Below, in pieces: positions 1 through 64,000 of a stretch of 64,000 nt of DNA. Source of the stretch: Erythrobacter litoralis. GTDB taxonomy: Bacteria; Pseudomonadota; Alphaproteobacteria; Sphingomonadales; Sphingomonadaceae. The DNA lies in assembly GCF_001719165.1 (NCBI RefSeq), contig NZ_CP017057.1, forward strand, positions 2,908,501-2,972,500. The letters run 5' to 3'. The number at the start of each line of letters is the position of its first letter. The first letter of the stretch is position 1. The notes beneath the pieces were generated by a model that made no database searches, was not told the DNA's origin, and saw nothing but the letters and a program-made list of their open reading frames with translations. The position numbers were made by a program, and so were the translations under genes.

Positions 1-288
1 GGCGACCCGCTCGAACGCGATCCGGAACTCGTCGGCCTCGAAATCCGGCAGGGCCTCGTCACCAGCGACGGCGCGAAGGCCTATGGCGTCGTGGCGGACG
101 ACAAGGGCAATGTCGATGCGGACGCGACCACGAAGCTGCGCGAGGAAATGAAGGCCTCGCGCGGGGAATTGCCGCTGTTCGATTACGGCCCCGGCATCGA
201 GAAACTGCGCGCCGCGTGCGAGACCGAAACCGGCCTTCCCGCGCCGCGCCAGCCCGAATGGGGCGATCTCGCGGAAGCTGCCGAATAG
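1..288 (+). CDS. Hydantoinase B/oxoprolinase family protein, C-terminal fragment
   Basis: The frame is open from the first base to the TAG at 286-288, giving 95 residues of a protein that begins outside the window. The residues GDPLERDPE, then a VxxGLVTSDGAKAYGVV stretch and a following VDADATTKLR segment, match the C-terminal signature of hydantoinase B (HyuB)/acetone carboxylase alpha-type proteins, where a G-GDPL-RDP motif is followed by a YGVV motif. HyuB works with HyuA in ATP-dependent opening of hydantoin-like or 5-oxoproline rings. The partner gene is not visible. It converges, three bases apart, with the gene on the minus strand. The fragment hints that the catabolic island continues to the left. 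Family call is good; substrate unknown. Confidence 0.75.
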   Translation, partial: GDPLERDPELVGLEIRQGLVTSDGAKAYGVVADDKGNVDADATTKLREEMKASRGELPLFDYGPGIEKLRAACETETGLPAPRQPEWGDLAEAAE

Positions 289-291
289 GCG

Positions 292-1044
292 CTATTGCGA
301 TGGCGGGGTGAAAAGGGCCGGGTCGACCGGCTCGTCCACCTTCGTCTCGGTCCACAGCACGATATTGCTCTTGATCCCGTCATAGAGCAGCGTCACCTCG
401 CGCGCCTGCACCCAGCCATTGGGCAGCCTCACGAAATCGGCATAGAGCCGTTCGTGAAACCCGCGCGGCGTGTCGAAGGCGAGATAGGTGATGAAGCCGC
501 TTTCCGCGTCGAACCCGAAGAGGGTTTCCGCGCCCTGCGGGTCGACGATCCGGACGAGGTCGGTCGGACGCCCCAGGATGTCGCGCGAAGGCGCGCGGTG
601 GAGGGTAAAGCCTTCGCCCAGCGCCTGCCGCACCACGCCGAAGCCGAAATTGTTCGCCCAGTATTCGTCCGCCCGTTCCTTCGCCATGATGCCGCGCTCG
701 GTCCATGTCGTCTCGCCGTCATAGCCGATCTCGAACAGCACCCGCTCGCCCGACTTCGCCACGATCCGCACCTTGCCCGACGCCTCGTGCGCGCTGGCCC
801 GGTCGGGATCGAAGGCGCGCCACATCCGGTAATCGTCCGCGCGCGAGCGGACCGCGCCCGTCTCCCGGTCATAGAAGGTCGCCTCGCCCGACAGCGCAAG
901 CGTACGCGGGGCGAGCCAGACATCGCCGCCATGCGCCTCCACCGCCCGTTCGAGAATGGCTCGCGGGGCAGGCTGCTCGGCCGCTGCGGGAAAGCCAATC
1001 GCTGCCGCGAGCAGCGCCAAACCGATTTCCAGAACCCGCCGCAT
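292..1044 (-). CDS. Secreted LolA-like fold protein of unknown function
   Basis: 250 residues. The N-terminus MRRVLEIGLALLAAAIGFPAAA is a clear Sec signal peptide cut near residue 22. The remainder is rich in alternating beta-strand stretches with AILERAVEAHGG near the mature start, which resembles LolA/LppX-like periplasmic lipid-binding proteins; this is a fold guess only. I place the start at the ATG at 1044 because GGGAG lies just upstream; two earlier in-frame TTG/ATG codons fall inside the palindromic operator at 1057-1072. The gene is alone on its strand and divergent from the 1109-3260 unit, with which it shares the operator. Confidence 0.7.
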   Translation of the reverse strand: MRRVLEIGLALLAAAIGFPAAAEQPAPRAILERAVEAHGGDVWLAPRTLALSGEATFYDRETGAVRSRADDYRMWRAFDPDRASAHEASGKVRIVAKSGERVLFEIGYDGETTWTERGIMAKERADEYWANNFGFGVVRQALGEGFTLHRAPSRDILGRPTDLVRIVDPQGAETLFGFDAESGFITYLAFDTPRGFHERLYADFVRLPNGWVQAREVTLLYDGIKSNIVLWTETKVDEPVDPALFTPPSQ

Positions 1045-1056
1045 CCTTGCACTCCC

Positions 1057-1072
1057 GATTTGTCCGGACATC
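1057..1072. promoter_or_regulatory. Palindromic operator 1 (GntR-type), divergent promoter
   Basis: GATTTGTCCGGACATC: core TGTCCGGACA at 1061-1070 is a perfect palindrome; the outer positions are weaker than at the other sites. It lies 12 bases ahead of the 1044 start on the minus strand and about 37 bases ahead of the 1109 start on the plus strand, so one site can control both units. It is one of eight copies in the first 49 kb. Confidence 0.75.
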
Positions 1073-1108
1073 TTTACCAAGCATGGCGCGCTGGGCTAGG
1101 CAAGCGGG

Positions 1109-1738
1109 ATGATCAGGCAGGCCGCGCTCATCGTCCTTGTCGCCGCTGCCCCGGCGTTCGCCGAGGACCGGCTCGCGCCCGGCATCTGGACCAACACCGA
1201 GGACAGCTATTTCGCCGAGGAGGAAGGCCGCGAGCGCGCGTCGGACCTTGCCTTCGAAATTGCCGCCGATGGAAGCTGGCGTGCGCTGGACGCTTTCGGT
1301 GTGCCGCAGGGCGACTGGAGCGAAGGGCCCATACCCGGCCTCGAGCGCCGCGAAACCGGCTCGGGCTGGCAGGTCGAGGGCAGCGAGCTGCGGCGCGCGC
1401 GGATGTTCGCCTGCTGGCTTTCCGCCCGGAAATTCGCCGACAAGCCCGACGGCAGCGAAGACTGGACGTTCGCGCGCGCACTGAGCGTGTTCGACCAGGG
1501 CGGGCGCGTGATCGTCCCCGGCAAGGGCGCAGCGCCCGACATCACGCTGAGAATGCGCAACGTCACCTGGGCGAAAGGCAGTCGCAATCGACCCAGCCTC
1601 GTGCTCTATGTGCACAAGGACGACCCCGAGCGGGCCGAGAGCTATGCCTGGGCCTCGCCCGATGCGAGCCTTGTCGGCATCAACCTGCGCTGGGTGCAGG
1701 CAAGCTGTTCGCTCGACCAAGGAGAGGCACAGAGATGA
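1109..1738 (+). CDS. Secreted protein of unknown function
   Basis: 209 residues starting MIRQAALIVLVAAAPAFA, a short Sec signal peptide with an AFA cleavage site. The mature protein (about 190 residues) has no motif I recognise; it contains two cysteines near residues 95 and 200 that could pair in the periplasm. It is the first gene of a four-gene unit and its stop overlaps the next start (ATGA at 1735-1738), so it is translationally coupled to the quinone reductase. It stands directly behind operator 1. Confidence 0.65.
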   Translation: MIRQAALIVLVAAAPAFAEDRLAPGIWTNTEDSYFAEEEGRERASDLAFEIAADGSWRALDAFGVPQGDWSEGPIPGLERRETGSGWQVEGSELRRARMFACWLSARKFADKPDGSEDWTFARALSVFDQGGRVIVPGKGAAPDITLRMRNVTWAKGSRNRPSLVLYVHKDDPERAESYAWASPDASLVGINLRWVQASCSLDQGEAQR

Positions 1739-2712
1739 AATCCACCCGCGCCGAAATCCGCAAACATGGCGGCCCCGAAGTCATTGCCTTCGTCGAAGAG
1801 GACGCCCCCGCGCCCGGCCCCGGCGAGGTTCTGATCGAACACGGGGCCGTCGGGCTCAATTTCATCGACACCTACCACCGCACCGGGCTCTATCCGGTCG
1901 AACTGCCGAGCGGCCTCGGGCTCGAGGCGGCGGGCCGGATCGTCGCGCTGGGCGAAGGCGTGACCGGTTATGCCGAGGGCGACCGTGTCGCCTATATGGG
2001 CCCCGGCCTCGGCGCCTATGCGACGCACAGGGTCATGCCCGCTTCCGCCCTGTTCAAGGTGCCGGACGGCATTTCGGACGAGATCGCCGCTGCCGCGATC
2101 CTCAAGGCCGCGACCACCGAAGGCCTCGTCGATCGCTGCGCAAAGGTGCAGGCGGGCGACACCGTACTGGTCCATGCCGCAGCGGGCGGGGTCGGGCTTA
2201 TCATGGTGCAATGGCTGAAAGCGATCGGGGCGAGCGTGATCGGGACCGTCTCGACGGCGGCCAAGGCGGACATCGCGCGCGAAGCGGGCTGCGACCACGT
2301 GATCCGCTATGACGAGGAGGAAATCGCCTCGCGCGTGCGCGAGATCACCGATGGGGCGGGTGTTCCGACCGTCCTTGACGGGGTGGGCAAGGACACTTTC
2401 ATGGCCTCGCTCGACAGCCTCGCCCCGCGCGGGCTGCTCGTCAGTTTCGGCAATGCGAGCGGACCGGTCGACGGGGTCAATCTCGGCGTGCTTGCGCAGA
2501 AGGGCTCGCTTTTCGTCACCCGTCCGACCCTGTTCCACTATTACGCGAGCGCGCAGGAGCGCGAGGCGGGCATGGGCCGGGTGTGGGAGATGATCGAAAG
2601 CGGCAAGGTCAAGGTCACGGTCGGCCAGACCTATCCGCTTGGCGAGGCCGCACAGGCGCACCGCGATCTCGAGGCGCGCAGGACCACCGGATCGACGGTG
2701 CTCGTCCCATGA
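1735..2712 (+). CDS. Zinc-free MDR quinone oxidoreductase (QorA-like)
   Basis: 325 residues, the usual length for NADPH:quinone reductases of the medium-chain dehydrogenase/reductase family. The N-terminal GroES-like domain lacks the zinc cysteines. The Rossmann domain shows HAAAGGVG at residues 147-154, the nucleotide-binding motif of the quinone reductase subfamily, and the family GSLFVTRP...Y segment is present further on. It would transfer electrons from NADPH to a quinone or an enone. It overlaps both neighbours by four bases (ATGA), so it belongs to the unit behind operator 1. Within this island a role in reducing an unsaturated intermediate is possible but not shown. Confidence 0.85.
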   Translation: MKSTRAEIRKHGGPEVIAFVEEDAPAPGPGEVLIEHGAVGLNFIDTYHRTGLYPVELPSGLGLEAAGRIVALGEGVTGYAEGDRVAYMGPGLGAYATHRVMPASALFKVPDGISDEIAAAAILKAATTEGLVDRCAKVQAGDTVLVHAAAGGVGLIMVQWLKAIGASVIGTVSTAAKADIAREAGCDHVIRYDEEEIASRVREITDGAGVPTVLDGVGKDTFMASLDSLAPRGLLVSFGNASGPVDGVNLGVLAQKGSLFVTRPTLFHYYASAQEREAGMGRVWEMIESGKVKVTVGQTYPLGEAAQAHRDLEARRTTGSTVLVP

Positions 2713-3260
2713 GGTTGTCCCGCCTGCTCGCGCCGCTCGCCGCGCTCGCGCTTGTCTCCTGCGTGGGCATCGAACCGCCGGTCGCCGCCACCCCGACGAA
2801 TGAACGCTCGAGCGCCGGGCTGATCGAGGCGGGGGCCCATTGGCAGGTGCTCTACGAAGCGGGCGAATGGGCCGAACTGCGCACGCTCTACGCCGACGAC
2901 GCGGTCCTGATGACGCAGGGCCAGCCCAGGATCGAAGGGGCGGACGCGATCCTCGCCTTCCTGCAGCGACTGCCCGAAGCCGGTGCGCAGGTGGCATTCC
3001 GTTTCGAGCCGGAAGAGGCGGTGGTCGAAGGCGAAACGGGCTTCGTCACGGCGAAATACCGCATGGACATCGCCTTTCCGGGCAAGCAGCCCAGCGTGGT
3101 CGTGGGGCGCAGCTTCCTCGTCTACAGATGGCAGGACGGCATGTGGAAGCTGTGGCGCGACATCGACAATCTCGCGCCCGACGTGACGCCGCAGGATTTC
3201 GCGCGCCAGGCTATTTCTTCCACGCAGCGCCGCCGACCCAGTCGCCCGCTACAGCCATGA
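2709..3260 (+). CDS. Lipoprotein with SnoaL/DUF4440-like domain
   Basis: 183 residues. The N-terminus ends in a lipobox LVSC (cysteine 18), so the protein is likely anchored in the outer membrane. The rest has the NTF2-like pattern of DUF4440/SnoaL proteins: an amphipathic helix, then LRTLYADDAVLM, a GADAILAFLQ helix and strands ending in YRWQDGMWKLWRDI. Such domains bind or isomerise small molecules. It starts in an ATGA overlap with the reductase. Its 3' end overlaps the convergent YciI-like gene by 50 bases, which is unusual and may cause antisense interference. Confidence 0.75.
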   Translation: MRLSRLLAPLAALALVSCVGIEPPVAATPTNERSSAGLIEAGAHWQVLYEAGEWAELRTLYADDAVLMTQGQPRIEGADAILAFLQRLPEAGAQVAFRFEPEEAVVEGETGFVTAKYRMDIAFPGKQPSVVVGRSFLVYRWQDGMWKLWRDIDNLAPDVTPQDFARQAISSTQRRRPSRPLQP

Positions 3261-3516
3261 ATTCGTCCGCCCGGATCGCCTGCCACACCCCGGCGCGGAA
3301 ATAGGGATCGGCTTCGAATATCGCGCGCGCGCCGACCTCGTCCTCGGCCTTGATCACCAGCAGCGAGCCGACCGTCGCGCCGTCCTGCCTGAGCGGACCG
3401 GCGACCGCGTAATCGCCGATATGCGCCTCCACATGGGAGAGATGGTCTTCGAGCAGGCGGCTGCGCAATGCCTCGCCCTGTTCCCCGTCGCGGCAATAGA
3501 AGGCGTAAAGTTTCAT
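3211..3516 (-). CDS. YciI-like protein
   Basis: 101 residues beginning MKLYAFYCRDGE. The pattern of a short first strand, SRLLEDHLSHVEAHI helix with the conserved His, the GPL segment, SLLVIKAEDEVGARAIFEADPY and a final W-EF-A segment fits the YCII/YciI family (ferredoxin-like fold, related to dehydrochlorinases and muconolactone isomerases). It is the last gene of the long leftward unit. Its ATG overlaps the stop of the VOC gene at 3513. The ORF extends upstream with alternative codons, but the M at 3516 fits the family N-terminus. Confidence 0.8.
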   Translation of the reverse strand: MKLYAFYCRDGEQGEALRSRLLEDHLSHVEAHIGDYAVAGPLRQDGATVGSLLVIKAEDEVGARAIFEADPYFRAGVWQAIRADEFMAVAGDWVGGAAWKK

Positions 3517-4415
3517 GCCCCCGTTTCTACGCATTCGACGAGCTCTCCGCCAGCGCCGATCGCTGTTGCCGCGCGGCGGCCTTCGTAGAGCGCCCCCTCG
3601 CGCGGGGATGGCGGGGCGAGCCATTCGGCGGTGCAGTCGTCGAGGTCCTCGACCGCCAGCGTGACCAGAGCATTGCCGGGCGGGAGCTTGCCGTCATGGC
3701 GCGCGCGCGGGGCCGCCTCGTCCGGGTAATCGTCGACTTCGACGATCGGCATGCGGCCATGGCTCACCATGGTGATCGTCGTCTGCGTGTCGGGCGCAAG
3801 GCCAAAGGCGTCGTTGATCATGCTGTAGGGAAGCGTGTAATCCTCACCCCGCCTGAGGGCGAGGCGATCGCAATACCACGCGATGCTGGCCTCGCGGTCG
3901 GGGGTCGCCAGCACCACGATGAAGATCCTGTCCACCCGCGATCCCGCGCGCGGCAGGTCGGTGTCGGGCAGGTCGCCAAGGACCTGATTCAGATAGACCA
4001 TCTCGCGCCCCGGCCCCAGCGCCTGCATCGGGATGAAGGCGGGTTCTATGTTCTCGAGCACCTTGGGCGGGCCGACGATGGTGAAGAGGTCGGCGGGAAG
4101 CGCCTCGGGCCAGTGCCAGACATCCTCGACCGTGGTCTCGAACGCGGCCCAGCCATAGGTCGTGGTCGGCTTGAAATCGGGGTGGTTTGCCTGTTCGACC
4201 AGCCGGAACCAGCACGGCGCGCCGCTTTTCGGGCGCAGCACGGCATAGGGCGAACCGGCATTGCCGGGGCAGCCCCAGCTTGCGGCGAGCCCTTCGGGAA
4301 GCTCGCCGCGCTCGACGAGGTCGAGGCCGAGCGTATCGCGATAGGCGGCAAGGCCGCGTTCGAGATCGGGCAGGGTCGAAAGCCCGCCCATGATCGTGCC
4401 GTGAAGGATGGTCAT
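3513..4415 (-). CDS. Two-domain VOC (glyoxalase/dioxygenase fold) protein
   Basis: 300 residues with two vicinal-oxygen-chelate modules: one about residues 5-130 (LERGLAAYRDTLGLDLVERGE) and one about residues 160-295 (IFIVVLATPDREASIAWYCDRLALRRGEDYT). The repeated one-his-strand architecture is that of glyoxalases, extradiol dioxygenases and isomerases; I cannot tell the reaction, and several of the usual metal ligands are not obvious. It overlaps the crotonase gene upstream (ATGA at 4412-4415) and the YciI-like gene downstream, so it is cotranscribed with acyl-CoA genes. Confidence 0.75.
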   Translation of the reverse strand: MTILHGTIMGGLSTLPDLERGLAAYRDTLGLDLVERGELPEGLAASWGCPGNAGSPYAVLRPKSGAPCWFRLVEQANHPDFKPTTTYGWAAFETTVEDVWHWPEALPADLFTIVGPPKVLENIEPAFIPMQALGPGREMVYLNQVLGDLPDTDLPRAGSRVDRIFIVVLATPDREASIAWYCDRLALRRGEDYTLPYSMINDAFGLAPDTQTTITMVSHGRMPIVEVDDYPDEAAPRARHDGKLPPGNALVTLAVEDLDDCTAEWLAPPSPREGALYEGRRAATAIGAGGELVECVETGA

Positions 4416-5170
4416 TTGCCGAACTCCGGTTTGCGCTTCTCGACGAAGGCGCTGGTGCCTTCGAGGAAATCCGGGCCGGTGAAGGCCTCGGCGAAGATCC
4501 GCAGCGTGTCGGCATCGTCCTCGGCCTGCCCGTCAAGCACGCGGCGCACGAAACGCTTGGTCTCGCGGATCGAATGGGGGCTCGCGGCAAGCAATTGCTC
4601 GATAAGGGTCGCAGGGTCATGGGCGATCGTCTCGACCAGCCCGATCCGCAGCGCCTCCTCCGCCGACAGCAGCCCGCCGGTGTAGAGAATGCGCTTGGCC
4701 TGTCCCGGCCCGACCAGATCGGTCAGCAGTTTCACGTCGTGCAGCGGGTATACGAGGCCGAGCTTTGCAGGTGTGATGCCGAAACGCGCCCTGTCCGTCG
4801 CCACGCGCAGGTCGCAGGCTAGCGCGATGCCGCAGCCCCCGCCGATGCAGTCGCCCTCGATGAAGGCGAGAGTGGGCAGGGGGTGGCGGGCAAGTTCGTA
4901 CTGCACCCGGTTGATAGCGCGCTGGTTCGCCGCGCGCCAACCGGCATCGTCCTTGTTCGCCAGAAGCTCGCGGATGTCCGCGCCCGCGCAGAACGCCCCG
5001 TCCGGCTCGGCCGCGCGCACCACGACAAGGCGCAGGTCCGGGTTCGCCGCCGCTTCATCGAGCAGGCCCGGCAGCGCCTCCCACATCGCCATGTCGAAGG
5101 CGTTGCGCTTGTCCGCACGGTCGATCAGCAGGTGGCCGACGCGCCCCTCGATTTCCAGCCGCACGTTCAT
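4412..5170 (-). CDS. Enoyl-CoA hydratase/isomerase (crotonase) family protein
   Basis: 252 residues. The oxyanion-hole segments AFCAGADI (59-66) and GDCIGGGCGIAL (107-118) place it in the crotonase superfamily. Both glutamates that do acid-base catalysis in classical enoyl-CoA hydratases appear to be missing: glycine stands at residue 114 where the GGGCE motif has Glu, and alanine at 135 where the PE motif has Glu. So a simple hydratase reaction is doubtful; thioester hydrolysis, isomerisation or C-C cleavage are alternatives. The start at 5170 overlaps the stop of the deacetylase gene upstream by ATGA. Confidence 0.85.
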   Translation of the reverse strand: MNVRLEIEGRVGHLLIDRADKRNAFDMAMWEALPGLLDEAAANPDLRLVVVRAAEPDGAFCAGADIRELLANKDDAGWRAANQRAINRVQYELARHPLPTLAFIEGDCIGGGCGIALACDLRVATDRARFGITPAKLGLVYPLHDVKLLTDLVGPGQAKRILYTGGLLSAEEALRIGLVETIAHDPATLIEQLLAASPHSIRETKRFVRRVLDGQAEDDADTLRIFAEAFTGPDFLEGTSAFVEKRKPEFGK

Positions 5171-6039
5171 GCCGGGTGGGTTTCCATGAAGTGATCCGCG
5201 ATGGCCTTGCGCGTCGTCACCCACACGCCGTCATGCTTGCGGACATGGCGGAAGAATTCCTCCAGCGCCCAGACCCGCCCGGGGCGTCCGATGATCCGCA
5301 AATGCAGGCCGAGGCTCATCATCTTCGGGTTCCCTTCCTCGCCCTCGCGGTAGACCTGGTCGAAATTGGCCTTGGCATAATCGAGCCATTGATGCGGGGT
5401 GAGCGCGGGGTCGGTCCACATCTTCATGTCGTTGTTGTCGAGCTGGTAGGGGACGATGCACATGGGCCTTCCCGGCACCGTGTCGCGGTCCCAGTAGGGA
5501 ACGTCGCCGCTGTAATCGTCCATGTGGTAGGTAAAGCCTTCCTCGCTCAGGAGCCGCCGCGTGTTGTCGGTCAGGAGATAGCGCGACAACCAGCCATGCG
5601 GACGCTGCCCGCAGGTTGTCTCGATGCTGGTCACGGCCTTGCGGATGAAATCGCGTTCCGCCTCCTCGTCCATCTTGAACTGGTGGACCCAGCGCCAGCC
5701 ATGGCTGACCGGTTCGTGGCCGAGTTCGACGATGGCCTCCGCGATCTCCGGGTGGTTTTCAAGGGAGAGAGCGGCGACCGTCCAGCTTGCCATGATGTCA
5801 TAGCGTTTCAGCAGCTTGACGATGCGCGGCGCGCCCGCCTTGATCCCGTAGAGGTAGTTCGATTCATTCGAATAGTTGCGCATCTTCGACTTCACGAAGA
5901 CGCCCAGCTCGTCGACCGGCTCCATCCCGCGGTCGCCCCGCGCGATGGTCATCTCGCTGCCTTCCTCGACATTGACGACCACCGAAAGCGCCATCTTCGC
6001 GCCGGCGGGCCAGTCCATTCGTTCCTCGGTGAGCGGCAT
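5167..6039 (-). CDS. PuuE-like polysaccharide-deacetylase-fold hydrolase
   Basis: 290 residues. The NodB-type barrel shows LGHEPVSHGWRWVHQF, which matches the GHE-SHGWRW metal-binding motif of PuuE-type allantoinases, and CGQRPHGWLSRY, the matching downstream motif. PuuE and related cyclic-imide hydrolases open cyclic ureide or imide rings; chitin-type deacetylation is less likely without a signal peptide. It is the first of three such proteins in the island (others at 37048 and 37959). It overlaps the SDR gene start-to-stop and the crotonase gene, so it is part of the leftward acyl-CoA operon. Confidence 0.8.
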   Translation of the reverse strand: MPLTEERMDWPAGAKMALSVVVNVEEGSEMTIARGDRGMEPVDELGVFVKSKMRNYSNESNYLYGIKAGAPRIVKLLKRYDIMASWTVAALSLENHPEIAEAIVELGHEPVSHGWRWVHQFKMDEEAERDFIRKAVTSIETTCGQRPHGWLSRYLLTDNTRRLLSEEGFTYHMDDYSGDVPYWDRDTVPGRPMCIVPYQLDNNDMKMWTDPALTPHQWLDYAKANFDQVYREGEEGNPKMMSLGLHLRIIGRPGRVWALEEFFRHVRKHDGVWVTTRKAIADHFMETHPA

Positions 6040-6839
6040 CAGTGCATCTCCTCCCCGCCGGAGACGTTGAGCGCCTCGCCCGTCACGTAGAAGGCATCCT
6101 CGCTCGCGAGCCACAGACAGGCCGCCGCCGTGTCCGAAGGAAGGCCCGGACGGCCCATCGGGTTCTTCGCGCTCATGTTGGCGAGGTAGGCCTCTACGGT
6201 CTCGAAGCCGAGCAGCTTCGAGAAGTATTCGTTCTGCTTGGCGCCGAGGCCTGTCGTGACATGGTTCGGGCACACCGCGTTCACCGTGATGCCGTGCGCG
6301 CCGAGTTCGACCGCGCTCGCCCGCGTCAGGCCGACCATGCCGTGCTTGGAAGAGACATAGGCGGGCAGGTGCGGGAAGCCCGATTTCGCCGCCTGGCTGG
6401 CAATGTTGATGATCCGCCCGCCTTGCCCGCGGTCGACCATGGCGCGCGCGGCGGCCTGCGTGCCGTAGAACGCGCCCGACAGGTTGACGGCGATGACCTT
6501 GTCCCATTCCTCCGCCGTGTCGACTTCGAGCAGGGGCTTCATCTTGAAGCCGATCCCGGCATTGTTGACGAAGACATCGACGCCGCCGAATTCGCTCACC
6601 GCCGCGGCGGCCAGCGCGCGGCATTGCCCTGCATCGGAGACGTCGCAGGCGACCGTCAGGACCTTGGCCCCGCGTCCCCGCAGTTCCTCGGCGACTTCCT
6701 CGGCCTCGGCGTCGATCGTCACGTCCGAGACGACGCAGTTCGCGCCCTCGTCGGCGAAGGCCTGCAATATGCCCTGCCCGAGCCCCTTGTGCTTGCCCGA
6801 TCCGGTGACAACGACCGTTTTCCCGTCGAAGCGCGCCAT
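6039..6839 (-). CDS. Short-chain dehydrogenase/reductase (classical SDR)
   Basis: 266 residues, typical SDR length. Cofactor motif TGSGKHKGLGQG (12-23) is slightly extended; NNAG at 92-95; catalytic S148, Y161 and K165 (YVSSK) are all present. An acidic residue (SDV, about 38-40) after beta-2 suggests NAD(H) preference. The C-terminal YVTGEALNVSGG is standard. It likely oxidises a hydroxyl group of a pathway intermediate. Only one base separates it from the HapK-like gene, and it overlaps the deacetylase gene by one base. Confidence 0.9.
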   Translation of the reverse strand: MARFDGKTVVVTGSGKHKGLGQGILQAFADEGANCVVSDVTIDAEAEEVAEELRGRGAKVLTVACDVSDAGQCRALAAAAVSEFGGVDVFVNNAGIGFKMKPLLEVDTAEEWDKVIAVNLSGAFYGTQAAARAMVDRGQGGRIINIASQAAKSGFPHLPAYVSSKHGMVGLTRASAVELGAHGITVNAVCPNHVTTGLGAKQNEYFSKLLGFETVEAYLANMSAKNPMGRPGLPSDTAAACLWLASEDAFYVTGEALNVSGGEEMH

Positions 6840-6840
6840 T

Positions 6841-7149
6841 CTACAGGTCCTTGGTCAGGATGAATTGCGGCGCATCGGCAAAGCCTTGGAAGGGCGCGGC
6901 GGCGGCCTGGAAATCTTGCGTAGAGATATCGGCGACGAATACGTCCATGGAGGTCACGTCAATGATCTCGATATAGTCGAAATGCGGCCTCGCATTCTCG
7001 TCGCCGAACACGCCCACCGACTTGTGCACGGTAAAGCTCGTCACCGAGCCGAGGCGGTTCACCGTCGGCAGGTCGCGGGTCTTCGCCCATTCCTCGTATT
7101 CGGCGACGTCGACTCCGGGCTTCAGGTTGAACAGGCAGATGATGCGCAT
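6841..7149 (-). CDS. REDY-like HapK family protein
   Basis: 102 residues starting MRIICLFNLKPGVDVAEYEEWAKTRD. The length, the RLGSV segment and the IEIIDVTSMDVF segment fit the HapK/REDY family, small dimeric alpha/beta-barrel proteins related to EthD and antibiotic monooxygenase folds. HapK homologues occur in pigment and natural-product clusters, but no catalytic role is established to my knowledge. The gene sits between the amidase and SDR genes with gaps of 3 and 1 bases, so it is co-transcribed. Confidence 0.8.
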   Translation of the reverse strand: MRIICLFNLKPGVDVAEYEEWAKTRDLPTVNRLGSVTSFTVHKSVGVFGDENARPHFDYIEIIDVTSMDVFVADISTQDFQAAAAPFQGFADAPQFILTKDL

Positions 7150-7152
7150 GGT

Positions 7153-8298
7153 TCAGGCTCCTTGCTTGGGCGGGCGGTATGCACCCATTTTCTGGTCGAG
7201 TGTGCGGGCGAGCGCGAACAGCCCCGCCTCCGCCCCTTCCGGCCCGACGATCTGCACGCCGACGGGCAGGCCGTTCTCGGTCCATCCGGCGGGCAGGCTG
7301 AGCGCGGGAAGCCCCGCGATATTGGCAAGGCAAGTGAAATCGGCCTGCGCGGCGGGTTCGCGTGTCGCACGGGGGAAAGGCGGGTTGGGCACGGTGGGGA
7401 GGATGAGGAAGCCGTGCTTTGCGACAATGTGGCGGACTTCGAACAGCGCCTGGTTGAGCACGTCCATGTCCTCCGCCAGCTTCTTCTCCGGCCGGTCGGG
7501 ACCATAGGTGAGCAGCCTGGCGAGGTGATCGGAGACCGCCACCCCTTCGAGATGGACGGCCATCGCCCACGACACCCGGATGAAGCCTGCAAAACGGATG
7601 CGGCTGCACGGCTCGGAAAGGCTCTCGACCTCCGGCTCGGCGTCCATGTCGTGCACGACCTTGGCGAAAACCCGCAGAACCTCGCGGTCGATCTCGACGC
7701 CGTGCCCGGCGAGTGTCGCGCCGGGACCGTCTATAGCGCCTTCCCGGAAATCGCTCATGACCCGCGCGACCCGTTCGAGCGTGTCGAGATCGCGCGCCAA
7801 CGGGCCGATCGCATCCAATGACAGGTCGGCCGGTTCGAGGCCCTGCTGGCTCACGCGGGCGGTGGCGGGCTTGAAACCATAGACCCCGCAATGCGCCGCC
7901 GGGATACGGACCGAACCCATCGTGTCGGTGCCGAGCGCGACATCGCACAGCCCGGCCGCGACCGCCGCGCCGCTGCCGCCCGACGATCCGCCGGGCGAAA
8001 AGCCGTGGCGGTGCGGGTTTTGGACAGGGCCGAAATGCGGGTTGTCGGTCTTCGCGCCAAGCGCGCCTTCCTCCATGTTGAGAATGCCGGTGATCGCCGC
8101 GCCCGCCTCGCGCAGCGCCTTCACCACTTCTGCATCCTCGCCCGCCACGCGGTCCTTCCAGGCGCCGATCCCGGCATGGAAAGGCATTCCCTTCACCGCG
8201 ATGTTCGCTTTCACGCCCACGCTCATGCCCGAAAGCGGCCCCTCACCGCCGGTCGCGGTCTCGTCACGATAGAGGAAGGCGTTGTAGCGGTCGGACAC
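7153..8298 (-). CDS. Amidase signature family hydrolase
   Basis: 381 residues, short for the amidase signature family. The catalytic elements are all visible: Lys30 in VGVKANIAV, the GGSSGGSG loop at 103-110 carrying the cis-Ser, and nucleophile Ser129 in GTDTMGSVRIP (Met replaces the usual Gly at 127). It should hydrolyse a linear amide to acid and ammonia or amine. The start is GTG (8296-8298). It lies between the PaaK-like ligase and the HapK-like gene, which suggests that amide hydrolysis yields the acid that is then activated with CoA. Cytoplasmic, no signal peptide. Confidence 0.9.
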   Translation of the reverse strand: MSDRYNAFLYRDETATGGEGPLSGMSVGVKANIAVKGMPFHAGIGAWKDRVAGEDAEVVKALREAGAAITGILNMEEGALGAKTDNPHFGPVQNPHRHGFSPGGSSGGSGAAVAAGLCDVALGTDTMGSVRIPAAHCGVYGFKPATARVSQQGLEPADLSLDAIGPLARDLDTLERVARVMSDFREGAIDGPGATLAGHGVEIDREVLRVFAKVVHDMDAEPEVESLSEPCSRIRFAGFIRVSWAMAVHLEGVAVSDHLARLLTYGPDRPEKKLAEDMDVLNQALFEVRHIVAKHGFLILPTVPNPPFPRATREPAAQADFTCLANIAGLPALSLPAGWTENGLPVGVQIVGPEGAEAGLFALARTLDQKMGAYRPPKQGA

Positions 8299-8302
8299 GG
8301 CT

Positions 8303-9670
8303 CTAGAGCCCCCGCTCGTCGATCAGGCGCAGCGGTTTCTGGCGGGTGTCGATCTCGGTCGCCTTCGCCGTGCCGCCCGGTTCGACCAGCACCACATCGA
8401 CCTCGACCCCCAGCCCGCGGCGCAATGTCTCCACGAGTTCGCCCCGGTCGCTCCCGCCCCGGCTTTCGAGGGTCACGGTCATCGTGTCCTTCTGGCTCGC
8501 ATCGCGCCTCAAATGGCAGACATATTCGCCCGTCAGGTCGCTGCGGTTCTCGATGATCGCGCCGATCGCGTGGGGGAAGACATTGATGCCGCGCAGCTTG
8601 ACCATGTTGTCGCTGCGGCCCTTGAAGCCCGCGATCCGCTTGAACACGATCTCGCCCCGGCCATCGAGTTCATGCGTCACGTCATGCGTGTTGAAGCGGA
8701 TGCAGGGGGCGATGTCGTCCTTGTAGAGGCAGGTGACGACCATGTCCCCGGTCCCGCCCGGTCCCACCGGCTCGCCCGTGTCGACATCGAGCAGTTCGAG
8801 AAATTGCGCGTCCTCCCAGACATACATCCCGTCGCGTTCCGGCCCTTCGCCCGCGATGGTCCCGGTGTCGCCGACGCCGTACCAGTCATAGGCCTTCGCG
8901 CCGTGCCAGGCCGCCTCGGTCGACGCGCGGTCCTCGGTCCCGAGGTGGCCGATGATCATGCGGATGTCTATTTGATCGAACAGGCCCTCGGCCTCGGCGG
9001 TCTCGGCGAGCTTGCGGATGTAGTCGACGAAGCCGACGATGGTGGTGACCCCGAAATCGGCCATCAGGCGGACCTGGTTGACGCTGCGGGTCTCGATCCC
9101 CGTGCCGGCCGACAGGAACACCGAGTTCGTGAAATGCGTCACCGCCTCGCGGATGTAATGCCCGCCATTGATCATGCCGTGGCCATAGACCGAATGGACG
9201 ACGTCGGACGGCTCGAGCCCCATCCAGCGATACATCCGCCCGACCAGCAGGTTGCCGACCTCGCGCCCCTTGGGACCGAACATGAGCGTCTGCGGCTTGC
9301 CGGTGGTGCCGGACGTGGTGTGGAAGATGGTGGGCGCGCGCGTCGCGGGATCGCCCATGCCGTGAAAGTCGCCATAGGGCGGGTACTCGGCGATCGAGGC
9401 CATCAGGTCGCTCTTGTCGTAAACGGGGAGTTTCCCGATGTCCGCAAGGCCCCGGATATCGCCCGGCTCGATGCCTTTTTCGCCCCACAGCCGGCGGTAG
9501 AACGGCACCTGCCAGCCGCGCTCCATCAGCCGCCGGAACTGCGCGTCCTGGATGGCGAAAAGCTCGTCGCGGCTCATGGCCCTGTAGCGCGCGGTGAAGG
9601 CATCGCCGATGGGGTAATCCTTCAGCAGCTGCCGGTGATCGAGCGCTTCGAAATAGGTCGGATAGGTCAT
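8303..9670 (-). CDS. Phenylacetate-CoA ligase-like adenylating enzyme
   Basis: 455 residues, the length of PaaK-type acyl-CoA ligases. The ATP-binding P-loop TSGTTGKP is at 119-126, the adenylate-forming YGVGDTG motif follows near residue 265, and the C-terminal hinge GRSDNMVKLRGINVFP is the PaaK signature. It would activate a carboxylic acid as an acyl-CoA with ATP. It overlaps the MmgE/PrpD gene by four bases (ATGA). PaaK homologues often act on aromatic acids, but the real acid here is unknown. Confidence 0.9.
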   Translation of the reverse strand: MTYPTYFEALDHRQLLKDYPIGDAFTARYRAMSRDELFAIQDAQFRRLMERGWQVPFYRRLWGEKGIEPGDIRGLADIGKLPVYDKSDLMASIAEYPPYGDFHGMGDPATRAPTIFHTTSGTTGKPQTLMFGPKGREVGNLLVGRMYRWMGLEPSDVVHSVYGHGMINGGHYIREAVTHFTNSVFLSAGTGIETRSVNQVRLMADFGVTTIVGFVDYIRKLAETAEAEGLFDQIDIRMIIGHLGTEDRASTEAAWHGAKAYDWYGVGDTGTIAGEGPERDGMYVWEDAQFLELLDVDTGEPVGPGGTGDMVVTCLYKDDIAPCIRFNTHDVTHELDGRGEIVFKRIAGFKGRSDNMVKLRGINVFPHAIGAIIENRSDLTGEYVCHLRRDASQKDTMTVTLESRGGSDRGELVETLRRGLGVEVDVVLVEPGGTAKATEIDTRQKPLRLIDERGL

Positions 9671-10965
9671 GGCGTTCCCGTGGATTGGCCCGTGAAATAG
9701 GCGAGCGGATCATCGAAGATGCGCGGGTCGGCATCATGGGGCGCGAGGTCGCGGGCGAGGTCGCGCTTCGCTTGGCTCTGCGCGGGGGCAAGCGGATTGC
9801 CCGGACTGCCGAGCGTGTGGGCGATCTCGTGGCTCTCGCTGCGGCCATCGGTGAAGCTCACCGTGAGGCGCTGCGGAAAAAGCGCGTTGGGATCCTCGTT
9901 CGCATCCGGCACCAGCGCGATCCGGCGGGCGAGGTCGGCGAGGCGTTCGTCCGCCATGTGCTCCGGCGTGAAGCGGCGCGGGTCGATGACACCGTCGACC
10001 AGCATCAGCGCAGCCAGCCATTGCAAACAAAGCCTTGCATAGGCGGGGGTCATGTCGGGCTGGAACGGGCGCGCGACCAGCCTGCGGATCAGCGGCGGGC
10101 AGGCAAGCTCGATCCGCTCCACCGCGCCCGTATCGAGCGCGAGGTCCTGCAGCTTGCCGAGCGCGGCGTGGCTCGCCCGGCCCGAGGGGAAGGGTTTGAC
10201 GCTGACTTCGCTGATGCGCCAGATCGTGCCGAGGTCCTTCGTATAGGTCGAAAGGTCACCGGAATCGAACAGGCGGAAATAGCCGAATTCGCCTTCCAGC
10301 GCGTCCTTGGGGCCGGGGAAGCCCGCTTTCGCAAGATCGCTCGCCGTCACCGCGGCGCGGGCGGCGTTGGCGATCTGGAAGGGCAGCGTCGCCAGCCCCT
10401 CGACATGGGGCTGCATCGTGCCCGCCGCGCTCGAATAGGCAAGGCCCAGCGTGTCGGCGAGCGGCGCGCGGTCGATCCGCGCGGCGGCGAGCGCGGCGCC
10501 GATCACCCCGGCGGTGGCGGGGCGGAAAAAGGTCAGCCCGCTCGTCGCCGCAAGGCCGAGGCCCGAGGCGATGTCCACGCCCACGGCAAGCGCTGCCAGC
10601 GCCTCGTCCGCCTCGCATCCCCCGCGCCGGTCGATCGCCGCGCCCAGTGCGGCGACCACCGTGCTCAGCGCATGGACCACGGCGGGTTCGTGCACCGCGT
10701 CCCATTCAAGGCAGTGGACGCGGTATCCATTGACGAAGGCGGCGGCGGGTGCGGGAAGGCGACCGGGCGATCCGATCAGCCGCGCGTCGCCGCCCGCGCC
10801 CATCGCTTCGGCGGCCTCGCGGATAGCCTCCGCGCCGGGAGCCATCGCTCCCGCCGCGCCGACCGCGAGCGTGTCGGCCAGCAGGCGCTCGGCATCGGCG
10901 CGGACCCGTTCGGGCAGGACGTGGTCCGCGCCCGCGAAGGCGATAAGGTCCAAGGTAGCGCTCAC
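9667..10965 (-). CDS. MmgE/PrpD family protein (copy 1)
   Basis: 432 residues of the 2-methylcitrate dehydratase-like family: LLADTLAVGAAGA, the GYRVHCLEWDAVHEPAVVHALS active-site segment and the KPFPSGRASHAAL stretch. Members include 2-methylcitrate dehydratase, cis-aconitate decarboxylase and iminodisuccinate epimerase. Start is GTG at 10965, overlapping the stop of the second copy (GTGA), so the two copies are translated together and may form a heteromer. The reaction cannot be deduced from the sequence. Confidence 0.85.
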   Translation of the reverse strand: MSATLDLIAFAGADHVLPERVRADAERLLADTLAVGAAGAMAPGAEAIREAAEAMGAGGDARLIGSPGRLPAPAAAFVNGYRVHCLEWDAVHEPAVVHALSTVVAALGAAIDRRGGCEADEALAALAVGVDIASGLGLAATSGLTFFRPATAGVIGAALAAARIDRAPLADTLGLAYSSAAGTMQPHVEGLATLPFQIANAARAAVTASDLAKAGFPGPKDALEGEFGYFRLFDSGDLSTYTKDLGTIWRISEVSVKPFPSGRASHAALGKLQDLALDTGAVERIELACPPLIRRLVARPFQPDMTPAYARLCLQWLAALMLVDGVIDPRRFTPEHMADERLADLARRIALVPDANEDPNALFPQRLTVSFTDGRSESHEIAHTLGSPGNPLAPAQSQAKRDLARDLAPHDADPRIFDDPLAYFTGQSTGTP

Positions 10966-12188
10966 CGGATCCAGTCCTCGAGCATGGTGTCGATCGCCGC
11001 CGCGTCATCCCCTTCGAGCGCGAGATGCACCGCGCGCTCCGCCTCGCTTTCCGGCAGGCCGCCCCAGCGCGCGAGGCTGTGCATCTTGGCGATGATCCGC
11101 TCCTCGCTCACCGGCCTTTCGGGATCGCCGAGCGTATCGACCAGTTCGAGCCCGTTCACCCGCGCGCCGAAATGCGCCGGGTAGCGGGCGGTGAAATCCT
11201 CCCCCTCGGCCAACGTCACCTGCGCGCGCAGATCGGCGAGCGCGGCGATGGCCTCTTTCGTGAAATCCTGAGGCTCCGCCTCGCGCCCGTCGGCGACCAC
11301 GGCGACCGCGTGCTGAAGCGAGAATTTCGCCTCCAGCTCGGTTTTCGGATCGGGCCTGTCGCAGAAGGTGAGCGCATCGCGAAAGGTCTCGACCGCAAAG
11401 GGCGGATCGAGCCTGCCGCGCGCGCGCAATTCCATCGCCGCGTCGATCGCCGGATGGGCGTGGCGACAGGCGGCGAAGGGCTTGAAACTGACCGTGTCGA
11501 TCAGCCAGCCTTCGCCGTTGCGGGCAAGCTCGCCCGGTTCCTTCGTCATCGCGGCGAACAGCCCCTGCGGCCCTTCGAGCAAGCCTTGCGGACCCGTCGC
11601 CCCGTAATGCACGTGCAGCGCCGCATTGCGGCCCGTGCTTACCGCGTGGAAGATGTGCCATTGCTTCGTCAGCACGTCGTCGTGCCGCATGTGCCACAGC
11701 CCGCCCGCGACCGAACCCGCATTGCCCAGCGCATTGGCGTATTCGACCGGAGCGAAGCCGAGCAGCGAGCCGAAGGCGGCGCATGCGCCGAACACGCCCA
11801 TCGTCGCGGTCGGGTGCCAGTGGGCGTAATGATGCGCATCGAAGGCCGCGCCGACCGCGATCATCGCCTCGTATCCGCGCACTGCGGCATCCAGCCGGGT
11901 TTCCATGTCCGCGGTCGAGAGGCTGAGCGCGGCAGGCCACACGACCGGGCCGGGATGGAGCAGGCTGGTGCGGTGCACGTCGTCCATCTCGAGCACGTTG
12001 CCGAGATAGGTCGCCTTTTCCCACCCGCGCGAGGAGATCGTCGCGCCCAGCGCCCCGGCCTCCTCCTGCCTCGCGCCCGCGACGCAGGCGAGCCAGTCGA
12101 GCAGGTGGAACCGCGCGCGCTCTCGCTCGCTTTTACCGGGAGGCCGCGCTAGTGTCGCGGCAAGCAAGGTCAGCAGCGGCTCGCTCAT
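10962..12188 (-). CDS. MmgE/PrpD family protein (copy 2)
   Basis: 408 residues. ERARFHLLDWLACVAGA, GNVLEMDDVHRTSLLHPGPVV and SFKPFAACRHAHPAID are the family landmarks. It is divergent in sequence from copy 1, so this is not a recent duplication. I take the ATG at 12188. It is the first gene of the 12188-3211 run, but only 26 bases separate it from the divergent GntR start and no operator copy is there; transcription may start inside the GntR gene or come from the 17897 promoter through it. Confidence 0.85.
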   Translation of the reverse strand: MSEPLLTLLAATLARPPGKSERERARFHLLDWLACVAGARQEEAGALGATISSRGWEKATYLGNVLEMDDVHRTSLLHPGPVVWPAALSLSTADMETRLDAAVRGYEAMIAVGAAFDAHHYAHWHPTATMGVFGACAAFGSLLGFAPVEYANALGNAGSVAGGLWHMRHDDVLTKQWHIFHAVSTGRNAALHVHYGATGPQGLLEGPQGLFAAMTKEPGELARNGEGWLIDTVSFKPFAACRHAHPAIDAAMELRARGRLDPPFAVETFRDALTFCDRPDPKTELEAKFSLQHAVAVVADGREAEPQDFTKEAIAALADLRAQVTLAEGEDFTARYPAHFGARVNGLELVDTLGDPERPVSEERIIAKMHSLARWGGLPESEAERAVHLALEGDDAAAIDTMLEDWIR

Positions 12189-12214
12189 GACGCCGCCTGG
12201 CCGATGAAGGGTCG

Positions 12215-12982
12215 ATGGAGCAGCACTTGGCAATCACTGCCACGGACAAGAAAGCCCGGCGCACGCCGCGCTACCTGCAATTGGCGGGGGAATTGCGCGA
12301 GGCGATCCTTGCGGGCGAGTTTTCGGGCGGCAAGCAGTTCCCGACCGAAACCGCGCTGTGCGCCCGATACGATGTCAGCCGCTTCACCGTGCGCGAGGCG
12401 CTGCGGCGCCTCGAGGCCGAAGGTCTGATCCAGCGCCGCCGCGGTTCGGGCACGACCGTCCAGCCGGCGGCCGCGCGCGGCGGGGCGCTGCACCAGCCGC
12501 TTTCGAACGTGGGCGAGCTGCTGCAATATGCCCGCGACAGCGAAGTGATCTATGAAGAGGTCGAATGCGGCGCGCTTCCGGCGGATGTCGCCGAACAGAT
12601 CGGCGAAAGCGTCGAAGGCGACTGGATGTGCTTTCGCGGCACCCGGCGCCATTCCGAAGACGACCTTCCGATCGCGGTGACCGACGCCTATTTCCACGAA
12701 TATCTGGGCGAAGCGCCCCGCGAGCTCGATCTTTCGGCGGGAACGCTGTTCAGCCAGATCGAGCGGCTCGCCGGCGTGCGCATCGGCAAGGTCACGCAGG
12801 ACATCCAGGCGATCCCGGCGGACGAGGCGACGGCAAGCGCCCTCAAGATCGACGAGGCAAGCCCGGTCCTCAGGATCCTGCGCTGCTATTACGACCCCGA
12901 CGGGCGCATCTTCGAGATTTCGGTGAGCCACCACCCCGGCGACCGCTTCGCCTACGCGATGCATATCGACGTCGAAGGGTAG
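12215..12982 (+). CDS. GntR-family regulator, HutC type with UTRA domain
   Basis: 255 residues. An N-terminal winged helix (about 15-78) contains RYLQLAGELREAILAGEF, FPTETALCARYDVSRFTVRE and LIQRRRGSGT, the standard GntR signature. Residues about 95-250 fit the UTRA ligand-binding fold of the HutC subfamily. It is the only DNA-binding regulator in the 49-kb island and is encoded antisense within the leftward operon, converging nine bases from the CoA-transferase gene. HutC-type operators share a GTC-YR-GAC core, which is what the eight palindromes show, so I infer it binds them, probably as a repressor released by a pathway metabolite. No copy of the palindrome precedes its own gene. RBS: AAGG four bases before the ATG. 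Confidence 0.9.
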   Translation: MEQHLAITATDKKARRTPRYLQLAGELREAILAGEFSGGKQFPTETALCARYDVSRFTVREALRRLEAEGLIQRRRGSGTTVQPAAARGGALHQPLSNVGELLQYARDSEVIYEEVECGALPADVAEQIGESVEGDWMCFRGTRRHSEDDLPIAVTDAYFHEYLGEAPRELDLSAGTLFSQIERLAGVRIGKVTQDIQAIPADEATASALKIDEASPVLRILRCYYDPDGRIFEISVSHHPGDRFAYAMHIDVEG

Positions 12983-12990
12983 CGCTTCTC

Positions 12991-14091
12991 TCATCCCGGA
13001 TGTCCGCCTTTCGCGGGCACCGGGGCGGGTTTCCATACCTCGCCTGCAAAGCGGATCGGGGGCGCGATGTGCCGCCCGCCGCCTTCGGCCTCGACGATCA
13101 GGCCGCGTTCGGCAACATGCGGTTCGTCGAAGGCCTCGCGGAAATCGAGCACGGGGGAAAAGGCGACGTCCCTGTCTTCGAACCACTCGACCCATTCCCC
13201 GCGGGTCTTCGCGGCAAAGGTTTCGCGCAGGAAGGCGATGAGTTCGCCCTGTTCGCCCGCCGGTGCCTCGGCAAGCGGCAGCAGGTCCTCGCGACCCAGT
13301 GCCGTCAGCAGGTTCTTCGCGAACTTGATCTCGCGCCCGCCCAGCACGACATGGCGCCCGTCGGCGGTCTTGTAGACCTGGTAGAAGCCCGCCCCGCCGA
13401 GGCTGCGCTGCGAGGCGGATTTCGGGCTTTCTCCGCCTGCGATCGCGCTGCCGGCGGTGTGCGCGCACCACGGCAGCAGGCTGTCGAACATGGCGCAGTC
13501 GATATAGGCGCCTTCGCCCGTCCGCTCGCGCCCGACCAGCGCCATCAGGACGCCCGAAAGCGCGGTCAGCCCGGCGGCGAGATCGGCGCTCGGCGCTCCG
13601 GGCACAACGGGGGTCCCGTCCGGCCCGTCATTGACGCTGAGGAACCCGGCGAGCGCCTGGACCGCCATGTCGTGCGCGGGATGGTGCGCGAGCGCGCCCT
13701 CCTGCCCGAAAGCGGAGATCGAGCAATAGACGATTGCCGGATTGATCGCGCGCACCGCCTCGTAATCGAAACCGAGGCGCTTCATCACGCCCGGGCGGAA
13801 GCCCTCGACGAAGACGTCGGCCCCGCCGATCAGATCGCGCAGGGCGGCCTTGCCGTCCTCGCTCTTGAGATCGAGCACGACGCTGCTCTTGCCGCGATTG
13901 AGATTGGCGAACCAGACGGAGTGTTCGTTCCCGCCATAGCTGTCGAAGGGGGCCTGCACCCGCGCCGGATCGCCGGCTTCGGGTTCGACCTTGATCACCT
14001 CCGCGCCGTGATCGGCCATCATAACCGTCATCATCGGACCCGGGAGAAACTGCGTGAGGTCGACGACCCTGATCCCTGAAAGCTTGCCCAT
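12991..14091 (-). CDS. CaiB/BaiF class III CoA-transferase (copy 1)
   Basis: 366 residues. LSGIRVVDLTQFLPGPMM, the HGAEVIKVEPEAGD segment, NLNRGKSSVVLDLK and GRERTGEG are the class III CoA-transferase landmarks; the aspartate of APSADLAAG is the likely catalytic residue. Enzymes of this family move CoA between acids through an aspartyl-CoA anhydride. It is the last gene of the five-gene run led by the CitE-like gene and ends nine bases from the convergent GntR gene. Confidence 0.9.
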   Translation of the reverse strand: MGKLSGIRVVDLTQFLPGPMMTVMMADHGAEVIKVEPEAGDPARVQAPFDSYGGNEHSVWFANLNRGKSSVVLDLKSEDGKAALRDLIGGADVFVEGFRPGVMKRLGFDYEAVRAINPAIVYCSISAFGQEGALAHHPAHDMAVQALAGFLSVNDGPDGTPVVPGAPSADLAAGLTALSGVLMALVGRERTGEGAYIDCAMFDSLLPWCAHTAGSAIAGGESPKSASQRSLGGAGFYQVYKTADGRHVVLGGREIKFAKNLLTALGREDLLPLAEAPAGEQGELIAFLRETFAAKTRGEWVEWFEDRDVAFSPVLDFREAFDEPHVAERGLIVEAEGGGRHIAPPIRFAGEVWKPAPVPAKGGHPG

Positions 14092-14112
14092 TTCCTCCCC
14101 TCTCGCCTGCGC

Positions 14113-15345
14113 TCAGACCACGCCGCGGGTCCGCAGGTCCGCGATTGCCTCGGGGTCATAGCCGAGATCGGCGAGGATGGAATCGTTGTCTGCTCCCAGC
14201 AGCGGAGCAGCGCGGTTCGGCGGTCGCTTGCCGTCGAATTTCAGCGGGCTCGCAAGGATCTGGAGATCGGGCTTGTCGGGATGCTCGATCTCCTCGCGCA
14301 TGCCCACGGTTCGCAGCCACGGATTGTCGAGCGCATCGCCGAGCGTGTAGACCGGCGCGACCGGCACATGGCCCGCCAGCAGTTCCTGCCAATGGGCCAT
14401 GGGCTGCCGTGCGAATTCCTCGTCGAGGATGCGGGTCAGATCCTCGCGGTTCGCCAGCCGGTCGGCATTGTCGGCGAAGCGCGGATCGTCCTTCAGATCG
14501 CCGCGTCCCATGCGGGTGACGAGGATGTCCCAGAATTTTGGCAGCTGGCACATCACGAACATCCAGCCATCGGCCGCCTTGAACATCTGGCTCGGCGTGG
14601 CGGTGGGATGCGCGCTTCTCGGCGTGCGCTGGGTCTCGTCGCCGTGGTTCATGTACCACAGGGCGGGATAGCTCGTCTGGTGGATCGCGGCGGCGAGAAG
14701 ATCGGTGTCGACATCGCGCCCCTCGCCCGTGCGCTGCGCATCGACCAGCGCGCCGAGCAGGCCGATGCAGAAGATCGTGCCCGTCATGAAATCGACCATG
14801 GAAAGCCCCATGCGCTGCGGATCGCCGCCCGGCTCTCCGGTGATCTGGCAATAGCCCGCCTCGGCCTGCATCAGGTAATCGTAACCGGGCCATTTCGCGC
14901 GCTCGTTGTCGCGGCCGTAGGCGGACAGGTGCGCGCAGACGAGCGCGGGGTTCACGTCCTTCAATGAGGCATAGTCGAGCCCCAGCCGCGCGGGCAGGTC
15001 GCCGCGCATGTTGTTGGCGACGACATCGACCGAAGCGGCGAGCTTCCTCAGGATCGCCTGCCCTTCGTCGGTCCGCATGTCGAGCGTTAGCGAGCGCTTG
15101 TTGAGGTTGAAGCTCTGGAAATAGGTGCTTTCGCCCGGGCGCAGGAAATGCGGGCCGACCGCGCGCGCGGTATCGCCCCCGCCGCGGCGCTTGCCGTCGG
15201 GACCGGGCGTGCCGGGCGGTTCGATCTTGATGACCTCCGCCCCCATCTGGGCGAGGAACATCGTGCCATAGGGCCCTGCGCCATATTGCTCGGCGCTGAT
15301 GACGCGAAAGCCCTTGAGGGGCAGGCGATCCGGGGGACAATGCAC
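14113..15345 (-). CDS. CaiB/BaiF class III CoA-transferase (copy 2)
   Basis: About 410 residues. LKGFRVISAEQYGAGPYGTM, MGAEVIKIEPPGTPG, NLNKRSLTLDMR and DAQRTGEG are family landmarks; aspartate in SMVDFMTG is the probable nucleophile. No ATG fits: I propose the GTG at 15345, with AGCGGGG upstream, 14 bases after the acyl-CoA dehydrogenase stop. The downstream spacing to copy 1 is 21 bases. Two adjacent but divergent copies suggest two different acids, or a heteromeric enzyme. Start uncertain by a few codons. Confidence 0.85.
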   Translation of the reverse strand: MHCPPDRLPLKGFRVISAEQYGAGPYGTMFLAQMGAEVIKIEPPGTPGPDGKRRGGGDTARAVGPHFLRPGESTYFQSFNLNKRSLTLDMRTDEGQAILRKLAASVDVVANNMRGDLPARLGLDYASLKDVNPALVCAHLSAYGRDNERAKWPGYDYLMQAEAGYCQITGEPGGDPQRMGLSMVDFMTGTIFCIGLLGALVDAQRTGEGRDVDTDLLAAAIHQTSYPALWYMNHGDETQRTPRSAHPTATPSQMFKAADGWMFVMCQLPKFWDILVTRMGRGDLKDDPRFADNADRLANREDLTRILDEEFARQPMAHWQELLAGHVPVAPVYTLGDALDNPWLRTVGMREEIEHPDKPDLQILASPLKFDGKRPPNRAAPLLGADNDSILADLGYDPEAIADLRTRGVV

Positions 15346-15359
15346 CGCGCCGACCCCGC

Positions 15360-16544
15360 TCAGATCTGGTTCTCTTTCAGGTGCTGCTTGGCGATGATGA
15401 TGCGCTGCATCTCGTTCGTTCCCTCGCCGATGCACATCAGCATGGAATCACGATAGAAGCGTTCGATGTCGTATTCCTTGGAATAGGAATAGCCGCCGAA
15501 AATGCGCATCGCCTCCTGGCTGTTCTCGACCGCGGCTTCGGAGGCGAAATACTTGGCGATGCCCGCTTCCTTGTCGCAGCGTTCGCCCCGGTCATAGGCT
15601 TCCGACGCATCGAGCGTGAGGAGGCGCGCGGCGCGTGCCCGCGTCACCATCTCGCCGAGCTTCAATTGGATCGCCTGGTGCTGCGCGATCGGCTTGCCCA
15701 TGGTTTCGCGCTGCTGGGAATATTCGGTGGCGAGCCTGAGGCTGCCCTCGGCAAGGCCAACCCCGCGCGCGGCGACATTGATGCGGCCCAGTTCGAGCCC
15801 GCCGGTCGCCTGGAAGAAGCCCTGCCCTTCCTCGCCGCCGATCAGCTGGTCGGCGGGGATACGGTAATCCTCCATCACGAGTTCGGCGCTGTCGATCGCC
15901 TTGTAGCCGAGCTTGTCGAACTTCTTGCCGGTGCTCAGGCCGTCGCGCTTGTCGGCGATGAACAGGCTCATCCCCTTGTAGCGCGGCTCGGCCTTGGGAT
16001 CGGTCTTGGCGAGCAGGGCGAAGCACGACCCGTTGAGCGCGTTCGAGATCCAGGTCTTGGTGCCGTTGAGGATGTAGTCGCCGTTCTCGTCCTTCCGGGC
16101 GACCGTGCGGATCGCCTGCAGGTCGGTCCCCGCGTTCGGTTCGGTCAGGGCAAGCCCGCCGCGAATCTCGCCGGTGGCGAATTTGGGCAGCCATTTCGCC
16201 TTCTGCTGCGCCGTGCCGAAACGTTCGACCGCGGCGGCCATGATGAGGTGCGAATTGAAGATGCCGGTGATCGCCATCCAGTGGCTGGAAATCTTCATAA
16301 CGATCTTGGCATAGGTCGTCGCCGGCAGGCCCAGCCCGCCATATTCCTGCCCGATGGTGGCGCCGAACAGGCCCATCTCGGCCATCTGCTCGACCAGTTC
16401 GGCGGGCCACAGGTCGTTGTGATCGTGGTGCTTTATGACCGGGATCACCTCGCGCTCCATCCAGCGGTCGATCGCATCCATGAAGGCGCGTTCTTCCTCG
16501 GGGTCGATCGTGCGGATCTGGTCGATCTTTGCGGCGGTGGCCAT
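15360..16544 (-). CDS. Acyl-CoA dehydrogenase
   Basis: 394 residues, normal for the family. FAD/substrate motifs GGLALTEPNAGTDL and TKTWISNA are present, as is the C-terminal IFGGYSYSKEYDIERFYRDS and IGEGTNEMQR, where the Glu is the catalytic base of the short- and medium-chain enzymes. It should introduce an alpha,beta double bond into an acyl-CoA. The ATG at 16544 has AGGAA nine bases ahead. It lies between MaoC and CoA-transferase genes in a unit behind operator 2, forming a dehydrogenation-hydration-cleavage series with its neighbours. Confidence 0.95.
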   Translation of the reverse strand: MATAAKIDQIRTIDPEEERAFMDAIDRWMEREVIPVIKHHDHNDLWPAELVEQMAEMGLFGATIGQEYGGLGLPATTYAKIVMKISSHWMAITGIFNSHLIMAAAVERFGTAQQKAKWLPKFATGEIRGGLALTEPNAGTDLQAIRTVARKDENGDYILNGTKTWISNALNGSCFALLAKTDPKAEPRYKGMSLFIADKRDGLSTGKKFDKLGYKAIDSAELVMEDYRIPADQLIGGEEGQGFFQATGGLELGRINVAARGVGLAEGSLRLATEYSQQRETMGKPIAQHQAIQLKLGEMVTRARAARLLTLDASEAYDRGERCDKEAGIAKYFASEAAVENSQEAMRIFGGYSYSKEYDIERFYRDSMLMCIGEGTNEMQRIIIAKQHLKENQI

Positions 16545-16570
16545 GACGGGTTCCTTGAAGGTTCGGGTGT

Positions 16571-17080
16571 TCAGTTGTCGAGATTGCCGTGCCCGCGCTT
16601 CCACACGAGCACGGTGCGCTTGTAATGCGCGACCACATCGCCGTGCTGGTTCATCGCGGTGGTCTTGAACGTGACGATGCCCTGTTCGGGCCGGCTCTTG
16701 CTCTCGCGCTTGTCGAGCACTTCGCTTTCGCAATAGATCGTGTCGCCGACGAACAGCGGCTTGACCATGCGCACCTCGTCCCAGCCGAGATTGGCGATCG
16801 CCTTGCCGCTGGTGTCGGACACGCTCATGCCCGTCATGATCGCGATGGTAAGCGGGCTTACCACGAGCGGCTTGCCGAATTCGGTGTCCTTCGACAGTTC
16901 GTAGTCGAAATGCGCCGGATGGGTGTTCATGGTCAGCAGGGTGAACCAGACATTGTCGGCATCGGTGATCGTGCGCCCGGGGCGATGTTCATAGACATGG
17001 CCGACCACGAAATCGTCGAAATAGCGCCCCTGGACCTCGCGGAAGCGGCCCGGCGATACCTCGATATAGCTGTCACGCAT
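16571..17080 (-). CDS. MaoC-family dehydratase (mesaconyl-CoA-hydratase-like)
   Basis: 169 residues forming one hot-dog domain. The hydratase-2 residues are in LTMNTHPAHFDYE (Asn and His), followed by FGKPLVVSPLTIAIM; this variant resembles mesaconyl-CoA and itaconyl-CoA hydratases rather than PhaJ. It overlaps the CitE-like gene by eight bases, and MaoC plus CitE-like lyase plus class III CoA-transferase is the gene set of itaconate/mesaconate-type degradation. Hydration of an unsaturated dicarboxylyl-CoA is my inference. Confidence 0.88.
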   Translation of the reverse strand: MRDSYIEVSPGRFREVQGRYFDDFVVGHVYEHRPGRTITDADNVWFTLLTMNTHPAHFDYELSKDTEFGKPLVVSPLTIAIMTGMSVSDTSGKAIANLGWDEVRMVKPLFVGDTIYCESEVLDKRESKSRPEQGIVTFKTTAMNQHGDVVAHYKRTVLVWKRGHGNLDN

Positions 17081-17897
17081 TCGTCTGCTCCTCATGCCGC
17101 GCCAGCACCGCGCGGTATTTCTTGATGAAGGGCGCCTCCAGCATGCGGCCCTTGAACCGGATCGCGCGCCCGCCGCCCGCCTCGTAGGCGTCCAGCGCCT
17201 CGCGAGCCTCGGCGACGTCGGCGGCGCTGGGGGCGAAGGCGCCCTTGATCGCGGGCACCTGGCGCGGGTGGATCGCGGCCTTGGCCGAAAAGCCCAGGCG
17301 GCGCGCGCGGCCGCATTCATCGGCAAGCCCCGTCTCGTCGTCGAGCGAGATGTATGGCACGTCGATCGCGGGCTTGCGCGCCTCGGCGCAGGCCAGGATG
17401 ACGTGGTGGCGCGCGGCAAGCAGCGGTTCCCAGGCGAGATCGACGCCGAGTTCGCCGGAAAAATCGCCGCCGCCGAACATCACCGCCGCAACCCGCGCAT
17501 GCGCGGCGATCTCGAGCGCATGGCGAAGCCCGCGCGGGGTTTCGATCAGGGGGACGAGATCGGGGCAGTCATCGCCCAGCGCGCCCGCGACCACGTCGAG
17601 CTCGGCGGCGGTCTCGACCATCGGCACGAGCACGGTTTCGGGCAGGGTCCCGCATTCGCTGAGCGCGGCAAGGTCGCGCACGCCGAATGCCGTCGCGACG
17701 CCGTTGATGCGCACCGCCCATCCCGCCGGGCCTTCCGCGACCTGCGCCAGCGCGGCGCCGCGCGCGCTGGCCTTGTCCTCGGCCGCGACAGCATCCTCCA
17801 GATCGATGACGGTGAGGTCCGCCCCGCCCGCCTTCGCCTTGGCGAAACGGTCGGGCCGCGAACCGGGCACGAACAGGAGGCTGGCGGCGACGAACAT
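17073..17897 (-). CDS. HpcH/HpaI-CitE-like acyl-CoA lyase
   Basis: 274 residues. LLFVPGSRPDRFAKAKAGGAD, VIDLEDAV, PLIETPRGL and FGGGDFSGELG are the CitE/malyl-CoA/citramalyl-CoA lyase landmarks, with the Mg-binding acidic residues in place. It would split a beta-hydroxyacyl-CoA, such as citramalyl-CoA, by retro-Claisen cleavage. The ATG at 17897 is chosen for family length; an in-frame TTG at 17939 is also possible. It is the promoter-proximal gene of its run, directly behind operator 2. Confidence 0.88.
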   Translation of the reverse strand: MFVAASLLFVPGSRPDRFAKAKAGGADLTVIDLEDAVAAEDKASARGAALAQVAEGPAGWAVRINGVATAFGVRDLAALSECGTLPETVLVPMVETAAELDVVAGALGDDCPDLVPLIETPRGLRHALEIAAHARVAAVMFGGGDFSGELGVDLAWEPLLAARHHVILACAEARKPAIDVPYISLDDETGLADECGRARRLGFSAKAAIHPRQVPAIKGAFAPSAADVAEAREALDAYEAGGGRAIRFKGRMLEAPFIKKYRAVLARHEEQTNA

Positions 17898-17950
17898 GGC
17901 GAAAAGGGATGTCCCGGTTGCGGCCCGGCGGACGGGCAATTTGAGGCTTC

Positions 17951-17979
17951 ACAATTTGTCCGGACAAATCTAAAGTCAA
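17951..17979 (-). promoter_or_regulatory. Candidate promoter for the 17897 leftward unit
   Basis: On the minus strand TTGACT (17974-17979) and AATTGT (17951-17956) are 17 bases apart. Operator 2 fills the spacer, an arrangement that fits repression. The -10 match is weak. Confidence 0.4.
17954..17969. promoter_or_regulatory. Palindromic operator 2
   Basis: ATTTGTCCGGACAAAT is a perfect 16-bp palindrome 57 bases ahead of the CitE-like start. It is 39 bp (centre to centre) from operator 3 in the same divergent intergenic region, so the two could cooperate. Confidence 0.85.
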
Positions 17980-17993
17980 GGACGAATTGCGGA

Positions 17994-18007
17994 ATTGTCC
18001 GGACAAT
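17994..18007. promoter_or_regulatory. Palindromic operator 3
   Basis: ATTGTCCGGACAAT is a perfect 14-bp palindrome 49 bases ahead of the 18056 start. TTGTCC in its left arm and TATCCG at 18018-18023 are 17 bases apart and could serve as a plus-strand promoter covered by the site. Confidence 0.85.
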
Positions 18008-18055
18008 CGCGCCGGCCTATCCGTAGAGCGGACAACAGCGCGGGAGGTCAAGTTC

Positions 18056-19000
18056 ATGAAATCGATGAAGTCGCTTTTGGTTGCAGCCAGCATGCTTGCG
18101 GGCACGATCGGGCTCGCCGGGATGGCGGGGGCCGCCCCCGCTTCGGCGCAGATGCTCGACCCCGATGATCCGCAGGACGCGCTCGAGATTTCGAAGCGCC
18201 TGCAATGCGGCATCTCGGCCGACGAGCCGGCGGTCTATCACTGGTCGGGCAATATCTATGGCCGCTCGCCCGGCGTGCGCGACACGCTGCTGTTCAAGGG
18301 CGAGGGCATGAACATCCGCCGCTGCGTCGAGGTCGAGGATCCGACGCGCGGCAAGGGCTGGCGGCTCATCAGCCGCGAGGTCATGCTGATGCTCGACCCG
18401 GAAACGGGCGAGGTGCTCGACAGCTGGGAAAATCCCTATACCGGCCAGACGGTCGAGGTGATGCACATCCACAATGATCCGGTGAACGGCCGCCCCAATT
18501 TCGCGGTTGGCGCAGATGGGGAACCCTATCGCCTGTCCTCGATGCGGATCGCGGGCGATTACGTCTTCATGCCGTTCGAGGCGCCGCTGTTCTATCCCAA
18601 CCCGCTTGCGGGCGAGTATCAGCAATATGTCGGCAACATGTATCACGCCATGGAGATCTTCGATTTCGCCGCGCTCAAGGACGAGCTCTTCGACGCCTCG
18701 ACGCCGACCGCCTATCCGATGATCAGCTGGGTGCGAATTTCGCCCTGGGCGCCGTGGATGGAAATGGGCGGGCGGCCCGGGCAGATGGTCTTCAACGCGA
18801 TGGGGCGGAAATTGCCGGGCGGGTTCGAGGAACTGCCCGACGTGCTCAAGGACGAGATCCGCGAGAACTACCCGATCTACGAAAGCGCTCCGCCCAAGGA
18901 CGACATGCGCCGCAATGAAACGACCTGGACCAAGTTCCGCAAGCTCACCGAAGCCAAGCGCGGCGAAGGCGCAGCTGCGGGCATGGCCGAAGGCGAGTAG
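18056..19000 (+). CDS. Secreted DUF1838-like protein
   Basis: 314 residues. A Sec signal peptide ends near APASAQ (about residue 30). The mature protein, with LLFKGEGMNIRRC, GKGWRLISREVMLMLDPETGE and a run of Trp/Pro-rich motifs (SWVRISPWAPWMEMGGRPGQM), fits the DUF1838 family, whose function is not known to me. The ATG at 18056 has GGGAGG eight bases ahead; an upstream in-frame start would lie inside the operator region. It is a single-gene unit between operators 2/3 and a strong terminator. Confidence 0.75.
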   Translation: MKSMKSLLVAASMLAGTIGLAGMAGAAPASAQMLDPDDPQDALEISKRLQCGISADEPAVYHWSGNIYGRSPGVRDTLLFKGEGMNIRRCVEVEDPTRGKGWRLISREVMLMLDPETGEVLDSWENPYTGQTVEVMHIHNDPVNGRPNFAVGADGEPYRLSSMRIAGDYVFMPFEAPLFYPNPLAGEYQQYVGNMYHAMEIFDFAALKDELFDASTPTAYPMISWVRISPWAPWMEMGGRPGQMVFNAMGRKLPGGFEELPDVLKDEIRENYPIYESAPPKDDMRRNETTWTKFRKLTEAKRGEGAAAGMAEGE

Positions 19001-19012
19001 ACCCGACCGAAA

Positions 19013-19055
19013 CGAAAAGGGGGCGGGAAGCGATGCGCTTCCCGCCCCCTTTTCG
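19013..19055. terminator. Bidirectional rho-independent terminator
   Basis: A perfect 20-bp stem (CGAAAAGGGGGCGGGAAGCG and its complement) with a three-base ATG loop. A-rich and T-rich ends flank the GC stem, so it can end both the DUF1838 gene and the convergent TonB receptor gene. Confidence 0.9.
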
Positions 19056-19072
19056 TGAATGATCGCGAAAAA

Positions 19073-21586
19073 TCAGAACCCGGCGGACAGCACGATGCCG
19101 AGCCGGCGGCCCGGACGCAGGCCCCCGATGAAGCTGCGGCGCAGATCGTTGTTCGCATCGGCATAGCGGATGATCTGCTGGATCGCGTCCTCGTCGAACA
19201 GGTTGTTGGCGTAGAGCATGACCCGGAACTGGTCGTTCTCTATCCCCATGCGAACATCGACCTCGGTCGCATCGCCGGTCCGGGCGAGATTGTGGACCTG
19301 CGCGAAGCTCGAGGATGTGTATGTGATGTTGCCGCCCGCGAAGAAGTCCCACGTCCCCCCGCCAATGCCGGTCGAGGAACGGTAGTCGAGATCGGCGAAG
19401 GCACGGTGGCGCGGGGCGCGCGGGATCGACTGCCCGGCGATCGATCCGAACAGGCTCTGGCAGCCGGAAATGTCGGGAAACTGGTCCCCGGTCGAACAAT
19501 TGACGAGGCCATCGTCGGCGACATCGTTGAGCACGCCCTGGTTCTCGTCCACCCCGCTGGTGAACTCGGTATCGGCAAGCGCGTAGTTCGCCGTCAGCGT
19601 CAGCCCGCGCGAGAGTTCGCCGACCAGCTCGGCCTCGATCCCCCAGATCTCCGCCTCGCCCGCATTGGTGACGACGCTGATCTGGTTGGGCGGCACCGAC
19701 ACGTTCTGGGTCAGCTGATAGCCGTCGATCTCGGTGTAATAGGCCGCGAGGTTGAAGATCACCGCGCCGTCCAAAAAGCTGTTCTTGAAACCGATTTCGT
19801 ACGACTTGTTCTCTTCCTCGGCGAAGGTCTCGATCCCCAGATTGGGATCGATCGCATTGGCGGTGATGGCCAGCGCACCGTTGAACCCGCCCGGCTTCTG
19901 CCCCTCGGCATAGATCGCGTAGAACATGTTGTCGGGCGTGAACTGCCAGTCGAGCGTCACGCGCGGGGTGAAGGCCTTGAACGTCGCATCGGCGAGGACA
20001 GGCGCGGGTCGCGCATCGCCCTCGGCGAAGCTGAAGACGGTCTGGTCGATCGATTCCTCAGCATAGCGTCCCTCGATCCCGAGATTGAGCGTATCGGTGA
20101 TGTGCCAGTTGATCGCGCCGTAGACGGCGACGTTTTGGATATCGAGCAGGTTCTCGCTGCGATCGTTCGGCGTCGACGGTCCGAACAGCGGGAAAGTGGT
20201 GCCGCAGATCGGGTTCGCCGCGCAGCGCGCCTGTTCCTGCGCAAGCCGGGCGCCGAAGCTGGCCCCGGCAAGCGCGGCCGCATTGGCAGGCACGTCGCGG
20301 ATCACGAAATTGTCGTCGCTCTGGTCGAAGTAATAGCCGCCCACGATGAGGTCGAAGGCGTCGCTTTCGTAGAGCAGCTTCAGTTCCTGCGACCAGTCCT
20401 GCGTTTCGCGCAGATTGGCGAAGGAGAAATCAATGGTCGAGCCGACGAAGCCGAACGGGAAGATCGGACCGGCCGGACCGAACCCGATCGGCGCCCCTGC
20501 CGGGAAACGCGCGAAGACCGCGGTCTGAAAGCTATTCGGGCTGTAATCGCCATCGGTCAGCTGCGTCTCGGAGCGATCGTTGAAACCGGTCAGCGAGACG
20601 AGCGTGAGATTGTCGCCAAGTTCGTATTCCATGCGCAGCGAGACGTTGTAGGTGTCCGCCTCGATCCCGACCATGTCGGCATCGCCGAACTGGACGGTGT
20701 AGTCCGAATTGACCTCGCCCGGCTCGATCACGCCGCAGAAATACCGCCCGCGCCCGGCATAGAGCGATCCGTCGTCGAACAGGCAGTTGTTCTGGTTGGC
20801 GTTCTGGTGGAAAATCGCGGGCTGGCCGTCATCCGTGCGGTTGTAATAACCGCGCAGGGTGGCCGTGAAGGGTCCGCCATTGTCCCAGTCGAGCACGCCG
20901 GAAGCCGACCAGGAGGATTGCTTTCCGATCTTGGTCCCGTCGAACTGGTTGGTGAATTCGCCCCCGAAATCGTAGAAACGCCCGTTCACGCCGAGCGAGA
21001 GGCCTTCGCTGATCGGTCCGCGAATGCCGGCGGTAAGCTCGTAGCGGTCATGTTCGGCGATGTCGGCGGTGACCCGGCCTTCCCAGGTGTCGCCCGGCAT
21101 CTTGGAGATGATGTTGATCGCGCCCGAATAGGTGTTGCGTCCGTAAAGCGCGCTCTGCGGCCCCTTGACCACCTCGATCCGTTCGATCGTGTCGACGTCG
21201 TAATCGGCGAGGCTGCCGGTGTAGTAGATCCCGTCGATGAAGAAGGCGACGCCGCTTTCGCCAAGGATGTTCGCCTGGCCGCGGATCACCGGGCGATTGC
21301 CGTTGCGCCCGAAGCTTTCATCGAAAATGAGCCCCGGCGTCGTGTTGGCGATGTCGGTCAGGTTGTTGAGGTTCAATCGCTGGATCGTCTCGGAGGTGGC
21401 GACCGCGACGCTGGTGGGAACCGACTGGAGCGATTCCTCGCGCTTGCGCGCGGTGACGATGATGGTCTGGCCGACCCCCGCCACTTCCTGCATTTCCTCT
21501 TCGCTTTCGTCGATCTCCTGCGCAGCGAGCGCGCTCGGCGTGAGCATGGTCGCGGCCAGCAGTGCCGAACTGACAAGCTTTCTCAT
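19073..21586 (-). CDS. TonB-dependent outer-membrane receptor (1)
   Basis: 837 residues. Signal peptide MRKLVSSALLAATMLTPSALAAQ, then a plug domain (about 40-160) opening with TIIVTARKREESLQSVPTSV and containing IERIEVVKGPQSALYGRNTYSGAINI, and a barrel ending in RRLGIVLSAGF with the expected terminal Phe. It belongs to the iron-complex-like family that sphingomonads use widely for organic substrates. GGGAGG-type RBS before the ATG at 21586; operator 4 is about 90 bases upstream. It likely imports the island's substrate across the outer membrane, with energy from TonB-ExbBD. Confidence 0.95.
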   Translation of the reverse strand: MRKLVSSALLAATMLTPSALAAQEIDESEEEMQEVAGVGQTIIVTARKREESLQSVPTSVAVATSETIQRLNLNNLTDIANTTPGLIFDESFGRNGNRPVIRGQANILGESGVAFFIDGIYYTGSLADYDVDTIERIEVVKGPQSALYGRNTYSGAINIISKMPGDTWEGRVTADIAEHDRYELTAGIRGPISEGLSLGVNGRFYDFGGEFTNQFDGTKIGKQSSWSASGVLDWDNGGPFTATLRGYYNRTDDGQPAIFHQNANQNNCLFDDGSLYAGRGRYFCGVIEPGEVNSDYTVQFGDADMVGIEADTYNVSLRMEYELGDNLTLVSLTGFNDRSETQLTDGDYSPNSFQTAVFARFPAGAPIGFGPAGPIFPFGFVGSTIDFSFANLRETQDWSQELKLLYESDAFDLIVGGYYFDQSDDNFVIRDVPANAAALAGASFGARLAQEQARCAANPICGTTFPLFGPSTPNDRSENLLDIQNVAVYGAINWHITDTLNLGIEGRYAEESIDQTVFSFAEGDARPAPVLADATFKAFTPRVTLDWQFTPDNMFYAIYAEGQKPGGFNGALAITANAIDPNLGIETFAEEENKSYEIGFKNSFLDGAVIFNLAAYYTEIDGYQLTQNVSVPPNQISVVTNAGEAEIWGIEAELVGELSRGLTLTANYALADTEFTSGVDENQGVLNDVADDGLVNCSTGDQFPDISGCQSLFGSIAGQSIPRAPRHRAFADLDYRSSTGIGGGTWDFFAGGNITYTSSSFAQVHNLARTGDATEVDVRMGIENDQFRVMLYANNLFDEDAIQQIIRYADANNDLRRSFIGGLRPGRRLGIVLSAGF

Positions 21587-21676
21587 CGATACCCTCCCGT
21601 TGGATGCGCGGGCCGCAGCGCAGCCGGCGCGAAACTCTTCTTACCGTCCCTGCTCCCCATTCCTGCCAATCGGCCG

Positions 21677-21696
21677 AAATTTGTCCAGACAAATTT
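21677..21696. promoter_or_regulatory. Palindromic operator 4
   Basis: AAATTTGTCCAGACAAATTT has nine-base perfect arms; only the central pair differs (CA in place of CG), which keeps the GTC-YR-GAC form. It lies between the TonB receptor start (21586) and the end of the membrane protein gene, so it belongs to the receptor. Confidence 0.8.
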
Positions 21697-21731
21697 TGCG
21701 GGAGGCCGGCAAGACCCCGGCATGTGAGGAA

Positions 21732-22409
21732 TCAGGGCAACGGTTTCACGTTGCCGAGGAACGCGGTGACCAGCAGCAGGAGATAGACCGTCCACACCCA
21801 GATCCTGGTGCGGTCCATCGTGCGCCTGAGCGGGATTTCGGTCGCATCGCTCGACCCTTCCTGCATAACCGCCGCAAGCTGCGCGCCGACCGGCTTGAAG
21901 GTCACGTCGATCATGATGGCGGCAACGAAGATGAGCCCGAACATCAGCGCCTTCCACGCCAGCCAGTCCGGCGCGAGCGGCGCGCCCAGCACCAGGCTCT
22001 GCCCGCCGAGCCAGAGGTAGAACCCCCCGATCAGCCAGCGCAAGATGCCTTCGATCCGGCGATTGCGCGCCGCGCGCGGGGTCTGGTCGTGCATGTGCGA
22101 ATCCCACACCAGCGCGAGCCAGAAAAGGCCGACCAGCCACGCGCCCGCCAGCAGCCAGGTCGGCACGTCCCACCAGCCGCCCGTGTCCACGACCGAAAGC
22201 GAAAGCGGCACCATCAGCGCCCAGGCGCTGCGCGGGACCATGTCGATCTCGACCAGAAGGGTGAGGAGGGCGATCCTCTGGTCGAGCGACCATTTGTCGC
22301 GCTTCCTGAAATGCTGGCCGAGCACGAACACCCCGACATCCGCGCCGAGCCACAGCACGAACAGCAGCAGGTGGACATAAACCAGAACCGGATAGGCAAA
22401 TTCGGACAT
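21732..22409 (-). CDS. Multi-pass membrane protein, paralogue of the 46638 gene
   Basis: 225 residues with about six hydrophobic segments: VLVYVHLLLFVLWLGADVG at the start, then segments near 50-70, 85-105, 140-160, 165-185 and 200-220. It shares the opening (V/I)H-LLF-(Y/L)WLG and the ending LGNVKP with the membrane protein at 46638-47330. A His in the first segment and the WLG motif recall CopD/DUF2269-like membrane proteins; this is weak. Start ATG at 22409 with AGGGG upstream; divergent from TonB receptor 2 across operators 5 and 6. Possible role: inner-membrane step of uptake or electron transfer. Confidence 0.7.
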   Translation of the reverse strand: MSEFAYPVLVYVHLLLFVLWLGADVGVFVLGQHFRKRDKWSLDQRIALLTLLVEIDMVPRSAWALMVPLSLSVVDTGGWWDVPTWLLAGAWLVGLFWLALVWDSHMHDQTPRAARNRRIEGILRWLIGGFYLWLGGQSLVLGAPLAPDWLAWKALMFGLIFVAAIMIDVTFKPVGAQLAAVMQEGSSDATEIPLRRTMDRTRIWVWTVYLLLLVTAFLGNVKPLP

Positions 22410-22507
22410 GAGGCCCCTTCCAGCGAACCCTCGCAGCAAAACTCTCGCGGCGACATCCGCCCCGCAAAACTGTTGCTCAAACGGCACGCATGTTGACAGA
22501 TTCGGAC

Positions 22508-22525
22508 AATTTGTCCGGACAATTT
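22508..22525. promoter_or_regulatory. Palindromic operator 5
   Basis: AATTTGTCCGGACAATTT, core TTGTCCGGACAA at 22511-22522. An extra half-site (TTCGGACAAT, 22501-22510) abuts it. Centre 42 bp, four helical turns, from operator 6. Confidence 0.85.
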
Positions 22526-22537
22526 GCACTTCCGCGC

Positions 22538-22566
22538 TTGACAAGCAAGAGTTTGTCCGGACAACT
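22538..22566 (+). promoter_or_regulatory. Candidate promoter of the 22650-32186 unit
   Basis: A consensus -35 TTGACA (22538-22543) is followed after 17 bases by ACAACT (22561-22566), a poor -10. Operator 6 covers the spacer end and the -10 position, the classical geometry for repression. Confidence 0.55.
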
Positions 22567-22567
22567 T
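22550..22567. promoter_or_regulatory. Palindromic operator 6
   Basis: AGTTTGTCCGGACAACTT, perfect core TTGTCCGGACAA at 22553-22564, 83 bases ahead of the TonB receptor 2 start and overlapping its candidate -10 element. Confidence 0.85.
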
Positions 22568-22649
22568 TCCCCCGCAGGTTGGGAACAACAGACTGGCGGG
22601 AGGCCGGCATCACCCTTTGCCCACGCCCTTGCCCACGGAGGAAATCCGC

Positions 22650-25214
22650 ATGACTTCTCGCAACACGAAGAAGCTCGCGCTGCTCGGCATGACTTCATGT
22701 CTCGCCCTTGCCGCGTTTCCCGCCACCGCCCACGCGCAGGACCCGGACCAGGAGGTCGCCGAGGAAGAGCCCCAGCGCGGCGTGTCCTCGATCATCGTCA
22801 CCGCCCAGCGCCGCGAGGAAAGCGTTCAGGACGTGCCGATCGCGATCTCGGCCTTCGATCAGCAGGAACTCCAGACCCGCGGCGCGTTCACCGCGCTCGA
22901 CGTCGCGCAGTTCGTGCCCAACCTCGTCGGGCTCAACAACACCGGGATCGGCACCGCGAATTCCTATTACCTGCGCGGGATCGGCAATTCGGAAAGCATC
23001 GCGACCTTCGACCCGCCGATCGGCACCTATGTCGACGACATCTACCTCTCGCGCCAGAACGCCAACAACCTGTCGCTGTTCGATGTCGAGCGGATCGAGG
23101 TGCTGCGCGGGCCGCAGGGCACGCTGTTCGGACGCAACACGACGGGCGGCGCGATCAACGTCTTCCTTTCGGAGCCGGGCGACGAGATCGGCGGCTATGC
23201 CGAGATCGGATACGGCTCCTACGACATGAAACTGGGGCGCGCGTCGATCGACCTTCCCCTGTCGGACAGCTTTGCGGTCAAGGTGTCGGGTTACTGGCAG
23301 GACGACGATGGCTGGGCGATCAACAATCTCACCGGCGAACGCACCAATGAAAGCGACAGCTGGGGCGTGCGTCTTGGCATGCGCGGCGAATTGTCGGACA
23401 GCGTGCGCTGGACGGGGTCGTACATCCACACCGTCTCCGAGGCGGTAAACCTGCTCAATTTCGATTGCGACCCCACCAATCCGACCAATTGCGACGGACG
23501 CTTCACCGCGACCGGGCTGACGCAGGGCGGCAATTTCATCAGCCCCGCCTTCGGTCCGCTGGTCGCGGGCGACAAGGCCAATCAGGGGCTCGGCAACCGG
23601 GCGCGGATGGATTTCATCTCATCCAATCTCGAAGTCGAGCTGTCGCCCGACTGGACGGTCAATTTCATCACCGGCTTCGTCGATCTGGGGCAGCAATTCG
23701 CGCTCGATTTTGCCGATGGCCGCGCTTTGCCGACCGCCGCCAACCCGGTCCCGCCGGTTGTGGGATGGACCTATGGCGGCTTCAGCATCGTCAATGACGG
23801 CGACCACACCCAGTTCACGCAGGAAGTGAAGTTCACCGGCTCGATCGCCGACGGCCTGCTCGACGTGGTGGGCGGCGTGTTCTACTTCCACGAGGACAAC
23901 ACGACCGATGTCGCCGACATCTTCACGCTTCCCTTCGCGCCGCCGCCTGACGGTTTCCCGTTCCTGCTGGCCGATCGCACACTCACCAACACGGCGGAAG
24001 CCTGGGCGGGCTATCTCCAGGCCGACCTCAACATCACCGACCAGCTGACGCTGACGGCGGGCGTCCGCTACACCGACGAGACCAAGACGTTCTCGATCCG
24101 CGACAATCGCGGCCGCGTGGGCGCGAGCAATCTGTGCATCGCGGCCAACCAGTTCGGCCCCACGCCCTGCATCGAGGACGCCAATCTCGTCGCGGGCAAC
24201 GGGACGCCGATCCCGACCGAGCAATCGGTCGACCTGTGGACCCCGCGCTTTGCCATCAATTACGCGCCGACCGACGAGATCCTGCTCTTCGCGAGCGCGA
24301 CGCGCGGCTTCAAGTCGGGCGGCTGGAACGCGCGCGGCACGACGCCGAGCCTGCTTTTCCCGTTCGGCCCGGAAACCGCGTGGAGCTATGAAGCGGGCGC
24401 CAAGACCGAATTGTTCGACAATCTCGTGCGCTTCAACGTCACGGGCTTCTGGCTCGACGTGGCGGACCTGCAGACCCCGTCGGCCTTCGTCGCGCCAGAC
24501 GGGTCGCTGACCTTCATCACCCGCAACTTCGCCGATTATGAAAACAAGGGCGTCGAGGTCGAGATCACCACGGTGCCTGTCGAAGGGCTCAACCTGTTCG
24601 CCGCGATCGGGTACCAGGACGATGAATACAACATCGATCCCAATGCCGCCGCGCTCGACGAATTCGGCGTGCAATCGGTCGCCGCGCAGCAGCAGGACTG
24701 CCTTGCCCAGCTCGCCGCCGGACTGCTGCCCAATGTCGGCGGCGGCGCGGACGAGGCGGGCGCGTGCGGGGTCGGCATCGTCTCGCCCGACGGTTCGATC
24801 TCGACCCCGGTCCGCACGCCGGACTGGACGGTCTCGATCGGCGGCAGCTACGAAATCGGCCTCGGCAGCGATTTCTCGCTGATCCCGGCGGTCAACGCCA
24901 ACTGGCGCAGCGACAGCGAAGTCGGGACGAGCGAGGTGACCTTCTTCGACGAACCGGTGACGGGCAATTCGGGCACGGTCTATCCGACCAACACGCTCGG
25001 CCTCGGCGATCCGATCGACCCGGCGACCGGATCGTTCAGCCCGGCGCGCTGGATCGTCAACGGCACGCTCACGCTGCGCAGCGTTGCCGGCTGGGCGCTG
25101 GTCGCGGAATGCCGCAACTGTTTCGACGAGGAAGCGGTCGAAAGCAGCCTTGCGAACTACGCCTATCTCAACCCTCCGCGCACCTGGATGGTCAGGGCCA
25201 GGTACGATTTCTGA
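22650..25214 (+). CDS. TonB-dependent outer-membrane receptor (2)
   Basis: 854 residues. Signal peptide to about AHAQ (residue 30), plug opening with SSIIVTAQRREESVQDVPIAI and containing VERIEVLRGPQGTLFGRNTTGGAINV, barrel ending RARYDF. Four cysteines in extracellular-loop-like stretches (NFDCDPTNPTNCD) could form disulfides. GGAGGA RBS eight bases before the ATG at 22650. It is the first gene of a seven-gene unit with a secreted VOC protein, a serine hydrolase, an MFS carrier and an FAD oxidase. Two receptors under the same operator type suggest two related ligands or a substrate and its breakdown product. Confidence 0.95.
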   Translation: MTSRNTKKLALLGMTSCLALAAFPATAHAQDPDQEVAEEEPQRGVSSIIVTAQRREESVQDVPIAISAFDQQELQTRGAFTALDVAQFVPNLVGLNNTGIGTANSYYLRGIGNSESIATFDPPIGTYVDDIYLSRQNANNLSLFDVERIEVLRGPQGTLFGRNTTGGAINVFLSEPGDEIGGYAEIGYGSYDMKLGRASIDLPLSDSFAVKVSGYWQDDDGWAINNLTGERTNESDSWGVRLGMRGELSDSVRWTGSYIHTVSEAVNLLNFDCDPTNPTNCDGRFTATGLTQGGNFISPAFGPLVAGDKANQGLGNRARMDFISSNLEVELSPDWTVNFITGFVDLGQQFALDFADGRALPTAANPVPPVVGWTYGGFSIVNDGDHTQFTQEVKFTGSIADGLLDVVGGVFYFHEDNTTDVADIFTLPFAPPPDGFPFLLADRTLTNTAEAWAGYLQADLNITDQLTLTAGVRYTDETKTFSIRDNRGRVGASNLCIAANQFGPTPCIEDANLVAGNGTPIPTEQSVDLWTPRFAINYAPTDEILLFASATRGFKSGGWNARGTTPSLLFPFGPETAWSYEAGAKTELFDNLVRFNVTGFWLDVADLQTPSAFVAPDGSLTFITRNFADYENKGVEVEITTVPVEGLNLFAAIGYQDDEYNIDPNAAALDEFGVQSVAAQQQDCLAQLAAGLLPNVGGGADEAGACGVGIVSPDGSISTPVRTPDWTVSIGGSYEIGLGSDFSLIPAVNANWRSDSEVGTSEVTFFDEPVTGNSGTVYPTNTLGLGDPIDPATGSFSPARWIVNGTLTLRSVAGWALVAECRNCFDEEAVESSLANYAYLNPPRTWMVRARYDF

Positions 25215-26257
25215 TGCTTCGACAAACGGCGGCGGCGGCGGTCCTTGCCGTCGCCGCCGCATTTCTCCCTTTCCCGCCGCTCGCCGCCCAGCCCGCTGCC
25301 GATGACGGCGTGGGCCCGTGGAGCGAGGCTATCGTCAGCGTCACCGACCTCGATGAAAGCGCGGGCTGGCTGGTCGATCACGGCGGCTGGCGCGAAGTGG
25401 CGCGCGGCCCGCTCGACCCCTCCGAAATCGCATACTGGAACCTCCCCGAAAGCGTTTCCGGCGCCTTCCTGAAAATCTGCGCGCCCGGGGCCGAGGAAGG
25501 CTGCATCCGCTATGTCCGCTTCGACGGCGCCGGCGACCGGCGCCCGATCCGCCTTGCCGCGCGGCCATGGGATACCGGCGGCATCTTCTCGATCATGCTG
25601 CGGACCGAGGACGCGCAGGAAGCCTTCGACGCGGCGATCGCGCGCGGATGGTGGGCGGAAAGCCAGCCCTATGCCTTCACGTTCGGGGATTCGGATCTCG
25701 TCAATGTCGTGGTGCGCGGCCCGCACGGCGTGGGCTATGCGCTCTACGAACGCAAGGCGCCGCCTTTCGATGCCTTCCCGGTCGGCCCACTGAGCCGGGC
25801 TTTCAACGCCATGCGCATGGTCAGGGACCAGCCGGCGAGTGTTTCCTTCTACCGCGACCTGCTCGGTTTCGGCGTGCTGTTCGATGCGCCCTTCACCGAT
25901 CCCGAGCCGCGGGCGAACAATTTCTCCGTCCCCGCCAATCTCGCGACCTCGCTGGTGCGCCGTGCCGCCGCGCTTCAACCGGTCCAGCCGGGCGAGACGG
26001 GGCGCGTGGAAGTGATGGAATTCGAGGGCTTTTCAGGCCGCGACTTTTCGCAGCACGCCTCGCCGCCCAATCTCGGCATCGTCTCGCTGCGCTATCCGGT
26101 GGCGGATCTCGGCACCTATCTCGAGGCACTGGCCGCGCGCGGGCTGGAACCCGAACTTGAACGCAAGGCCGTGGCGATCGCGGGCATCGGGACCGTGGCG
26201 ATCGCCGCCTTCCGCGATCCCGACGGCAATCTGACCGAATTCTACGATGCGCCCTAG
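25214..26257 (+). CDS. Secreted VOC-domain protein
   Basis: 347 residues. MLRQTAAAAVLAVAAAFLPFPPLAAQ is a Sec signal peptide. Two VOC modules follow (about 40-180, and about 190-345 with FNAMRMVRDQPASVSFYRDLLGFG and FRDPDGNLTEFYD, the typical glyoxalase ending). A periplasmic location is unusual for this fold. The start codon overlaps the receptor's stop by one base (TGATG), so it is translated with the receptor and may act on the imported ligand. Reaction unknown. Confidence 0.8.
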   Translation: MLRQTAAAAVLAVAAAFLPFPPLAAQPAADDGVGPWSEAIVSVTDLDESAGWLVDHGGWREVARGPLDPSEIAYWNLPESVSGAFLKICAPGAEEGCIRYVRFDGAGDRRPIRLAARPWDTGGIFSIMLRTEDAQEAFDAAIARGWWAESQPYAFTFGDSDLVNVVVRGPHGVGYALYERKAPPFDAFPVGPLSRAFNAMRMVRDQPASVSFYRDLLGFGVLFDAPFTDPEPRANNFSVPANLATSLVRRAAALQPVQPGETGRVEVMEFEGFSGRDFSQHASPPNLGIVSLRYPVADLGTYLEALAARGLEPELERKAVAIAGIGTVAIAAFRDPDGNLTEFYDAP

Positions 26258-27443
26258 CCTCGTCGCCCTTTCGCTCGCGGTTCTCGCCGTGCCGCTCGCG
26301 GCCGAAGACGATCCGCTGTTCGAGAGGCGCTGGCAAAGCGTGCTTGCCGGCGGATACGAACCGCTCACCATCCCCGTCGACTGGTACGATCCGGTGGCCG
26401 AGGTCGAGGGCGCGCCCAGCCCAGTCGCGACCGTGACACCGCAGGAGGCCGGCATCGCCCCGACCGCGCTCGCGGCGGCGGCGGTCTGGGCCGAGGCGCA
26501 GAATTCGACCGCGCTGCTGGTGGCGCGCGACGGGAATCTGGTGTTCGAACGCTATTGGCAGGGCTCGGGCCGCGACACGCGTTTCAACCCGCAGAGCATG
26601 TCCAAGACCGTGCTCGCACTCCTCATGGGCATCGCGATCGAGCGCGGCGAGGTAACCTCGGTCGACGATCCGGTCTCGGATTACCTCACCGAATGGGCGG
26701 GCGAGAAGCGCGGCGCGATCACGCTCAGGCAGATGCTGCACATGGCCTCGGGGCTCGAACAGGGCGACGACGGCTATGGCTATGAGGTCACCCCCGAAAA
26801 CCCGGTGGTGCGCCACAGCCTGGGGAGCGATTACACCCGGCTGCCGCTTTCGCTGGAGCCGGTGGCCGCGCCGGGCGAGACCTTCGATTACAACAACAAC
26901 GTCAACCAGCTGCTCGGCATCGTGCTCGAACGCGCGGGCGGCGCGGATTACGAGGCGCTGCTTTCCGAACGGTTATGGAAGCCGCTCGGTCTTGCCGATG
27001 CCGCCATGCCGCTGGACCGCGAAGGCGGAATGGCCATCACGAGCTGCTGCATCCTCTCGCGCGCGGTCGACTGGCTCAGGATCGGGGAATTGTTCGTGAA
27101 CCGCGGCCGGCATGACGGCAAGCAGGTCGTGCCGGAGGACTGGATCGAGGAAATGCTCGAACCCTCGCCCGGCTATCCCGGATACGGCTACCAGGTGTGG
27201 ACCGGCAATCAGCAGATCGGCGGCGAACGCCCGCCGCGCGTCCCGCTGGTGCCGTGGCAGAGCGAGGCGTTCGCAGCCGAGCGGGTCGTGCTTCTCCACG
27301 GCCATGGCGGCCAGCGCGTCTATGCCATGCCGGACAAGCGGCTGGTCATTGTGCGAGCAGCGCGCCAATGGCCCGAAAGCTGGGACGACGCGCTGCTGCC
27401 AAACGTGATATGGCGGGGCACGTCCGCCAAGGGAGAGACCTGA
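26247..27443 (+). CDS. Secreted serine hydrolase, beta-lactamase/EstB-like
   Basis: 398 residues with a short signal peptide (cut near LAAED, residue 19). S117-x-x-K120 in NPQSMSKT is the nucleophile motif of class C beta-lactamases, DD-peptidases and EstB-type esterases; YNNN in FDYNNNVNQ provides the tyrosine-x-Asn motif, and HGHGG stands where KTG is found. So an esterase or amidase in the periplasm is likely; a true beta-lactamase is less so. Overlaps the VOC gene by 11 bases. Confidence 0.85.
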   Translation: MRPSLVALSLAVLAVPLAAEDDPLFERRWQSVLAGGYEPLTIPVDWYDPVAEVEGAPSPVATVTPQEAGIAPTALAAAAVWAEAQNSTALLVARDGNLVFERYWQGSGRDTRFNPQSMSKTVLALLMGIAIERGEVTSVDDPVSDYLTEWAGEKRGAITLRQMLHMASGLEQGDDGYGYEVTPENPVVRHSLGSDYTRLPLSLEPVAAPGETFDYNNNVNQLLGIVLERAGGADYEALLSERLWKPLGLADAAMPLDREGGMAITSCCILSRAVDWLRIGELFVNRGRHDGKQVVPEDWIEEMLEPSPGYPGYGYQVWTGNQQIGGERPPRVPLVPWQSEAFAAERVVLLHGHGGQRVYAMPDKRLVIVRAARQWPESWDDALLPNVIWRGTSAKGET

Positions 27444-28742
27444 GTGAGTTCCAGCCCCGCGCCAGACGCCGCCACAAGCGGCGAGTTCTCGAAAGGCTGG
27501 ACGGTCCTTTTCGCCGGCGTGATCGGGGTGATGTGCGGCGCATCGCCCATCCCCTACAACGTGATAGGTTTCACCGCCGAGCCGCTCAAGGCCGAATTCG
27601 GCTGGAGCCAGACGCAGGTTCTCGTGCCGATCACCCTGTTCGGCGTCATCGCGAGCTTCCTTGCCCCTGTCTTCGGCTGGATGGCGGATCGTTACGGGGT
27701 AAGGCCCGTCGCGCTGTGGTCACTGGCCGCCTTCGCGTTCGCCTTCGCCGCGATTGCGCTGACCCCGACCGCGAACGAGCCGGAAACGCTCTACATCTAT
27801 TACGGCTTCTGGGTCGTGGTCGGGCTGGTCGGGATCGGATCGACCCCGGTGACGTGGAGCCGCGCGATCAACCTGTGGTTCTTCAAGCATCGCGGGCTCG
27901 CGCTCGGCATCTTGTTGGTGGGGACCAGCATTGCGGCGATGGTCGTACCGAAATTCGCGGTCTTCGTGATCGAGACCTATGGCTGGCGCTCGATGTTCGC
28001 GGCCGTCGCCCTGTTCCCCGCGGTCGCGCTGGTTGTCGCCTTCTTCCTGTTCCGCGAACCGCGCCCCGAGGAACGGCCCAGCGCGATCGAGAGCGCGAGC
28101 GGGCGGCTGACCGGGGTGACGCTGGGATCGGCGCTCACCAATTACCGCTTCTGGGTGATCTGGGTTTCGATCGGGCTGATCGCGGCGGCGTTCGGCGGGG
28201 CCTTCATCAACATGCCGACAATGCTGCGCCTGCGCGGTGTCGAGGCGCAGACAGCCGCGACCGTGATGGGCATTCTCGGCATCGGCATCTTCGTCGGCCG
28301 TCTGGCGACGGGCGCGCTGCTCGACCGGTTCTGGCAGGGCTTCGTCGCCTTCCCGCTCCTTTGCCTGCCGGCGATTTCGGCGTGGCTGCTGCTCGGCGAC
28401 AGCCTTGCCTTTCCGGCTGCGGCGCTGGCCGGTTTCCTGCTCGGTTTCGCGGCCGGGGCGGAAAGCGATCTCATCGCCTACCTGACGGGGCGCTATTTCG
28501 GGATGGCGAATTACGGCAAGATCTACGGGATGCTCTACATGCCCTTCGGCCTGTTCAGCGCCGCCTCGCCCGTGATCTACGCGCAGGTCTATGACCGCAC
28601 GGGAAGCTACGACCCGATCCTCGAGATCTCGATCTTCATGTTCATCGCCGGCGGCGCGCTGCTGCTGCTGCTCGGGCGCTATCCGACCGATTTTCCCGAA
28701 GCCGAAGACGACACCCCCGGAGCCACTATGGAGCCCGCCTGA
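27444..28742 (+). CDS. MFS transporter, monocarboxylate/oxalate-formate type
   Basis: 432 residues, twelve predicted membrane segments. Motif A between helices 2 and 3 is recognisable as GWMADRYGVRPV, and the R in TWSRAINLWFFKHRGLALG lies in helix 4-5 as in the OFA/MCT group. It starts at GTG directly after the TGA of the hydrolase gene. It probably moves an organic anion, the product of the periplasmic hydrolases, into the cytoplasm. Confidence 0.9.
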   Translation: MSSSPAPDAATSGEFSKGWTVLFAGVIGVMCGASPIPYNVIGFTAEPLKAEFGWSQTQVLVPITLFGVIASFLAPVFGWMADRYGVRPVALWSLAAFAFAFAAIALTPTANEPETLYIYYGFWVVVGLVGIGSTPVTWSRAINLWFFKHRGLALGILLVGTSIAAMVVPKFAVFVIETYGWRSMFAAVALFPAVALVVAFFLFREPRPEERPSAIESASGRLTGVTLGSALTNYRFWVIWVSIGLIAAAFGGAFINMPTMLRLRGVEAQTAATVMGILGIGIFVGRLATGALLDRFWQGFVAFPLLCLPAISAWLLLGDSLAFPAAALAGFLLGFAAGAESDLIAYLTGRYFGMANYGKIYGMLYMPFGLFSAASPVIYAQVYDRTGSYDPILEISIFMFIAGGALLLLLGRYPTDFPEAEDDTPGATMEPA

Positions 28743-30304
28743 TGGCAACGCTCGCCTCAGACAATCCGCTCGCCCCGGTCCGCAAGGCGGTCGGCGACGA
28801 GGCGCTGCTGACCGATAGAGAAAGCCTCGCGCTCTACAGCCATGACGTGCTGTCGAAGGGCGCCGAACCGCTCGCCGTGTTCCGCCCCGAAAGCGTCGAT
28901 CAGCTCGCCGCCGGGATCGGTGCGGCGACGGCGGCGGGCATCGCGATCGTCCCGCGCGGGGGCGGCATGAGCTATACCAGCGGATACCTCTACAAAGGCG
29001 GGCCGTTCCTGCTGGTCGACACCGCCTCGCTCGACCGCGTGATCGAGGTGAACGAGACCGACATGACCGTAACGGTCGAGGCCGGGATCAGCTGGGACGC
29101 GCTCCACCGCACCCTCGCACCCAAGGGCCTGCGCGTCCTTGCATGGGGCACGCTGTCGGGCATCCGCGCCAGCGTCGGCGGGGGGATGAGCCAGAACGGC
29201 GTGTTCTGGGGCGCAAGGAACGGGACCGCGGTGGACAGCGCGGTGAGCTTCGACGTGGTGCTGGCGGACGGGACGGTGCTTTCGACGGGCTCCGATTTCT
29301 TCCGCCCCTATGGCCCCGACCTCACCAGCCTGTTCGCCGCCGATTGCGGCGCCTTCGGGGTCAAGGCGCGCGTGACCTTGAAACTGGTGCGCGAGGCGAA
29401 CGCGTTCGCCTATGGCTCGTTCAGCTTCGCCGACCACGCTGCGCTGCTCGGCGCGATGAGCGAGATCGCGCGGGCCGAACTCGCAAGCGAAAGCTTCGCC
29501 TTCGATCCCTTCCTCCAGGCCCAGCGGATGAAGCGCGACACGCTCACCAAGGACGCGAAACAGCTCGGCAACATGATGATGTCGCAGGCGAAATCGGGCG
29601 GGGTGCTGAAGGCCCTGAAGGAAGGCGCGAAGGTCGCGCTGGCGGGGCGCTCCTTCCTCGACGACGTGCCTTTCAGCCTCCACTGCATCGCCGAAGGGCG
29701 GCACCAGCCGGGCGTCGATGCCGACATGAAGCGCATCACCGAAATCGTGCGCGACCAGGGCGGCGAGCCGGTCGAGAACTCGATACCCAAGATCCTGCGC
29801 GCCAATCCCTTCCCCCCGCCCAATTCCATGCTCGGCCCCGAAGGCGAGCGCTGGGTTCCGGTCCACGGCTTCCTGCCGCATTCGAAACTGGTCGCGGCGT
29901 GGGAGCGGTTGCAGGACCTGTGGGCGGCGAATGCGGGCGAGATGGAACGGCTCGGCGTCGAGACCGGCGCGCTGATCGCGGCGACGGGGCGCACCTCCTG
30001 CCTGATCGAACCGGTGTTCTTCTGGCCGGGCGAGCACAATCCGCTTCACCGCCACGCGGTCGAGCCGGACCACCTCGCCAAACTCAGCCCCGCGCCGCAC
30101 AGTCCGGAGGCGAACGCGCTGGTCGACAGGCTCAAGGGCGAAGTGATCGCGATCTTCCGCGAAATGGGCGCGATCCACCTGCAGGTGGCGCGGACCTATC
30201 CGCTCAAGGCGAGCCATTCGCCAGAAGGCTGGGCGATCCTCGAGGCGCTGAAGCAGCAGGTCGATCCCAGGGGCATGATGAACCCGGGTTCGCTCGAACT
30301 TTAG
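28742..30304 (+). CDS. FAD-linked oxidase (VAO/PCMH family)
   Basis: 520 residues. The PCMH-type FAD domain (about 40-220) shows AIVPRGGGMSYTSGY, LRVLAWGTLSGIRASVGGGM and the downstream GAFGVKARVTLKL; the C-terminal cap ends with NPGSLEL. The usual GGHS histidine of covalent flavinylation is absent, so the FAD is probably non-covalent. Members oxidise alcohols, amines or alpha-hydroxy acids. It overlaps the transporter stop by one base and is part of the unit behind operator 6. Confidence 0.9.
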   Translation: MATLASDNPLAPVRKAVGDEALLTDRESLALYSHDVLSKGAEPLAVFRPESVDQLAAGIGAATAAGIAIVPRGGGMSYTSGYLYKGGPFLLVDTASLDRVIEVNETDMTVTVEAGISWDALHRTLAPKGLRVLAWGTLSGIRASVGGGMSQNGVFWGARNGTAVDSAVSFDVVLADGTVLSTGSDFFRPYGPDLTSLFAADCGAFGVKARVTLKLVREANAFAYGSFSFADHAALLGAMSEIARAELASESFAFDPFLQAQRMKRDTLTKDAKQLGNMMMSQAKSGGVLKALKEGAKVALAGRSFLDDVPFSLHCIAEGRHQPGVDADMKRITEIVRDQGGEPVENSIPKILRANPFPPPNSMLGPEGERWVPVHGFLPHSKLVAAWERLQDLWAANAGEMERLGVETGALIAATGRTSCLIEPVFFWPGEHNPLHRHAVEPDHLAKLSPAPHSPEANALVDRLKGEVIAIFREMGAIHLQVARTYPLKASHSPEGWAILEALKQQVDPRGMMNPGSLEL

Positions 30305-30306
30305 GA

Positions 30307-31461
30307 ATGGGGCCCGACCTCGACCGCAGGCGGGCATTGGCCGCAGGATTGTGCGCAGGCGTGGCAGCGGCCATGCCGTTCGGGGCAGCAGAAGGACACG
30401 AAGTGACTGAGACCGGCACCTATACGGCCATGGCGATGCAATTGACCGCGCGCTCGCTCGAACGGCTCGGCAGCGACGATGCGCGCGCCGCGATCCTCGA
30501 CCATATCGCCGAGATCGAGGGGCAGATCAGGACCAGCGCTATCTTCGTCGCGGGCTATGCCGGAAAGCCGGTGAAGCTGGTCGTGCTGCCCGAATATCTC
30601 TTCACCTCCTATCCGGTTCGGATTTCCATCCCCGATTTCGCGGCCAAGGTCGGCTTTGCCGCAGGTGGCCCCGAATACGAGGCGCTGGGCGGCGTGGCGG
30701 AGCGGCTCGGCGTCTTCCTTGCGGGCAATTCCTACGAGACCGACGAGGCTTTCCCGGATTTCTATTTCCAGACCTCGTTCATCGTCGCCCCCAATGGCGA
30801 GGTGGTGCTGCGCTATCGCCGCCTGCTCTCGATGTTCGCGCCCAGCCCGCACGACGTATGGGAGGCCTATCTCGACAAGTATGGATTGGAGGGCGTTTTC
30901 CCCGTCGCCCGCACCGAGATCGGCAACCTTGCCGCCATCGCGTCGGAGGAAATCCTCTATCCCGAAATCGCCCGCGCGCTCGCCCTGCGCGGGGCGGAAG
31001 TGTTCTGCCATTGCTCGTCGGAAATCGGCTCCCCGCTCGCGACCAACAAGGACATCGCCAAACGGGCGCGCGCCTTCGAGAACCTCGCTTTTGTCGTCAG
31101 CGCCAACACGGCGGGAATTTCGGGCACGGCGATGCCGCTGTCGAGCGCTGAAGGGAACAGCCAGGTGGTCGACTGGAAGGGCCGCGTGGTCGCGCAATCG
31201 GGCGACGGGGAAACCTTCACCGCCTTCGCGCCGATCGACCTCGGTTCCCTGCGAGATGCCCGCCGCACGCCCGCGATGACGAATTACCTCGCCCGCCAGC
31301 GCCCCGCGCTCTTCGCCGCCGCCTACGCCGCCGCCGCCGAACCCTTTCAGGGGCCGGACGGCATGATCGAGGACGGCAAACCGGCGATCCCGAACCGCGA
31401 CTATTTCGCCCGCGCGCAGGAAGAGGTGATCGAGCGGCTGATGAAGGCAGGAGTGATTTGA
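30307..31461 (+). CDS. Nitrilase-superfamily protein with altered catalytic triad, exported
   Basis: 384 residues. DRRRALAAGLCAG at the N-terminus looks like a twin-arginine export signal. The nitrilase fold is clear: LVVLPEYLF (Glu96), VLRYRRLLSMF, GNLAAIASEEILYPEIARALALRGAEVF and NLAFVVSANTAG. Against the family triad Glu-Lys-Cys, the Lys position reads Arg172 (YRR rather than YRK) and the Cys position reads Ser213 (six residues before the YPE proline). It could be a non-enzymatic binding protein or use serine. Three bases after the oxidase stop; same unit. Confidence 0.8.
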   Translation: MGPDLDRRRALAAGLCAGVAAAMPFGAAEGHEVTETGTYTAMAMQLTARSLERLGSDDARAAILDHIAEIEGQIRTSAIFVAGYAGKPVKLVVLPEYLFTSYPVRISIPDFAAKVGFAAGGPEYEALGGVAERLGVFLAGNSYETDEAFPDFYFQTSFIVAPNGEVVLRYRRLLSMFAPSPHDVWEAYLDKYGLEGVFPVARTEIGNLAAIASEEILYPEIARALALRGAEVFCHCSSEIGSPLATNKDIAKRARAFENLAFVVSANTAGISGTAMPLSSAEGNSQVVDWKGRVVAQSGDGETFTAFAPIDLGSLRDARRTPAMTNYLARQRPALFAAAYAAAAEPFQGPDGMIEDGKPAIPNRDYFARAQEEVIERLMKAGVI

Positions 31462-32186
31462 TGAAGCACAGGAACGTTCGCGGGCGGATCAGCTACACCT
31501 CGACCAAGCCCGAATGGCAGGGCAAGGAACGCGGGCGCGAATGGTTCAATTTCTCGCACCATTCGGACGGCTCGATCATCATGAGCGCGCAATGCGAGAT
31601 CGAGGAGCCCGATCCCACGGTCCTGCGCAACATCACCTATCATATCGGCCCCGGCATGGTGCCGCAGAACCTGCTGGTGCACCTGACGCTGGGCGATGAA
31701 TTCCTCGGCTCGGGCTGGATGCGGCACGATGCGCAGGCGGGCACGATTTCCTGCGAAAGCTACGGCCCTTCGATCGGGCGCAATTCGGAAGTGCGCGAGG
31801 ATGTGGGCGAATTCGACGGCTTCGGCACGCACCCGGTCGTGGGCGACGGGTTCCTGACCAAGATCATGGATGTCTCGAAAGGCCCCCACAAGCGCCGCTT
31901 GCGCGTCTTTCTCCCCTCACCCGACCATCGCGGGGCGACCCCGCCGCAGATTTCCGAGGTGTTCATCACGCTCGAATATGTCGGCGAGGAGGAGAAGACC
32001 GTCGCCGCCGGGACCTTCGCCTGCCGCCATTTCCGCTTCATCGACGATGCGCCCGACGGAATGGGCGGCAAAACCCACCCCGATTACGACATGTGGGTCA
32101 CCGCGGACGAGGACAACGTGCTCGTCTACGGCTCGATCGACGGTTACATGATGAACCGTTATGAACTGGTCGAGCTGGAGCGTTAG
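31461..32186 (+). CDS. Protein of unknown function, last gene of the 22650 unit
   Basis: 241 residues, cytoplasmic, no motif I recognise. It is predicted mostly beta, with NITYHIGPGMVPQNLLVHL, GWMRHDAQAGTISCES and FACRHFRFIDD segments, which recall DUF3108-type beta-barrel proteins only loosely. ATG at 31461 overlaps the nitrilase stop (TGATG); the preceding TTG is not needed. Its 3' end overlaps by four bases the convergent alcohol-dehydrogenase-like gene. Confidence 0.65.
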   Translation: MKHRNVRGRISYTSTKPEWQGKERGREWFNFSHHSDGSIIMSAQCEIEEPDPTVLRNITYHIGPGMVPQNLLVHLTLGDEFLGSGWMRHDAQAGTISCESYGPSIGRNSEVREDVGEFDGFGTHPVVGDGFLTKIMDVSKGPHKRRLRVFLPSPDHRGATPPQISEVFITLEYVGEEEKTVAAGTFACRHFRFIDDAPDGMGGKTHPDYDMWVTADEDNVLVYGSIDGYMMNRYELVELER

Positions 32187-33217
32187 ACCCGCACCATGAC
32201 CTTGCCCATGTGAGCGCCCGCTTCGAGGTGGCGATAGGCGGCGGGCGCGTCCTCGAACGCGAAATCGGCATCCACCAGCGTTTCGACGCCGTGTTCGGCC
32301 ATGGCCGCAAGCGCCGCCTCGAACATGCCGCGATGGCCGCTGGTGATGCCCTTGATCGTGATGTTCTTTCCCAGAATCGGCCCTTGCGCGAAATCGGCCT
32401 TGTCCTGCGGCGATCCCGACAATGCGCCCAATGTCCCGATCCGCCCCTCGGGCGCGGTCGCGGCAAGCGTCTGTTCGAACGCGCCGAAGCCGAGCGTGTC
32501 GACCACGATATCCGCCCCGCGCCCGCCGGTCGCCTCGGTCAGCGCCGCGCCCCAATCGGGCCTCTCGCGGTAATTGACGGTGTAATCCGCGCCCATTTCG
32601 CGCGCGCGGGCGAGCTTGTCGTCGCTCGACGAGGTGATTGCGAATTCGGCCCCCAGCGCCTTTGCCAGCTGGAGCGCGAAGACCGCGACCCCGCCCGTGC
32701 CCTGCGCGAGGACGAGCTTGCCCGTTAGGTCGGCTGACCCGGCGTTCCCGAAGGCGATCATCGCGTGCCACACGGTCCCCGCGACCACCGCAAGCGTCGC
32801 GGCGGTCGTGTCGGACACGGCATCGGGCAGCTTCACCATCGCCTTGGCCGGGAGGACGATTTTTTCCGCGAGCCAGCCGTCCATCGTCACGCCGATATCG
32901 CGCCCGAAGATGTGGAAGCCGAAACCCGTTTCGGGATCCCAGTCGACGAAATTCGCCGCGACGACCCGGTCGCCGGGCGCGAAGCCCTCGACGCCTTCGC
33001 CGAGCGCCTCGACCACGCCGACCCCGTCGGTCAGGGGAATGCGCGTTTCGGGCAGGTCGGAGCCATAGTGTCCGCGCAGGATCATCAGGTCGCGGTAATT
33101 GAGCCCGGCGGCGGTCACGCGGACCAGCAGCTCGCCCGGCCCGGCGACCGGATCGGCGCGGTCGACCATTCGCAGACTGCCGACGCCTCCACGCGGTCCG
33201 ATTTCCCAGGCCTTCAT
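32183..33217 (-). CDS. MDR-family NAD(P)-dependent oxidoreductase
   Basis: 344 residues of the medium-chain dehydrogenase family. LNYRDLMILRGHYG and DGVGVVEALGEGV form the catalytic-domain start; VLAQGTGGVAVFALQLAKALGAE is the cofactor site. Zinc-binding cysteines are absent, so it is a reductase of the quinone/enoyl type. It is the last gene of the leftward unit from 39535, one base after the small GTGA-coupled gene. Confidence 0.85.
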   Translation of the reverse strand: MKAWEIGPRGGVGSLRMVDRADPVAGPGELLVRVTAAGLNYRDLMILRGHYGSDLPETRIPLTDGVGVVEALGEGVEGFAPGDRVVAANFVDWDPETGFGFHIFGRDIGVTMDGWLAEKIVLPAKAMVKLPDAVSDTTAATLAVVAGTVWHAMIAFGNAGSADLTGKLVLAQGTGGVAVFALQLAKALGAEFAITSSSDDKLARAREMGADYTVNYRERPDWGAALTEATGGRGADIVVDTLGFGAFEQTLAATAPEGRIGTLGALSGSPQDKADFAQGPILGKNITIKGITSGHRGMFEAALAAMAEHGVETLVDADFAFEDAPAAYRHLEAGAHMGKVMVRV

Positions 33218-33218
33218 C

Positions 33219-33470
33219 TCAAGCGCCCCGGATCGGCGCGAAGACGCGGTCGATGAATTCCTTCGCCTTCGCGTCTCGATCCACCGTCTCGCCCGATTTC
33301 GCTTCCTCGAGCGCGAGCAGGCGTTCCTCCTGCACCCAGACCTCCTGCGCGAGGTTCATCACCACCGCGACGAAGCGGTCCATCGCCGGATCGGCGAAGA
33401 AGCGCGGGTTGCCGTGCTCGTCATAAAGGCTCGGCGGGGCATCCTCGGGGCGGAGTTGTTCGTCGCTCAC
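33219..33470 (-). CDS. Small protein coupled to methyltransferase, unrecognised family (A)
   Basis: 83 residues, starting at GTG in a GTGA overlap with the methyltransferase stop. The central segment PRFFADPAMDRFVAVVMNLAQEV aligns with PEYFDDPALDRL...LAAEV in the 122-residue protein at 47379-47747, which is likewise GTGA-coupled to a methyltransferase. After it comes a charged helix that may be a coiled coil. Two independent occurrences in the same position suggest a dedicated partner or stabiliser of the methyltransferase. I know no family name for it. Confidence 0.7.
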   Translation of the reverse strand: MSDEQLRPEDAPPSLYDEHGNPRFFADPAMDRFVAVVMNLAQEVWVQEERLLALEEAKSGETVDRDAKAKEFIDRVFAPIRGA

Positions 33471-34651
33471 TTCTTGAACGCTCCGAAACCGTACCACATC
33501 ACCCCTTCGGCAAGCCGCCCGGTGGTCTGCTGGCCGACGCCCTCCGCGCGGTCGCCCTTCGCCGCATCGGTGACCGCCTGTTCGCCATAGATGCCGATCG
33601 AGGGCACGACGAATTCGAAGAAGTCCTCCTCGCCGAACCCGGCGCGGGTGCACAAGTCGCGCGGGACCTCGTCGCGGTAGCCCTTGTAATAGGGCTCGTT
33701 GTTGTAATAGCTGTCCCAGTCGAGATAGAATCCCTCGAACGCGCCCATCTGTTCGTTCGGCGGCAATTCCATGTGGATCATCAGTCCGCCGGGCCTGAGC
33801 ACGCGATAGGCTTCGTCAAAGCACTTTGCGCGGCTCTTCTTCGACAATTCGTGCAGGAACATGCTTGACCACACCACGTCGAAGCTTTCGTCCTCGAAAG
33901 CGAGATCGTCGGCGCACATCTGCTGGAAATGCACTTCCTGGCCCTGCATCCTGGCCCGCGCTGAACCATAGGCGAGCGGGCCGGGCGCGGCGTCGATCGC
34001 GATCACTTGCGCCTCGGGATAGGCCTGTTTCCACGGCAGGGTGTTGTGGCCGATCGTGCAGCCGGTATCGAGGATGCGCGAGGGCGCGAAATCGGGAAAG
34101 CGCTGCTGCACATACCGGCTCATCGAAAGGCCGATATCGTCGAGATTGGCCCCCATCAGCCCCATCGAGAACACGGCAAGCCCGCGGTCGTATACCGCGC
34201 CCGCCTCTAGGCTGTCCTCGCCCCGGACATAGCTTCCCGGCATGAGGTGGACGTCGATCGCGTGGACGTTCCTGGGAACCTCGAGCGTGGGATCGAGCGT
34301 GAGCGAGCCCGGCCCCTCTGCCTTGCGCGCCTCCTCGGCGAGCCGCTCCGCCTCGCGCTCGACGCTGTCGGCGACGCTTGCCCAGACCATCTTCTGCGCC
34401 TGCACCCGCATAGCCGAATAGATGTTGAAGGCCGGATCGCCGCGCAGCGCCTCGTGCGCCTCACGGCTGGTTTCGGGATCGCGCCCGTGCGCCTTTCGGA
34501 ACGCGGGGGCGGCGCGGCGTTCATAGGCCGCGCCCATGTCGGCGGCGAGGTCGTTCAATATGAGGCTGCGCATCCCCGACACGAAGCGCCCGCGCGCGAT
34601 CTCGTCCGGCGTCGATTGCGCCTTCATCGGGTGCTGGAGTTCGACACTCAT
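33467..34651 (-). CDS. Class I SAM-dependent methyltransferase (A)
   Basis: 394 residues: about 190 of an N-terminal domain I do not recognise, then a Rossmann methyltransferase domain with motif I ILDTGCTIGHN (193-203), acidic loop VIAIDAAPG and LAFEDESFDVVWSSMFLHEL. The paralogue at 47744-48958 shares HGRDP, a (I/V)D-H--PG-Y motif in the N-domain, MFLHELS and NNEP. The GCTIGHN form of motif I is peculiar to the pair. It overlaps both neighbours by four bases. Substrate unknown; demethylation is not implied. Confidence 0.85.
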   Translation of the reverse strand: MSVELQHPMKAQSTPDEIARGRFVSGMRSLILNDLAADMGAAYERRAAPAFRKAHGRDPETSREAHEALRGDPAFNIYSAMRVQAQKMVWASVADSVEREAERLAEEARKAEGPGSLTLDPTLEVPRNVHAIDVHLMPGSYVRGEDSLEAGAVYDRGLAVFSMGLMGANLDDIGLSMSRYVQQRFPDFAPSRILDTGCTIGHNTLPWKQAYPEAQVIAIDAAPGPLAYGSARARMQGQEVHFQQMCADDLAFEDESFDVVWSSMFLHELSKKSRAKCFDEAYRVLRPGGLMIHMELPPNEQMGAFEGFYLDWDSYYNNEPYYKGYRDEVPRDLCTRAGFGEEDFFEFVVPSIGIYGEQAVTDAAKGDRAEGVGQQTTGRLAEGVMWYGFGAFKK

Positions 34652-35175
34652 TCGCTGTCTCCTCTTGCTTCCGGCCCGACCACGGGCTCATCCACCTGCT
34701 CGATTTCGGCGCCCGAGAAATCGGCGGTGAAACGGTTGTCGCCCACGCGTCCTACCATATCCTCGCGCAGCGGCGCCTCGGCATAGATGGTGACGGTGTA
34801 ATCGCCCGCCGGGGGATCCTGTCGGATCGGCAGGATATCCTCGCGATAGGCGCGGCTGTTCCAGAAGGCCCGCGCATTCTCGATGCAGGGAAAGCGCACG
34901 GTCAGATTGACGTAGTCCGGCGCGACCTCGCCCTCGAACACCTCCAGCGGGCGCGGCACGGTGACGTAATAGCCGCCGAGCTGTTCGTAGAGCCGGCTTT
35001 CGGCAATCGCACGGCCATAGGCGATCATGCGTGTCCGATCGAGCGTGCGGCCTTCGACCACCATGTAGACGGGCGCATCGCATGTCGATGCGGGCGGAGG
35101 CGGGGCAGCGCCCGCATCGACGCCCGCCTCGACCGGGGCGGATTGCAGGATGAGAAGGAAGGCGGCGGCGATCAT
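34648..35175 (-). CDS. Secreted DUF1330-like protein
   Basis: 175 residues. MIAAAFLLILQSAPVEAG is a signal peptide followed by a Pro/Ala linker; the mature domain (YMVVEGRTLDRTRMIAYGRAI, RFPCIENARAFWNSRAYRE) fits the ferredoxin-like DUF1330 fold, also seen without signal peptide at 46312-46626. ATGA overlap with the upstream gene and ATTC overlap with the methyltransferase gene place it in the same unit. Function unknown. Confidence 0.75.
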   Translation of the reverse strand: MIAAAFLLILQSAPVEAGVDAGAAPPPPASTCDAPVYMVVEGRTLDRTRMIAYGRAIAESRLYEQLGGYYVTVPRPLEVFEGEVAPDYVNLTVRFPCIENARAFWNSRAYREDILPIRQDPPAGDYTVTIYAEAPLREDMVGRVGDNRFTADFSGAEIEQVDEPVVGPEARGDSE

Positions 35176-35633
35176 GGGGCGGGGATCCTTTCCTCGTCGC
35201 ACAGCGTGCGTTTCCACGGGGCGCCATCGCGGAACCATTGCCAGGTCCGCGCGCGGCTCTGTCCGTCCGGGGCGATGTTGATCATCTCGACATAACAGGC
35301 GCCCGGCACGTCCAGCCGGTCGAGCTTCAGCATCAGCGTGTCCTCGTCCGTCTGCCAGCCATGGCCCGAGAACCGGTCGGTCGCCCAGAACAATCGTTCG
35401 CCCTCCAGCCTGCCGCCGAATTCGTAGGTCGCCTGGCGCCCGTCCTCCCAGCTCAGCCAGTTGTGCTGGATGTAATGCCACTCGCCCGCATCGGGGAATT
35501 CGCAATGGGTCTTCACCTTGTGAGCGTCGATCAAGGCGCCGTCGGCGTCGTAATGGCGATACCAGCCGTCCCACCACCCTTCGTGGAGCATCATTGCGGG
35601 CATCGCCGCTTCGAGCGCCGCGCGGTTGCCCAT
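35172..35633 (-). CDS. Lipocalin-like (DUF3598-type) protein (A)
   Basis: 153 residues, starting MGNRAALEAAMPAMMLHEGWWDGWYRHYD. It is a paralogue of the protein at 41108-41614: both have LHEG/RHEG-W-G-Y--(Y/F)-(A/D), a central WxDGR, RIWW/RLFWATD and a closing CRTWHWIRDG/ARTWQWFRDG. The pattern of beta-strands with an N-terminal G-W-G recalls small lipocalin-like DUF3598 proteins. Probably a binder or tailoring isomerase of the pathway. It overlaps the ALDH stop by one base. Confidence 0.65.
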   Translation of the reverse strand: MGNRAALEAAMPAMMLHEGWWDGWYRHYDADGALIDAHKVKTHCEFPDAGEWHYIQHNWLSWEDGRQATYEFGGRLEGERLFWATDRFSGHGWQTDEDTLMLKLDRLDVPGACYVEMINIAPDGQSRARTWQWFRDGAPWKRTLCDEERIPAP

Positions 35634-37051
35634 CAGCCTTCCCCGCGCTCCGCATAGGCATCGATCGGCAGGGGATCGCCCATCTGGCGGATCAGCGCCC
35701 GTTCGCGCAGGAAGCGCAGCATGCCGGTGTCGCCCATGCGGCTCGGGCCGAGGCCGGAACACCCGCGCGACTGGTTGGTGGCATCGCCGACAAAGCTCGT
35801 CATCGCCCCGTCCTGAAGCGAGATCGCACCCGCATCGAGCCGCACGCCCACCGCCGTCGCCTCGTCGAGCGAACCCGCCAGCACCGCCGCCGAAAGGCCG
35901 TATTCGGTGTCGTTCGCCTGCGCGATCGCGTCCTCAATATCGTCATAGATCGTCACCGGGATCACCGGGCCGAACGTTTCCTCGCGCATGACCGTCATCT
36001 GCGGCGTGACATCGGCGAGCACGGTCGGGCGCAGATACTTGCCGCCGCCCAGCACCTCGACCTCGCCGCCGGTCAGCACCCGCGCGCCGTGATTGCGCGC
36101 ATCGTCGATATGGGCCTGCACCTTGTCCGCCTGCGCGGCGAAGATGAAGGGGCCGAGATGGCCCTTCGCGGCATCGGGCCAGGTCAGTTCGACCCGTTCC
36201 GCCGCGGCGACCAGCGCTTTCAGGAAAGGTTCGGCGATTTCGCGGGCTACATAGACCCGCTCGATCGACTGGCAGGCCTGTCCTGTCGCGACGACGCTTG
36301 CCCGCAAAGCCACGCCTGCCGCCCAGTCCGGCTCGGCACTGGCGGTGATGATCATCGGGTCCTTGCCGCCGAGTTCGAGATTGGCCGGGATCAGCGCGCG
36401 CGCCGCGGCCTCGGCGACCTTGCGCCCGGTCGCGGTCGATCCGGTGAAGCAGACATAGTCCACCTCCTCGATCAATGCCTGCCCCACATCGGCTGCGCCC
36501 ATGACATAGGCGAGCGGCAATTCGGGCACTTCGGCAAGGACCTTGCGCATCGGCTCGACAAAGCGCGGCGTAACCTCGGACGGTTTCACCAGCGCGGCGC
36601 AGCCCGCCATCAGAGCGGGCACGGCGTCGATATGGCTGAGGATCACCGGGAAATTCCACGGGGCGATCGCGCCGAACAGCGGGAAGGCGGAGTAATTGGT
36701 GACGATCTCCACGCCGGGGGTGGCCGAAGGATGCGCCTCGACATCGAGCCGGTCGAACAGCTCCGGCCCGCGCTGCGCCCAGCGGCGGATGTTCCCGGCA
36801 CAGCCCTGCACCTCGATCATCGAGACAGTCCCGCGCCCGGTATCGACGGCGAGCGCGCCCGCGATTTCGGCGGCATGCGCGTCGATCGCATCGGCAAAGC
36901 GGGTGAGCACCACCGCGCGCCCGGCGGGGCCGATCGTATCCCATTCGCCCTGCGCCTCGCGCAGCCGGGCGGCGGTCGCGGCGATTTCCTCGCGCGAGCT
37001 TTCGAGGAAGTCGTAATCCTCCTCGCCGGTGCGCGGATTGCGGGCCTTCAT
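35633..37051 (-). CDS. Aldehyde dehydrogenase
   Basis: 472 residues, a full ALDH. APWNFPV, GSTATGRKVAEAA, LELGGKDP with the general-base Glu and TGQACQSIERVYV with the nucleophilic Cys are all in place. It oxidises an aldehyde to the acid with NAD(P)+. The start ATG at 37051 overlaps the stop of the upstream deacetylase gene. Within the unit it follows hydrolases, so the aldehyde may be released by C-N or C-C cleavage. Confidence 0.92.
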   Translation of the reverse strand: MKARNPRTGEEDYDFLESSREEIAATAARLREAQGEWDTIGPAGRAVVLTRFADAIDAHAAEIAGALAVDTGRGTVSMIEVQGCAGNIRRWAQRGPELFDRLDVEAHPSATPGVEIVTNYSAFPLFGAIAPWNFPVILSHIDAVPALMAGCAALVKPSEVTPRFVEPMRKVLAEVPELPLAYVMGAADVGQALIEEVDYVCFTGSTATGRKVAEAAARALIPANLELGGKDPMIITASAEPDWAAGVALRASVVATGQACQSIERVYVAREIAEPFLKALVAAAERVELTWPDAAKGHLGPFIFAAQADKVQAHIDDARNHGARVLTGGEVEVLGGGKYLRPTVLADVTPQMTVMREETFGPVIPVTIYDDIEDAIAQANDTEYGLSAAVLAGSLDEATAVGVRLDAGAISLQDGAMTSFVGDATNQSRGCSGLGPSRMGDTGMLRFLRERALIRQMGDPLPIDAYAERGEG

Positions 37052-37962
37052 TGCTGCTGCTCCCATGCCGACACGATATCCTCGCCCCGCGCAAACCATG
37101 CTTCTTCGCGTCCCGTCAGGTCGGCAAGCAGGCTTTCGAACGCATGGATGCGATAGGGCAGGCCCATGATGTAGGGCGTGAGGTGGATCGGCAGCATCCG
37201 CCCGCCGCCTTTCTCCTTCGCTTCCCGCGCGAGCCAGTCGAAGGCGTCGCGCATGCTTTCACCCCAGCTGTCGGCGCTTTTCTGCTGGACGGTGACGATC
37301 TGGCGGTCGGACAGTTCGTGGTTCAGCGGCAGGTCGATGAGGCCATTGGAAAAGCGATAGGGCATTTCGTCATTCACCCAATCGCAGCAATAGGTCAGCC
37401 CCTCGGCCTTGAGGATGTCGAGCGTATGGAAGCTCTGCTGGCGCGCAATGGAAAGCCAGCCCTTTGGCCTCGCACCGGTCGCTGTCTCCAGCCGCGTCAT
37501 CGCATCGCCGATCAGCTCGCGCTCGGCCTTGTCGCCGAGACTCGCATCGATCGTGCCGTTCATGTCGGTCGAATGAGCGATGATCTCGTGCCCGCCGGCC
37601 TGCACCGCCTCGATGAGTTCGGGATAGCGTTCGGCAATCGCGGCATTGGTCGCGAAGCTCGCCTTCACGCCCGTTGTCTCGAACGCCTCGAGCATCCGCC
37701 ATGCGCCCACGCGGTTGCCGTAATCGCGCGCGGTGTAGTGGCGGTAATCGGGATAGGGGGTGACCATGTGGCCGGGCGCCTTGAACGGGCCGCCGGGGAC
37801 AATCGGAAACCATTCGAGACTGACGCAAAGCCACACCGCGACCGAGCCTTTGGGCCATTTGACCGGCGGGCGTTCATGCAGGTTCGACCATTCGTAAAGG
37901 TCGTGGTCATAGCCCTCGCGGCGCTTCGGGTATTGGGTGTAGCTTTCGGGCAAGGTGCTCAT
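37048..37962 (-). CDS. Polysaccharide-deacetylase-fold hydrolase (2)
   Basis: 304 residues, no signal peptide. GGHEIIAHSTDMNGT carries the two-His metal site of the NodB barrel, and GARPKGWLSIARQQS the matching downstream loop; the C-terminal IHLTPYIMGLPYRIHAFE segment contains the late His. This is the PuuE/cyclic imidase-like branch, whose members open ureide or imide rings. It overlaps its paralogue upstream (ATGA), and both are in the isochorismatase-led operon. Confidence 0.8.
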   Translation of the reverse strand: MSTLPESYTQYPKRREGYDHDLYEWSNLHERPPVKWPKGSVAVWLCVSLEWFPIVPGGPFKAPGHMVTPYPDYRHYTARDYGNRVGAWRMLEAFETTGVKASFATNAAIAERYPELIEAVQAGGHEIIAHSTDMNGTIDASLGDKAERELIGDAMTRLETATGARPKGWLSIARQQSFHTLDILKAEGLTYCCDWVNDEMPYRFSNGLIDLPLNHELSDRQIVTVQQKSADSWGESMRDAFDWLAREAKEKGGGRMLPIHLTPYIMGLPYRIHAFESLLADLTGREEAWFARGEDIVSAWEQQQ

Positions 37963-38852
37963 TGCTGGGCCCTCCCCATTTGTTCACGCCACGCATCGAC
38001 GATCTCGCCCGCGGTGGCGAGCCATGCGCGGCCGTCCTTCGCGATGTGTTCCAGTGCCTCCTCGAACGGGCCGATCCGGTGCGGCTGGCCGATCAGGTAG
38101 GCGTGTAGCGGAATGCACATGACGGTGCCCGAATTCGCGCCTTCCTCCGCCAGCCTTTCGTACTGCTTGACCAGCGTCTCGGCATATTCGCGTCCGCTCA
38201 TGTTGTAGACGAAGAAGCCGTAATGGTCGTTGACCTCGAGGCTGTAGGGGATCGAGGCCAAGAGGCCTTCAGCCACCTTCACCTCCTGCACCTGATCGTC
38301 GTGATAAAGGTCGCAGGTATAGTCGAATTCGTATTCGGCGAGTAGGTCGAGCGTGCGCGGCGTATGCGTCAGCGCCGGCGCGAGCCAGCCGCGGATGCGC
38401 TGGCCGGTCGCGGCCTCGACCGTCGCAATCGAATCCTCGATGATCGCGCGCTCCTGTTCCTCGGTCATGTCGTAGGAATAGCGCGTGTTGTAGATGCCGT
38501 GGCTGAAGAACTCCCAGCCGCGGGAGACTGCGTCGGCGACCACTTCAGGGTGATGCTGACACAAGGCGACCGAAAGGCTGACCGAGCCGGGAAAGCCGTG
38601 GCGGGTCATCACCTCGGCCATGCGCCAGTGGCTCACGCGGTTGGAATGGTCGCGGTGGGAATAGCCGACGACGCTGGGGGCAGGATGCGGCCAGGGATTG
38701 CGCTTGGGATGGATCGGCGGGTCGATCTCGTAATATTCGAGATTGGGCGCGACCCATACGGCGCAGGTCTTGCCGCCCGGCCACTCGATCTTGGGGCGGC
38801 CCTTGTTGGGGTGGTAATCGTAGAGCCCGGGATCGGGCGCGCCTTCCTGCAT
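37959..38852 (-). CDS. Polysaccharide-deacetylase-fold hydrolase (3)
   Basis: 297 residues. Related to the neighbouring protein: IHPKRNPWPHPAPSVVGYSHRDHSNR, RGWEFFSHGIYNTRYS and RIRGWLAPALTHTPRTLD. The first His of the GHE-x3-H metal motif is replaced by Trp (GWEFFSH), so its metal site is incomplete; it may be a non-catalytic partner of the 37048 protein. C-terminal IPLHAYLIGQPHRIGPFEEAL parallels that of the neighbour. Overlaps both neighbouring genes. Confidence 0.8.
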   Translation of the reverse strand: MQEGAPDPGLYDYHPNKGRPKIEWPGGKTCAVWVAPNLEYYEIDPPIHPKRNPWPHPAPSVVGYSHRDHSNRVSHWRMAEVMTRHGFPGSVSLSVALCQHHPEVVADAVSRGWEFFSHGIYNTRYSYDMTEEQERAIIEDSIATVEAATGQRIRGWLAPALTHTPRTLDLLAEYEFDYTCDLYHDDQVQEVKVAEGLLASIPYSLEVNDHYGFFVYNMSGREYAETLVKQYERLAEEGANSGTVMCIPLHAYLIGQPHRIGPFEEALEHIAKDGRAWLATAGEIVDAWREQMGRAQQ

Positions 38853-39535
38853 CAGCGCGCCTCCAGCCAGTCGATCACCGCCTGCACGGGCTCGACATCG
38901 GCGTATTTCAACTGGAGGTCGGTGAGATTGGCGAAGTGATAGCTTTCGTGCTTGTCGGCGCAGGTCTCGATCGGAACGATGGTTCGATATCCGTGGGAGA
39001 GCGCATCGACCGCGGTCGCCCGAACGCAGCCCGACGTGCTGCCGCCCGTCACCACTACGGTATCGACCTTGTGCCAGACGAGATAGCTGGCGAGCGGGGT
39101 TTCGAAGAACGCGCTCGGCATGCGCTTGGTATATTGCAGGTCGTGCCCGTCGATCTCGCAGCGCGGGTCGAACTGGTGGCGTTCGCTTTCGTACTTGATG
39201 TTCTGCAAGGAATCCTCGGTATCGGTGCGCGTGCCCCACACGCCCGCATCGCCCGCGTCCGCCTTGTAGGCGACGCGGCTCCAGATCACCGGCATGCCCT
39301 TTTCGCGGGCAAGGCGGCTGATCGTGTTGATGTATTCGATCTGATCGGGATCGGTCTCGTAGGCGGTCTTGAACAGGTCGGTGCGGGTATAGGCCTGCTG
39401 CACGTCGACATTGACGATGGCGAGCTTCTCTCCGAAGCCGAATTTCTTGCGCGCGGGGTTCGCCATCACCTCTTCGAAGATCGCGCGCGCCGTGCGCCCG
39501 TCCTCGACCATCTTGGTTCCCACGAGTTCCGTCAT
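38852..39535 (-). CDS. Isochorismatase-like cysteine hydrolase (N-carbamoylsarcosine amidase-like)
   Basis: 227 residues. Catalytic Asp44 (AIVNVDVQQ), Lys137 (YTKRMPSAFF) and Cys170 (GGSTSGCVRATA) are present. Their spacing, 93 and 33 residues, equals that of the Asp51/Lys144/Cys177 triad I recall for N-carbamoylsarcosine amidohydrolase; maleamate amidases are relatives. So it probably hydrolyses an N-carbamoyl or dicarboxylic half-amide. GGGGAG RBS before the ATG at 39535. It is the first gene of the leftward nine-gene unit, divergent from the alpha/beta hydrolase across operator 7. Confidence 0.88.
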   Translation of the reverse strand: MTELVGTKMVEDGRTARAIFEEVMANPARKKFGFGEKLAIVNVDVQQAYTRTDLFKTAYETDPDQIEYINTISRLAREKGMPVIWSRVAYKADAGDAGVWGTRTDTEDSLQNIKYESERHQFDPRCEIDGHDLQYTKRMPSAFFETPLASYLVWHKVDTVVVTGGSTSGCVRATAVDALSHGYRTIVPIETCADKHESYHFANLTDLQLKYADVEPVQAVIDWLEAR

Positions 39536-39680
39536 GAAGCTCCCCTCTGCGGTCAGTGCCTTGTCGGCGCGATAGGCGCGTATCCGACACGCGAACGAGG
39601 CTCGCCACGAACGTGTCCGACTGGCGGTTTTTACGCTTTGACAGCGCACAATAAAGCCGCGTAAGGCCATGTCGAGTGAA

Positions 39681-39696
39681 ATTTGTCCGGACAACT
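39681..39696. promoter_or_regulatory. Palindromic operator 7
   Basis: ATTTGTCCGGACAACT, core TTGTCCGGACAA at 39683-39694. It sits in the 189-bp region between the divergent isochorismatase (39535) and hydrolase (39725) genes. TTGACA at 39638-39643 could be the -35 of the rightward promoter, but I see no good -10. Confidence 0.85.
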
Positions 39697-39724
39697 TGAG
39701 CCCGCGAGCCGCGAGAGGGATTCC

Positions 39725-41107
39725 TTGCCCAGTCAGATCACCCGCCAGATCACCCGCCAGATCACCCGTCACGTCCTCACCATTCCTGCGCGCGGACCGA
39801 AACCGGCGCGAAAGGTGCATTATCGCCGCTGCGGCAGCGGCCCGGCGCTGCTGATGGTCCACCAGAGCCCGCGCTCATCGGCCGAATACGCCGAACTGAT
39901 GCGCGAATGGGGCGCGCATTTCACCTGCATCGCGCCCGACACGCCCGGCTTCGGCCAGTCCGATCCGCTCCCCGGTAACCCCGAAATCGGCGACTTCGCC
40001 GATGCGATCATGGAGTTCGCCGACGCGCTCGGCATCGCGCCCTGCCCCGCTTACGGCTTCCATTCGGGCGGCATCATCCTCGTCACCGCGATCAAGCGCA
40101 GGCCGCAGGCGTTCCGCTGTCTCGCGGTCGGCGGCTATGCCATCTGGACGCCGGAGGAAATGCGCATCTTCGGGGAAAGCTACCTGCCCGAATTCGTGCC
40201 GCAACCCTATGGCGAACACCTGGCCTGGATCTGGAACCGCATTCTCGAACAGAGCTGGGTCTTCCCGTGGTTCGACACGCGCGAGGAAGCGCGCCTGCCG
40301 ATCGCCCATGCCGATGTCGCGCAGGTGGCGCAGACGGTTTCGGAAATGCTCGACGCGGGCGAACATTACCGCGCGGGCTATGGCGCGGTGCTGCGCGCGC
40401 CGCGCGACATTCCGCCCGCAGGGGAAGACGTGCCGCCCTGCCTCATCAGCGCCTATGGCGGCGACCCGCTCCAGGCGCATATCGACCGGCTGGGCGAAAT
40501 GCCCGCGAGCTGGAGCGCGCGGAAGGTCGCGACGCCGAAGGAACACCAGGACACGAGCCTCGCCTTCCTTCAGGAGCATGTCGGCGATGCACCCTGCGGC
40601 GCCCTGCCCGAGGACGCGGACGAAGGCTGGCTTCATCTGGATGACGGCCTCATCCACTGGAAAGGCAAGCGCGGCGGGCGGCTCCAGCTCCACGCTCCGG
40701 CGCGCGAACTGGCCGATCCGGGCGAAGGCGCGCTCGCCATCGATGTGCCCGGCCACGGCCAGTCGAGCGATTTCGCCGACATGCGCGCCGCCGTCAAAGC
40801 CGCCGCCGACGCGCTCGGCGCGCAGGGGATCGACTGGCCCGCACCGCCGCCGGGCGACCCCGAAGCCCTCTATCCCGACATGACGCCCGACCGGTTCGGC
40901 CTCTATCTCCAGCGGGCATGGCAGACCGCGCGGGCAGAGGCCTTTTTCGAACCATGGTACGAAGCGAATGCGACCCACGCGGTCCCGCTCAGCCCCGAAG
41001 CCATCGCCACCCCGGCGGTCCACGCCCGCTCCCTCGCCCGGGTCAGGGCCGGGGATGCCGCGCGCCGCTGGCACGACACACTTGCCCAAATCCAAGGAGA
41101 GACGTGA
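39725..41107 (+). CDS. Alpha/beta hydrolase with C-terminal extension
   Basis: About 460 residues. Residues 30-280 form an alpha/beta hydrolase: APDTPGFGQSD, then nucleophile Ser114 in YGFHSGG. The remaining 180 residues include ALAIDVPGHGQSSDFAD, which looks like a second, degenerate hydrolase half, so the chain may be an internal duplication. I take the TTG at 39725 because AGAGGGA precedes it; the earlier TTG lies inside the operator. The N-terminus carries QITR three times. With the divergent isochorismatase the pair recalls NicD/NicF (formylmaleamate deformylase/maleamate amidase), an analogy only. Confidence 0.8.
   Translation: MPSQITRQITRQITRHVLTIPARGPKPARKVHYRRCGSGPALLMVHQSPRSSAEYAELMREWGAHFTCIAPDTPGFGQSDPLPGNPEIGDFADAIMEFADALGIAPCPAYGFHSGGIILVTAIKRRPQAFRCLAVGGYAIWTPEEMRIFGESYLPEFVPQPYGEHLAWIWNRILEQSWVFPWFDTREEARLPIAHADVAQVAQTVSEMLDAGEHYRAGYGAVLRAPRDIPPAGEDVPPCLISAYGGDPLQAHIDRLGEMPASWSARKVATPKEHQDTSLAFLQEHVGDAPCGALPEDADEGWLHLDDGLIHWKGKRGGRLQLHAPARELADPGEGALAIDVPGHGQSSDFADMRAAVKAAADALGAQGIDWPAPPPGDPEALYPDMTPDRFGLYLQRAWQTARAEAFFEPWYEANATHAVPLSPEAIATPAVHARSLARVRAGDAARRWHDTLAQIQGET
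39734..39769 (+). repeat. Three tandem 12-bp repeats at the start of the hydrolase gene
   Basis: CAGATCACCCGC is repeated three times (last base T in the third), encoding QITRQITRQITR. The block separates the operator from the conserved hydrolase domain and keeps the frame at any copy number. Confidence 0.9.
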
Positions 41108-41614
41108 ATGATCGACATGGCCAAGGAAATGCCGCTCCTCGCCCGCCACGAAGGGGTGTGGGACGGGACCTACACCTATTTCAACGCCGACAACGAAAAG
41201 GTGGACGAACACGCCAGCCGCCTGCTGTGCCGCATGACGGGCGACGACGAGATCCCCTATCACCAGACCAATTACTACACCTGGCCCGACGGCAGGACCG
41301 AAGTGCGCGATTTCCCCGCGTCCTATCGCGACGGGCGCATCTGGTGGGACAACGAACTGATCCAGGGCTGGGCCGCCGAAGTGCCGCTGGATGATAAGAA
41401 CCGCACGATGATGCTCTACTGGCAGCGCACCGGCGATCCCTCGCTCTACCTTTACGAGCAGATCCAGATCAGCGACGACGGCAAGAATCGCTGCCGCACC
41501 TGGCACTGGATCCGCGACGGAAAGCTGGAGACGCGCACCGCGATCCAGGAGCATTTCGTGACGAAGGACTGGAAGACAATTGACGAGGAAATGAAGGCGA
41601 AACACGGCGCCTGA
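41108..41614 (+). CDS. Lipocalin-like (DUF3598-type) protein (B)
   Basis: 168 residues, MIDMAKEMPLLARHEGVWDGTYTYF. It is the paralogue of the 35172-35633 protein, with the same G-W-G opening, WPDGRTE, RIWWDNELIQGW and CRTWHWIRDGK. No signal peptide. ATG directly after the hydrolase stop. One copy in each of the two divergent units from operator 7 suggests the two proteins act on related intermediates. Function not known. Confidence 0.7.
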   Translation: MIDMAKEMPLLARHEGVWDGTYTYFNADNEKVDEHASRLLCRMTGDDEIPYHQTNYYTWPDGRTEVRDFPASYRDGRIWWDNELIQGWAAEVPLDDKNRTMMLYWQRTGDPSLYLYEQIQISDDGKNRCRTWHWIRDGKLETRTAIQEHFVTKDWKTIDEEMKAKHGA

Positions 41615-41622
41615 GGACAGTC

Positions 41623-43002
41623 ATGGGACGCACCCTGTTCGATCACGTCTGGGACACGCATTTCGTCGCCGACACGGCGGGCGGAGCGGCGCTGGTCGCG
41701 ATCGACCGGGTGTTCCTGCACGAACGCACCGGGGCCGCCGCGCTCGCCCGCATGGCCGAGATGGGGCGCACCGTGCGCGACCCCGCGCGGGTCTTCGCCG
41801 TGATGGACCACATCGTCGACACCCGCCCCGGGCGCGGCGACGGCACGCTGATGCCGGGCGGCGAGGGCTTCATCACCGAAACCCGCGCCGCCTGCCGCGC
41901 GGCTGGCATCACCCTGTTCGACGTCAATGACAGCGCGCAGGGCATCGTCCACGTGATCTCGCCCGAACAGGGGATCGTCCTGCCCGGCCTGACGCTCGTC
42001 GCGCCCGACAGCCACACCTGCACGCAAGGAGCCTTCGGCGCGCTGGCGTGGGGCATCGGATCGAGCGAGGCAGAACACGCGATGGTGACGGGCACGCTCC
42101 GCCTCGAAAAGCCGAAGACCATGCGCGTGACCTTCAAGGGCGCGCTTGCGCCCGGCGTGACGGCGAAGGACATGATCCTGACGTTGATCGCCCGCCACGG
42201 CGCGGGCGGGGGCGCGGGCCATGTCGTCGAATTCGCCGGGGAAGCGGTCGCCGCGCTCGACATGGAAGCGCGCATGACCCTGTGCAACATGGCGACCGAA
42301 TTCAGCGCGATGACCGGCCTGATCGCGCCGGACGAGACGACTTTCGAATATCTCGCGGGGCGGCCCTATGCGCCGGACAATTTCGACGATCCCTATTGGC
42401 AGACGCTCCGCTCGGACGAGGACGCGACCTTCGACCGCGAGATCGTGATCGAGGCCGCCGACATCGCCCCGATGGTGAGCTGGGGGACGAGCCCCGAACA
42501 TACCATCCCCGTCACCGCCGCCGTCCCGCAGGGCCCGGCGCGCGCGCATGATTATATCGGCCTTGAAGCGGGCAGAGCGCTCGCCGGGACGCCGGTGGAT
42601 GCCGCCTTCATCGGCAGCTGCACCAATGCGCGCCTCAGCGACCTCAGGCGGGCCGCCGCCATCCTGAAGGGCCGCCATATCGCCCCCTCGATCAGGAAGG
42701 CGCTGGTCGTCCCCGGCTCGCTTTCGGTCAAGCGCGCGGCCGAGGCGGAGGGGCTCGACGCGATCTTCGCCGCGGCCGGGTTCGAATGGCGCATGAGCGG
42801 GTGTTCGCTGTGCTTCTATGCCGGCGGCGAGGGTTTCCCCGAAGGATCGCGCGTGATTTCAAGCACCAATCGCAATTTCGAAGGGCGTCAGGGCCCCGGC
42901 ATCCGCACCCACATCGCCTCGCCCGAAACCGTCGCGGCGAGCGCGATTGCGGGCGTCATTGCGGACCCGCGCGAATATGCGCGCGCGAAGGAACCGGCAT
43001 GA
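41623..43002 (+). CDS. Aconitase-family dehydratase, large subunit (LeuC-like)
   Basis: 459 residues. The [4Fe-4S] ligands are Cys333 (GSCTNAR), Cys394 and Cys397 (SGCSLC); VAPDSHTCTQGAFGALAWGIG and STNRNFEGRQG are further family motifs. Length and small-subunit pairing match LeuC, but CSLC replaces the leucine-pathway CSMC and there is no leuA or leuB nearby. Dehydration/hydration of a branched C5-C6 dicarboxylate (citramalate, dimethylmalate or maleate type) fits the HMG-CoA-lyase-like and CoA-transferase neighbours. Confidence 0.9.
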   Translation: MGRTLFDHVWDTHFVADTAGGAALVAIDRVFLHERTGAAALARMAEMGRTVRDPARVFAVMDHIVDTRPGRGDGTLMPGGEGFITETRAACRAAGITLFDVNDSAQGIVHVISPEQGIVLPGLTLVAPDSHTCTQGAFGALAWGIGSSEAEHAMVTGTLRLEKPKTMRVTFKGALAPGVTAKDMILTLIARHGAGGGAGHVVEFAGEAVAALDMEARMTLCNMATEFSAMTGLIAPDETTFEYLAGRPYAPDNFDDPYWQTLRSDEDATFDREIVIEAADIAPMVSWGTSPEHTIPVTAAVPQGPARAHDYIGLEAGRALAGTPVDAAFIGSCTNARLSDLRRAAAILKGRHIAPSIRKALVVPGSLSVKRAAEAEGLDAIFAAAGFEWRMSGCSLCFYAGGEGFPEGSRVISSTNRNFEGRQGPGIRTHIASPETVAASAIAGVIADPREYARAKEPA

Positions 43003-43649
43003 CCGCCTTCCCCCAACCGCTGACGGGCATTGCCGCGCCGCTCCATCTCGACAGGCTCGCCGACAACCCCAATCACGTCGGCGGGCTCGCCGACAATGTC
43101 GACACCGACGCGGTCATTCCCAGCCGCGAAATGCGCTCGACCGGGCGCACCGGGCTGGCGGACGGGCTGTTCGCGCCGTGGCGTTACAGCGATGCCGATG
43201 CGCGCACGCCCGATCCCGATTTCGTCCTCAACCGCCCCGAATATTGCAACGCGACCATCCTCGTCGCAGGCAGCAATTTCGGCTGCGGGTCGAGCCGCGA
43301 ACACGCGGTCTGGGCGCTTGCCGAATACGGTTTTCGCGCGGTTCTGGCCGAAAGCTTCGCGCCGATATTTCGCGGCAATTGCATCCGCAATTTCGTCCTC
43401 CCCGTCGCCCTCCCGCGCGAGGTGCTGGAGAGCATCGCGGGCCAAGTGGTCGAAATCGATCTCGCCGCGCAGGAAGTGCGCTGCCGGGGCGAGGTCCACC
43501 CCTTCGAGATCGACCCGGAAGCGAAGCGGATGCTGGCCGATGGGCTGGACGCGATCGACCTCACGCTGACGCAGGGCGCGGCGATAGATGCATGGACCGG
43601 GGCCGACCGCAAGGCGCGCCCGTGGGTATACCTGGAGAGAACGCAATGA
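42999..43649 (+). CDS. Aconitase-family dehydratase, small subunit (LeuD-like)
   Basis: 216 residues. NVDTDAVIPSREM (substrate-side motif) and GSNFGCGSSREHAVWAL are the LeuD swivel-domain hallmarks, followed by AESFAPIFRGNCIRNFVLPV. It completes the hetero-dimeric dehydratase with the large subunit. The ATG overlaps the large-subunit stop (ATGA), which gives balanced synthesis. Confidence 0.92.
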   Translation: MTAFPQPLTGIAAPLHLDRLADNPNHVGGLADNVDTDAVIPSREMRSTGRTGLADGLFAPWRYSDADARTPDPDFVLNRPEYCNATILVAGSNFGCGSSREHAVWALAEYGFRAVLAESFAPIFRGNCIRNFVLPVALPREVLESIAGQVVEIDLAAQEVRCRGEVHPFEIDPEAKRMLADGLDAIDLTLTQGAAIDAWTGADRKARPWVYLERTQ

Positions 43650-44566
43650 CCGACATCCTCGTATCCGAGGTCGGCCCGCGCGACGGGCTGCAATCGATCG
43701 ACCGGGTGATGCCCCTGGAAGCCAAGAAACGCTGGATCGCGGCCGAAGCGGCGGCGGGCGTGAAGGAGATCGAGGTCGGCAGCTTCGTGCCGCCCAAGCT
43801 GCTCCCGCAGATGGCCGACACCGCCGAACTGGTCGCCTTTGCACGCGGCATCGAGGGGCTGAACGTCGTCGCGCTCGTCCCCAACGCCAAAGGTGCGAGC
43901 CGCGCCGCCGAGGCAGGGGTGCACGCCATGTCCATCCCCTTCTCGATGAGCGAGACGCACTCGATCAAGAACGTGCGCAAGGACCATCCCGCCATGATCG
44001 CGGAGATCGCGGCGGCGTCCGCCATCGCGCGCGAACATGACATCCATTTCGCGGTCGGCCTGTCCACCGCATTCGGCTGCACGATGGAGGGCGCGGTTGC
44101 CGAGGATCAGGTCGTGCGCCTCGCCGAAAAGGCGGTGGAAGCGGGGGCCGAGGAACTCTCCCTGTCCGACACGACCGGCTATGCCGACCCGGCGCAGGTC
44201 CGCAGGCTCACCCGCAAGGTGCGCGCGGCGGTGGGCGCGGACAGGCTGACAACGCTCCACCTCCACAACACCCGCGGGCTTGGCCTCGCGAACGTGGTGG
44301 CCGGGCTGGAGGAAGGGATCACCACCTTCGATGCCTCATTGGGCGGGCTCGGCGGCTGCCCGTTTGCGCCCGGTGCGAGCGGGAATCTCGTGACCGAGGA
44401 CCTCGTCCTGATGCTCAATGCGATGGGGCTGAAGACCGGGATCGACCTCGAAAAACTGCTGGAGGTGCGCAGAATCGTCGAAGAGGCGCTGCCGGGCGAG
44501 CCGCTCTACGGCTTCACCCCCGATGCCGGGCCGATGCTCGATTACAAGCAGAGGGCCGCGGCATGA
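43646..44566 (+). CDS. Hydroxymethylglutaryl-CoA-lyase-like enzyme
   Basis: 306 residues. SEVGPRDGLQS opens the TIM barrel (metal-binding Asp), GSFVPPKLLPQMAD follows, LSDTTGYADP and LHLHNTRGLGLANV carry the His ligands, and GGLGGCPFAPGASGN is the HMG-CoA lyase signature with the catalytic Cys. It splits a 3-hydroxy-3-methyl-dicarboxylyl-CoA to acetyl-CoA or propionyl-CoA and a keto acid. Overlaps the LeuD-like gene and is followed by a CoA-transferase gene that can supply its substrate. Confidence 0.92.
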   Translation: MTDILVSEVGPRDGLQSIDRVMPLEAKKRWIAAEAAAGVKEIEVGSFVPPKLLPQMADTAELVAFARGIEGLNVVALVPNAKGASRAAEAGVHAMSIPFSMSETHSIKNVRKDHPAMIAEIAAASAIAREHDIHFAVGLSTAFGCTMEGAVAEDQVVRLAEKAVEAGAEELSLSDTTGYADPAQVRRLTRKVRAAVGADRLTTLHLHNTRGLGLANVVAGLEEGITTFDASLGGLGGCPFAPGASGNLVTEDLVLMLNAMGLKTGIDLEKLLEVRRIVEEALPGEPLYGFTPDAGPMLDYKQRAAA

Positions 44567-45744
44567 GCGCTCCCCAGCCGCTGAAGGGCATCAAGGTCGT
44601 CGAATTCACCCACATGGTGATGGGGCCGACGGTGGGGCACATCCTCGCAGGCCTCGGCGCCGAGATCGTGCGGATCGAGCCGATCGGAGGCGACCGCACG
44701 CGGCGGCTGAAGGGTTCGGGCGCGGGCTATTTCCCGATGTACAACCGGGGCAAGGCCTCGATCTGCCTCGACCTCAAGAGCGAGGAGGGCATCGCGGTGG
44801 CGAAGGACCTCGTCGCGGGGGCGGACGTGCTGGTCGAGAACTTCCGCCCCGGCGCGCTCGACCGGCTGGGCCTCGATTACGAAAGCTGCGCAAAGGCCAA
44901 TCCGCGCCTGATCTATGCTTCCGAAAAGGGCTTCCTCCCCGGACCCTACGAACAGCGCACGGCGCTGGACGAGGTCGCGCAAATGATGGGCGGGCTCGCC
45001 TACATGACCGGCCCTCCCGGAAAGCCGCTGCGCGCCGGGGCGAGCGTGATCGACGTCACCGGCGGAATGTTCGGCGTCATCGGCATTCTCGCCGCATTGG
45101 AGGAACGCCACCGCACCGGACGCGGGCAGAAAGTCACCGCGAGCCTGTTCGAGACGACGATCTACCTCGTCGGCCAGCACATGGCGCAGTATGCCGTGAC
45201 CGGCACGCCCGCCGCGCCCATGCCCGCGCGCGTTTCCGCCTGGGCGATCTACGACGTGTTCGAGACGAAGGACGAGCCCGTCTTCATCGGCGTCGTCACC
45301 GATGCGCTGTGGGAGAAGTTCTGCAAGCTGTTCGGCCTCGACGAATTGTGGGCGGACGAAAGCTTGCGCGAAAACAACGCGCGGGTCGATGCGCGCGACC
45401 GCATCCTGCCCGTCATCCGCGAGTTGGTCGCGACGATGACGCGCGAAGAGGTGATCGCGAAGCTCGACGGATCGGGCCTGCCCTTCGCGCCGATCGGCAA
45501 GCCTCAGGACATGTTCGACGATCCGCACCTTGCCCAAGGGGGCCTCGAGGACGTGACGCTCGACAACGGGACCGAGGTCCGCCTGCCGACCATCCCGCTC
45601 GAGATGGACGGCAAGAGGATCGGCGCCCCGCAGCACCTGCCCAAACCGGGGCGCGACGCGCGCGAGGTGCTGGCAGGCCTCGGCTATGACGAGGACAGGA
45701 TCGCCGCGCTGATCGCGGGCGGCGCAGTGGGAGAGAGCGCATGA
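44563..45744 (+). CDS. CaiB/BaiF class III CoA-transferase (copy 3)
   Basis: 393 residues. LKGIKVVEFTHMVMGPTVGH, LGAEIVRIEPIGGD, NRGKASICLDLKSEEG and RHRTGRGQK are the family landmarks; the Asp in SVIDVTGGMFG is the probable nucleophile. It overlaps the lyase and lipoprotein genes by ATGA. Position suggests CoA activation of the hydroxy acid formed by the LeuCD-like enzyme, before cleavage by the HMG-CoA-lyase-like protein. Confidence 0.92.
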   Translation: MSAPQPLKGIKVVEFTHMVMGPTVGHILAGLGAEIVRIEPIGGDRTRRLKGSGAGYFPMYNRGKASICLDLKSEEGIAVAKDLVAGADVLVENFRPGALDRLGLDYESCAKANPRLIYASEKGFLPGPYEQRTALDEVAQMMGGLAYMTGPPGKPLRAGASVIDVTGGMFGVIGILAALEERHRTGRGQKVTASLFETTIYLVGQHMAQYAVTGTPAAPMPARVSAWAIYDVFETKDEPVFIGVVTDALWEKFCKLFGLDELWADESLRENNARVDARDRILPVIRELVATMTREEVIAKLDGSGLPFAPIGKPQDMFDDPHLAQGGLEDVTLDNGTEVRLPTIPLEMDGKRIGAPQHLPKPGRDAREVLAGLGYDEDRIAALIAGGAVGESA

Positions 45745-46331
45745 GGATGGTGGTGCTGGGCTGTGCCACGCTGCTGGCGGGATGCAGCGTCAATATCGGC
45801 AACGAAACGCCGCCGCCAGCCAGCGCCCCGCGCGCCGCCGGGGTGGAGGCTCCGCAAGAGCGCCTGCCGACCGATGTGCGCCGTGCGACGATCATCGTGC
45901 GCGACATGGAGAAATCGCTTCGCCTCTATCGCGACGTGATCGGGCTCGAGGTCAATTACGACACCACCGTCACCACCAGCGGCGTCGCCCTGCCCGCAGG
46001 TGAGCCGGGGGCGACCGCTCGGCTCGTCCTGCTGAACGCCAATGACCCGTGGGTCGGCTGGATCGGCCTGATGGAATGGACCAGCCCCCCCATCCCGGCG
46101 GACGATTACCCCAAGCGCATGGGGCCGGGCGATGTCGTGCTGGTGCTCAACACCGACGATGTCGAGGGGCGCTGCGCCGCGGCCAAGGACGTTCCCGGCG
46201 TCACCTTCACCGCCGAACCGCGCCTGCAGGTCTATCCGGGCCGCGACGGGGGTGCGGAGATCCGGGTGATGGGGTGCAATTTCTTCGACCCGGACGGCAT
46301 CCTGATCGAGCTCAATCAGATACTGGACTGA
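45741..46331 (+). CDS. VOC-domain lipoprotein
   Basis: 196 residues. Lipobox LLAGC (Cys15), a Pro/Ala linker to about residue 45, then one VOC domain: RRATIIVRDMEKSLRLYRDVIGLEV through GCNFFDPDGILIELNQ. It is the last gene of the unit from operator 7. A membrane-anchored VOC protein is uncommon; together with the secreted VOC protein at 25214 it points to chemistry outside the cytoplasm. Its end overlaps the convergent DUF1330 gene by 20 bases. Confidence 0.82.
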   Translation: MRMVVLGCATLLAGCSVNIGNETPPPASAPRAAGVEAPQERLPTDVRRATIIVRDMEKSLRLYRDVIGLEVNYDTTVTTSGVALPAGEPGATARLVLLNANDPWVGWIGLMEWTSPPIPADDYPKRMGPGDVVLVLNTDDVEGRCAAAKDVPGVTFTAEPRLQVYPGRDGGAEIRVMGCNFFDPDGILIELNQILD

Positions 46332-46626
46332 TATCCGGCCCGTCGATCAGCAGCACCTGCACGTCGGCGAGGCCCTCGCGCAGCTTCTTCGCCTCGGCGT
46401 ATTCGGGCGAATTCCAGAACCGCCTGGCTGCCTCGCGATCGGGCCATTTCGAGATGACCATGCTCGCGCCCTCTCCGAAATCGCCCTCGAGGCATTCGGC
46501 GCCCGGCCCGCGCAGCAAATATTCACCGCCGAACTGCCCGATCAGCTCGGCCGCGCGCGCGCCATAGCCCGAGACGAAGGCCTCGCGGTCGCGGATCGAG
46601 GCGGTGACGATCATGTAGGCGGGCAT
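46312..46626 (-). CDS. DUF1330 family protein
   Basis: 104 residues, MPAYMIVTASIRDREAFVSGYG. The FGGEYLLRGPG turn and SKWPDREAARRFWNSPEYAEAKKLRE helix are the DUF1330 pattern (dimeric ferredoxin-like fold). No signal peptide, unlike the copy at 34648. It ends the leftward unit from operator 8, ten bases after the membrane protein gene. Function unknown; related proteins are stress or pathway accessory factors. Confidence 0.85.
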   Translation of the reverse strand: MPAYMIVTASIRDREAFVSGYGARAAELIGQFGGEYLLRGPGAECLEGDFGEGASMVISKWPDREAARRFWNSPEYAEAKKLREGLADVQVLLIDGPDISPVSD

Positions 46627-46637
46627 TGCTCTCTCCT

Positions 46638-47330
46638 TCAGAAGGGCTTCACGGCCCCGAGGAAACACACCGAGGCGATGGTGATCCAGTAGACATAGGC
46701 CGACCACCGCGCGAGGCCGATCTCCTGCGCCAGCGCGGCCTCCTGCGCCGCGTCCGGACCGGCGGCGAGCACCCGGAACCTTTCGGTCCAGCGCCGCATG
46801 ACAAGCCGCAGGAACAGCCCGATGACGAGCGCGAAGGCATAAAGCGCCATCTTAGCCGGATACCAGTCATTGCCCTCGCCCGACTGGATCGGCCCGGTCC
46901 CGGCAAAGGCCATCGCGGCGAAGATGAACAGGGCGGCGATCAGCGGGTAGCGCAGCAATTCCTCGGCGCGGGTGACCTTGATGCCGATATCGGTCTCGCG
47001 CTTGATGAAGGCGGTCCAGGTCATCGCCAGCCAGACGGCGAAGAACAGCCACATGAGCCACACGCCCGCCCCTTCGAGCAGCGGCACGAAGCCGTAGATC
47101 TTGCCCATGTGCAGCCCCAGCGGGAGCAGCAGGACGATGCCGGTGCGCGCGAGGATGTCGATGCGATAGGCGGTTTCCATGTGCCGCCGCCGCTCTTCCA
47201 GCGAAAGCGCGGGATTGGTGACGTGATAGCTCGTCTGGAACACGCCCCATTCCCCGCCCAGCCAGTAGACCATGGCGAGGATGTGGATCCACCTGAGGAT
47301 GGACAGCTCATTGAGATACAGGAATTCCAT
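46638..47330 (-). CDS. Multi-pass membrane protein, paralogue of the 21732 gene
   Basis: 230 residues with about five or six membrane segments. The opening RWIHILAMVYWLGGEWGVF and the ending CFLGAVKPF parallel VYVHLLLFVLWLG and LGNVKPLP of the 21732-22409 protein. The conserved His and Trp in the first segment are worth noting as possible haem or quinone ligands. It lies between the DUF1330 gene and the small methyltransferase-coupled gene. No assigned function. Confidence 0.75.
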   Translation of the reverse strand: MEFLYLNELSILRWIHILAMVYWLGGEWGVFQTSYHVTNPALSLEERRRHMETAYRIDILARTGIVLLLPLGLHMGKIYGFVPLLEGAGVWLMWLFFAVWLAMTWTAFIKRETDIGIKVTRAEELLRYPLIAALFIFAAMAFAGTGPIQSGEGNDWYPAKMALYAFALVIGLFLRLVMRRWTERFRVLAAGPDAAQEAALAQEIGLARWSAYVYWITIASVCFLGAVKPF

Positions 47331-47378
47331 GTCCCCCTCCCCAGGTGAACGATGAAAGAGCGGCCGGGCCGCGGGGGA

Positions 47379-47747
47379 CTATTCGCGCGAAAGCTTCTCC
47401 ACGATGTCCATGATCGGCGGGTCTGAGGCTTCCATCGCCTCGACCTCCTGCTGGAAACCGCGCATGATCCGCGCGACATAGGCGCGCGTTGCAAGGCCGC
47501 GCTCTTCGGCGGCGGTGCGGTCGGGCTCGTAGCGTTCGATGTCCGCGCGGCTGATCGTGCCCTTTTCATCGAGCAGGCGTTCGACCGTATCCTGCCTCTC
47601 GCGCAGGGCGGATACCTCTGCGGCGAGCGCGAAGACGGTGGAATAGAGCCGGTCGAGCGCGGGGTCGTCGAAATATTCGGGCCGCTTGCCCCTGGCCTTG
47701 CGCCCCGATGCCGCGACCCAGTCGAACGGCTCGCCGTCCTCGCTCAC
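47379..47747 (-). CDS. Small protein coupled to methyltransferase, unrecognised family (B)
   Basis: 122 residues starting at GTG in a GTGA overlap with the methyltransferase stop, the same arrangement as at 33219-33470. The RPEYFDDPALDRLYSTVFALAAEV block is shared with protein A; the C-terminal 60 residues (heptad-like, EERGLATRAYVARIMRGFQQEVEAME) are longer and probably coiled coil. An obligate partner of methyltransferase B is my inference. No catalytic residues are apparent. Confidence 0.7.
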   Translation of the reverse strand: MSEDGEPFDWVAASGRKARGKRPEYFDDPALDRLYSTVFALAAEVSALRERQDTVERLLDEKGTISRADIERYEPDRTAAEERGLATRAYVARIMRGFQQEVEAMEASDPPIMDIVEKLSRE

Positions 47748-48958
47748 GCGGCCTGCTCCTGCGCGATCGGTTTCCACGCGCCATAGGCGTTCCAGATCGC
47801 GGCGCGGCCGAAATCCTCTTCCCCGTCATCGGGCGAGGGCGGGAAGATTTCCGGATCGACCACCGCGCGCACCCCGGCGGTGAATTGCGCATCGCGCGGG
47901 AAGCCGGCCTTCGCCATGACCTCCTTCAGATCCTGCCCGTGCATGGCGGACCAGAACGGCTCGTTGTTGTTGAAGGCGTCCCAGTCGCGCATGAACTGTT
48001 CGAACAGCGGCATGTCATCGGAATATTGCGGCTGCTCGATATGCAGGATCAGCCCGCCGGGCGCGAGCACGCGGTTCGCCTCTTCCATGATGCGCGGCAT
48101 GGCCTTGGCCGAAAGCTCGTGCAGGAACATCGTCGTCTGGACCCAGTCGAAATGCCCGTCGGCCCAGCGCGACAGGTCCTCCCCCGAAGCCTGGACGAAA
48201 CGGATGTTCTTCACCCCCAGCGCCGCCGCGCGCGCCGCGCCATAGCGCAAGCTCGCCGCCGCGGTGTCGATCGCGATGACTTCCGCCTCGGGGAAGGCCT
48301 GCGCGATCGGCACGGCATTGTGGCCGATCGTGCAGCCGATATCGAGAATGCGGCGCGGCTTCCAATCGGGCCGCTCGGCCTTGACCCAGTCGACCACGGC
48401 CTGACCGCCGCCATCGTTGAGCCCGCCCAATGCGCCGCCGACAGTCGCGAACAGGCCGACATCGTAATTCGCGCCGACCGCGACATCGCCCGCGCGCTCC
48501 CCGCCGTGATAGCCGCCGGGCTGGCAGTGGATGTCGACCGCGGTCTGGTAAGAGGGCTGCTCCACGCTCGCATCGAGTTCGAGCATCCCGGAATGTTCGT
48601 TGTACTGCCGCGCCATGGCATCGAGTTCGTCGAGCTGGCGCAGCACCACCTGCCGCCCGAAATGCTGGCGCATCTCCATCGAATTGCGCTTCAGCGCCGA
48701 CCACATCCGGTGCCACTGATCCCGGTTCATGGCATCGCGGATTTCATAGCGATGGTCCGGATCGCGCCCGTGTTCGGCGCGAAAGGCGGGCAGGACGCGC
48801 TTTTCATAGGCGAGCTTGTTGCCGCTTCCGATGCTGCCCGAAAGGTAGCGATTGAAATGGGTGAGGAAATTGAACCGCGCCGCCTCGTCATGGGTCGTGC
48901 GCGGCATCATCTCGTGCCGGGTGAGCGCGGTATACGGGGGAGGAAGATCGCTGGCCAT
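47744..48958 (-). CDS. Class I SAM-dependent methyltransferase (B)
   Basis: 404 residues. N-terminal domain of about 200 residues with HGRDP and AVDIHCQPGGY, then the Rossmann domain with ILDIGCTIGHN (204-214), VIAIDTAA and TTMFLHELSAKA. It is the first gene of the four-gene unit behind operator 8. The ATG at 48958 has AAGGGTGA just upstream; ORF sequence further upstream runs through the operator. Paralogue of 33467-34651, sharing about a dozen short motifs. Substrate unknown; UbiE-like or natural-product tailoring enzymes are general relatives. Confidence 0.85.
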   Translation of the reverse strand: MASDLPPPYTALTRHEMMPRTTHDEAARFNFLTHFNRYLSGSIGSGNKLAYEKRVLPAFRAEHGRDPDHRYEIRDAMNRDQWHRMWSALKRNSMEMRQHFGRQVVLRQLDELDAMARQYNEHSGMLELDASVEQPSYQTAVDIHCQPGGYHGGERAGDVAVGANYDVGLFATVGGALGGLNDGGGQAVVDWVKAERPDWKPRRILDIGCTIGHNAVPIAQAFPEAEVIAIDTAAASLRYGAARAAALGVKNIRFVQASGEDLSRWADGHFDWVQTTMFLHELSAKAMPRIMEEANRVLAPGGLILHIEQPQYSDDMPLFEQFMRDWDAFNNNEPFWSAMHGQDLKEVMAKAGFPRDAQFTAGVRAVVDPEIFPPSPDDGEEDFGRAAIWNAYGAWKPIAQEQAA

Positions 48959-48972
48959 GATGTCACCCTTTG

Positions 48973-48990
48973 AATTTGTCCGGACAAATT
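48973..48990. promoter_or_regulatory. Palindromic operator 8
   Basis: AATTTGTCCGGACAAATT, an 18-bp perfect palindrome and the best copy in the window, 14 bases ahead of the methyltransferase B start. Confidence 0.9.
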
Positions 48991-49015
48991 TCGCCCGAAG
49001 CGCTGGCTTTGTCAA
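48987..49015 (-). promoter_or_regulatory. Candidate promoter of the 48958 leftward unit
   Basis: Minus-strand TTGACA (49010-49015) and GAAATT (48987-48992) are 17 bases apart; the -10 overlaps the edge of operator 8. The same -35 and the same operator geometry occur at 22538-22566. Confidence 0.55.
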
Positions 49016-49219
49016 TGATCGCCTGTCCGATGCCCGTATTCGCGATGCGGCTTGCCGGGGGCGCCCTATCAATGCGGGGCCTGCATCGCGCGTTCCGGTG
49101 CCGGAAACCTTGATCGCGCTCAAACGCTTCTCTTCCACAAAGCTTGATCGCGCCCCCGCCCCTATGCGATTTTGCTGTCAACACCGCGAATCTTCGCGAA
49201 ATGAAGGATCCCCCACGAC

Positions 49220-52200
49220 TTGACTACGCCCGACATCCCGCAAAGCACGACCCACATGCTCGACCGCGCCGAACTTCGCCGCGCCTATCGCGCCGAGGAA
49301 GAAGCCTGCATCGCCGAACGGCTCGAACAGGCCGCCCCCGCGCGCAAGCTGTCGGGCGAGGCAGCCGCGCTAGCGATCCGCCTGATCGAGGGCGCGCGCG
49401 CCCAGAGCGCGAGCGGGATCGACGCCTTCCTGCAGCAATACGGGCTCGACACGGATGAAGGCATCGCGCTGATGTGCCTGGCCGAAGCGCTGCTGCGCGT
49501 GCCCGACGCGCGCACCGCCGATGCGCTGATCCGCGACAAGATCGCCGAGATCGAATGGGGCGAGCGGCTCGGCGAAAGCTCGTCGACCTTCGTCAATGCC
49601 GCGACCTTCTCGCTGATGCTGACGGGCGAGGTGCTGGAGCGGCCCGAGGAACACCAGAAGGGCATGGGCCGCACGCTGAAAAGCGCGATGAACCGGCTCG
49701 GCGAACCCGTCATCCGCCGCGCCACCTTGCAGGCGATGCGCATTCTGGGCGGGCAATTCGTGTTCGGCCGCACGATCGAAGAAGCGCTGAAGCGCGCCGC
49801 GCCCGAACGCGCAAAGGGCCTCACCCACAGTTTCGACATGCTGGGCGAGGCGGCGATGACCTATGCCGATGCGGAACGTTACCGCGTCGCCTATGAACGC
49901 GCGATCGAACGCCTTGCGCGCGAAGCCACCGGCGCAATCGGCTCCTCTCCCGGCATTTCGGTCAAGCTGTCCGCGCTGCATCCCAAATACACCCATTTCC
50001 ACAGGGAACAGGCGCGCGCCGAGATCACGCCGATCGTCAAGGCGCTGGCGATGAAGGCGCGCGATGCCAACATCCATTTCACCGTCGACGCCGAAGAGGC
50101 CGAACGGCTCGAAGTCTCGCTCGACATAATCGAGGCGCTGATTCGCGACGACGACATCTTCACGCGCGCCGACGGGAGCCGCTGGGAAGGCTTCGGCCTT
50201 GCCATCCAGGCATACCAGAAGCGGGGCGTGCCGCTGTGCGACTGGATCGCCAAGCTCGCCCGCCGCCATGGCCGCAAGCTGTTCGTGCGGCTGGTCAAGG
50301 GCGCCTATTGGGACAGCGAGATCAAGATCAGCCAGGTCGGCGGCTACGACGATTACCCCGTCTTCACCCGCAAGATCGCGACCGACGTGTCCTACCTCGC
50401 CTGCGCCGCGCGCCTGTTCGAACATGATGACGTGATCTACCCCGCCTTCGCGACCCACAACGCCTACACCGTGGCGGTGGTGAAGGAGCTGGCACAATCC
50501 AGACCCTTCGAATTCCAGCGTCTCCACGGCATGGGCGAGGAAGTGTTCGAGGCGCTCCACGAAGTCGAAGGCAATGCCCGGACCCCGGTGCGCATCTACG
50601 CCCCCGTGGGCGGGCACAAGGAACTGCTCGCCTATCTCGTGCGCCGCCTGCTGGAAAACGGGGCGAACACCAGCTTCGTCAACCGCATGGGCGATGCCGA
50701 CGTGGCGGCCGAAGAGCTCGTCACCGATCCGGTCGCCGAACTCGCCGCGATGAAGCCGCGCCGCAATCCGGCGATCGCGCTGCCCAAGGACATTTTCGGC
50801 GCGGATCGCGGCGGCAGGCTCAACAGCGCGGGCACCGACCTGTCGGACCCGCTGGTGCTTGGCCCCCTGCAGGCCGAGATCGACCGGCTGGCGGACAGGC
50901 AATATTACGCCGGACCGACCTTCCCCGGCCCCGAAAGCGGCGAGATCGCCCCGATTACTATGCCGCATGACCTGACGGTCGAAGTGGGCAAGCGCCGCGA
51001 TGCGACCCCGCAGGAAGTCGAGGACGCTTTCGCCCGGGCGAGCGCGATCCAGCCCGGCTGGGATTCGCTCGGCGGGGAAAGGCGCGCGCTCCTGCTCGAG
51101 GAAGCGGCCGACCTGTTCGAGGCGCATACGGCCGAATTCCTCAGCCTCGCCACGCGCGAGGCGGGCAAGACCCTGCTCGACGGCGTGCTCGAAGTGCGCG
51201 AGGCGGTCGATTTTCTGCGCTATTACGCATCCGAGGCGCGCCGCCAGTTCGGCCCGCCGATCCGCCTGCCGGGGCCTACGGGAGAGGAAAACACGCTCTC
51301 GCTTCACGGGCGCGGCGTGTTCGCGACGATTTCGCCGTGGAACTTCCCGCTCGCGATCTTCACCGGCATGGCCTCGGCCGCGCTGGCCGCGGGCAATGCG
51401 GTGATCGCCAAGCCCGCCGAACAGACCCCTCTGATCGCCGCACTCGCGGTGAAGCTGTGCCACGAGGCGGGCATCCCGCCCGAAGCGTTCCAGCTTCTCC
51501 CCGGCGCGGGCGAGGTCGGCCAGCTCATCACCGCCGATCCGCGGCTTGCGGGCGTCGCCTTCACCGGGTCGACCGAGACCGCGCGCGCGATCAACCGCAC
51601 GCTCGCCGGGCGCGAAGGTCCGATCGCGACCTTCATCGCGGAGACCGGCGGGCAGAACGCGATGATCGTCGATTCCTCCGCGCTGCCCGAACAGGTCGTG
51701 CGCGATGTCGTCGCCTCCGCCTTCCAGAGCGCGGGTCAACGCTGTTCGGCGCTGCGCGTGCTCTATCTGCAGGAGGACGTGGCGGATTCGATGCTGGAGA
51801 TGATCCGCGGCGGGTTCGAGGCGTTGAATGTCGGCGACCCCGCGCATCTCTCGACCGATGTCGGGCCCGTGATCGATCCCGACGCGCAGGCCGCGCTCGA
51901 ACGGCACGTCGCGCGCAGCGAGGCGAGCGGGAGGCACGTCATGCGCTGTCCCATGCCCGACGATACGGCCAGGGGCTGTTTCGTCGCGCCGACCATCATC
52001 GAGGTGGATTCGATCCTAGAGCTCACCCGCGAGAATTTCGGTCCCGTGCTCCACGTCGCGCGATTCCGCTCGCAGGATCTCGGGCAGGTCATCGCGGACA
52101 TCAACGCGACCGGATACGGCCTAACACTGGGCCTCCACAGCCGCATCGCCGCGACCCGGCGGTTCGTCGAGGCGCGCGTGCGCGTGGGCAATTTCTACGT

Positions 52201-52375
52201 CAACCGCAACCAGATCGGCGCGGTCGTGGAAAGCCAGCCTTTCGGCGGAGAGGGCCTGTCGGGAACCGGTCCCAAGGCGGGCGGCCCGCATTACCTCGCC
52301 CGTTTCGCGGTCGAGCGCGCGGTCTGTATCGACACGACGGCGGCGGGCGGCAATGCGACCCTGCTCCAGGCCTGA
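49220..52375 (+). CDS. putA: Bifunctional proline dehydrogenase / P5C dehydrogenase PutA (short form)
   Basis: 1051 residues, so a PutA without the N-terminal ribbon-helix-helix DNA-binding domain. The FAD-dependent proline dehydrogenase barrel (about 100-470) has KLFVRLVKGAYWDSEIK and FATHNAYTV; the aldehyde dehydrogenase part (about 560-1030) has ISPWNFPLAIF, AFTGSTETA, ETGGQNAMIVD and the nucleophile Cys842 in GQRCSALR. It oxidises proline to glutamate. Start: TTG at 49220 with AAGGAT about ten bases ahead; the ATG at 49256 lacks an RBS. No palindromic operator precedes it, so it lies outside the island regulon. Confidence 0.95.
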   Translation: MTTPDIPQSTTHMLDRAELRRAYRAEEEACIAERLEQAAPARKLSGEAAALAIRLIEGARAQSASGIDAFLQQYGLDTDEGIALMCLAEALLRVPDARTADALIRDKIAEIEWGERLGESSSTFVNAATFSLMLTGEVLERPEEHQKGMGRTLKSAMNRLGEPVIRRATLQAMRILGGQFVFGRTIEEALKRAAPERAKGLTHSFDMLGEAAMTYADAERYRVAYERAIERLAREATGAIGSSPGISVKLSALHPKYTHFHREQARAEITPIVKALAMKARDANIHFTVDAEEAERLEVSLDIIEALIRDDDIFTRADGSRWEGFGLAIQAYQKRGVPLCDWIAKLARRHGRKLFVRLVKGAYWDSEIKISQVGGYDDYPVFTRKIATDVSYLACAARLFEHDDVIYPAFATHNAYTVAVVKELAQSRPFEFQRLHGMGEEVFEALHEVEGNARTPVRIYAPVGGHKELLAYLVRRLLENGANTSFVNRMGDADVAAEELVTDPVAELAAMKPRRNPAIALPKDIFGADRGGRLNSAGTDLSDPLVLGPLQAEIDRLADRQYYAGPTFPGPESGEIAPITMPHDLTVEVGKRRDATPQEVEDAFARASAIQPGWDSLGGERRALLLEEAADLFEAHTAEFLSLATREAGKTLLDGVLEVREAVDFLRYYASEARRQFGPPIRLPGPTGEENTLSLHGRGVFATISPWNFPLAIFTGMASAALAAGNAVIAKPAEQTPLIAALAVKLCHEAGIPPEAFQLLPGAGEVGQLITADPRLAGVAFTGSTETARAINRTLAGREGPIATFIAETGGQNAMIVDSSALPEQVVRDVVASAFQSAGQRCSALRVLYLQEDVADSMLEMIRGGFEALNVGDPAHLSTDVGPVIDPDAQAALERHVARSEASGRHVMRCPMPDDTARGCFVAPTIIEVDSILELTRENFGPVLHVARFRSQDLGQVIADINATGYGLTLGLHSRIAATRRFVEARVRVGNFYVNRNQIGAVVESQPFGGEGLSGTGPKAGGPHYLARFAVERAVCIDTTAAGGNATLLQA

Positions 52376-52406
52376 CGGCGCTTGCCAGCCGCGCGAGAGG
52401 GGCGGT

Positions 52407-52499
52407 ATGTCGCTTCCCATGCTGACGCGCCTCCCCCGTCTCGCGGTCCATTTCCTCGCGCTTTTCATGCTCGCCTAGAGCAGTGCGGCGCTTGCCGAG
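52407..52499 (+). other. Interrupted signal-peptide coding segment with in-frame amber codon
   Basis: After GAGAGGGG, an ATG at 52407 begins MSLPMLTRLPRLAVHFLALF, then MLA, then TAG at 52476-52478, then SSAALA, in one frame with the ORF at 52500. Together they read as one Sec signal peptide with an ALA cleavage site, broken by the stop at codon 24. Either a nonsense mutation, read-through, or a base-call error. Confidence 0.75.
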
Positions 52500-52961
52500 G
52501 TGCGGATCCATTTCCACAGCTTCGACGGCTCGGTCCTGTGGGGGCGTTATCCGCACACCTCAATCGTGCTCGAAGGCACGCTCGATGAGACGGGCGAGGC
52601 GGTGAACGAGAATTACGGCTTTTCCGCGCGCACGGTGACGCCCACGATCCTGTCCGGCCCGGTCGAACACATGGTGCTGGCCGAAACCGAACGCAACGTG
52701 AAGAACACCAACCGCCATTTCACCCTGACGCTGACCGACCGGCAATATCGCCGCATCGTCGCCGAGGTGCGCGCCTGGCAGAACGCGCCGGGCAAGTATA
52801 ACGACCTGGAAAAGCGCAATTGCATCCACTTCGTCGGGCGGATGGCGGAAATCCTCGGCCTCAAGGTCGAATATCCCGGCGACATGCTGCGCCGGCCCAA
52901 GAAATGGCTCAACCGCGTCACCGTGCTCAATCCCGAGCTCGACGCGGAAATCATCGACTGA
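52500..52961 (+). CDS. Periplasmic LRAT/NlpC-P60-like protein (reading frame after amber codon)
   Basis: 153 residues from a GTG; the natural start is probably the ATG at 52407, upstream of the in-frame TAG. RYPHTSIVLEG near the N-terminus and RNCIHFVGRMAEILGL near residue 103 recall the His (Y-H-G-Y-G) and Cys (NCEHFV) motifs of the circularly permuted LRAT/NlpC-P60 thiol hydrolases. The order His before Cys fits. A cell-wall or lipid acyl/peptide hydrolase is possible, by inference. Without the signal peptide the protein would stay in the cytoplasm. It follows putA and converges with the SLOG gene. Confidence 0.6.
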   Translation: MRIHFHSFDGSVLWGRYPHTSIVLEGTLDETGEAVNENYGFSARTVTPTILSGPVEHMVLAETERNVKNTNRHFTLTLTDRQYRRIVAEVRAWQNAPGKYNDLEKRNCIHFVGRMAEILGLKVEYPGDMLRRPKKWLNRVTVLNPELDAEIID

Positions 52962-52991
52962 GAAGCGGCGTCTTCCGGAATGCCCGGCAGA

Positions 52992-54956
52992 TCACGCCGG
53001 CAGGCCGAGATGCTTTGCGGCATAGACCGATTGCCAGCTTTCGATTTCGCCGACGATGATCTCGTCGACGGCACGCACGAGGTCGCTCGCGGACGAAAAG
53101 GTCAGGCGCTGCTCGTCGCCGGAAATCAGGAGGCCGGTCCGCTCCTCGACCGAGGAAAGCTTGCCCGAAGTCGCGCGCGAGATCGCGGCGAAGCGTTCGA
53201 AATCCCCGAAATAGCGCAGCCCGGCAAGGTTCGCGCCAAGCGTCGGGAAAGCAACGCCGAGAAAGGTGAACAGCTTGGCGGTCGCATCGGGCCATGACGC
53301 CGGGACCAGCCCGGCCGCCGCCGCCGCCGCGATGGCGAGCCAGATCGAGACCGAAACCACCGCGGCGAGGAAACAGCTCTCCGCCGCCCGGTCGATGCGG
53401 CGGTCGACCCGCGCGAGCTGCTTGGCCTTGGCTTCGTGATAGCGGCGCTGGCCGGTGATGTGCGGCAGGACGATCCCCTCGAGCGCGCGACGCAGGAAGG
53501 CACGGTCGATCCGGGCCTCGGGCAGCCCCGCATCGCGCAGCGCATCGCGGCTGAAGCGTTCGGGCCATTCGCCCCGCCCCCCGCGCGGCCAGCGGGCGAC
53601 CGGACGGGCGACGCCCGTGATCGCGATGGCAGGCGCGAACCGCAGATATTCCGCCACGCGCCGCGTCTCGAACCAGCGGCGGTGCCATGCCCGTGCGTGC
53701 CCGACATAGGTGATCGCGAGAATGGCGAGCAGCAGTCCCAGCTCGATCAGCGCAAAGACCCATTTGAGCTCCGGCAGGCCGAGCGGCAGATAGGCGATGC
53801 CGATTATGATCGCGAGCGCGGAGAGCATGAAATTGACCGACATGCCGCTGCGATAGGCATCCGAAAGGCGGCTCGACACGCCATCGGCCCAGGCGAAGTT
53901 CGGCAGCAATTCGCGTTCGATCCGGGCGACGACGCGATCCTCCGGCCCGAGCGCGGCGCGCGCGACATCGAGCAATCCGGCGGCGCTTCCCGCGGCGATG
54001 CTGCCGGGCGCTTCGAAACGGGTCTGGATCGTGCCCGATTTCGCGGTGCGCCCGCCGAACAGCCATTCGATCCAGCGATAGATCCCGAAACCGAAAGACG
54101 ATCTGGGCCGCCATTTTTCCCGCCGCATGCGCTCGACGCTGTGCGCCATGGGGGCGAGCGCGCCGGCGACGATCGCCTCGAGCCGGACAAGATCCGGGCC
54201 GGCCGCCGCGCCGGGGTCGAGATGGCCGAGCTCTTCGGGGCGCGTGAGGATCGTCCAGCTTTCGGGCCGCGCCGGGTCTATCACAAGGACCGGTGTCCCG
54301 GTCTCCAGCGCGGCAAGCACGGTGTGCCCCGTGCCGCCCGCAAGGTCGGTCCGCGTGCGATCCCAGACCGCGACGAGAAGGTCGATCCGTTCGATCATCA
54401 CGCGCCCGGCAAGCTCGACATTGGCCGAACACAGCGCGTCCAGCCGCCGCGCGGCCTGGCCGTCCGCGGGATCGGCGAGACTGCATTCGAGCGCGGCGCG
54501 GATTTCCTCGTCGCGGTCGGCGATTTCGAACAGGTGCGCGCTGTCGGCGAGCGTGCGGATCGCCGCCGCGCGCGCTTCGACCTCGGGATCGGCCGCTTGT
54601 CCGCCGCTGCACAGCGCGGCCACGTCCCCGCGCGTCGCAGCGCCCGCATTGATCGCGCAATTGAGGCCCGCCCCGAACGGCAGAGGCGCGACCAGCGACC
54701 ATCGCCTGGCAAGAGCGATGCGGGCGGCGGACTGGTCTATTCCCCCCGCCAGCAGGGTGAAGAGCCTGATCTCCCGCCCTTCGCCCGCCGCTTCGCAGGC
54801 CAGCCGGTCGATCGCCCCGAGAGCGTCTTCGAGTGCGCGCAGCACCGCCTCGCGATTGCCGGACAGGGCGGGATTGTCCGGCCGGTGGCCGGTGATCCCG
54901 ATGGCGACGTGAGGTTTCCAGCCGGCAGCCGGGTCGTGGGCCGGGTCGTGGGCCAT
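52992..54956 (-). CDS. SLOG-domain protein with SLATT-like membrane module
   Basis: 654 residues. Residues 15-270 show the Rossmannoid SLOG pattern: GITGHRPD (20-27), LLAGGIDQSAA (68-78), APLPFGAG, DLLVAVWD and GGTGHTVLAALETGTPVLVID (207-226). Then come two membrane pairs (about 373-417 and 528-582) with ARAWHRRWFETRRVAEYLRF after the first, typical of SLATT-type 2TM domains. SLOG domains are thought to sense nucleotide ligands and SLATT domains to form membrane pores in prokaryotic conflict systems. ATG at 54956 fits MAHDPAHDP. Divergent from the Sel1-trypsin gene. Confidence 0.75.
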   Translation of the reverse strand: MAHDPAHDPAAGWKPHVAIGITGHRPDNPALSGNREAVLRALEDALGAIDRLACEAAGEGREIRLFTLLAGGIDQSAARIALARRWSLVAPLPFGAGLNCAINAGAATRGDVAALCSGGQAADPEVEARAAAIRTLADSAHLFEIADRDEEIRAALECSLADPADGQAARRLDALCSANVELAGRVMIERIDLLVAVWDRTRTDLAGGTGHTVLAALETGTPVLVIDPARPESWTILTRPEELGHLDPGAAAGPDLVRLEAIVAGALAPMAHSVERMRREKWRPRSSFGFGIYRWIEWLFGGRTAKSGTIQTRFEAPGSIAAGSAAGLLDVARAALGPEDRVVARIERELLPNFAWADGVSSRLSDAYRSGMSVNFMLSALAIIIGIAYLPLGLPELKWVFALIELGLLLAILAITYVGHARAWHRRWFETRRVAEYLRFAPAIAITGVARPVARWPRGGRGEWPERFSRDALRDAGLPEARIDRAFLRRALEGIVLPHITGQRRYHEAKAKQLARVDRRIDRAAESCFLAAVVSVSIWLAIAAAAAAGLVPASWPDATAKLFTFLGVAFPTLGANLAGLRYFGDFERFAAISRATSGKLSSVEERTGLLISGDEQRLTFSSASDLVRAVDEIIVGEIESWQSVYAAKHLGLPA

Positions 54957-55132
54957 GTCCTGCGTCTTCCCCCAGCCTGCTGTTCGCGGCAGGGACAGCG
55001 CCCCCTGCACCGCGGACCTTAACCGCAAGGCAAAGACGGGCACAAGCACGGTTTGTGCGCCCAGGGCGGCACCGCCTCCCTTGACAGGGGGGTGCGAGTG
55101 GCAGAACCCTCCGCTCGCGAGGGAGGCGGGCG

Positions 55133-57400
55133 ATGACACACCGGACCGTTGGGGCGATGGCCATGCTGGCGAGCCTCCTTGCCGCGGCCATGACCTGTCC
55201 CGCGGATCTGCGCGCGCAGGAACCGGAAATCCCGGCCGCCGACCACCCTGTCTACAAAACCTCCGGAACCCCGCGCGCGCCGCAGGACAAGCCGGCCGCC
55301 GAAATCGAGCGCGAAGCGGCGCGGTTCCGCATGCTCGAGGCCGCCTGCGACAGCGGCGATCGCGCGGCCTGCAGCGATCTGGGCGAAGCATACGAGCTTG
55401 GCCTCGGCACGCCGCAGAACCGCCCGATCGCCGCCATCCTCTACCGCGAAACCTGCGAGGCGGATGTGGCCCGGGGTTGCGAAGGGCTCGGCCGGGTGAC
55501 GACCGCACTGCGCGACGAAAGCGCATCGGAACAGGCGGCAGCGCCTTTCGCGCGGGCGTGCGAACTCGGCTCGGCGGGGGGCTGCATCGCTTATGCGCGG
55601 CTCCTCCACAGGGGGGTCGGCGTGCCGCGCGACGAACAGCGCGCCGAGGCCCTGTGGCGCGAAACCTGCCGGTCAGGCGCCGGCGCGGCGTGCCGCGAGC
55701 TCGGCGCCGCGATGATTGCGACGCAGCCGACGGGCGAACGCATGGCCGAAGCCTTGGAACTGCTCACCGGGCAATGCGACGCGCTCGATACCGAGGCATG
55801 CGAGGAATTGCTGCGCCTCGAGGAAGGCACCGCCGGGAGGCCGTCGGAGGCAATCATCCTACACAATGCCTGCTCGGGCGGGAGCGACTGGAGCTGCAAG
55901 CAGCTCGGCGACCGCGCGTTTGTCGGCAATGGAACGGTTCAGGACCGCGATTACGCGTTCGCGCTCTACGACCGCGCCTGCGCGCTCGACGAGGTGCAAT
56001 GCGAAACCGCCGCGATGCTGCGCGAATGGCCCGGCCTGACCGAAGGCTGCGAGAGCGGCGACATGGCCGCCTGCGCGAGGCTGGGGGAGATTCACGACAG
56101 CACCGCCACGCCCCTCGAAGACGCCAACAGGGCCCGCGAATTGCTGGCGGCTGCCTGTTTTGCCGGGATAAGCGATGCATGCGCGCGTGCCGGCGATCTT
56201 GCGCTCACGGTCGATCCCGCAAAGGCGGAGACCCTGCTCGTCACGGGCTGCGATGCGGGCGACCTTGCCGCGTGCAACCGGCTCGCCAGTGCGCTCGACC
56301 GGGGCGATGCGCTGGCGCAGGACATCGCGCGCGCCCAGGCGCTTTATGTGCGCCTGTGCGAAGCGGAATGGTGGTCCGCCTGCAAGACATTGCGCCAGAA
56401 CCTTGCCACATATCCCGACCTGCCGCTCGCCGTGGCAGGCCGGAACTTCGTCCCGCCGATAGAGCCCGACGACCGGGAGACCCTGTTGTCCCATATCCCC
56501 GAGGCAAGCCGGGCCCAGATGGAATATTCGCCCTGTTCGACCAGCACGCTCGAATTTCGCGGCCAGCTCTACAGCGATCTGGTGTGCGATCCGGAGCGGC
56601 GGGTCTACAGGGGCTATCCGCTGGAACCCGGCCAGGCGCCGTGGCAGGCGCTGCTGTGGCGTCCGCGGACCCTGCCGAACGGTCTTGGTCCCCTGTCGGC
56701 CAAGCAGCGTGTCCTGTGCGGCGGAGCGCTGATCCGGCGCGGCTGGGTGCTGACGGCGGCGCATTGCCTCGTCGACAGGCTGGAGACGGGCGAAGAATTT
56801 CCGATCCGCAGCGCCGATTATCGCATCAGGCTGGGCGTCCACCGACCGGCGGGCGATGAGGGGATAAGCTACCCGATCCTCGAAGTCCACGAGCATCCGT
56901 TCTTCGATCTGGGCACCTACGCTTTCGACATCGCGCTCATCCGCTACGACCCGAGTCGCGGGCAGAGCGGCGCTGCGACCAATGCGATCAGGCTGATCGG
57001 CCTCGACGAGACACCGCTGCTGCGGCGCAGGATCGCCCCCGACATGGACGTCTACACCTATGGCTGGGGGCGCACCGAGGTCGAACGAGTGGTCATGCCG
57101 ACCGTGCTGATGGGCGCGAAAATGCAGCTCGAAACGCTCGAGAAATGCACCGAGATTACCGGTTACACCGGCAACCTGCTCAATGCGGCGCTGTGCGCGG
57201 CGGGCAGCGAGGGGGAACAGGCGTGCTACGGGGACAGCGGCGGGCCGCTGATCTATTACGGCGATGCCGACAGGCGGGCGCGCGTGATCGGTGTGGTCAG
57301 TTCGGGCCGGAAATGCGGCACGACGGGCGAGGCGAGCCGTTACACCCGCGTCGCCCGGGCGCGCGAGTGGATCGAACGGACAATCGCCGCCGCGCGCTGA
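55133..57400 (+). CDS. Secreted Sel1-repeat protein fused to trypsin-like protease
   Basis: 755 residues. Signal peptide to about residue 28 (LRAQ). Residues 60-430 consist of Sel1-like repeats with regularly paired cysteines (AACDSGDRAACSDLGEAYELG and similar), as in Helicobacter cysteine-rich proteins. Residues 500-755 are an S1 protease: CGGALIRRGWVLTAAHC with His544, FDIALIRYD with Asp599, GDSGGPL with Ser702, all three of the triad. GGGAGG lies before the ATG at 55133. Periplasmic or surface protease whose repeats may bind the target. An unusual fusion. Confidence 0.9.
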   Translation: MTHRTVGAMAMLASLLAAAMTCPADLRAQEPEIPAADHPVYKTSGTPRAPQDKPAAEIEREAARFRMLEAACDSGDRAACSDLGEAYELGLGTPQNRPIAAILYRETCEADVARGCEGLGRVTTALRDESASEQAAAPFARACELGSAGGCIAYARLLHRGVGVPRDEQRAEALWRETCRSGAGAACRELGAAMIATQPTGERMAEALELLTGQCDALDTEACEELLRLEEGTAGRPSEAIILHNACSGGSDWSCKQLGDRAFVGNGTVQDRDYAFALYDRACALDEVQCETAAMLREWPGLTEGCESGDMAACARLGEIHDSTATPLEDANRARELLAAACFAGISDACARAGDLALTVDPAKAETLLVTGCDAGDLAACNRLASALDRGDALAQDIARAQALYVRLCEAEWWSACKTLRQNLATYPDLPLAVAGRNFVPPIEPDDRETLLSHIPEASRAQMEYSPCSTSTLEFRGQLYSDLVCDPERRVYRGYPLEPGQAPWQALLWRPRTLPNGLGPLSAKQRVLCGGALIRRGWVLTAAHCLVDRLETGEEFPIRSADYRIRLGVHRPAGDEGISYPILEVHEHPFFDLGTYAFDIALIRYDPSRGQSGAATNAIRLIGLDETPLLRRRIAPDMDVYTYGWGRTEVERVVMPTVLMGAKMQLETLEKCTEITGYTGNLLNAALCAAGSEGEQACYGDSGGPLIYYGDADRRARVIGVVSSGRKCGTTGEASRYTRVARAREWIERTIAAAR

Positions 57401-57410
57401 AACGACCCGG

Positions 57411-57438
57411 CCCGGCGCCCCCTCAAGGGTCCGCCGGG
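57411..57438. terminator. Possible terminator hairpin between convergent genes
   Basis: CCCGGCG (57411-57417) pairs with CGCCGGG (57432-57438), with further C/G pairing inside. No T-run follows, so intrinsic termination is uncertain. Confidence 0.3.
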
Positions 57439-57445
57439 CTTCGCA

Positions 57446-57718
57446 TCACGATTCGTCGGAAGCGGGCGCCATCGGGCCGATCGGATTGCCCGTGCCTTCG
57501 AGAGGATCGTCTTCCTCGGGGGTTTCGGTCATTTCCGCCTCGCCCGCCATGGCGCCGTCTTCCATGGCATCGTCTTCCATGGCGCCGTCTTCCATCGCGC
57601 CCTCTTCCATCGGGGCCTCGGCTCCGGTGGTTTCTTCGGCCGCTTCCTCGCCGCCATTGCAACCGACAAGCGCCAGAGCGCAGCCCGCCGCGAGCAGCGC
57701 CGTGAAATAGGTCTTCAT
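57446..57718 (-). CDS. Small lipoprotein with acidic MEDGA repeats
   Basis: 90 residues. MKTYFTALLAAGCALALVGC ends in a lipobox with Cys20. The mature part is almost only Glu, Asp, Ala, Gly and Met, with five-residue repeats (MEEGA, MEDGA, MEDDA, MEDGA) and a TETPEEDDPL tail: an intrinsically disordered acidic lipoprotein. The ATG at 57718 has a GGGGGAAA stretch ahead. It follows the TIR gene by 32 bases on the same strand, so both may share a transcript. Confidence 0.8.
   Translation of the reverse strand: MKTYFTALLAAGCALALVGCNGGEEAAEETTGAEAPMEEGAMEDGAMEDDAMEDGAMAGEAEMTETPEEDDPLEGTGNPIGPMAPASDES
57551..57610 (-). repeat. Four 15-bp tandem repeats in the acidic lipoprotein gene
   Basis: The plus strand reads GGCGCCGTCTTCCAT and three near copies (GGCATC..., GGCGCC..., CGCGCCC...). 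The units are in frame and code for MEEGA/MEDGA/MEDDA blocks, so copy number can change without frameshift. Confidence 0.9.
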
Positions 57719-57750
57719 CTCGATTTCCCCCACAGTGGAACGGTCGATTA

Positions 57751-59772
57751 TCACGAGGACAGCCGCAATAGCAATCGTTCGAGCCGGGGCGAGGATCGCA
57801 GCGGGTCGAGCAGCGCATCGTTGCGCGCGAACAGCATCCCGGGATCGCGCATGTCATAGGCCCTCTCGAGGAGATCGAGCGCGCGGTCGGCATCGCCCCA
57901 TTGCGCATGCACCTGCGCCTGCTGGTAGAGCCCGGCATCGCCATAGGTCCCGACCAATTCCGCCAGCGCCGCGCGCGCCCGCGCATCATCGCCGAGCCGC
58001 GCGAACGTGATCGCAAGCCCGACCTGGCTGAAAATCGGCACGCGTTCCTTTTCGAACGCCGCCTGCGCCCCTGCAAGATCGCCCTGCATCAGCCGGGCAT
58101 TGCCGATCGCGAAATGGGCGCTGGCAAGCCCCGGATTGAGCTTGAGCGCCTGCATCATGCGGCTGATCGTGGCGGAATAATCGCGCGCGAAAAGCGCGAT
58201 GAACCCGGCAGTGCGAAAGGCGAGGGGATTGAGCGGATCGAGTTCGAGCACGCGGTCGATCATCTGCATGGCGAGCGGCTGCTTATCGCCATAGGCATAA
58301 AAGATCGCGACCGAGGCCTGCACGTCGGCATCGCCCGGTGCAAGCTCCTGCGCGCGACGGTAATGCGGAGCGGCCCCGGCCCGGTTGAGCCGCCCGTTAT
58401 TGAGCGCGAAGCCGAGCGCGAGATGGCCGCGAGCGAGCTCGGGCGCGAGCGCGATCGCGCGTTCGGCAGCGGCGATGGAAAGATCGTAGAAGCGCTCGAC
58501 CTCCTCGGCGGACGCGCTCGCATTGGCGACCGCGGCCAGCATTCTCGCGCGCATCGCATGGGCCGCTGCAAAGGCAGGGTCGGATGCTATCGCCGCCTCG
58601 AACTGGGTCAGCGCGGCGCGATCGCTGTTGATCCCGGCAGAAAGAGTGGAAAGCGCCAGTCCGCGCAGATAGGCCTCGTAGGCGGCAGGATCCTCGGTCC
58701 CGCCCACGCCCCGCTGCTGCTCCACGCTCCGAAGCGCGCCTTCGCGTCCGGCAATCCGCGCGACCAGCGAAAGCGCAACGGTCTCGGCGATTTCGGACTG
58801 CATCGCGAACACGTCGGCAAAGGACCGGTCATAGCTTTCCGACCATCGCACGACACCGCCGTCGACCTCGACCAGTTCGACGAAGATGCGCACCATGTCG
58901 GCGGCGCGCTGGACCGATCCGCGCAGGATGTTCTCGACGCCGAGCCGTGAGGCAAGCGCGAATTCGTCGCCGTCCGCGGCCGCTGCCGAACTGGTCGGCG
59001 CCGACACCCTGAGGCGCGGATTGCGCGCGAGAGCCTGACGCAGTTCATTGGAAAGACCCGCGGAAAACCAGCCCTGCTCCTCGTCGCCGGTGAGATTGGC
59101 GAAGGGCAGGACAGCCATCGAAACCGCACCGCCTCCAGCGCCTCCGAAAAGGCCGGCCTGCCATGCGCCCAGCACGCCGACGCCCGCCAGCAGGGCCGCC
59201 CCGCCACCGATCGCCAGCCCGCGCCGGGAAACGCCGCCTGCAAGGGCGGCACGCGGCGATGGCGGCGCTGCCGGCGGCGCGGCCTGCGCGGGCATGGCCC
59301 GGCGGTCCGGGGGATCTCCATCGCCCGAGACCGTCCGCCTGACCGCCGCCAGCACCCGCGCCATTTCGGGCGCATCGGGCGTGCCGGACCAGCCGCTGAT
59401 GTCGAGCAATTGGATCTGCCGGAAACCGAGCGGCGACATCGTGCCGTCGAGCGAAACCGGGACGAGACAACCGCGTTCGCGGCCGCGCTGCGCCTCGTCG
59501 CGGACCCATCCGGATTCGACCGCCTGCCGCGACCACAGCACGACGACGCAATCCGCTTCCTCCAACGCGGCCTCGGTCATGGGCAGGTAATTGACGCCGC
59601 CTTCGATCAGGCCGTCCCACCAGACATCGAACCCGGCCTCTTCGAGCACCGCGATGATCCGCTTCGCCGCTTCGGAATCGGTGCGGGTGTAACTGAGGAA
59701 CAGCCGTGGAGCGGAGGCTTGGCGCTGGTCCGGTGGCTCGTGAGCGTTCGCCATGTCCTCTGCCATGTCCAT
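57751..59772 (-). CDS. TIR - transmembrane - FlgO/TolB-like - TPR protein
   Basis: 673 residues. TIR domain (about 22-150): RLFLSYTRTDSEAAKRI, GFDVWWDG, then WVRDEAQRG, where Glu93 matches the catalytic Glu of NAD-cleaving TIR domains (E642 of SARM1). One membrane helix (about 186-208) follows. Residues 217-345 (VLPFANLTGDEEQGWFSAGL...LRVSAPTSSA) are FlgO/TolB N-like, then TPR repeats to the end. So a cytoplasmic TIR is joined to periplasmic sensing domains. Starts at 59772; the ATG at 59766 has better RBS spacing (AGGGG). Confidence 0.88.
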   Translation of the reverse strand: MDMAEDMANAHEPPDQRQASAPRLFLSYTRTDSEAAKRIIAVLEEAGFDVWWDGLIEGGVNYLPMTEAALEEADCVVVLWSRQAVESGWVRDEAQRGRERGCLVPVSLDGTMSPLGFRQIQLLDISGWSGTPDAPEMARVLAAVRRTVSGDGDPPDRRAMPAQAAPPAAPPSPRAALAGGVSRRGLAIGGGAALLAGVGVLGAWQAGLFGGAGGGAVSMAVLPFANLTGDEEQGWFSAGLSNELRQALARNPRLRVSAPTSSAAAADGDEFALASRLGVENILRGSVQRAADMVRIFVELVEVDGGVVRWSESYDRSFADVFAMQSEIAETVALSLVARIAGREGALRSVEQQRGVGGTEDPAAYEAYLRGLALSTLSAGINSDRAALTQFEAAIASDPAFAAAHAMRARMLAAVANASASAEEVERFYDLSIAAAERAIALAPELARGHLALGFALNNGRLNRAGAAPHYRRAQELAPGDADVQASVAIFYAYGDKQPLAMQMIDRVLELDPLNPLAFRTAGFIALFARDYSATISRMMQALKLNPGLASAHFAIGNARLMQGDLAGAQAAFEKERVPIFSQVGLAITFARLGDDARARAALAELVGTYGDAGLYQQAQVHAQWGDADRALDLLERAYDMRDPGMLFARNDALLDPLRSSPRLERLLLRLSS

Positions 59773-60371
59773 CGCCCCTGAAGCGCCTGCGAGGCCGAAC
59801 CTAGAGGGGTTCGCCCGGACTGGCTAGTGGCGTGTGCGTGGCGGGCCGGAAGGGCGAAAACGCCGGACGTTGCGGCGCCCGCCGCCGGCCTTTGCGGGCC
59901 CGATGGCGCAACAATCTTGCCGCCGCCCGAGCGAAAGATTCAGGCATTGATTCACATGATTCAATCACCAAATTTTTCTTCACAGATTCATTTTGCCCCT
60001 TGCGCGTTCCACGACTCAAGCTTGGTCCACGCGTCGCGCGGTCTCGCTGCGCTCCGAACATGCGCAAGGCGCCGTTTTAAGGGTTAATCGCCCGTTGACG
60101 CGGACCCGCGTGCGATTCATGATCTAGTGGTTAGGTCTGCGGCGGACCCCCCAGCCATGGTGAATCCCCCCTCCGGCCCTTCGGGTCGGGCATGGGTTCG
60201 GAGTCTCCGGCGAAGGGTCCCGGATGAACCTGGCAGGAGACCAGAAGAGCTGTATCCGGAGGACAGGCCTGTGGCCGGACCGGGGACAGCCTGTGGATGG
60301 GCCGGTAAAGAACAGAATTGGAACATTGGCCCTTGCGGCCATGGGGCGATTCGGGGGACAACGGGGTGACA
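59773..60371. other. 600-bp non-coding region between the TIR gene and nrdA
   Basis: I find no convincing gene. The left part includes an A/T-rich patch (59930-60000), likely holding promoters for both divergent genes, with clustered GANTC sites. The right part (60124-60371) is GC-rich and can fold: CCGGCCC/GGGTCGG form a 7-bp stem at 60173-60189 with a three-base loop. A structured nrdA leader is possible. I see no B12 box or NrdR box. Confidence 0.5.
59937..60017. promoter_or_regulatory. Cluster of five GANTC (CcrM) sites upstream of nrdA
   Basis: GATTC at 59937, 59949, 59958 and 59985 and GACTC at 60013, five sites in 81 bp; chance density in such GC-rich DNA is about one in 300 bp. In Alphaproteobacteria GANTC is the CcrM methylation site, and promoters with clustered sites can respond to hemimethylation after fork passage. 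That fits a replication gene such as nrdA. Confidence 0.6.
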
Positions 60372-62408
60372 ATGGATTTCAAGACGAGCGACAGCGTGCC
60401 GAACGAAGTTATCGACGACACCGAAACCGGCACTGCGGAACACCCGCAGGCGAATAAACAGGCGAATGAAAAGGCCGTGAGCATGAAGAAAGCCGACACC
60501 GGCAGCGACGAACTGATCGCCGAAAAGGCGGGCGAAGCCATGGCCGGCGCCGTCGCCAATGCGATGAAGCAGGCCGCCAAACCCGACAGCAAGAGCGTCA
60601 ATCCGCGCCGTTTCACGATCCGCACCGATCCAGCCCGCGATGCGAACCTAACCGCCTTCGGCAAGGAAACGCTGACCGACCGCTATCTCCTGCCCGGCGA
60701 AAGCTACCAGGACCTGTTCGCCCGCGTCGCCGATGCCTATGCCGACGACGAGGAACACGCCCAGCGGCTCTACGACTACATCTCGAACCTGTGGTTCATG
60801 CCCGCGACCCCGGTGCTGTCGAACGGCGGCACTGCGCGCGGCCTGCCGATTTCGTGCTATCTCAATTCCGTGTCCGACAGCCTCGACGGGATCGTCGGCA
60901 CCTGGAACGAGAACGTCTGGCTCGCCTCCAAGGGCGGCGGCATCGGCACCTATTGGGGCAATGTCCGCGGCATCGGTGAGCCCGTGGGCCTCAACGGCAA
61001 GACCAGCGGCATCATCCCGTTCGTGCGGGTGATGGACAGCCTGACGCTCGCGATTTCGCAGGGGTCCCTGCGGCGCGGATCGGCGGCGTGCTATCTCGAC
61101 ATCAGCCACCCGGAGATCGAGGAATTCCTCGAAATCCGCAAACCTTCGGGCGACTTCAACCGCAAGGCATTGAACCTGCACCACGGCGTTCTCGTCACCG
61201 ACGAATTCATGGAAGCGGTGCGCGCGGGCGACAAGTTCGACCTCAAGAGCCCCAAGACCGGCGAAGTGCGCGCCACCGTCGATGCGCGTTCGCTGTTCCA
61301 GAAGCTGGTAGAAACCCGCCTCGCGACGGGCGAGCCCTACATCGTCTTCAACGATACCGTGAACCGCATGATGCCCAAGCATCACCGCGATCTCGGCCTT
61401 AAGGTCTCGACCTCGAACCTGTGTTCGGAAATCACCCTGCCGACGGGCATCGACCATCTCGGCAACGATCGCACGGCGGTGTGCTGCCTGTCCTCGTTGA
61501 ACCTTGAAAAGTGGGACGAGTGGAATTCCGACAAGCGTTTCATCGAGGACGTCATGCGCTTCCTCGACAACGTGCTGCAGGACTATATCGACCGCGCCCC
61601 CGAAGAGATGGCCCGCGCCAAGTATTCGGCCATGCGCGAACGTTCGGTCGGGCTCGGCGTGATGGGCTTCCACTCCTTCCTCCAGTCGAAGGGGCTCGGG
61701 TTCGAAAGCGCCATGGCCAAGGCGCACAATCTGAAGATGTTCCAGCACATTCAGGCCAAGGCATCCGAAGCCTCGATGCTGCTCGCGCAGGAGCGCGGAC
61801 CCTGCCCCGACGCCGCCGAAATGGGCGCGATGGAGCGGTTTTCGTGCAAGATGGCGATCGCGCCGACCGCGTCGATCTCGATCATCTGCGGGGGGACAAG
61901 CGCGTGCATCGAACCGATCCCGGCGAACATCTACACCCACAAGACGCTTTCGGGCAGCTTCGTGGTGAAGAACCCCTATCTCGAAAAGCTGCTCGACCGG
62001 AAATCCAAGAATTCGAACAATGTCTGGAATTCGATCCTCGAGCGGGGCGGTTCGGTCCAGCATCTCGAATTCCTCACCGCTGAGGAAAAGGCGACGTTCA
62101 AGACCAGCTTCGAGATCGACCAGCGCTGGCTGCTCGAATTCGCCGCCGACCGTTCGCCCTATATCGACCAGGCGCAGTCGCTGAACCTGTTCATCCCGGC
62201 CGACGTCGACAAGTGGGACCTGATGATGCTGCATTTCCAGGCGTGGGAGAAGGGCATCAAGTCGCTCTATTACCTGCGGTCGAAGAGCGTGCAGCGCGCA
62301 GGCTTCGCCGGCGGGGTCGAAGCGGACAACACCGCCGAACTGTCGAAGTTCGAACTGAACGCGGCCGGCGAACAGACCGATTACGAGGAGTGCCTGAGCT
62401 GTCAATAG
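60372..62408 (+). CDS. nrdA: Ribonucleoside-diphosphate reductase alpha subunit
   Basis: 678 residues. Active-site Cys162 (GLPISCYLN), Cys351 (TSNLCSEI, the radical-site Cys with the Asn and Glu around it) and Cys371/372 (AVCCLSS), plus the C-terminal shuttle pair Cys674/Cys677 (ECLSCQ). It makes dNDPs with a NrdB radical subunit. The first 75 residues are hydrophilic and low in complexity, and an ATP-cone is absent, so allosteric activity control by dATP through that domain is not expected. ATG at 60372 with GGGGTGA ahead. No nrdB follows in the window; an integrase gene does. Confidence 0.93.
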   Translation: MDFKTSDSVPNEVIDDTETGTAEHPQANKQANEKAVSMKKADTGSDELIAEKAGEAMAGAVANAMKQAAKPDSKSVNPRRFTIRTDPARDANLTAFGKETLTDRYLLPGESYQDLFARVADAYADDEEHAQRLYDYISNLWFMPATPVLSNGGTARGLPISCYLNSVSDSLDGIVGTWNENVWLASKGGGIGTYWGNVRGIGEPVGLNGKTSGIIPFVRVMDSLTLAISQGSLRRGSAACYLDISHPEIEEFLEIRKPSGDFNRKALNLHHGVLVTDEFMEAVRAGDKFDLKSPKTGEVRATVDARSLFQKLVETRLATGEPYIVFNDTVNRMMPKHHRDLGLKVSTSNLCSEITLPTGIDHLGNDRTAVCCLSSLNLEKWDEWNSDKRFIEDVMRFLDNVLQDYIDRAPEEMARAKYSAMRERSVGLGVMGFHSFLQSKGLGFESAMAKAHNLKMFQHIQAKASEASMLLAQERGPCPDAAEMGAMERFSCKMAIAPTASISIICGGTSACIEPIPANIYTHKTLSGSFVVKNPYLEKLLDRKSKNSNNVWNSILERGGSVQHLEFLTAEEKATFKTSFEIDQRWLLEFAADRSPYIDQAQSLNLFIPADVDKWDLMMLHFQAWEKGIKSLYYLRSKSVQRAGFAGGVEADNTAELSKFELNAAGEQTDYEECLSCQ

Positions 62409-62483
62409 TAATGTTGTGCTGTGTCTCATTCTATGGAACAGGATGGGACTGCGGTCAATAAATAACTTGAAAAAGTGAGAGAG

Positions 62484-62527
62484 TGTGTCCTCATGAAGCG
62501 GGAAACCCCGTAACCCATGAGGACACA
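62484..62527. repeat. 12-bp inverted repeat between nrdA and the integrase gene
   Basis: TGTGTCCTCATG (62484-62495) and its exact complement CATGAGGACACA (62516-62527) enclose a 20-base spacer that contains CGGG-AAAC-CCCG, a second stem. The right arm contains the GAGG that serves as RBS for the TTG start at 62533. It could be an RNA hairpin hiding that RBS, a terminator for nrdA, or a recombinase/operator site. Confidence 0.8.
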
Positions 62528-62532
62528 CCGTC

Positions 62533-63804
62533 TTGCGTCTGGCTTTCGTCAATCCTGATCTTCTCGATCAATCGGTCGACGAGGCGCTCATGCCGGATGA
62601 GCTCGAACGGTTCTGGCATGATCGGGCCAGCCCGTTGGCGAAGTCACTCTACGCCAGGATCGGGATCACTGAACGAGTCCCCTTCGTCCTCGACCAGTAT
62701 TCCAATCCTCCTCAAATCCATCCTCAGTCCTCCAGCGTCCTACGCAAGATGACCGAACAAGTGCCCGGGCGGACCACCATGCGGACCTATGGTCAGCACG
62801 TCCTCAGATTCGTCGCTACGCTAGCCGAGGATGGTGGAGATCTGGCGACTGTCGATCCGGGATACCTTTCCCAATACCGGGCTCGCCGCCTGGCGAGCGC
62901 AACGCCTCAGGGAAAGTCCCTGGATCCTGTTTCCTGGAACTCCGAGGCTGCCGCGCTGAAGACCATGTTCGATGCGGCCGTCCTCCTGCGTCTGCGTCCG
63001 GATAACCCGACAGAGCATCCGGCGTTGCAGTGGTCCTACAAGGGGGCCGGAGCCATGTTCGAAGAACCGAAGTTCATCACGCTCGACCGCTTCCGCATCT
63101 TCCGGGACGACGGTCTGATGGTGACCAGATCGCCGTTGCGCAACGCCGCTTTCGCCGAAACCATCCTGACGTCCGGCATGCGTCTCTACGAATGCAGCAG
63201 GATGCCTGCCACGGCTGTTCCTCCTCGCAACGATAACAATGGCGGTAGAGCTTTCACCTATCCGGTCCCTGCGATCGACGGGAAGGGCCACCGCGCCCGG
63301 AAAGTGCCAGTCGGCATCCACGCTTTCCGCCGTCTTCAAGCATATCAGCAACTCGAGCGACTGCCGGCGCTCGAACGCAAGGGGCTTTCGGCGTCCCTAA
63401 CTCCGCTGTGGCTCAACCAATCCGGTGGCCTCATGGGGATCGGCGGCTGGGAGAAGGTCTTCGAGAACGCATCCGAACGATCGGGCGTCAAGGTGACGCC
63501 GCATACCCTCAGGCACACCTTCGCGGTCTACATGCTCTGTGCGCTCCTGCGTCGTCATCATGACAGCATGAAGATCAAGGACGACGTCAGGCGCCTCACA
63601 GAAGGCGGTCGCAGCGATGTCTACGCGACGATCTTCGGAGACCCCCTCCGCGCCCTCCAGCGTCTCCTGGGCCACAAGCACTACGAGACGACCTTCATCT
63701 ACCTCGACATCCTCAGCGCCGACGATTTCGTCATCGACGAGGCGCTGCGGATCTTCGAGGACACCCTCGGATCGGAGGAGGACTACCTTGACCTCATCCG
63801 CTGA
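62533..63804 (+). CDS. Tyrosine recombinase/integrase
   Basis: 423 residues from the TTG at 62533 (an ATG at 62590 is an alternative). An N-terminal SAM-like core-binding region (about 70-160) precedes the catalytic domain: Arg217 (SGMRLYE), His324 and Arg327 (HTLRHTF), the GHKH His near 381-383, and Tyr390 (FIYLDI). A 40-residue insert between HTLRHTF and the LLGHKHYETT box is longer than in phage integrases. Codon use (many CTC, TCC, CGT codons, lower GC) differs from the neighbours, a sign of transfer. It marks an integrated element downstream of nrdA. Confidence 0.9.
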   Translation: MRLAFVNPDLLDQSVDEALMPDELERFWHDRASPLAKSLYARIGITERVPFVLDQYSNPPQIHPQSSSVLRKMTEQVPGRTTMRTYGQHVLRFVATLAEDGGDLATVDPGYLSQYRARRLASATPQGKSLDPVSWNSEAAALKTMFDAAVLLRLRPDNPTEHPALQWSYKGAGAMFEEPKFITLDRFRIFRDDGLMVTRSPLRNAAFAETILTSGMRLYECSRMPATAVPPRNDNNGGRAFTYPVPAIDGKGHRARKVPVGIHAFRRLQAYQQLERLPALERKGLSASLTPLWLNQSGGLMGIGGWEKVFENASERSGVKVTPHTLRHTFAVYMLCALLRRHHDSMKIKDDVRRLTEGGRSDVYATIFGDPLRALQRLLGHKHYETTFIYLDILSADDFVIDEALRIFEDTLGSEEDYLDLIR

Positions 63805-64000
63805 CCACAGGAACGAAGCGTCCGATGACAGTCTCCCGCCGAGGCTCGGGCGGCCGCGACGAAAAGTCCCGACGCTCGACCGGGGTGGAGTCCTCCAGTT
63901 CCCCACCCGATCAAATCCAAGCGATTGGCGGCATCGCCATTTCGAACGGAAGAACCCACTGAACTGGGACTTCGCTTCGGTGCGTCCCGCCCTCGGCAGG
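63788..64000 (+). CDS. Partial ORF overlapping the integrase, runs off the window
   Basis: At least 71 codons are open from the TTG at 63788 to the window end. GGAGGAGG stands six bases ahead, a strong RBS, and the start overlaps the integrase stop by 17 bases, so the two are probably translated together. The protein starts MTSSADHRNEASDD and is rich in Arg and Trp (SDWRHRHFERKNPLNWDF). I do not recognise it. A second recombinase or accessory protein of the element is plausible from position only. Confidence 0.6.
   Translation, partial: MTSSADHRNEASDDSLPPRLGRPRRKVPTLDRGGVLQFPTRSNPSDWRHRHFERKNPLNWDFASVRPALGR

Follow-up and report, generated by a model that had tools for sequence, protein, structure and literature searches.

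The left 49 kb of the window, the whole stretch of 64,000 nucleotides of the Erythrobacter litoralis genome analysed here, carry an island of enzyme, receptor and transporter genes, a gene for a HutC-type GntR regulator and eight copies of one palindrome (Table 1). These copies had been listed in an initial annotation and were all recovered by a pattern search of the window, seven as exact TGTCCGGACA and one as the variant TGTCCAGACA at 21682, a variant found again at the promoter of TonB receptor 1 in relatives.

Table 1. Palindromic operators and genes of the island (window coordinates)
Feature	Position	Strand	Description
operator 1	1057..1074		GATTTGTCCGGACATCTT; between divergent g01 (-) and g02 (+)
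operator 2	17953..17970		AATTTGTCCGGACAAATC; core 60 bp upstream of g18 (-)
operator 3	17992..18009		GAATTGTCCGGACAATCG; 39 bp from operator 2; core 51 bp upstream of g19 (+)
operator 4	21678..21695		AATTTGTCCAGACAAATT; core 96 bp upstream of TonB receptor 1 (-)
operator 5	22508..22525		between g21 (-) and TonB receptor 2 (+)
operator 6	22550..22567		42 bp from operator 5; core 87 bp upstream of TonB receptor 2 (+)
operator 7	39680..39697		between g35 (-) and g36 (+)
operator 8	48973..48990		perfect 18-bp palindrome; core 19 bp upstream of g46 (-); putA (+) on opposite side
g01	292..1044	-	putative secreted protein by eye; no Pfam family
g02	1109..1738	+	no Pfam family; present in several relatives
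g03	1816..2712	+	zinc-type alcohol dehydrogenase/quinone reductase family; start approximate
g04	2826..3260	+	SnoaL-like; start approximate
g05	3513..4415	-	glyoxalase/VOC family, 300 aa
g06	4412..5224	-	enoyl-CoA hydratase family
g07 PuuE1	5167..6060	-	PuuE/polysaccharide-deacetylase family (imidase-like); start approximate
g08	6039..6839	-	short-chain dehydrogenase
g09	6841..7149	-	HapK family
g10	7153..8298	-	amidase (PF01425)
g11	8303..9670	-	PaaK-like CoA ligase
g12	9667..10965	-	MmgE/PrpD family
g13	10962..12233	-	MmgE/PrpD family; start approximate
gntR	12215..12982	+	HutC type, GntR wHTH + UTRA; proposed island repressor
g15	12991..14091	-	CaiB-type (family III) CoA transferase
g16	14113..15435	-	CaiB-type CoA transferase; start approximate
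g17	15360..16520	-	acyl-CoA dehydrogenase; start approximate
g18	17073..17897	-	HpcH/HpaI-family lyase, RipC-like
g19	18056..19000	+	DUF1838
g20	19073..21586	-	TonB-dependent receptor 1
g21	21732..22409	-	membrane protein by eye; no family; in 7/7 relatives compared
g22	22650..25214	+	TonB-dependent receptor 2
g23	25214..26257	+	glyoxalase/VOC protein; start approximate
g24	26247..27443	+	beta-lactamase family (PF00144)
g25	27444..28742	+	MFS transporter
g26	28742..30304	+	FAD-linked oxidase (FAD_binding_4 family)
g27	30484..31461	+	nitrilase-like; catalytic Lys, Cys positions seemingly replaced; start approximate
g28	31458..32186	+	weak DUF3108 match, below Pfam cut-off
g29	32183..33217	-	zinc-type alcohol dehydrogenase family
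g30	33467..34651	-	SAM methyltransferase
g31	34648..35661	-	DUF1330 protein; start approximate
g32	35633..37099	-	aldehyde dehydrogenase
g33 PuuE2	37048..37962	-	PuuE/polysaccharide-deacetylase family
g34 PuuE3	37959..38849	-	PuuE/polysaccharide-deacetylase family; start approximate
g35	38852..39535	-	isochorismatase-family amidohydrolase (N-carbamoylsarcosine/maleamate amidohydrolase group)
g36	39770..41107	+	alpha/beta hydrolase; start approximate
g37	41108..41614	+	weak DUF3598 match, below Pfam cut-off
g38	41623..43002	+	LeuC-like hydratase large subunit
g39	42999..43649	+	LeuD-like hydratase small subunit; start approximate
g40	43649..44566	+	HMG-CoA-lyase-like; start approximate
g41	44563..45744	+	CaiB-type CoA transferase
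g42	45741..46331	+	glyoxalase family
g43	46312..46707	-	DUF1330
g44	46638..47330	-	membrane protein by eye
g45	47379..47777	-	no Pfam family
g46	47744..48958	-	SAM methyltransferase

With one mismatch allowed, the core palindrome occurs eight times in the window against a mean of 1.59 after shuffling, and none of 100 shuffles reached eight. The 18-mer AATTTGTCCGGACAAATT with up to three mismatches gives seven window matches (0.01 expected), the site at 17996, with an exact core and poorer arms, being the one missed. The genome-wide search proposed in the initial annotation (3,251,353 bases, one contig) placed all seven 18-mer matches within the window, with none for the reversed control. Likewise, TTTGTCCGGACAA with at most one mismatch occurs at eight places, none of them outside the window (one per strand for the reversed control), and a 12-mer at the same tolerance adds a single place beyond it, at 3,146,796, against five hits of the reversed control. 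On a matrix built from 123 sites of relatives the eight sites score 20.4 to 36.5 bits and the next-best window position 6.2, which bears out the earlier remark that the right-hand 15 kb hold no site. As also described earlier, the sites lie between or ahead of genes, all eight falling outside gene calls though the region is 93% coding.

By gene order, ten inferred transcription units lie downstream of the eight sites. The claim that the sites precede nearly all units stands for these ten and fails for gntR, which has no site in the window. The left operon has the site at 17957 at its head, but its distal half (12188 down to 3513) lies beyond the opposite-strand gntR, so that control by this site needs read-through; part of this operon may use another promoter. 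The site at 48977 is ahead of g46 and, as a correction, also upstream of putA.

The GntR protein passes the cut-offs of both PF00392 (76.3 bits) and PF07702 (80.0 bits), the HutC-subfamily architecture, and scores 89.8 bits, below the curated cut-off of 220, against TIGR02018 (HutC, the histidine utilisation repressor). It had been called the only regulator of the island, and the genome yielded no second UTRA protein. The GTC-NN-GAC core also agrees, as previously proposed, with published HutC-type operators, which in the available part of PMC4494728 mostly separate GT and AC by 4 nt; members of the HutC subfamily that have different motifs are tabulated there as well. The island sites keep this spacing, as GT-CCGG-AC in seven of the eight and GT-CCAG-AC in one. 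Both the wHTH + UTRA architecture and the palindrome are thus of the kind known for NagR/YvoA of Bacillus subtilis, DasR and HutC, but the island operator has a CG (or CA) centre in place of the TA of the HutC consensus (NyGTMTAKACNy), and T instead of G at -5. According to the accessible part of the structural account, Arg48 of NagR reads G-4 and its Arg38 reads G-5. In the island protein Arg56 aligns with Arg48, as in NagR, and Thr46 takes the place of Arg38; the operator retains G-4 and has T at -5.

Among 298 sampled family genomes, the exact 13-mer occurs in 38 of the 39 with a gntR orthologue and in 12 of the 259 without (Fisher 2.7e-36, a value that overstates independence since the genomes are related), so that regulator and motif are together in 38 of the 298; a reversed pattern matches 13 of the same 259. 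In the one exception, G132, only fragments of the cluster are left around gntR. We also compared 24 of 30 fetched g35 loci, seeking the site within a 3.7-kb locus. It is present in 12 of 12 loci from genomes with a gntR orthologue of at least 44% and in the single locus whose genome has a 36% relative (13/13 at 36% or more), and in none of the 11 from the remaining genomes. In a further genome, G309, with a 38% relative having the same recognition helix, the site is missing from both short contigs examined. Other GntR proteins beside the core genes (28-34%) are set apart by their recognition helix, SR[IV]T[AV][RK]R versus SR[FYH]T[VI]REAL. The motif is therefore not scattered genome-wide and tracks the orthologues of this GntR protein, not the enzyme genes as such, in line with the single-regulator regulon of the initial annotation, which had named a scattered motif with no link to these genes as a refuting outcome.

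The attribution of the sites to the HutC-type protein at 12215 is thus well supported at the level of sequence, and this protein very probably regulates the entire island locally, through the eight sites. That an unlinked regulator binds the palindrome, with the GntR protein a mere passenger of the island, is highly improbable. It would fit the missing site at gntR in the window, binding is read from sequence, and the gntR matches of two genomes counted as site-bearing (G411 and G299) have two in-frame stop codons each; against it, the motif follows the orthologue and is absent where the same enzymes sit with a different GntR, the core is of HutC type with one UTRA protein found in the genome to read it, and 7 of 27 named relatives, as well as G299, carry a site roughly 40-120 bases in front of the gntR match, an arrangement expected under autoregulation. 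Sequence evidence supports the sites themselves, their confinement to the island and the finding that they occur together with the regulator across genomes; binding, repression and an inducer are inferred. A GntR dimer would bind the 18-bp palindrome at all eight sites between the genes and would most likely act as a repressor that comes off when a pathway intermediate occupies the UTRA domain; receptors, transporter and enzymes would then be induced together. Activation or a mixed action is improbable: only two of the eight operators overlap a match of sigma-70 type, for which the background is 4.9% of intergenic positions, and some sites are 87-96 bp from the start codon, but NagR and DasR, HutC-type relatives of solved structure, figure as repressors in the available parts of their reports, and the consensus used perhaps covers alphaproteobacterial promoters poorly. 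Operator 2 overlaps a promoter-like match for g19.

The island would be a further case of the HutC-type local regulon, a kind already known. As in the NagR, DasR and HutC regulons, intergenic sites precede uptake and catabolic genes and, here in some relatives, the regulator gene; unlike in them, gntR of the island has no site in the window and the target set is large, with about 45 genes in the ten inferred units and two TonB receptors. On this reading, a 49-kb island that was anonymous before can be defined as a regulon, with a single regulator, a single operator and a set list of genes. As no second regulator of this type was found in the genome and the operator is near-perfect, a simple binding or reporter screen could identify the inducer and, through it, the natural substrate.

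The compound had been left unnamed by the earlier description, a wording that stands, narrowed to a probable cyclic-imide-type nitrogen compound. From their families, the island enzymes look suited to break down ring-shaped nitrogen compounds, and families and gene order give roughly an even chance to two parallel arms with the same chemistry, acting on substituted cyclic imides. In each, a PuuE-type enzyme would open the imide and an amidase remove ammonia, a hydratase would add water to the unsaturated diacid, and a CaiB-type transferase would form a CoA ester to be cut by a lyase. The left arm would comprise PuuE1, g10, the MmgE/PrpD pair, the CaiB pair and the HpcH-type lyase, with the PaaK-like ligase, acyl-CoA dehydrogenase, enoyl-CoA hydratase and short-chain dehydrogenase as extras for a carboxylated side chain; the right arm would comprise PuuE2/3, g35, the LeuCD-like hydratase, CaiB3 (g41) and the HMG-CoA-lyase-like protein. 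A core of seven enzyme genes was found again across the order under other regulators, so that one solved case would help to annotate a widespread pathway. No paper on such a pathway was found in the literature searched.

The sequence of a CaiB-type transferase followed by a C-C lyase is the logic of itaconate/citramalyl-CoA (RipC) degradation and of HMG-CoA lyase reactions, and the island would pair the same two activities. Unlike in the itaconate route, its hydratases are MmgE/PrpD- and LeuCD-like, and the RipC-like g18 is below the curated cut-off of NF038242 (219.9 bits, cut-off 375), while g40 exceeds that of NF004283, an HMG-CoA lyase subfamily (276 bits, cut-off 246). For the LeuCD-like hydratase, g39 passes TIGR00171 (LeuD domain; 173.3 bits, cut-off 116.25) and g38 falls short of TIGR00170 (LeuC; 527 bits, cut-off 560.25), another genome copy scoring 776.6; judged by these scores, g38 is a paralogue and the canonical LeuC is encoded elsewhere in the genome.

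All three PuuE-like proteins (PuuE1, 252.3 bits; PuuE2, 102.7; PuuE3, 107.1) score below the curated cut-off of TIGR03212, the PuuE allantoinase (424.6). They are related at family level to the PuuE/HpPgdA cyclic imide hydrolases, such as the Pseudomonas putida imidase and HxnM of Aspergillus nidulans; cyclic imidases occur among PuuE-related proteins and, in nicotinate breakdown, the HxnM imidase is followed by the HxnN amide hydrolase, as far as the accessible text of PMC9304392 goes. The island would have the same order of imidase and amide hydrolase, but with three paralogues and CoA-dependent hydratase/lyase arms downstream.

Asp, Lys and Cys are the catalytic residues of isochorismatase-family amidohydrolases. 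They are present in g35 (PF00857, 100.2 bits, cut-off 27), and in the orthologues covering each position D is kept in 6/6 and K and C in 7/7; a paralogue in the alignment (L107, 40%) keeps all three too. The same regulon could instead serve a hydantoin- or ureide-type substrate, the PuuE-like proteins being allantoinases or hydantoinases and g35 an N-carbamoylsarcosine-type amidohydrolase. Among solved structures, PuuE allantoinase ranks first or second for each of the three PuuE-like proteins, and the best match of g35 is an N-carbamoylsarcosine amidohydrolase (106.1 bits). We nevertheless consider this unlikely: amino acid products would be expected, and no aminotransferase or amine oxidase family was seen among the island ORFs scanned; the LeuCD-like, CaiB and lyase enzymes better suit an unsaturated diacid; and in the g35 search a second N-carbamoylsarcosine enzyme (89.7 bits) is outranked by 4l07 and 4l08 (97.0 and 92.9 bits), which with 3ot4 (76.1 bits) we take to be maleamate enzymes.

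Within the cyclic imide reading, a more specific and distinctly unlikely proposal is that the island mineralises substituted maleimides of two kinds, derived from (bacterio)chlorophyll or a different tetrapyrrole, under one HutC-type repressor. The right arm would convert methyl/ethyl- or vinyl-maleimide to pyruvate and acyl-CoA, the left arm would handle a carboxyethyl (hematinic-acid-like) maleimide after side-chain beta-oxidation, and the TonB receptors would take pigment fragments. Such a parent compound is speculative, and the evidence for it is mixed. Reaction-centre genes are commoner with the regulator (19/39 versus 36/259 genomes, Fisher 2.8e-6), with z of only 1.9 within genera, and the heme oxygenase family is found in none of the 39 regulator-bearing genomes and in 26 of the 259 others. 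If true, the island would provide a bacterial end-of-life pathway for a pigment that is among the most abundant.

Nitrilase superfamily hydrolases have a Glu-Lys-Cys catalytic triad. In the nitrilase-like g27, with the triad placed by eye, Glu is kept, and Arg occupies the Lys position and Ser the Cys position in 7/7 aligned orthologues.

The eight palindromes that the initial annotation had placed across the island were all found at the positions claimed, and all eight lie outside gene calls, though the sequence is 93% coding. The genome is a single contig of 3,251,353 bases, in which the window spans 2,908,501-2,972,500. A genome-wide search of the kind that the initial annotation had called for, run with the 18-mer and up to three mismatches, returned seven places, all inside the window; the eighth window site has an exact core with weaker arms and is not among these matches. 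The pattern TTTGTCCGGACAA, with at most one mismatch, was retrieved at eight places in the whole genome, all within the window, and the 12-mer at the same tolerance had one extra place outside it, where the reversed control gave five hits. Using a matrix built from relatives only (123 sites from 47 loci, not independent of each other as some share a contig, such as the L038 and G218 stretches), the eight sites scored at least 20.4 bits versus 6.2 bits for the best other position of the window. The site is present in 45 of these 47 loci. The possibility that the motif is a product of chance or a genome-wide repeat is rejected by the window counts, the genome-wide searches and the matrix scores.

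Proposed operator sites, regulator gene and other located features of the window (g01 to g46 are island genes)
Feature	Position	Strand	Context
Site	1061		between g01 (-) and g02-g04 (+)
Paired sites	17957/17996		between g18 (-), first gene of the left operon, and g19 (+)
Site	21682		upstream of TonB receptor 1
Paired sites	22512/22554		between g21 (-) and g22-g28 (+)
Site	39684		between g35-g30 (-) and g36-g42 (+)
Site	48977		upstream of g46-g43 (-); putA on the opposite side
gntR	12215	+	HutC-type GntR regulator
Nitrilase-like protein	30484-31461
Methyltransferase	33467-34651
Methyltransferase	47744-48958
Trypsin/Sel1 and TIR-TPR genes	55133-59772		right of the island, on opposite strands
Phage-type integrase	62533-63804		past a ribonucleotide reductase gene, right window edge

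The two pairs of the window are spaced by 39 and 42 bp, and 24 of the 29 pairs closer than 80 bp in the 47 loci of relatives have a spacing of 39, 40, 42 or 43 bp. Thirteen loci have a site within 200 bp upstream of the receptor-1-like gene, and in 11 of them its variant centre resembles that of the window site ahead of TonB receptor 1, a recurrence which suggests a tuned site. A sigma-70-like promoter match overlaps only two of the eight sites, and searches of the window for RNA families and tRNAs found none.

The proposed repressor of the island combines GntR and UTRA domains and is the sole UTRA protein found in the genome. Orthologues (identity of at least 44%, E at most 5.8e-48) were identified in 39 of the 298 genomes sampled from the family, a count excluding six genomes with relatives at 30-34% identity (seven matches). 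The exact 13-mer is present in 50 of the 298 genomes, including 38 of the 39 with an orthologue and 12 of the 259 without. These 12 are background, since the reversed pattern, found in 16 of the 298, matches 13 of the same 259 genomes. In the one orthologue genome lacking the exact 13-mer, G132, only cluster fragments are left around gntR; its locus L180 (G132:C1:1225001-1245000) is a decayed cluster where the regulator is kept with pieces of PuuE2, CaiB1 and MmgE2. The 12-mer with at most one mismatch matched in all 20 regulator genomes chosen from 45 with GntR matches, and its reversed control also matched 2 to 12 times per genome, so these counts were not used as evidence. A second regulator-like match in G060 (G060:C1:135053-135810), in two adjacent pieces that lie well away from that genome's motif cluster, is probably a broken copy.

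The association of regulator and site was also followed from an enzyme gene, g35, encoding an isochorismatase-family amidohydrolase and found in 38 of 246 genomes of the order (E 1e-100 or better). Thirty loci were fetched and 24 of them examined. The site lies within the 3.7-kb g35 locus in 12 of 12 genomes with a GntR orthologue of at least 44% identity. It is also present in G299, where the GntR protein shows 36% identity and retains the recognition helix, and is missing from all 11 loci whose genomes lack such a GntR. Nine neighbourhoods were read over a wider range, and eight of them contain a different GntR protein (28-34% identity, another recognition helix). A search of nine sets of loci for perfect 10-mers and imperfect 16-mers yielded no convincing candidate palindrome for these proteins. 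Some genomes fit the regulator-site pattern less well. In G309, a GntR relative at 38% identity has this helix, yet two short contigs of the genome contain no site, and the gntR matches of G411 and G299 (loci L023, 10001-10765, and L156, 1501-2241) each contain two in-frame stop codons although sites remain in their genomes. One loose match, TCCTTGTCTGGACACGTC, was noticed in the 40-kb G245 stretches, distant from the core genes.

The gntR gene of the window has no site of its own. A site starting about 40-120 bases upstream of the gntR match in seven of 27 loci of relatives (L039, L040, L042, L043, L044, L046 and L047) and in G299 points to self-control in those relatives. In L040, from Erythrobacter, the regulator is preceded by a site but just two of 13 checked island genes are nearby.

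According to published work, GT and AC stand 4 nt apart in most HutC-type sites (PMC4494728), and NagR reads G-4 by Arg48 and G-5 by Arg38 (PMC4333415). Aligned with NagR, the island regulator places Arg56 opposite Arg48 and Thr46 opposite Arg38; the operator keeps G-4 and has T at -5. As judged from sequence, this combination of residues and operator agrees with known HutC operators but falls short of proof.

Family searches assigned to the island two TonB receptors and one MFS transporter; three PuuE-like proteins, an amidase and the isochorismatase-family amidohydrolase; a PaaK-like ligase, three CaiB-type transferases, an acyl-CoA dehydrogenase and an enoyl-CoA hydratase; and two MmgE/PrpD proteins, a RipC-like lyase, LeuC/LeuD-like subunits and an HMG-CoA-lyase-like protein. 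The set is completed by an FAD oxidase, the two methyltransferases and several proteins without known function. The LeuC of the island is a paralogue; the genome encodes the canonical LeuC at another location. All 13 genes from g07 to g19 are present in 17 of 27 loci (Erythrobacter, Novosphingobium, Altererythrobacter), some of the others being short contigs, and most genes of the right half recur in seven further genomes compared, with G281 and G092 covered in part.

A smaller core recurs beyond the reach of the orthologous regulator. In at least six of nine loci sets without it, hand-chosen and with approximate ORF calls that missed some genes (G326), are found PuuE2 and PuuE3 (g33, g34), g35, the LeuC- and LeuD-like subunits (g38, g39), the HMG-CoA-lyase-like protein (g40), the CaiB-type transferase (g41) and also a GntR protein. 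The gene g32 is present in three of the sets. Cyclic imidases are known within the PuuE/HpPgdA group, and an Aspergillus imidase has an amide hydrolase as the next enzyme (PMC9304392). From this recurrence and these precedents, we infer that the core would open an imide, deamidate the product, hydrate it, transfer CoA and cleave a C-C bond, and that the left operon (g05-g18) would follow the same reaction order using enzymes that are for the most part unrelated, with a beta-oxidation set in addition.

Two differently substituted imides derived from one large imported molecule would account for the two arms and the receptors, and tetrapyrrole-derived maleimides fit chemically as substrate. Reaction-centre genes are commoner with the regulator (19 of 39 versus 36 of 259 genomes, a total of 55 that leaves out one weak Photo_RC match below cut-off in G118), and within genera this signal is weak (z 1.9). 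A heme-oxygenase route to such imides is unsupported, the heme oxygenase family being found in none of the 39 regulator genomes. A hydantoin or ureide route is a less likely alternative. Given the weak within-genus signal, the heme oxygenase result and this alternative, no substrate is assigned to the pathway. The literature searched, including few subscription papers, contained nothing on this operator core with a GntR protein or on such an enzyme cluster.

Several individual genes display particular features. In the nitrilase-like protein, Ser appears to stand where the catalytic Cys is normally found and Arg where the Lys is, in seven of seven aligned orthologues; the protein would be non-catalytic or an altered enzyme. 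The two methyltransferases, one in each of two units, have N-terminal extensions that look similar. Outside the island, a trypsin-domain protein with Sel1 repeats adjoins a TIR-TPR protein, possibly a defence-type pair, and a phage-type integrase gene is located further right.
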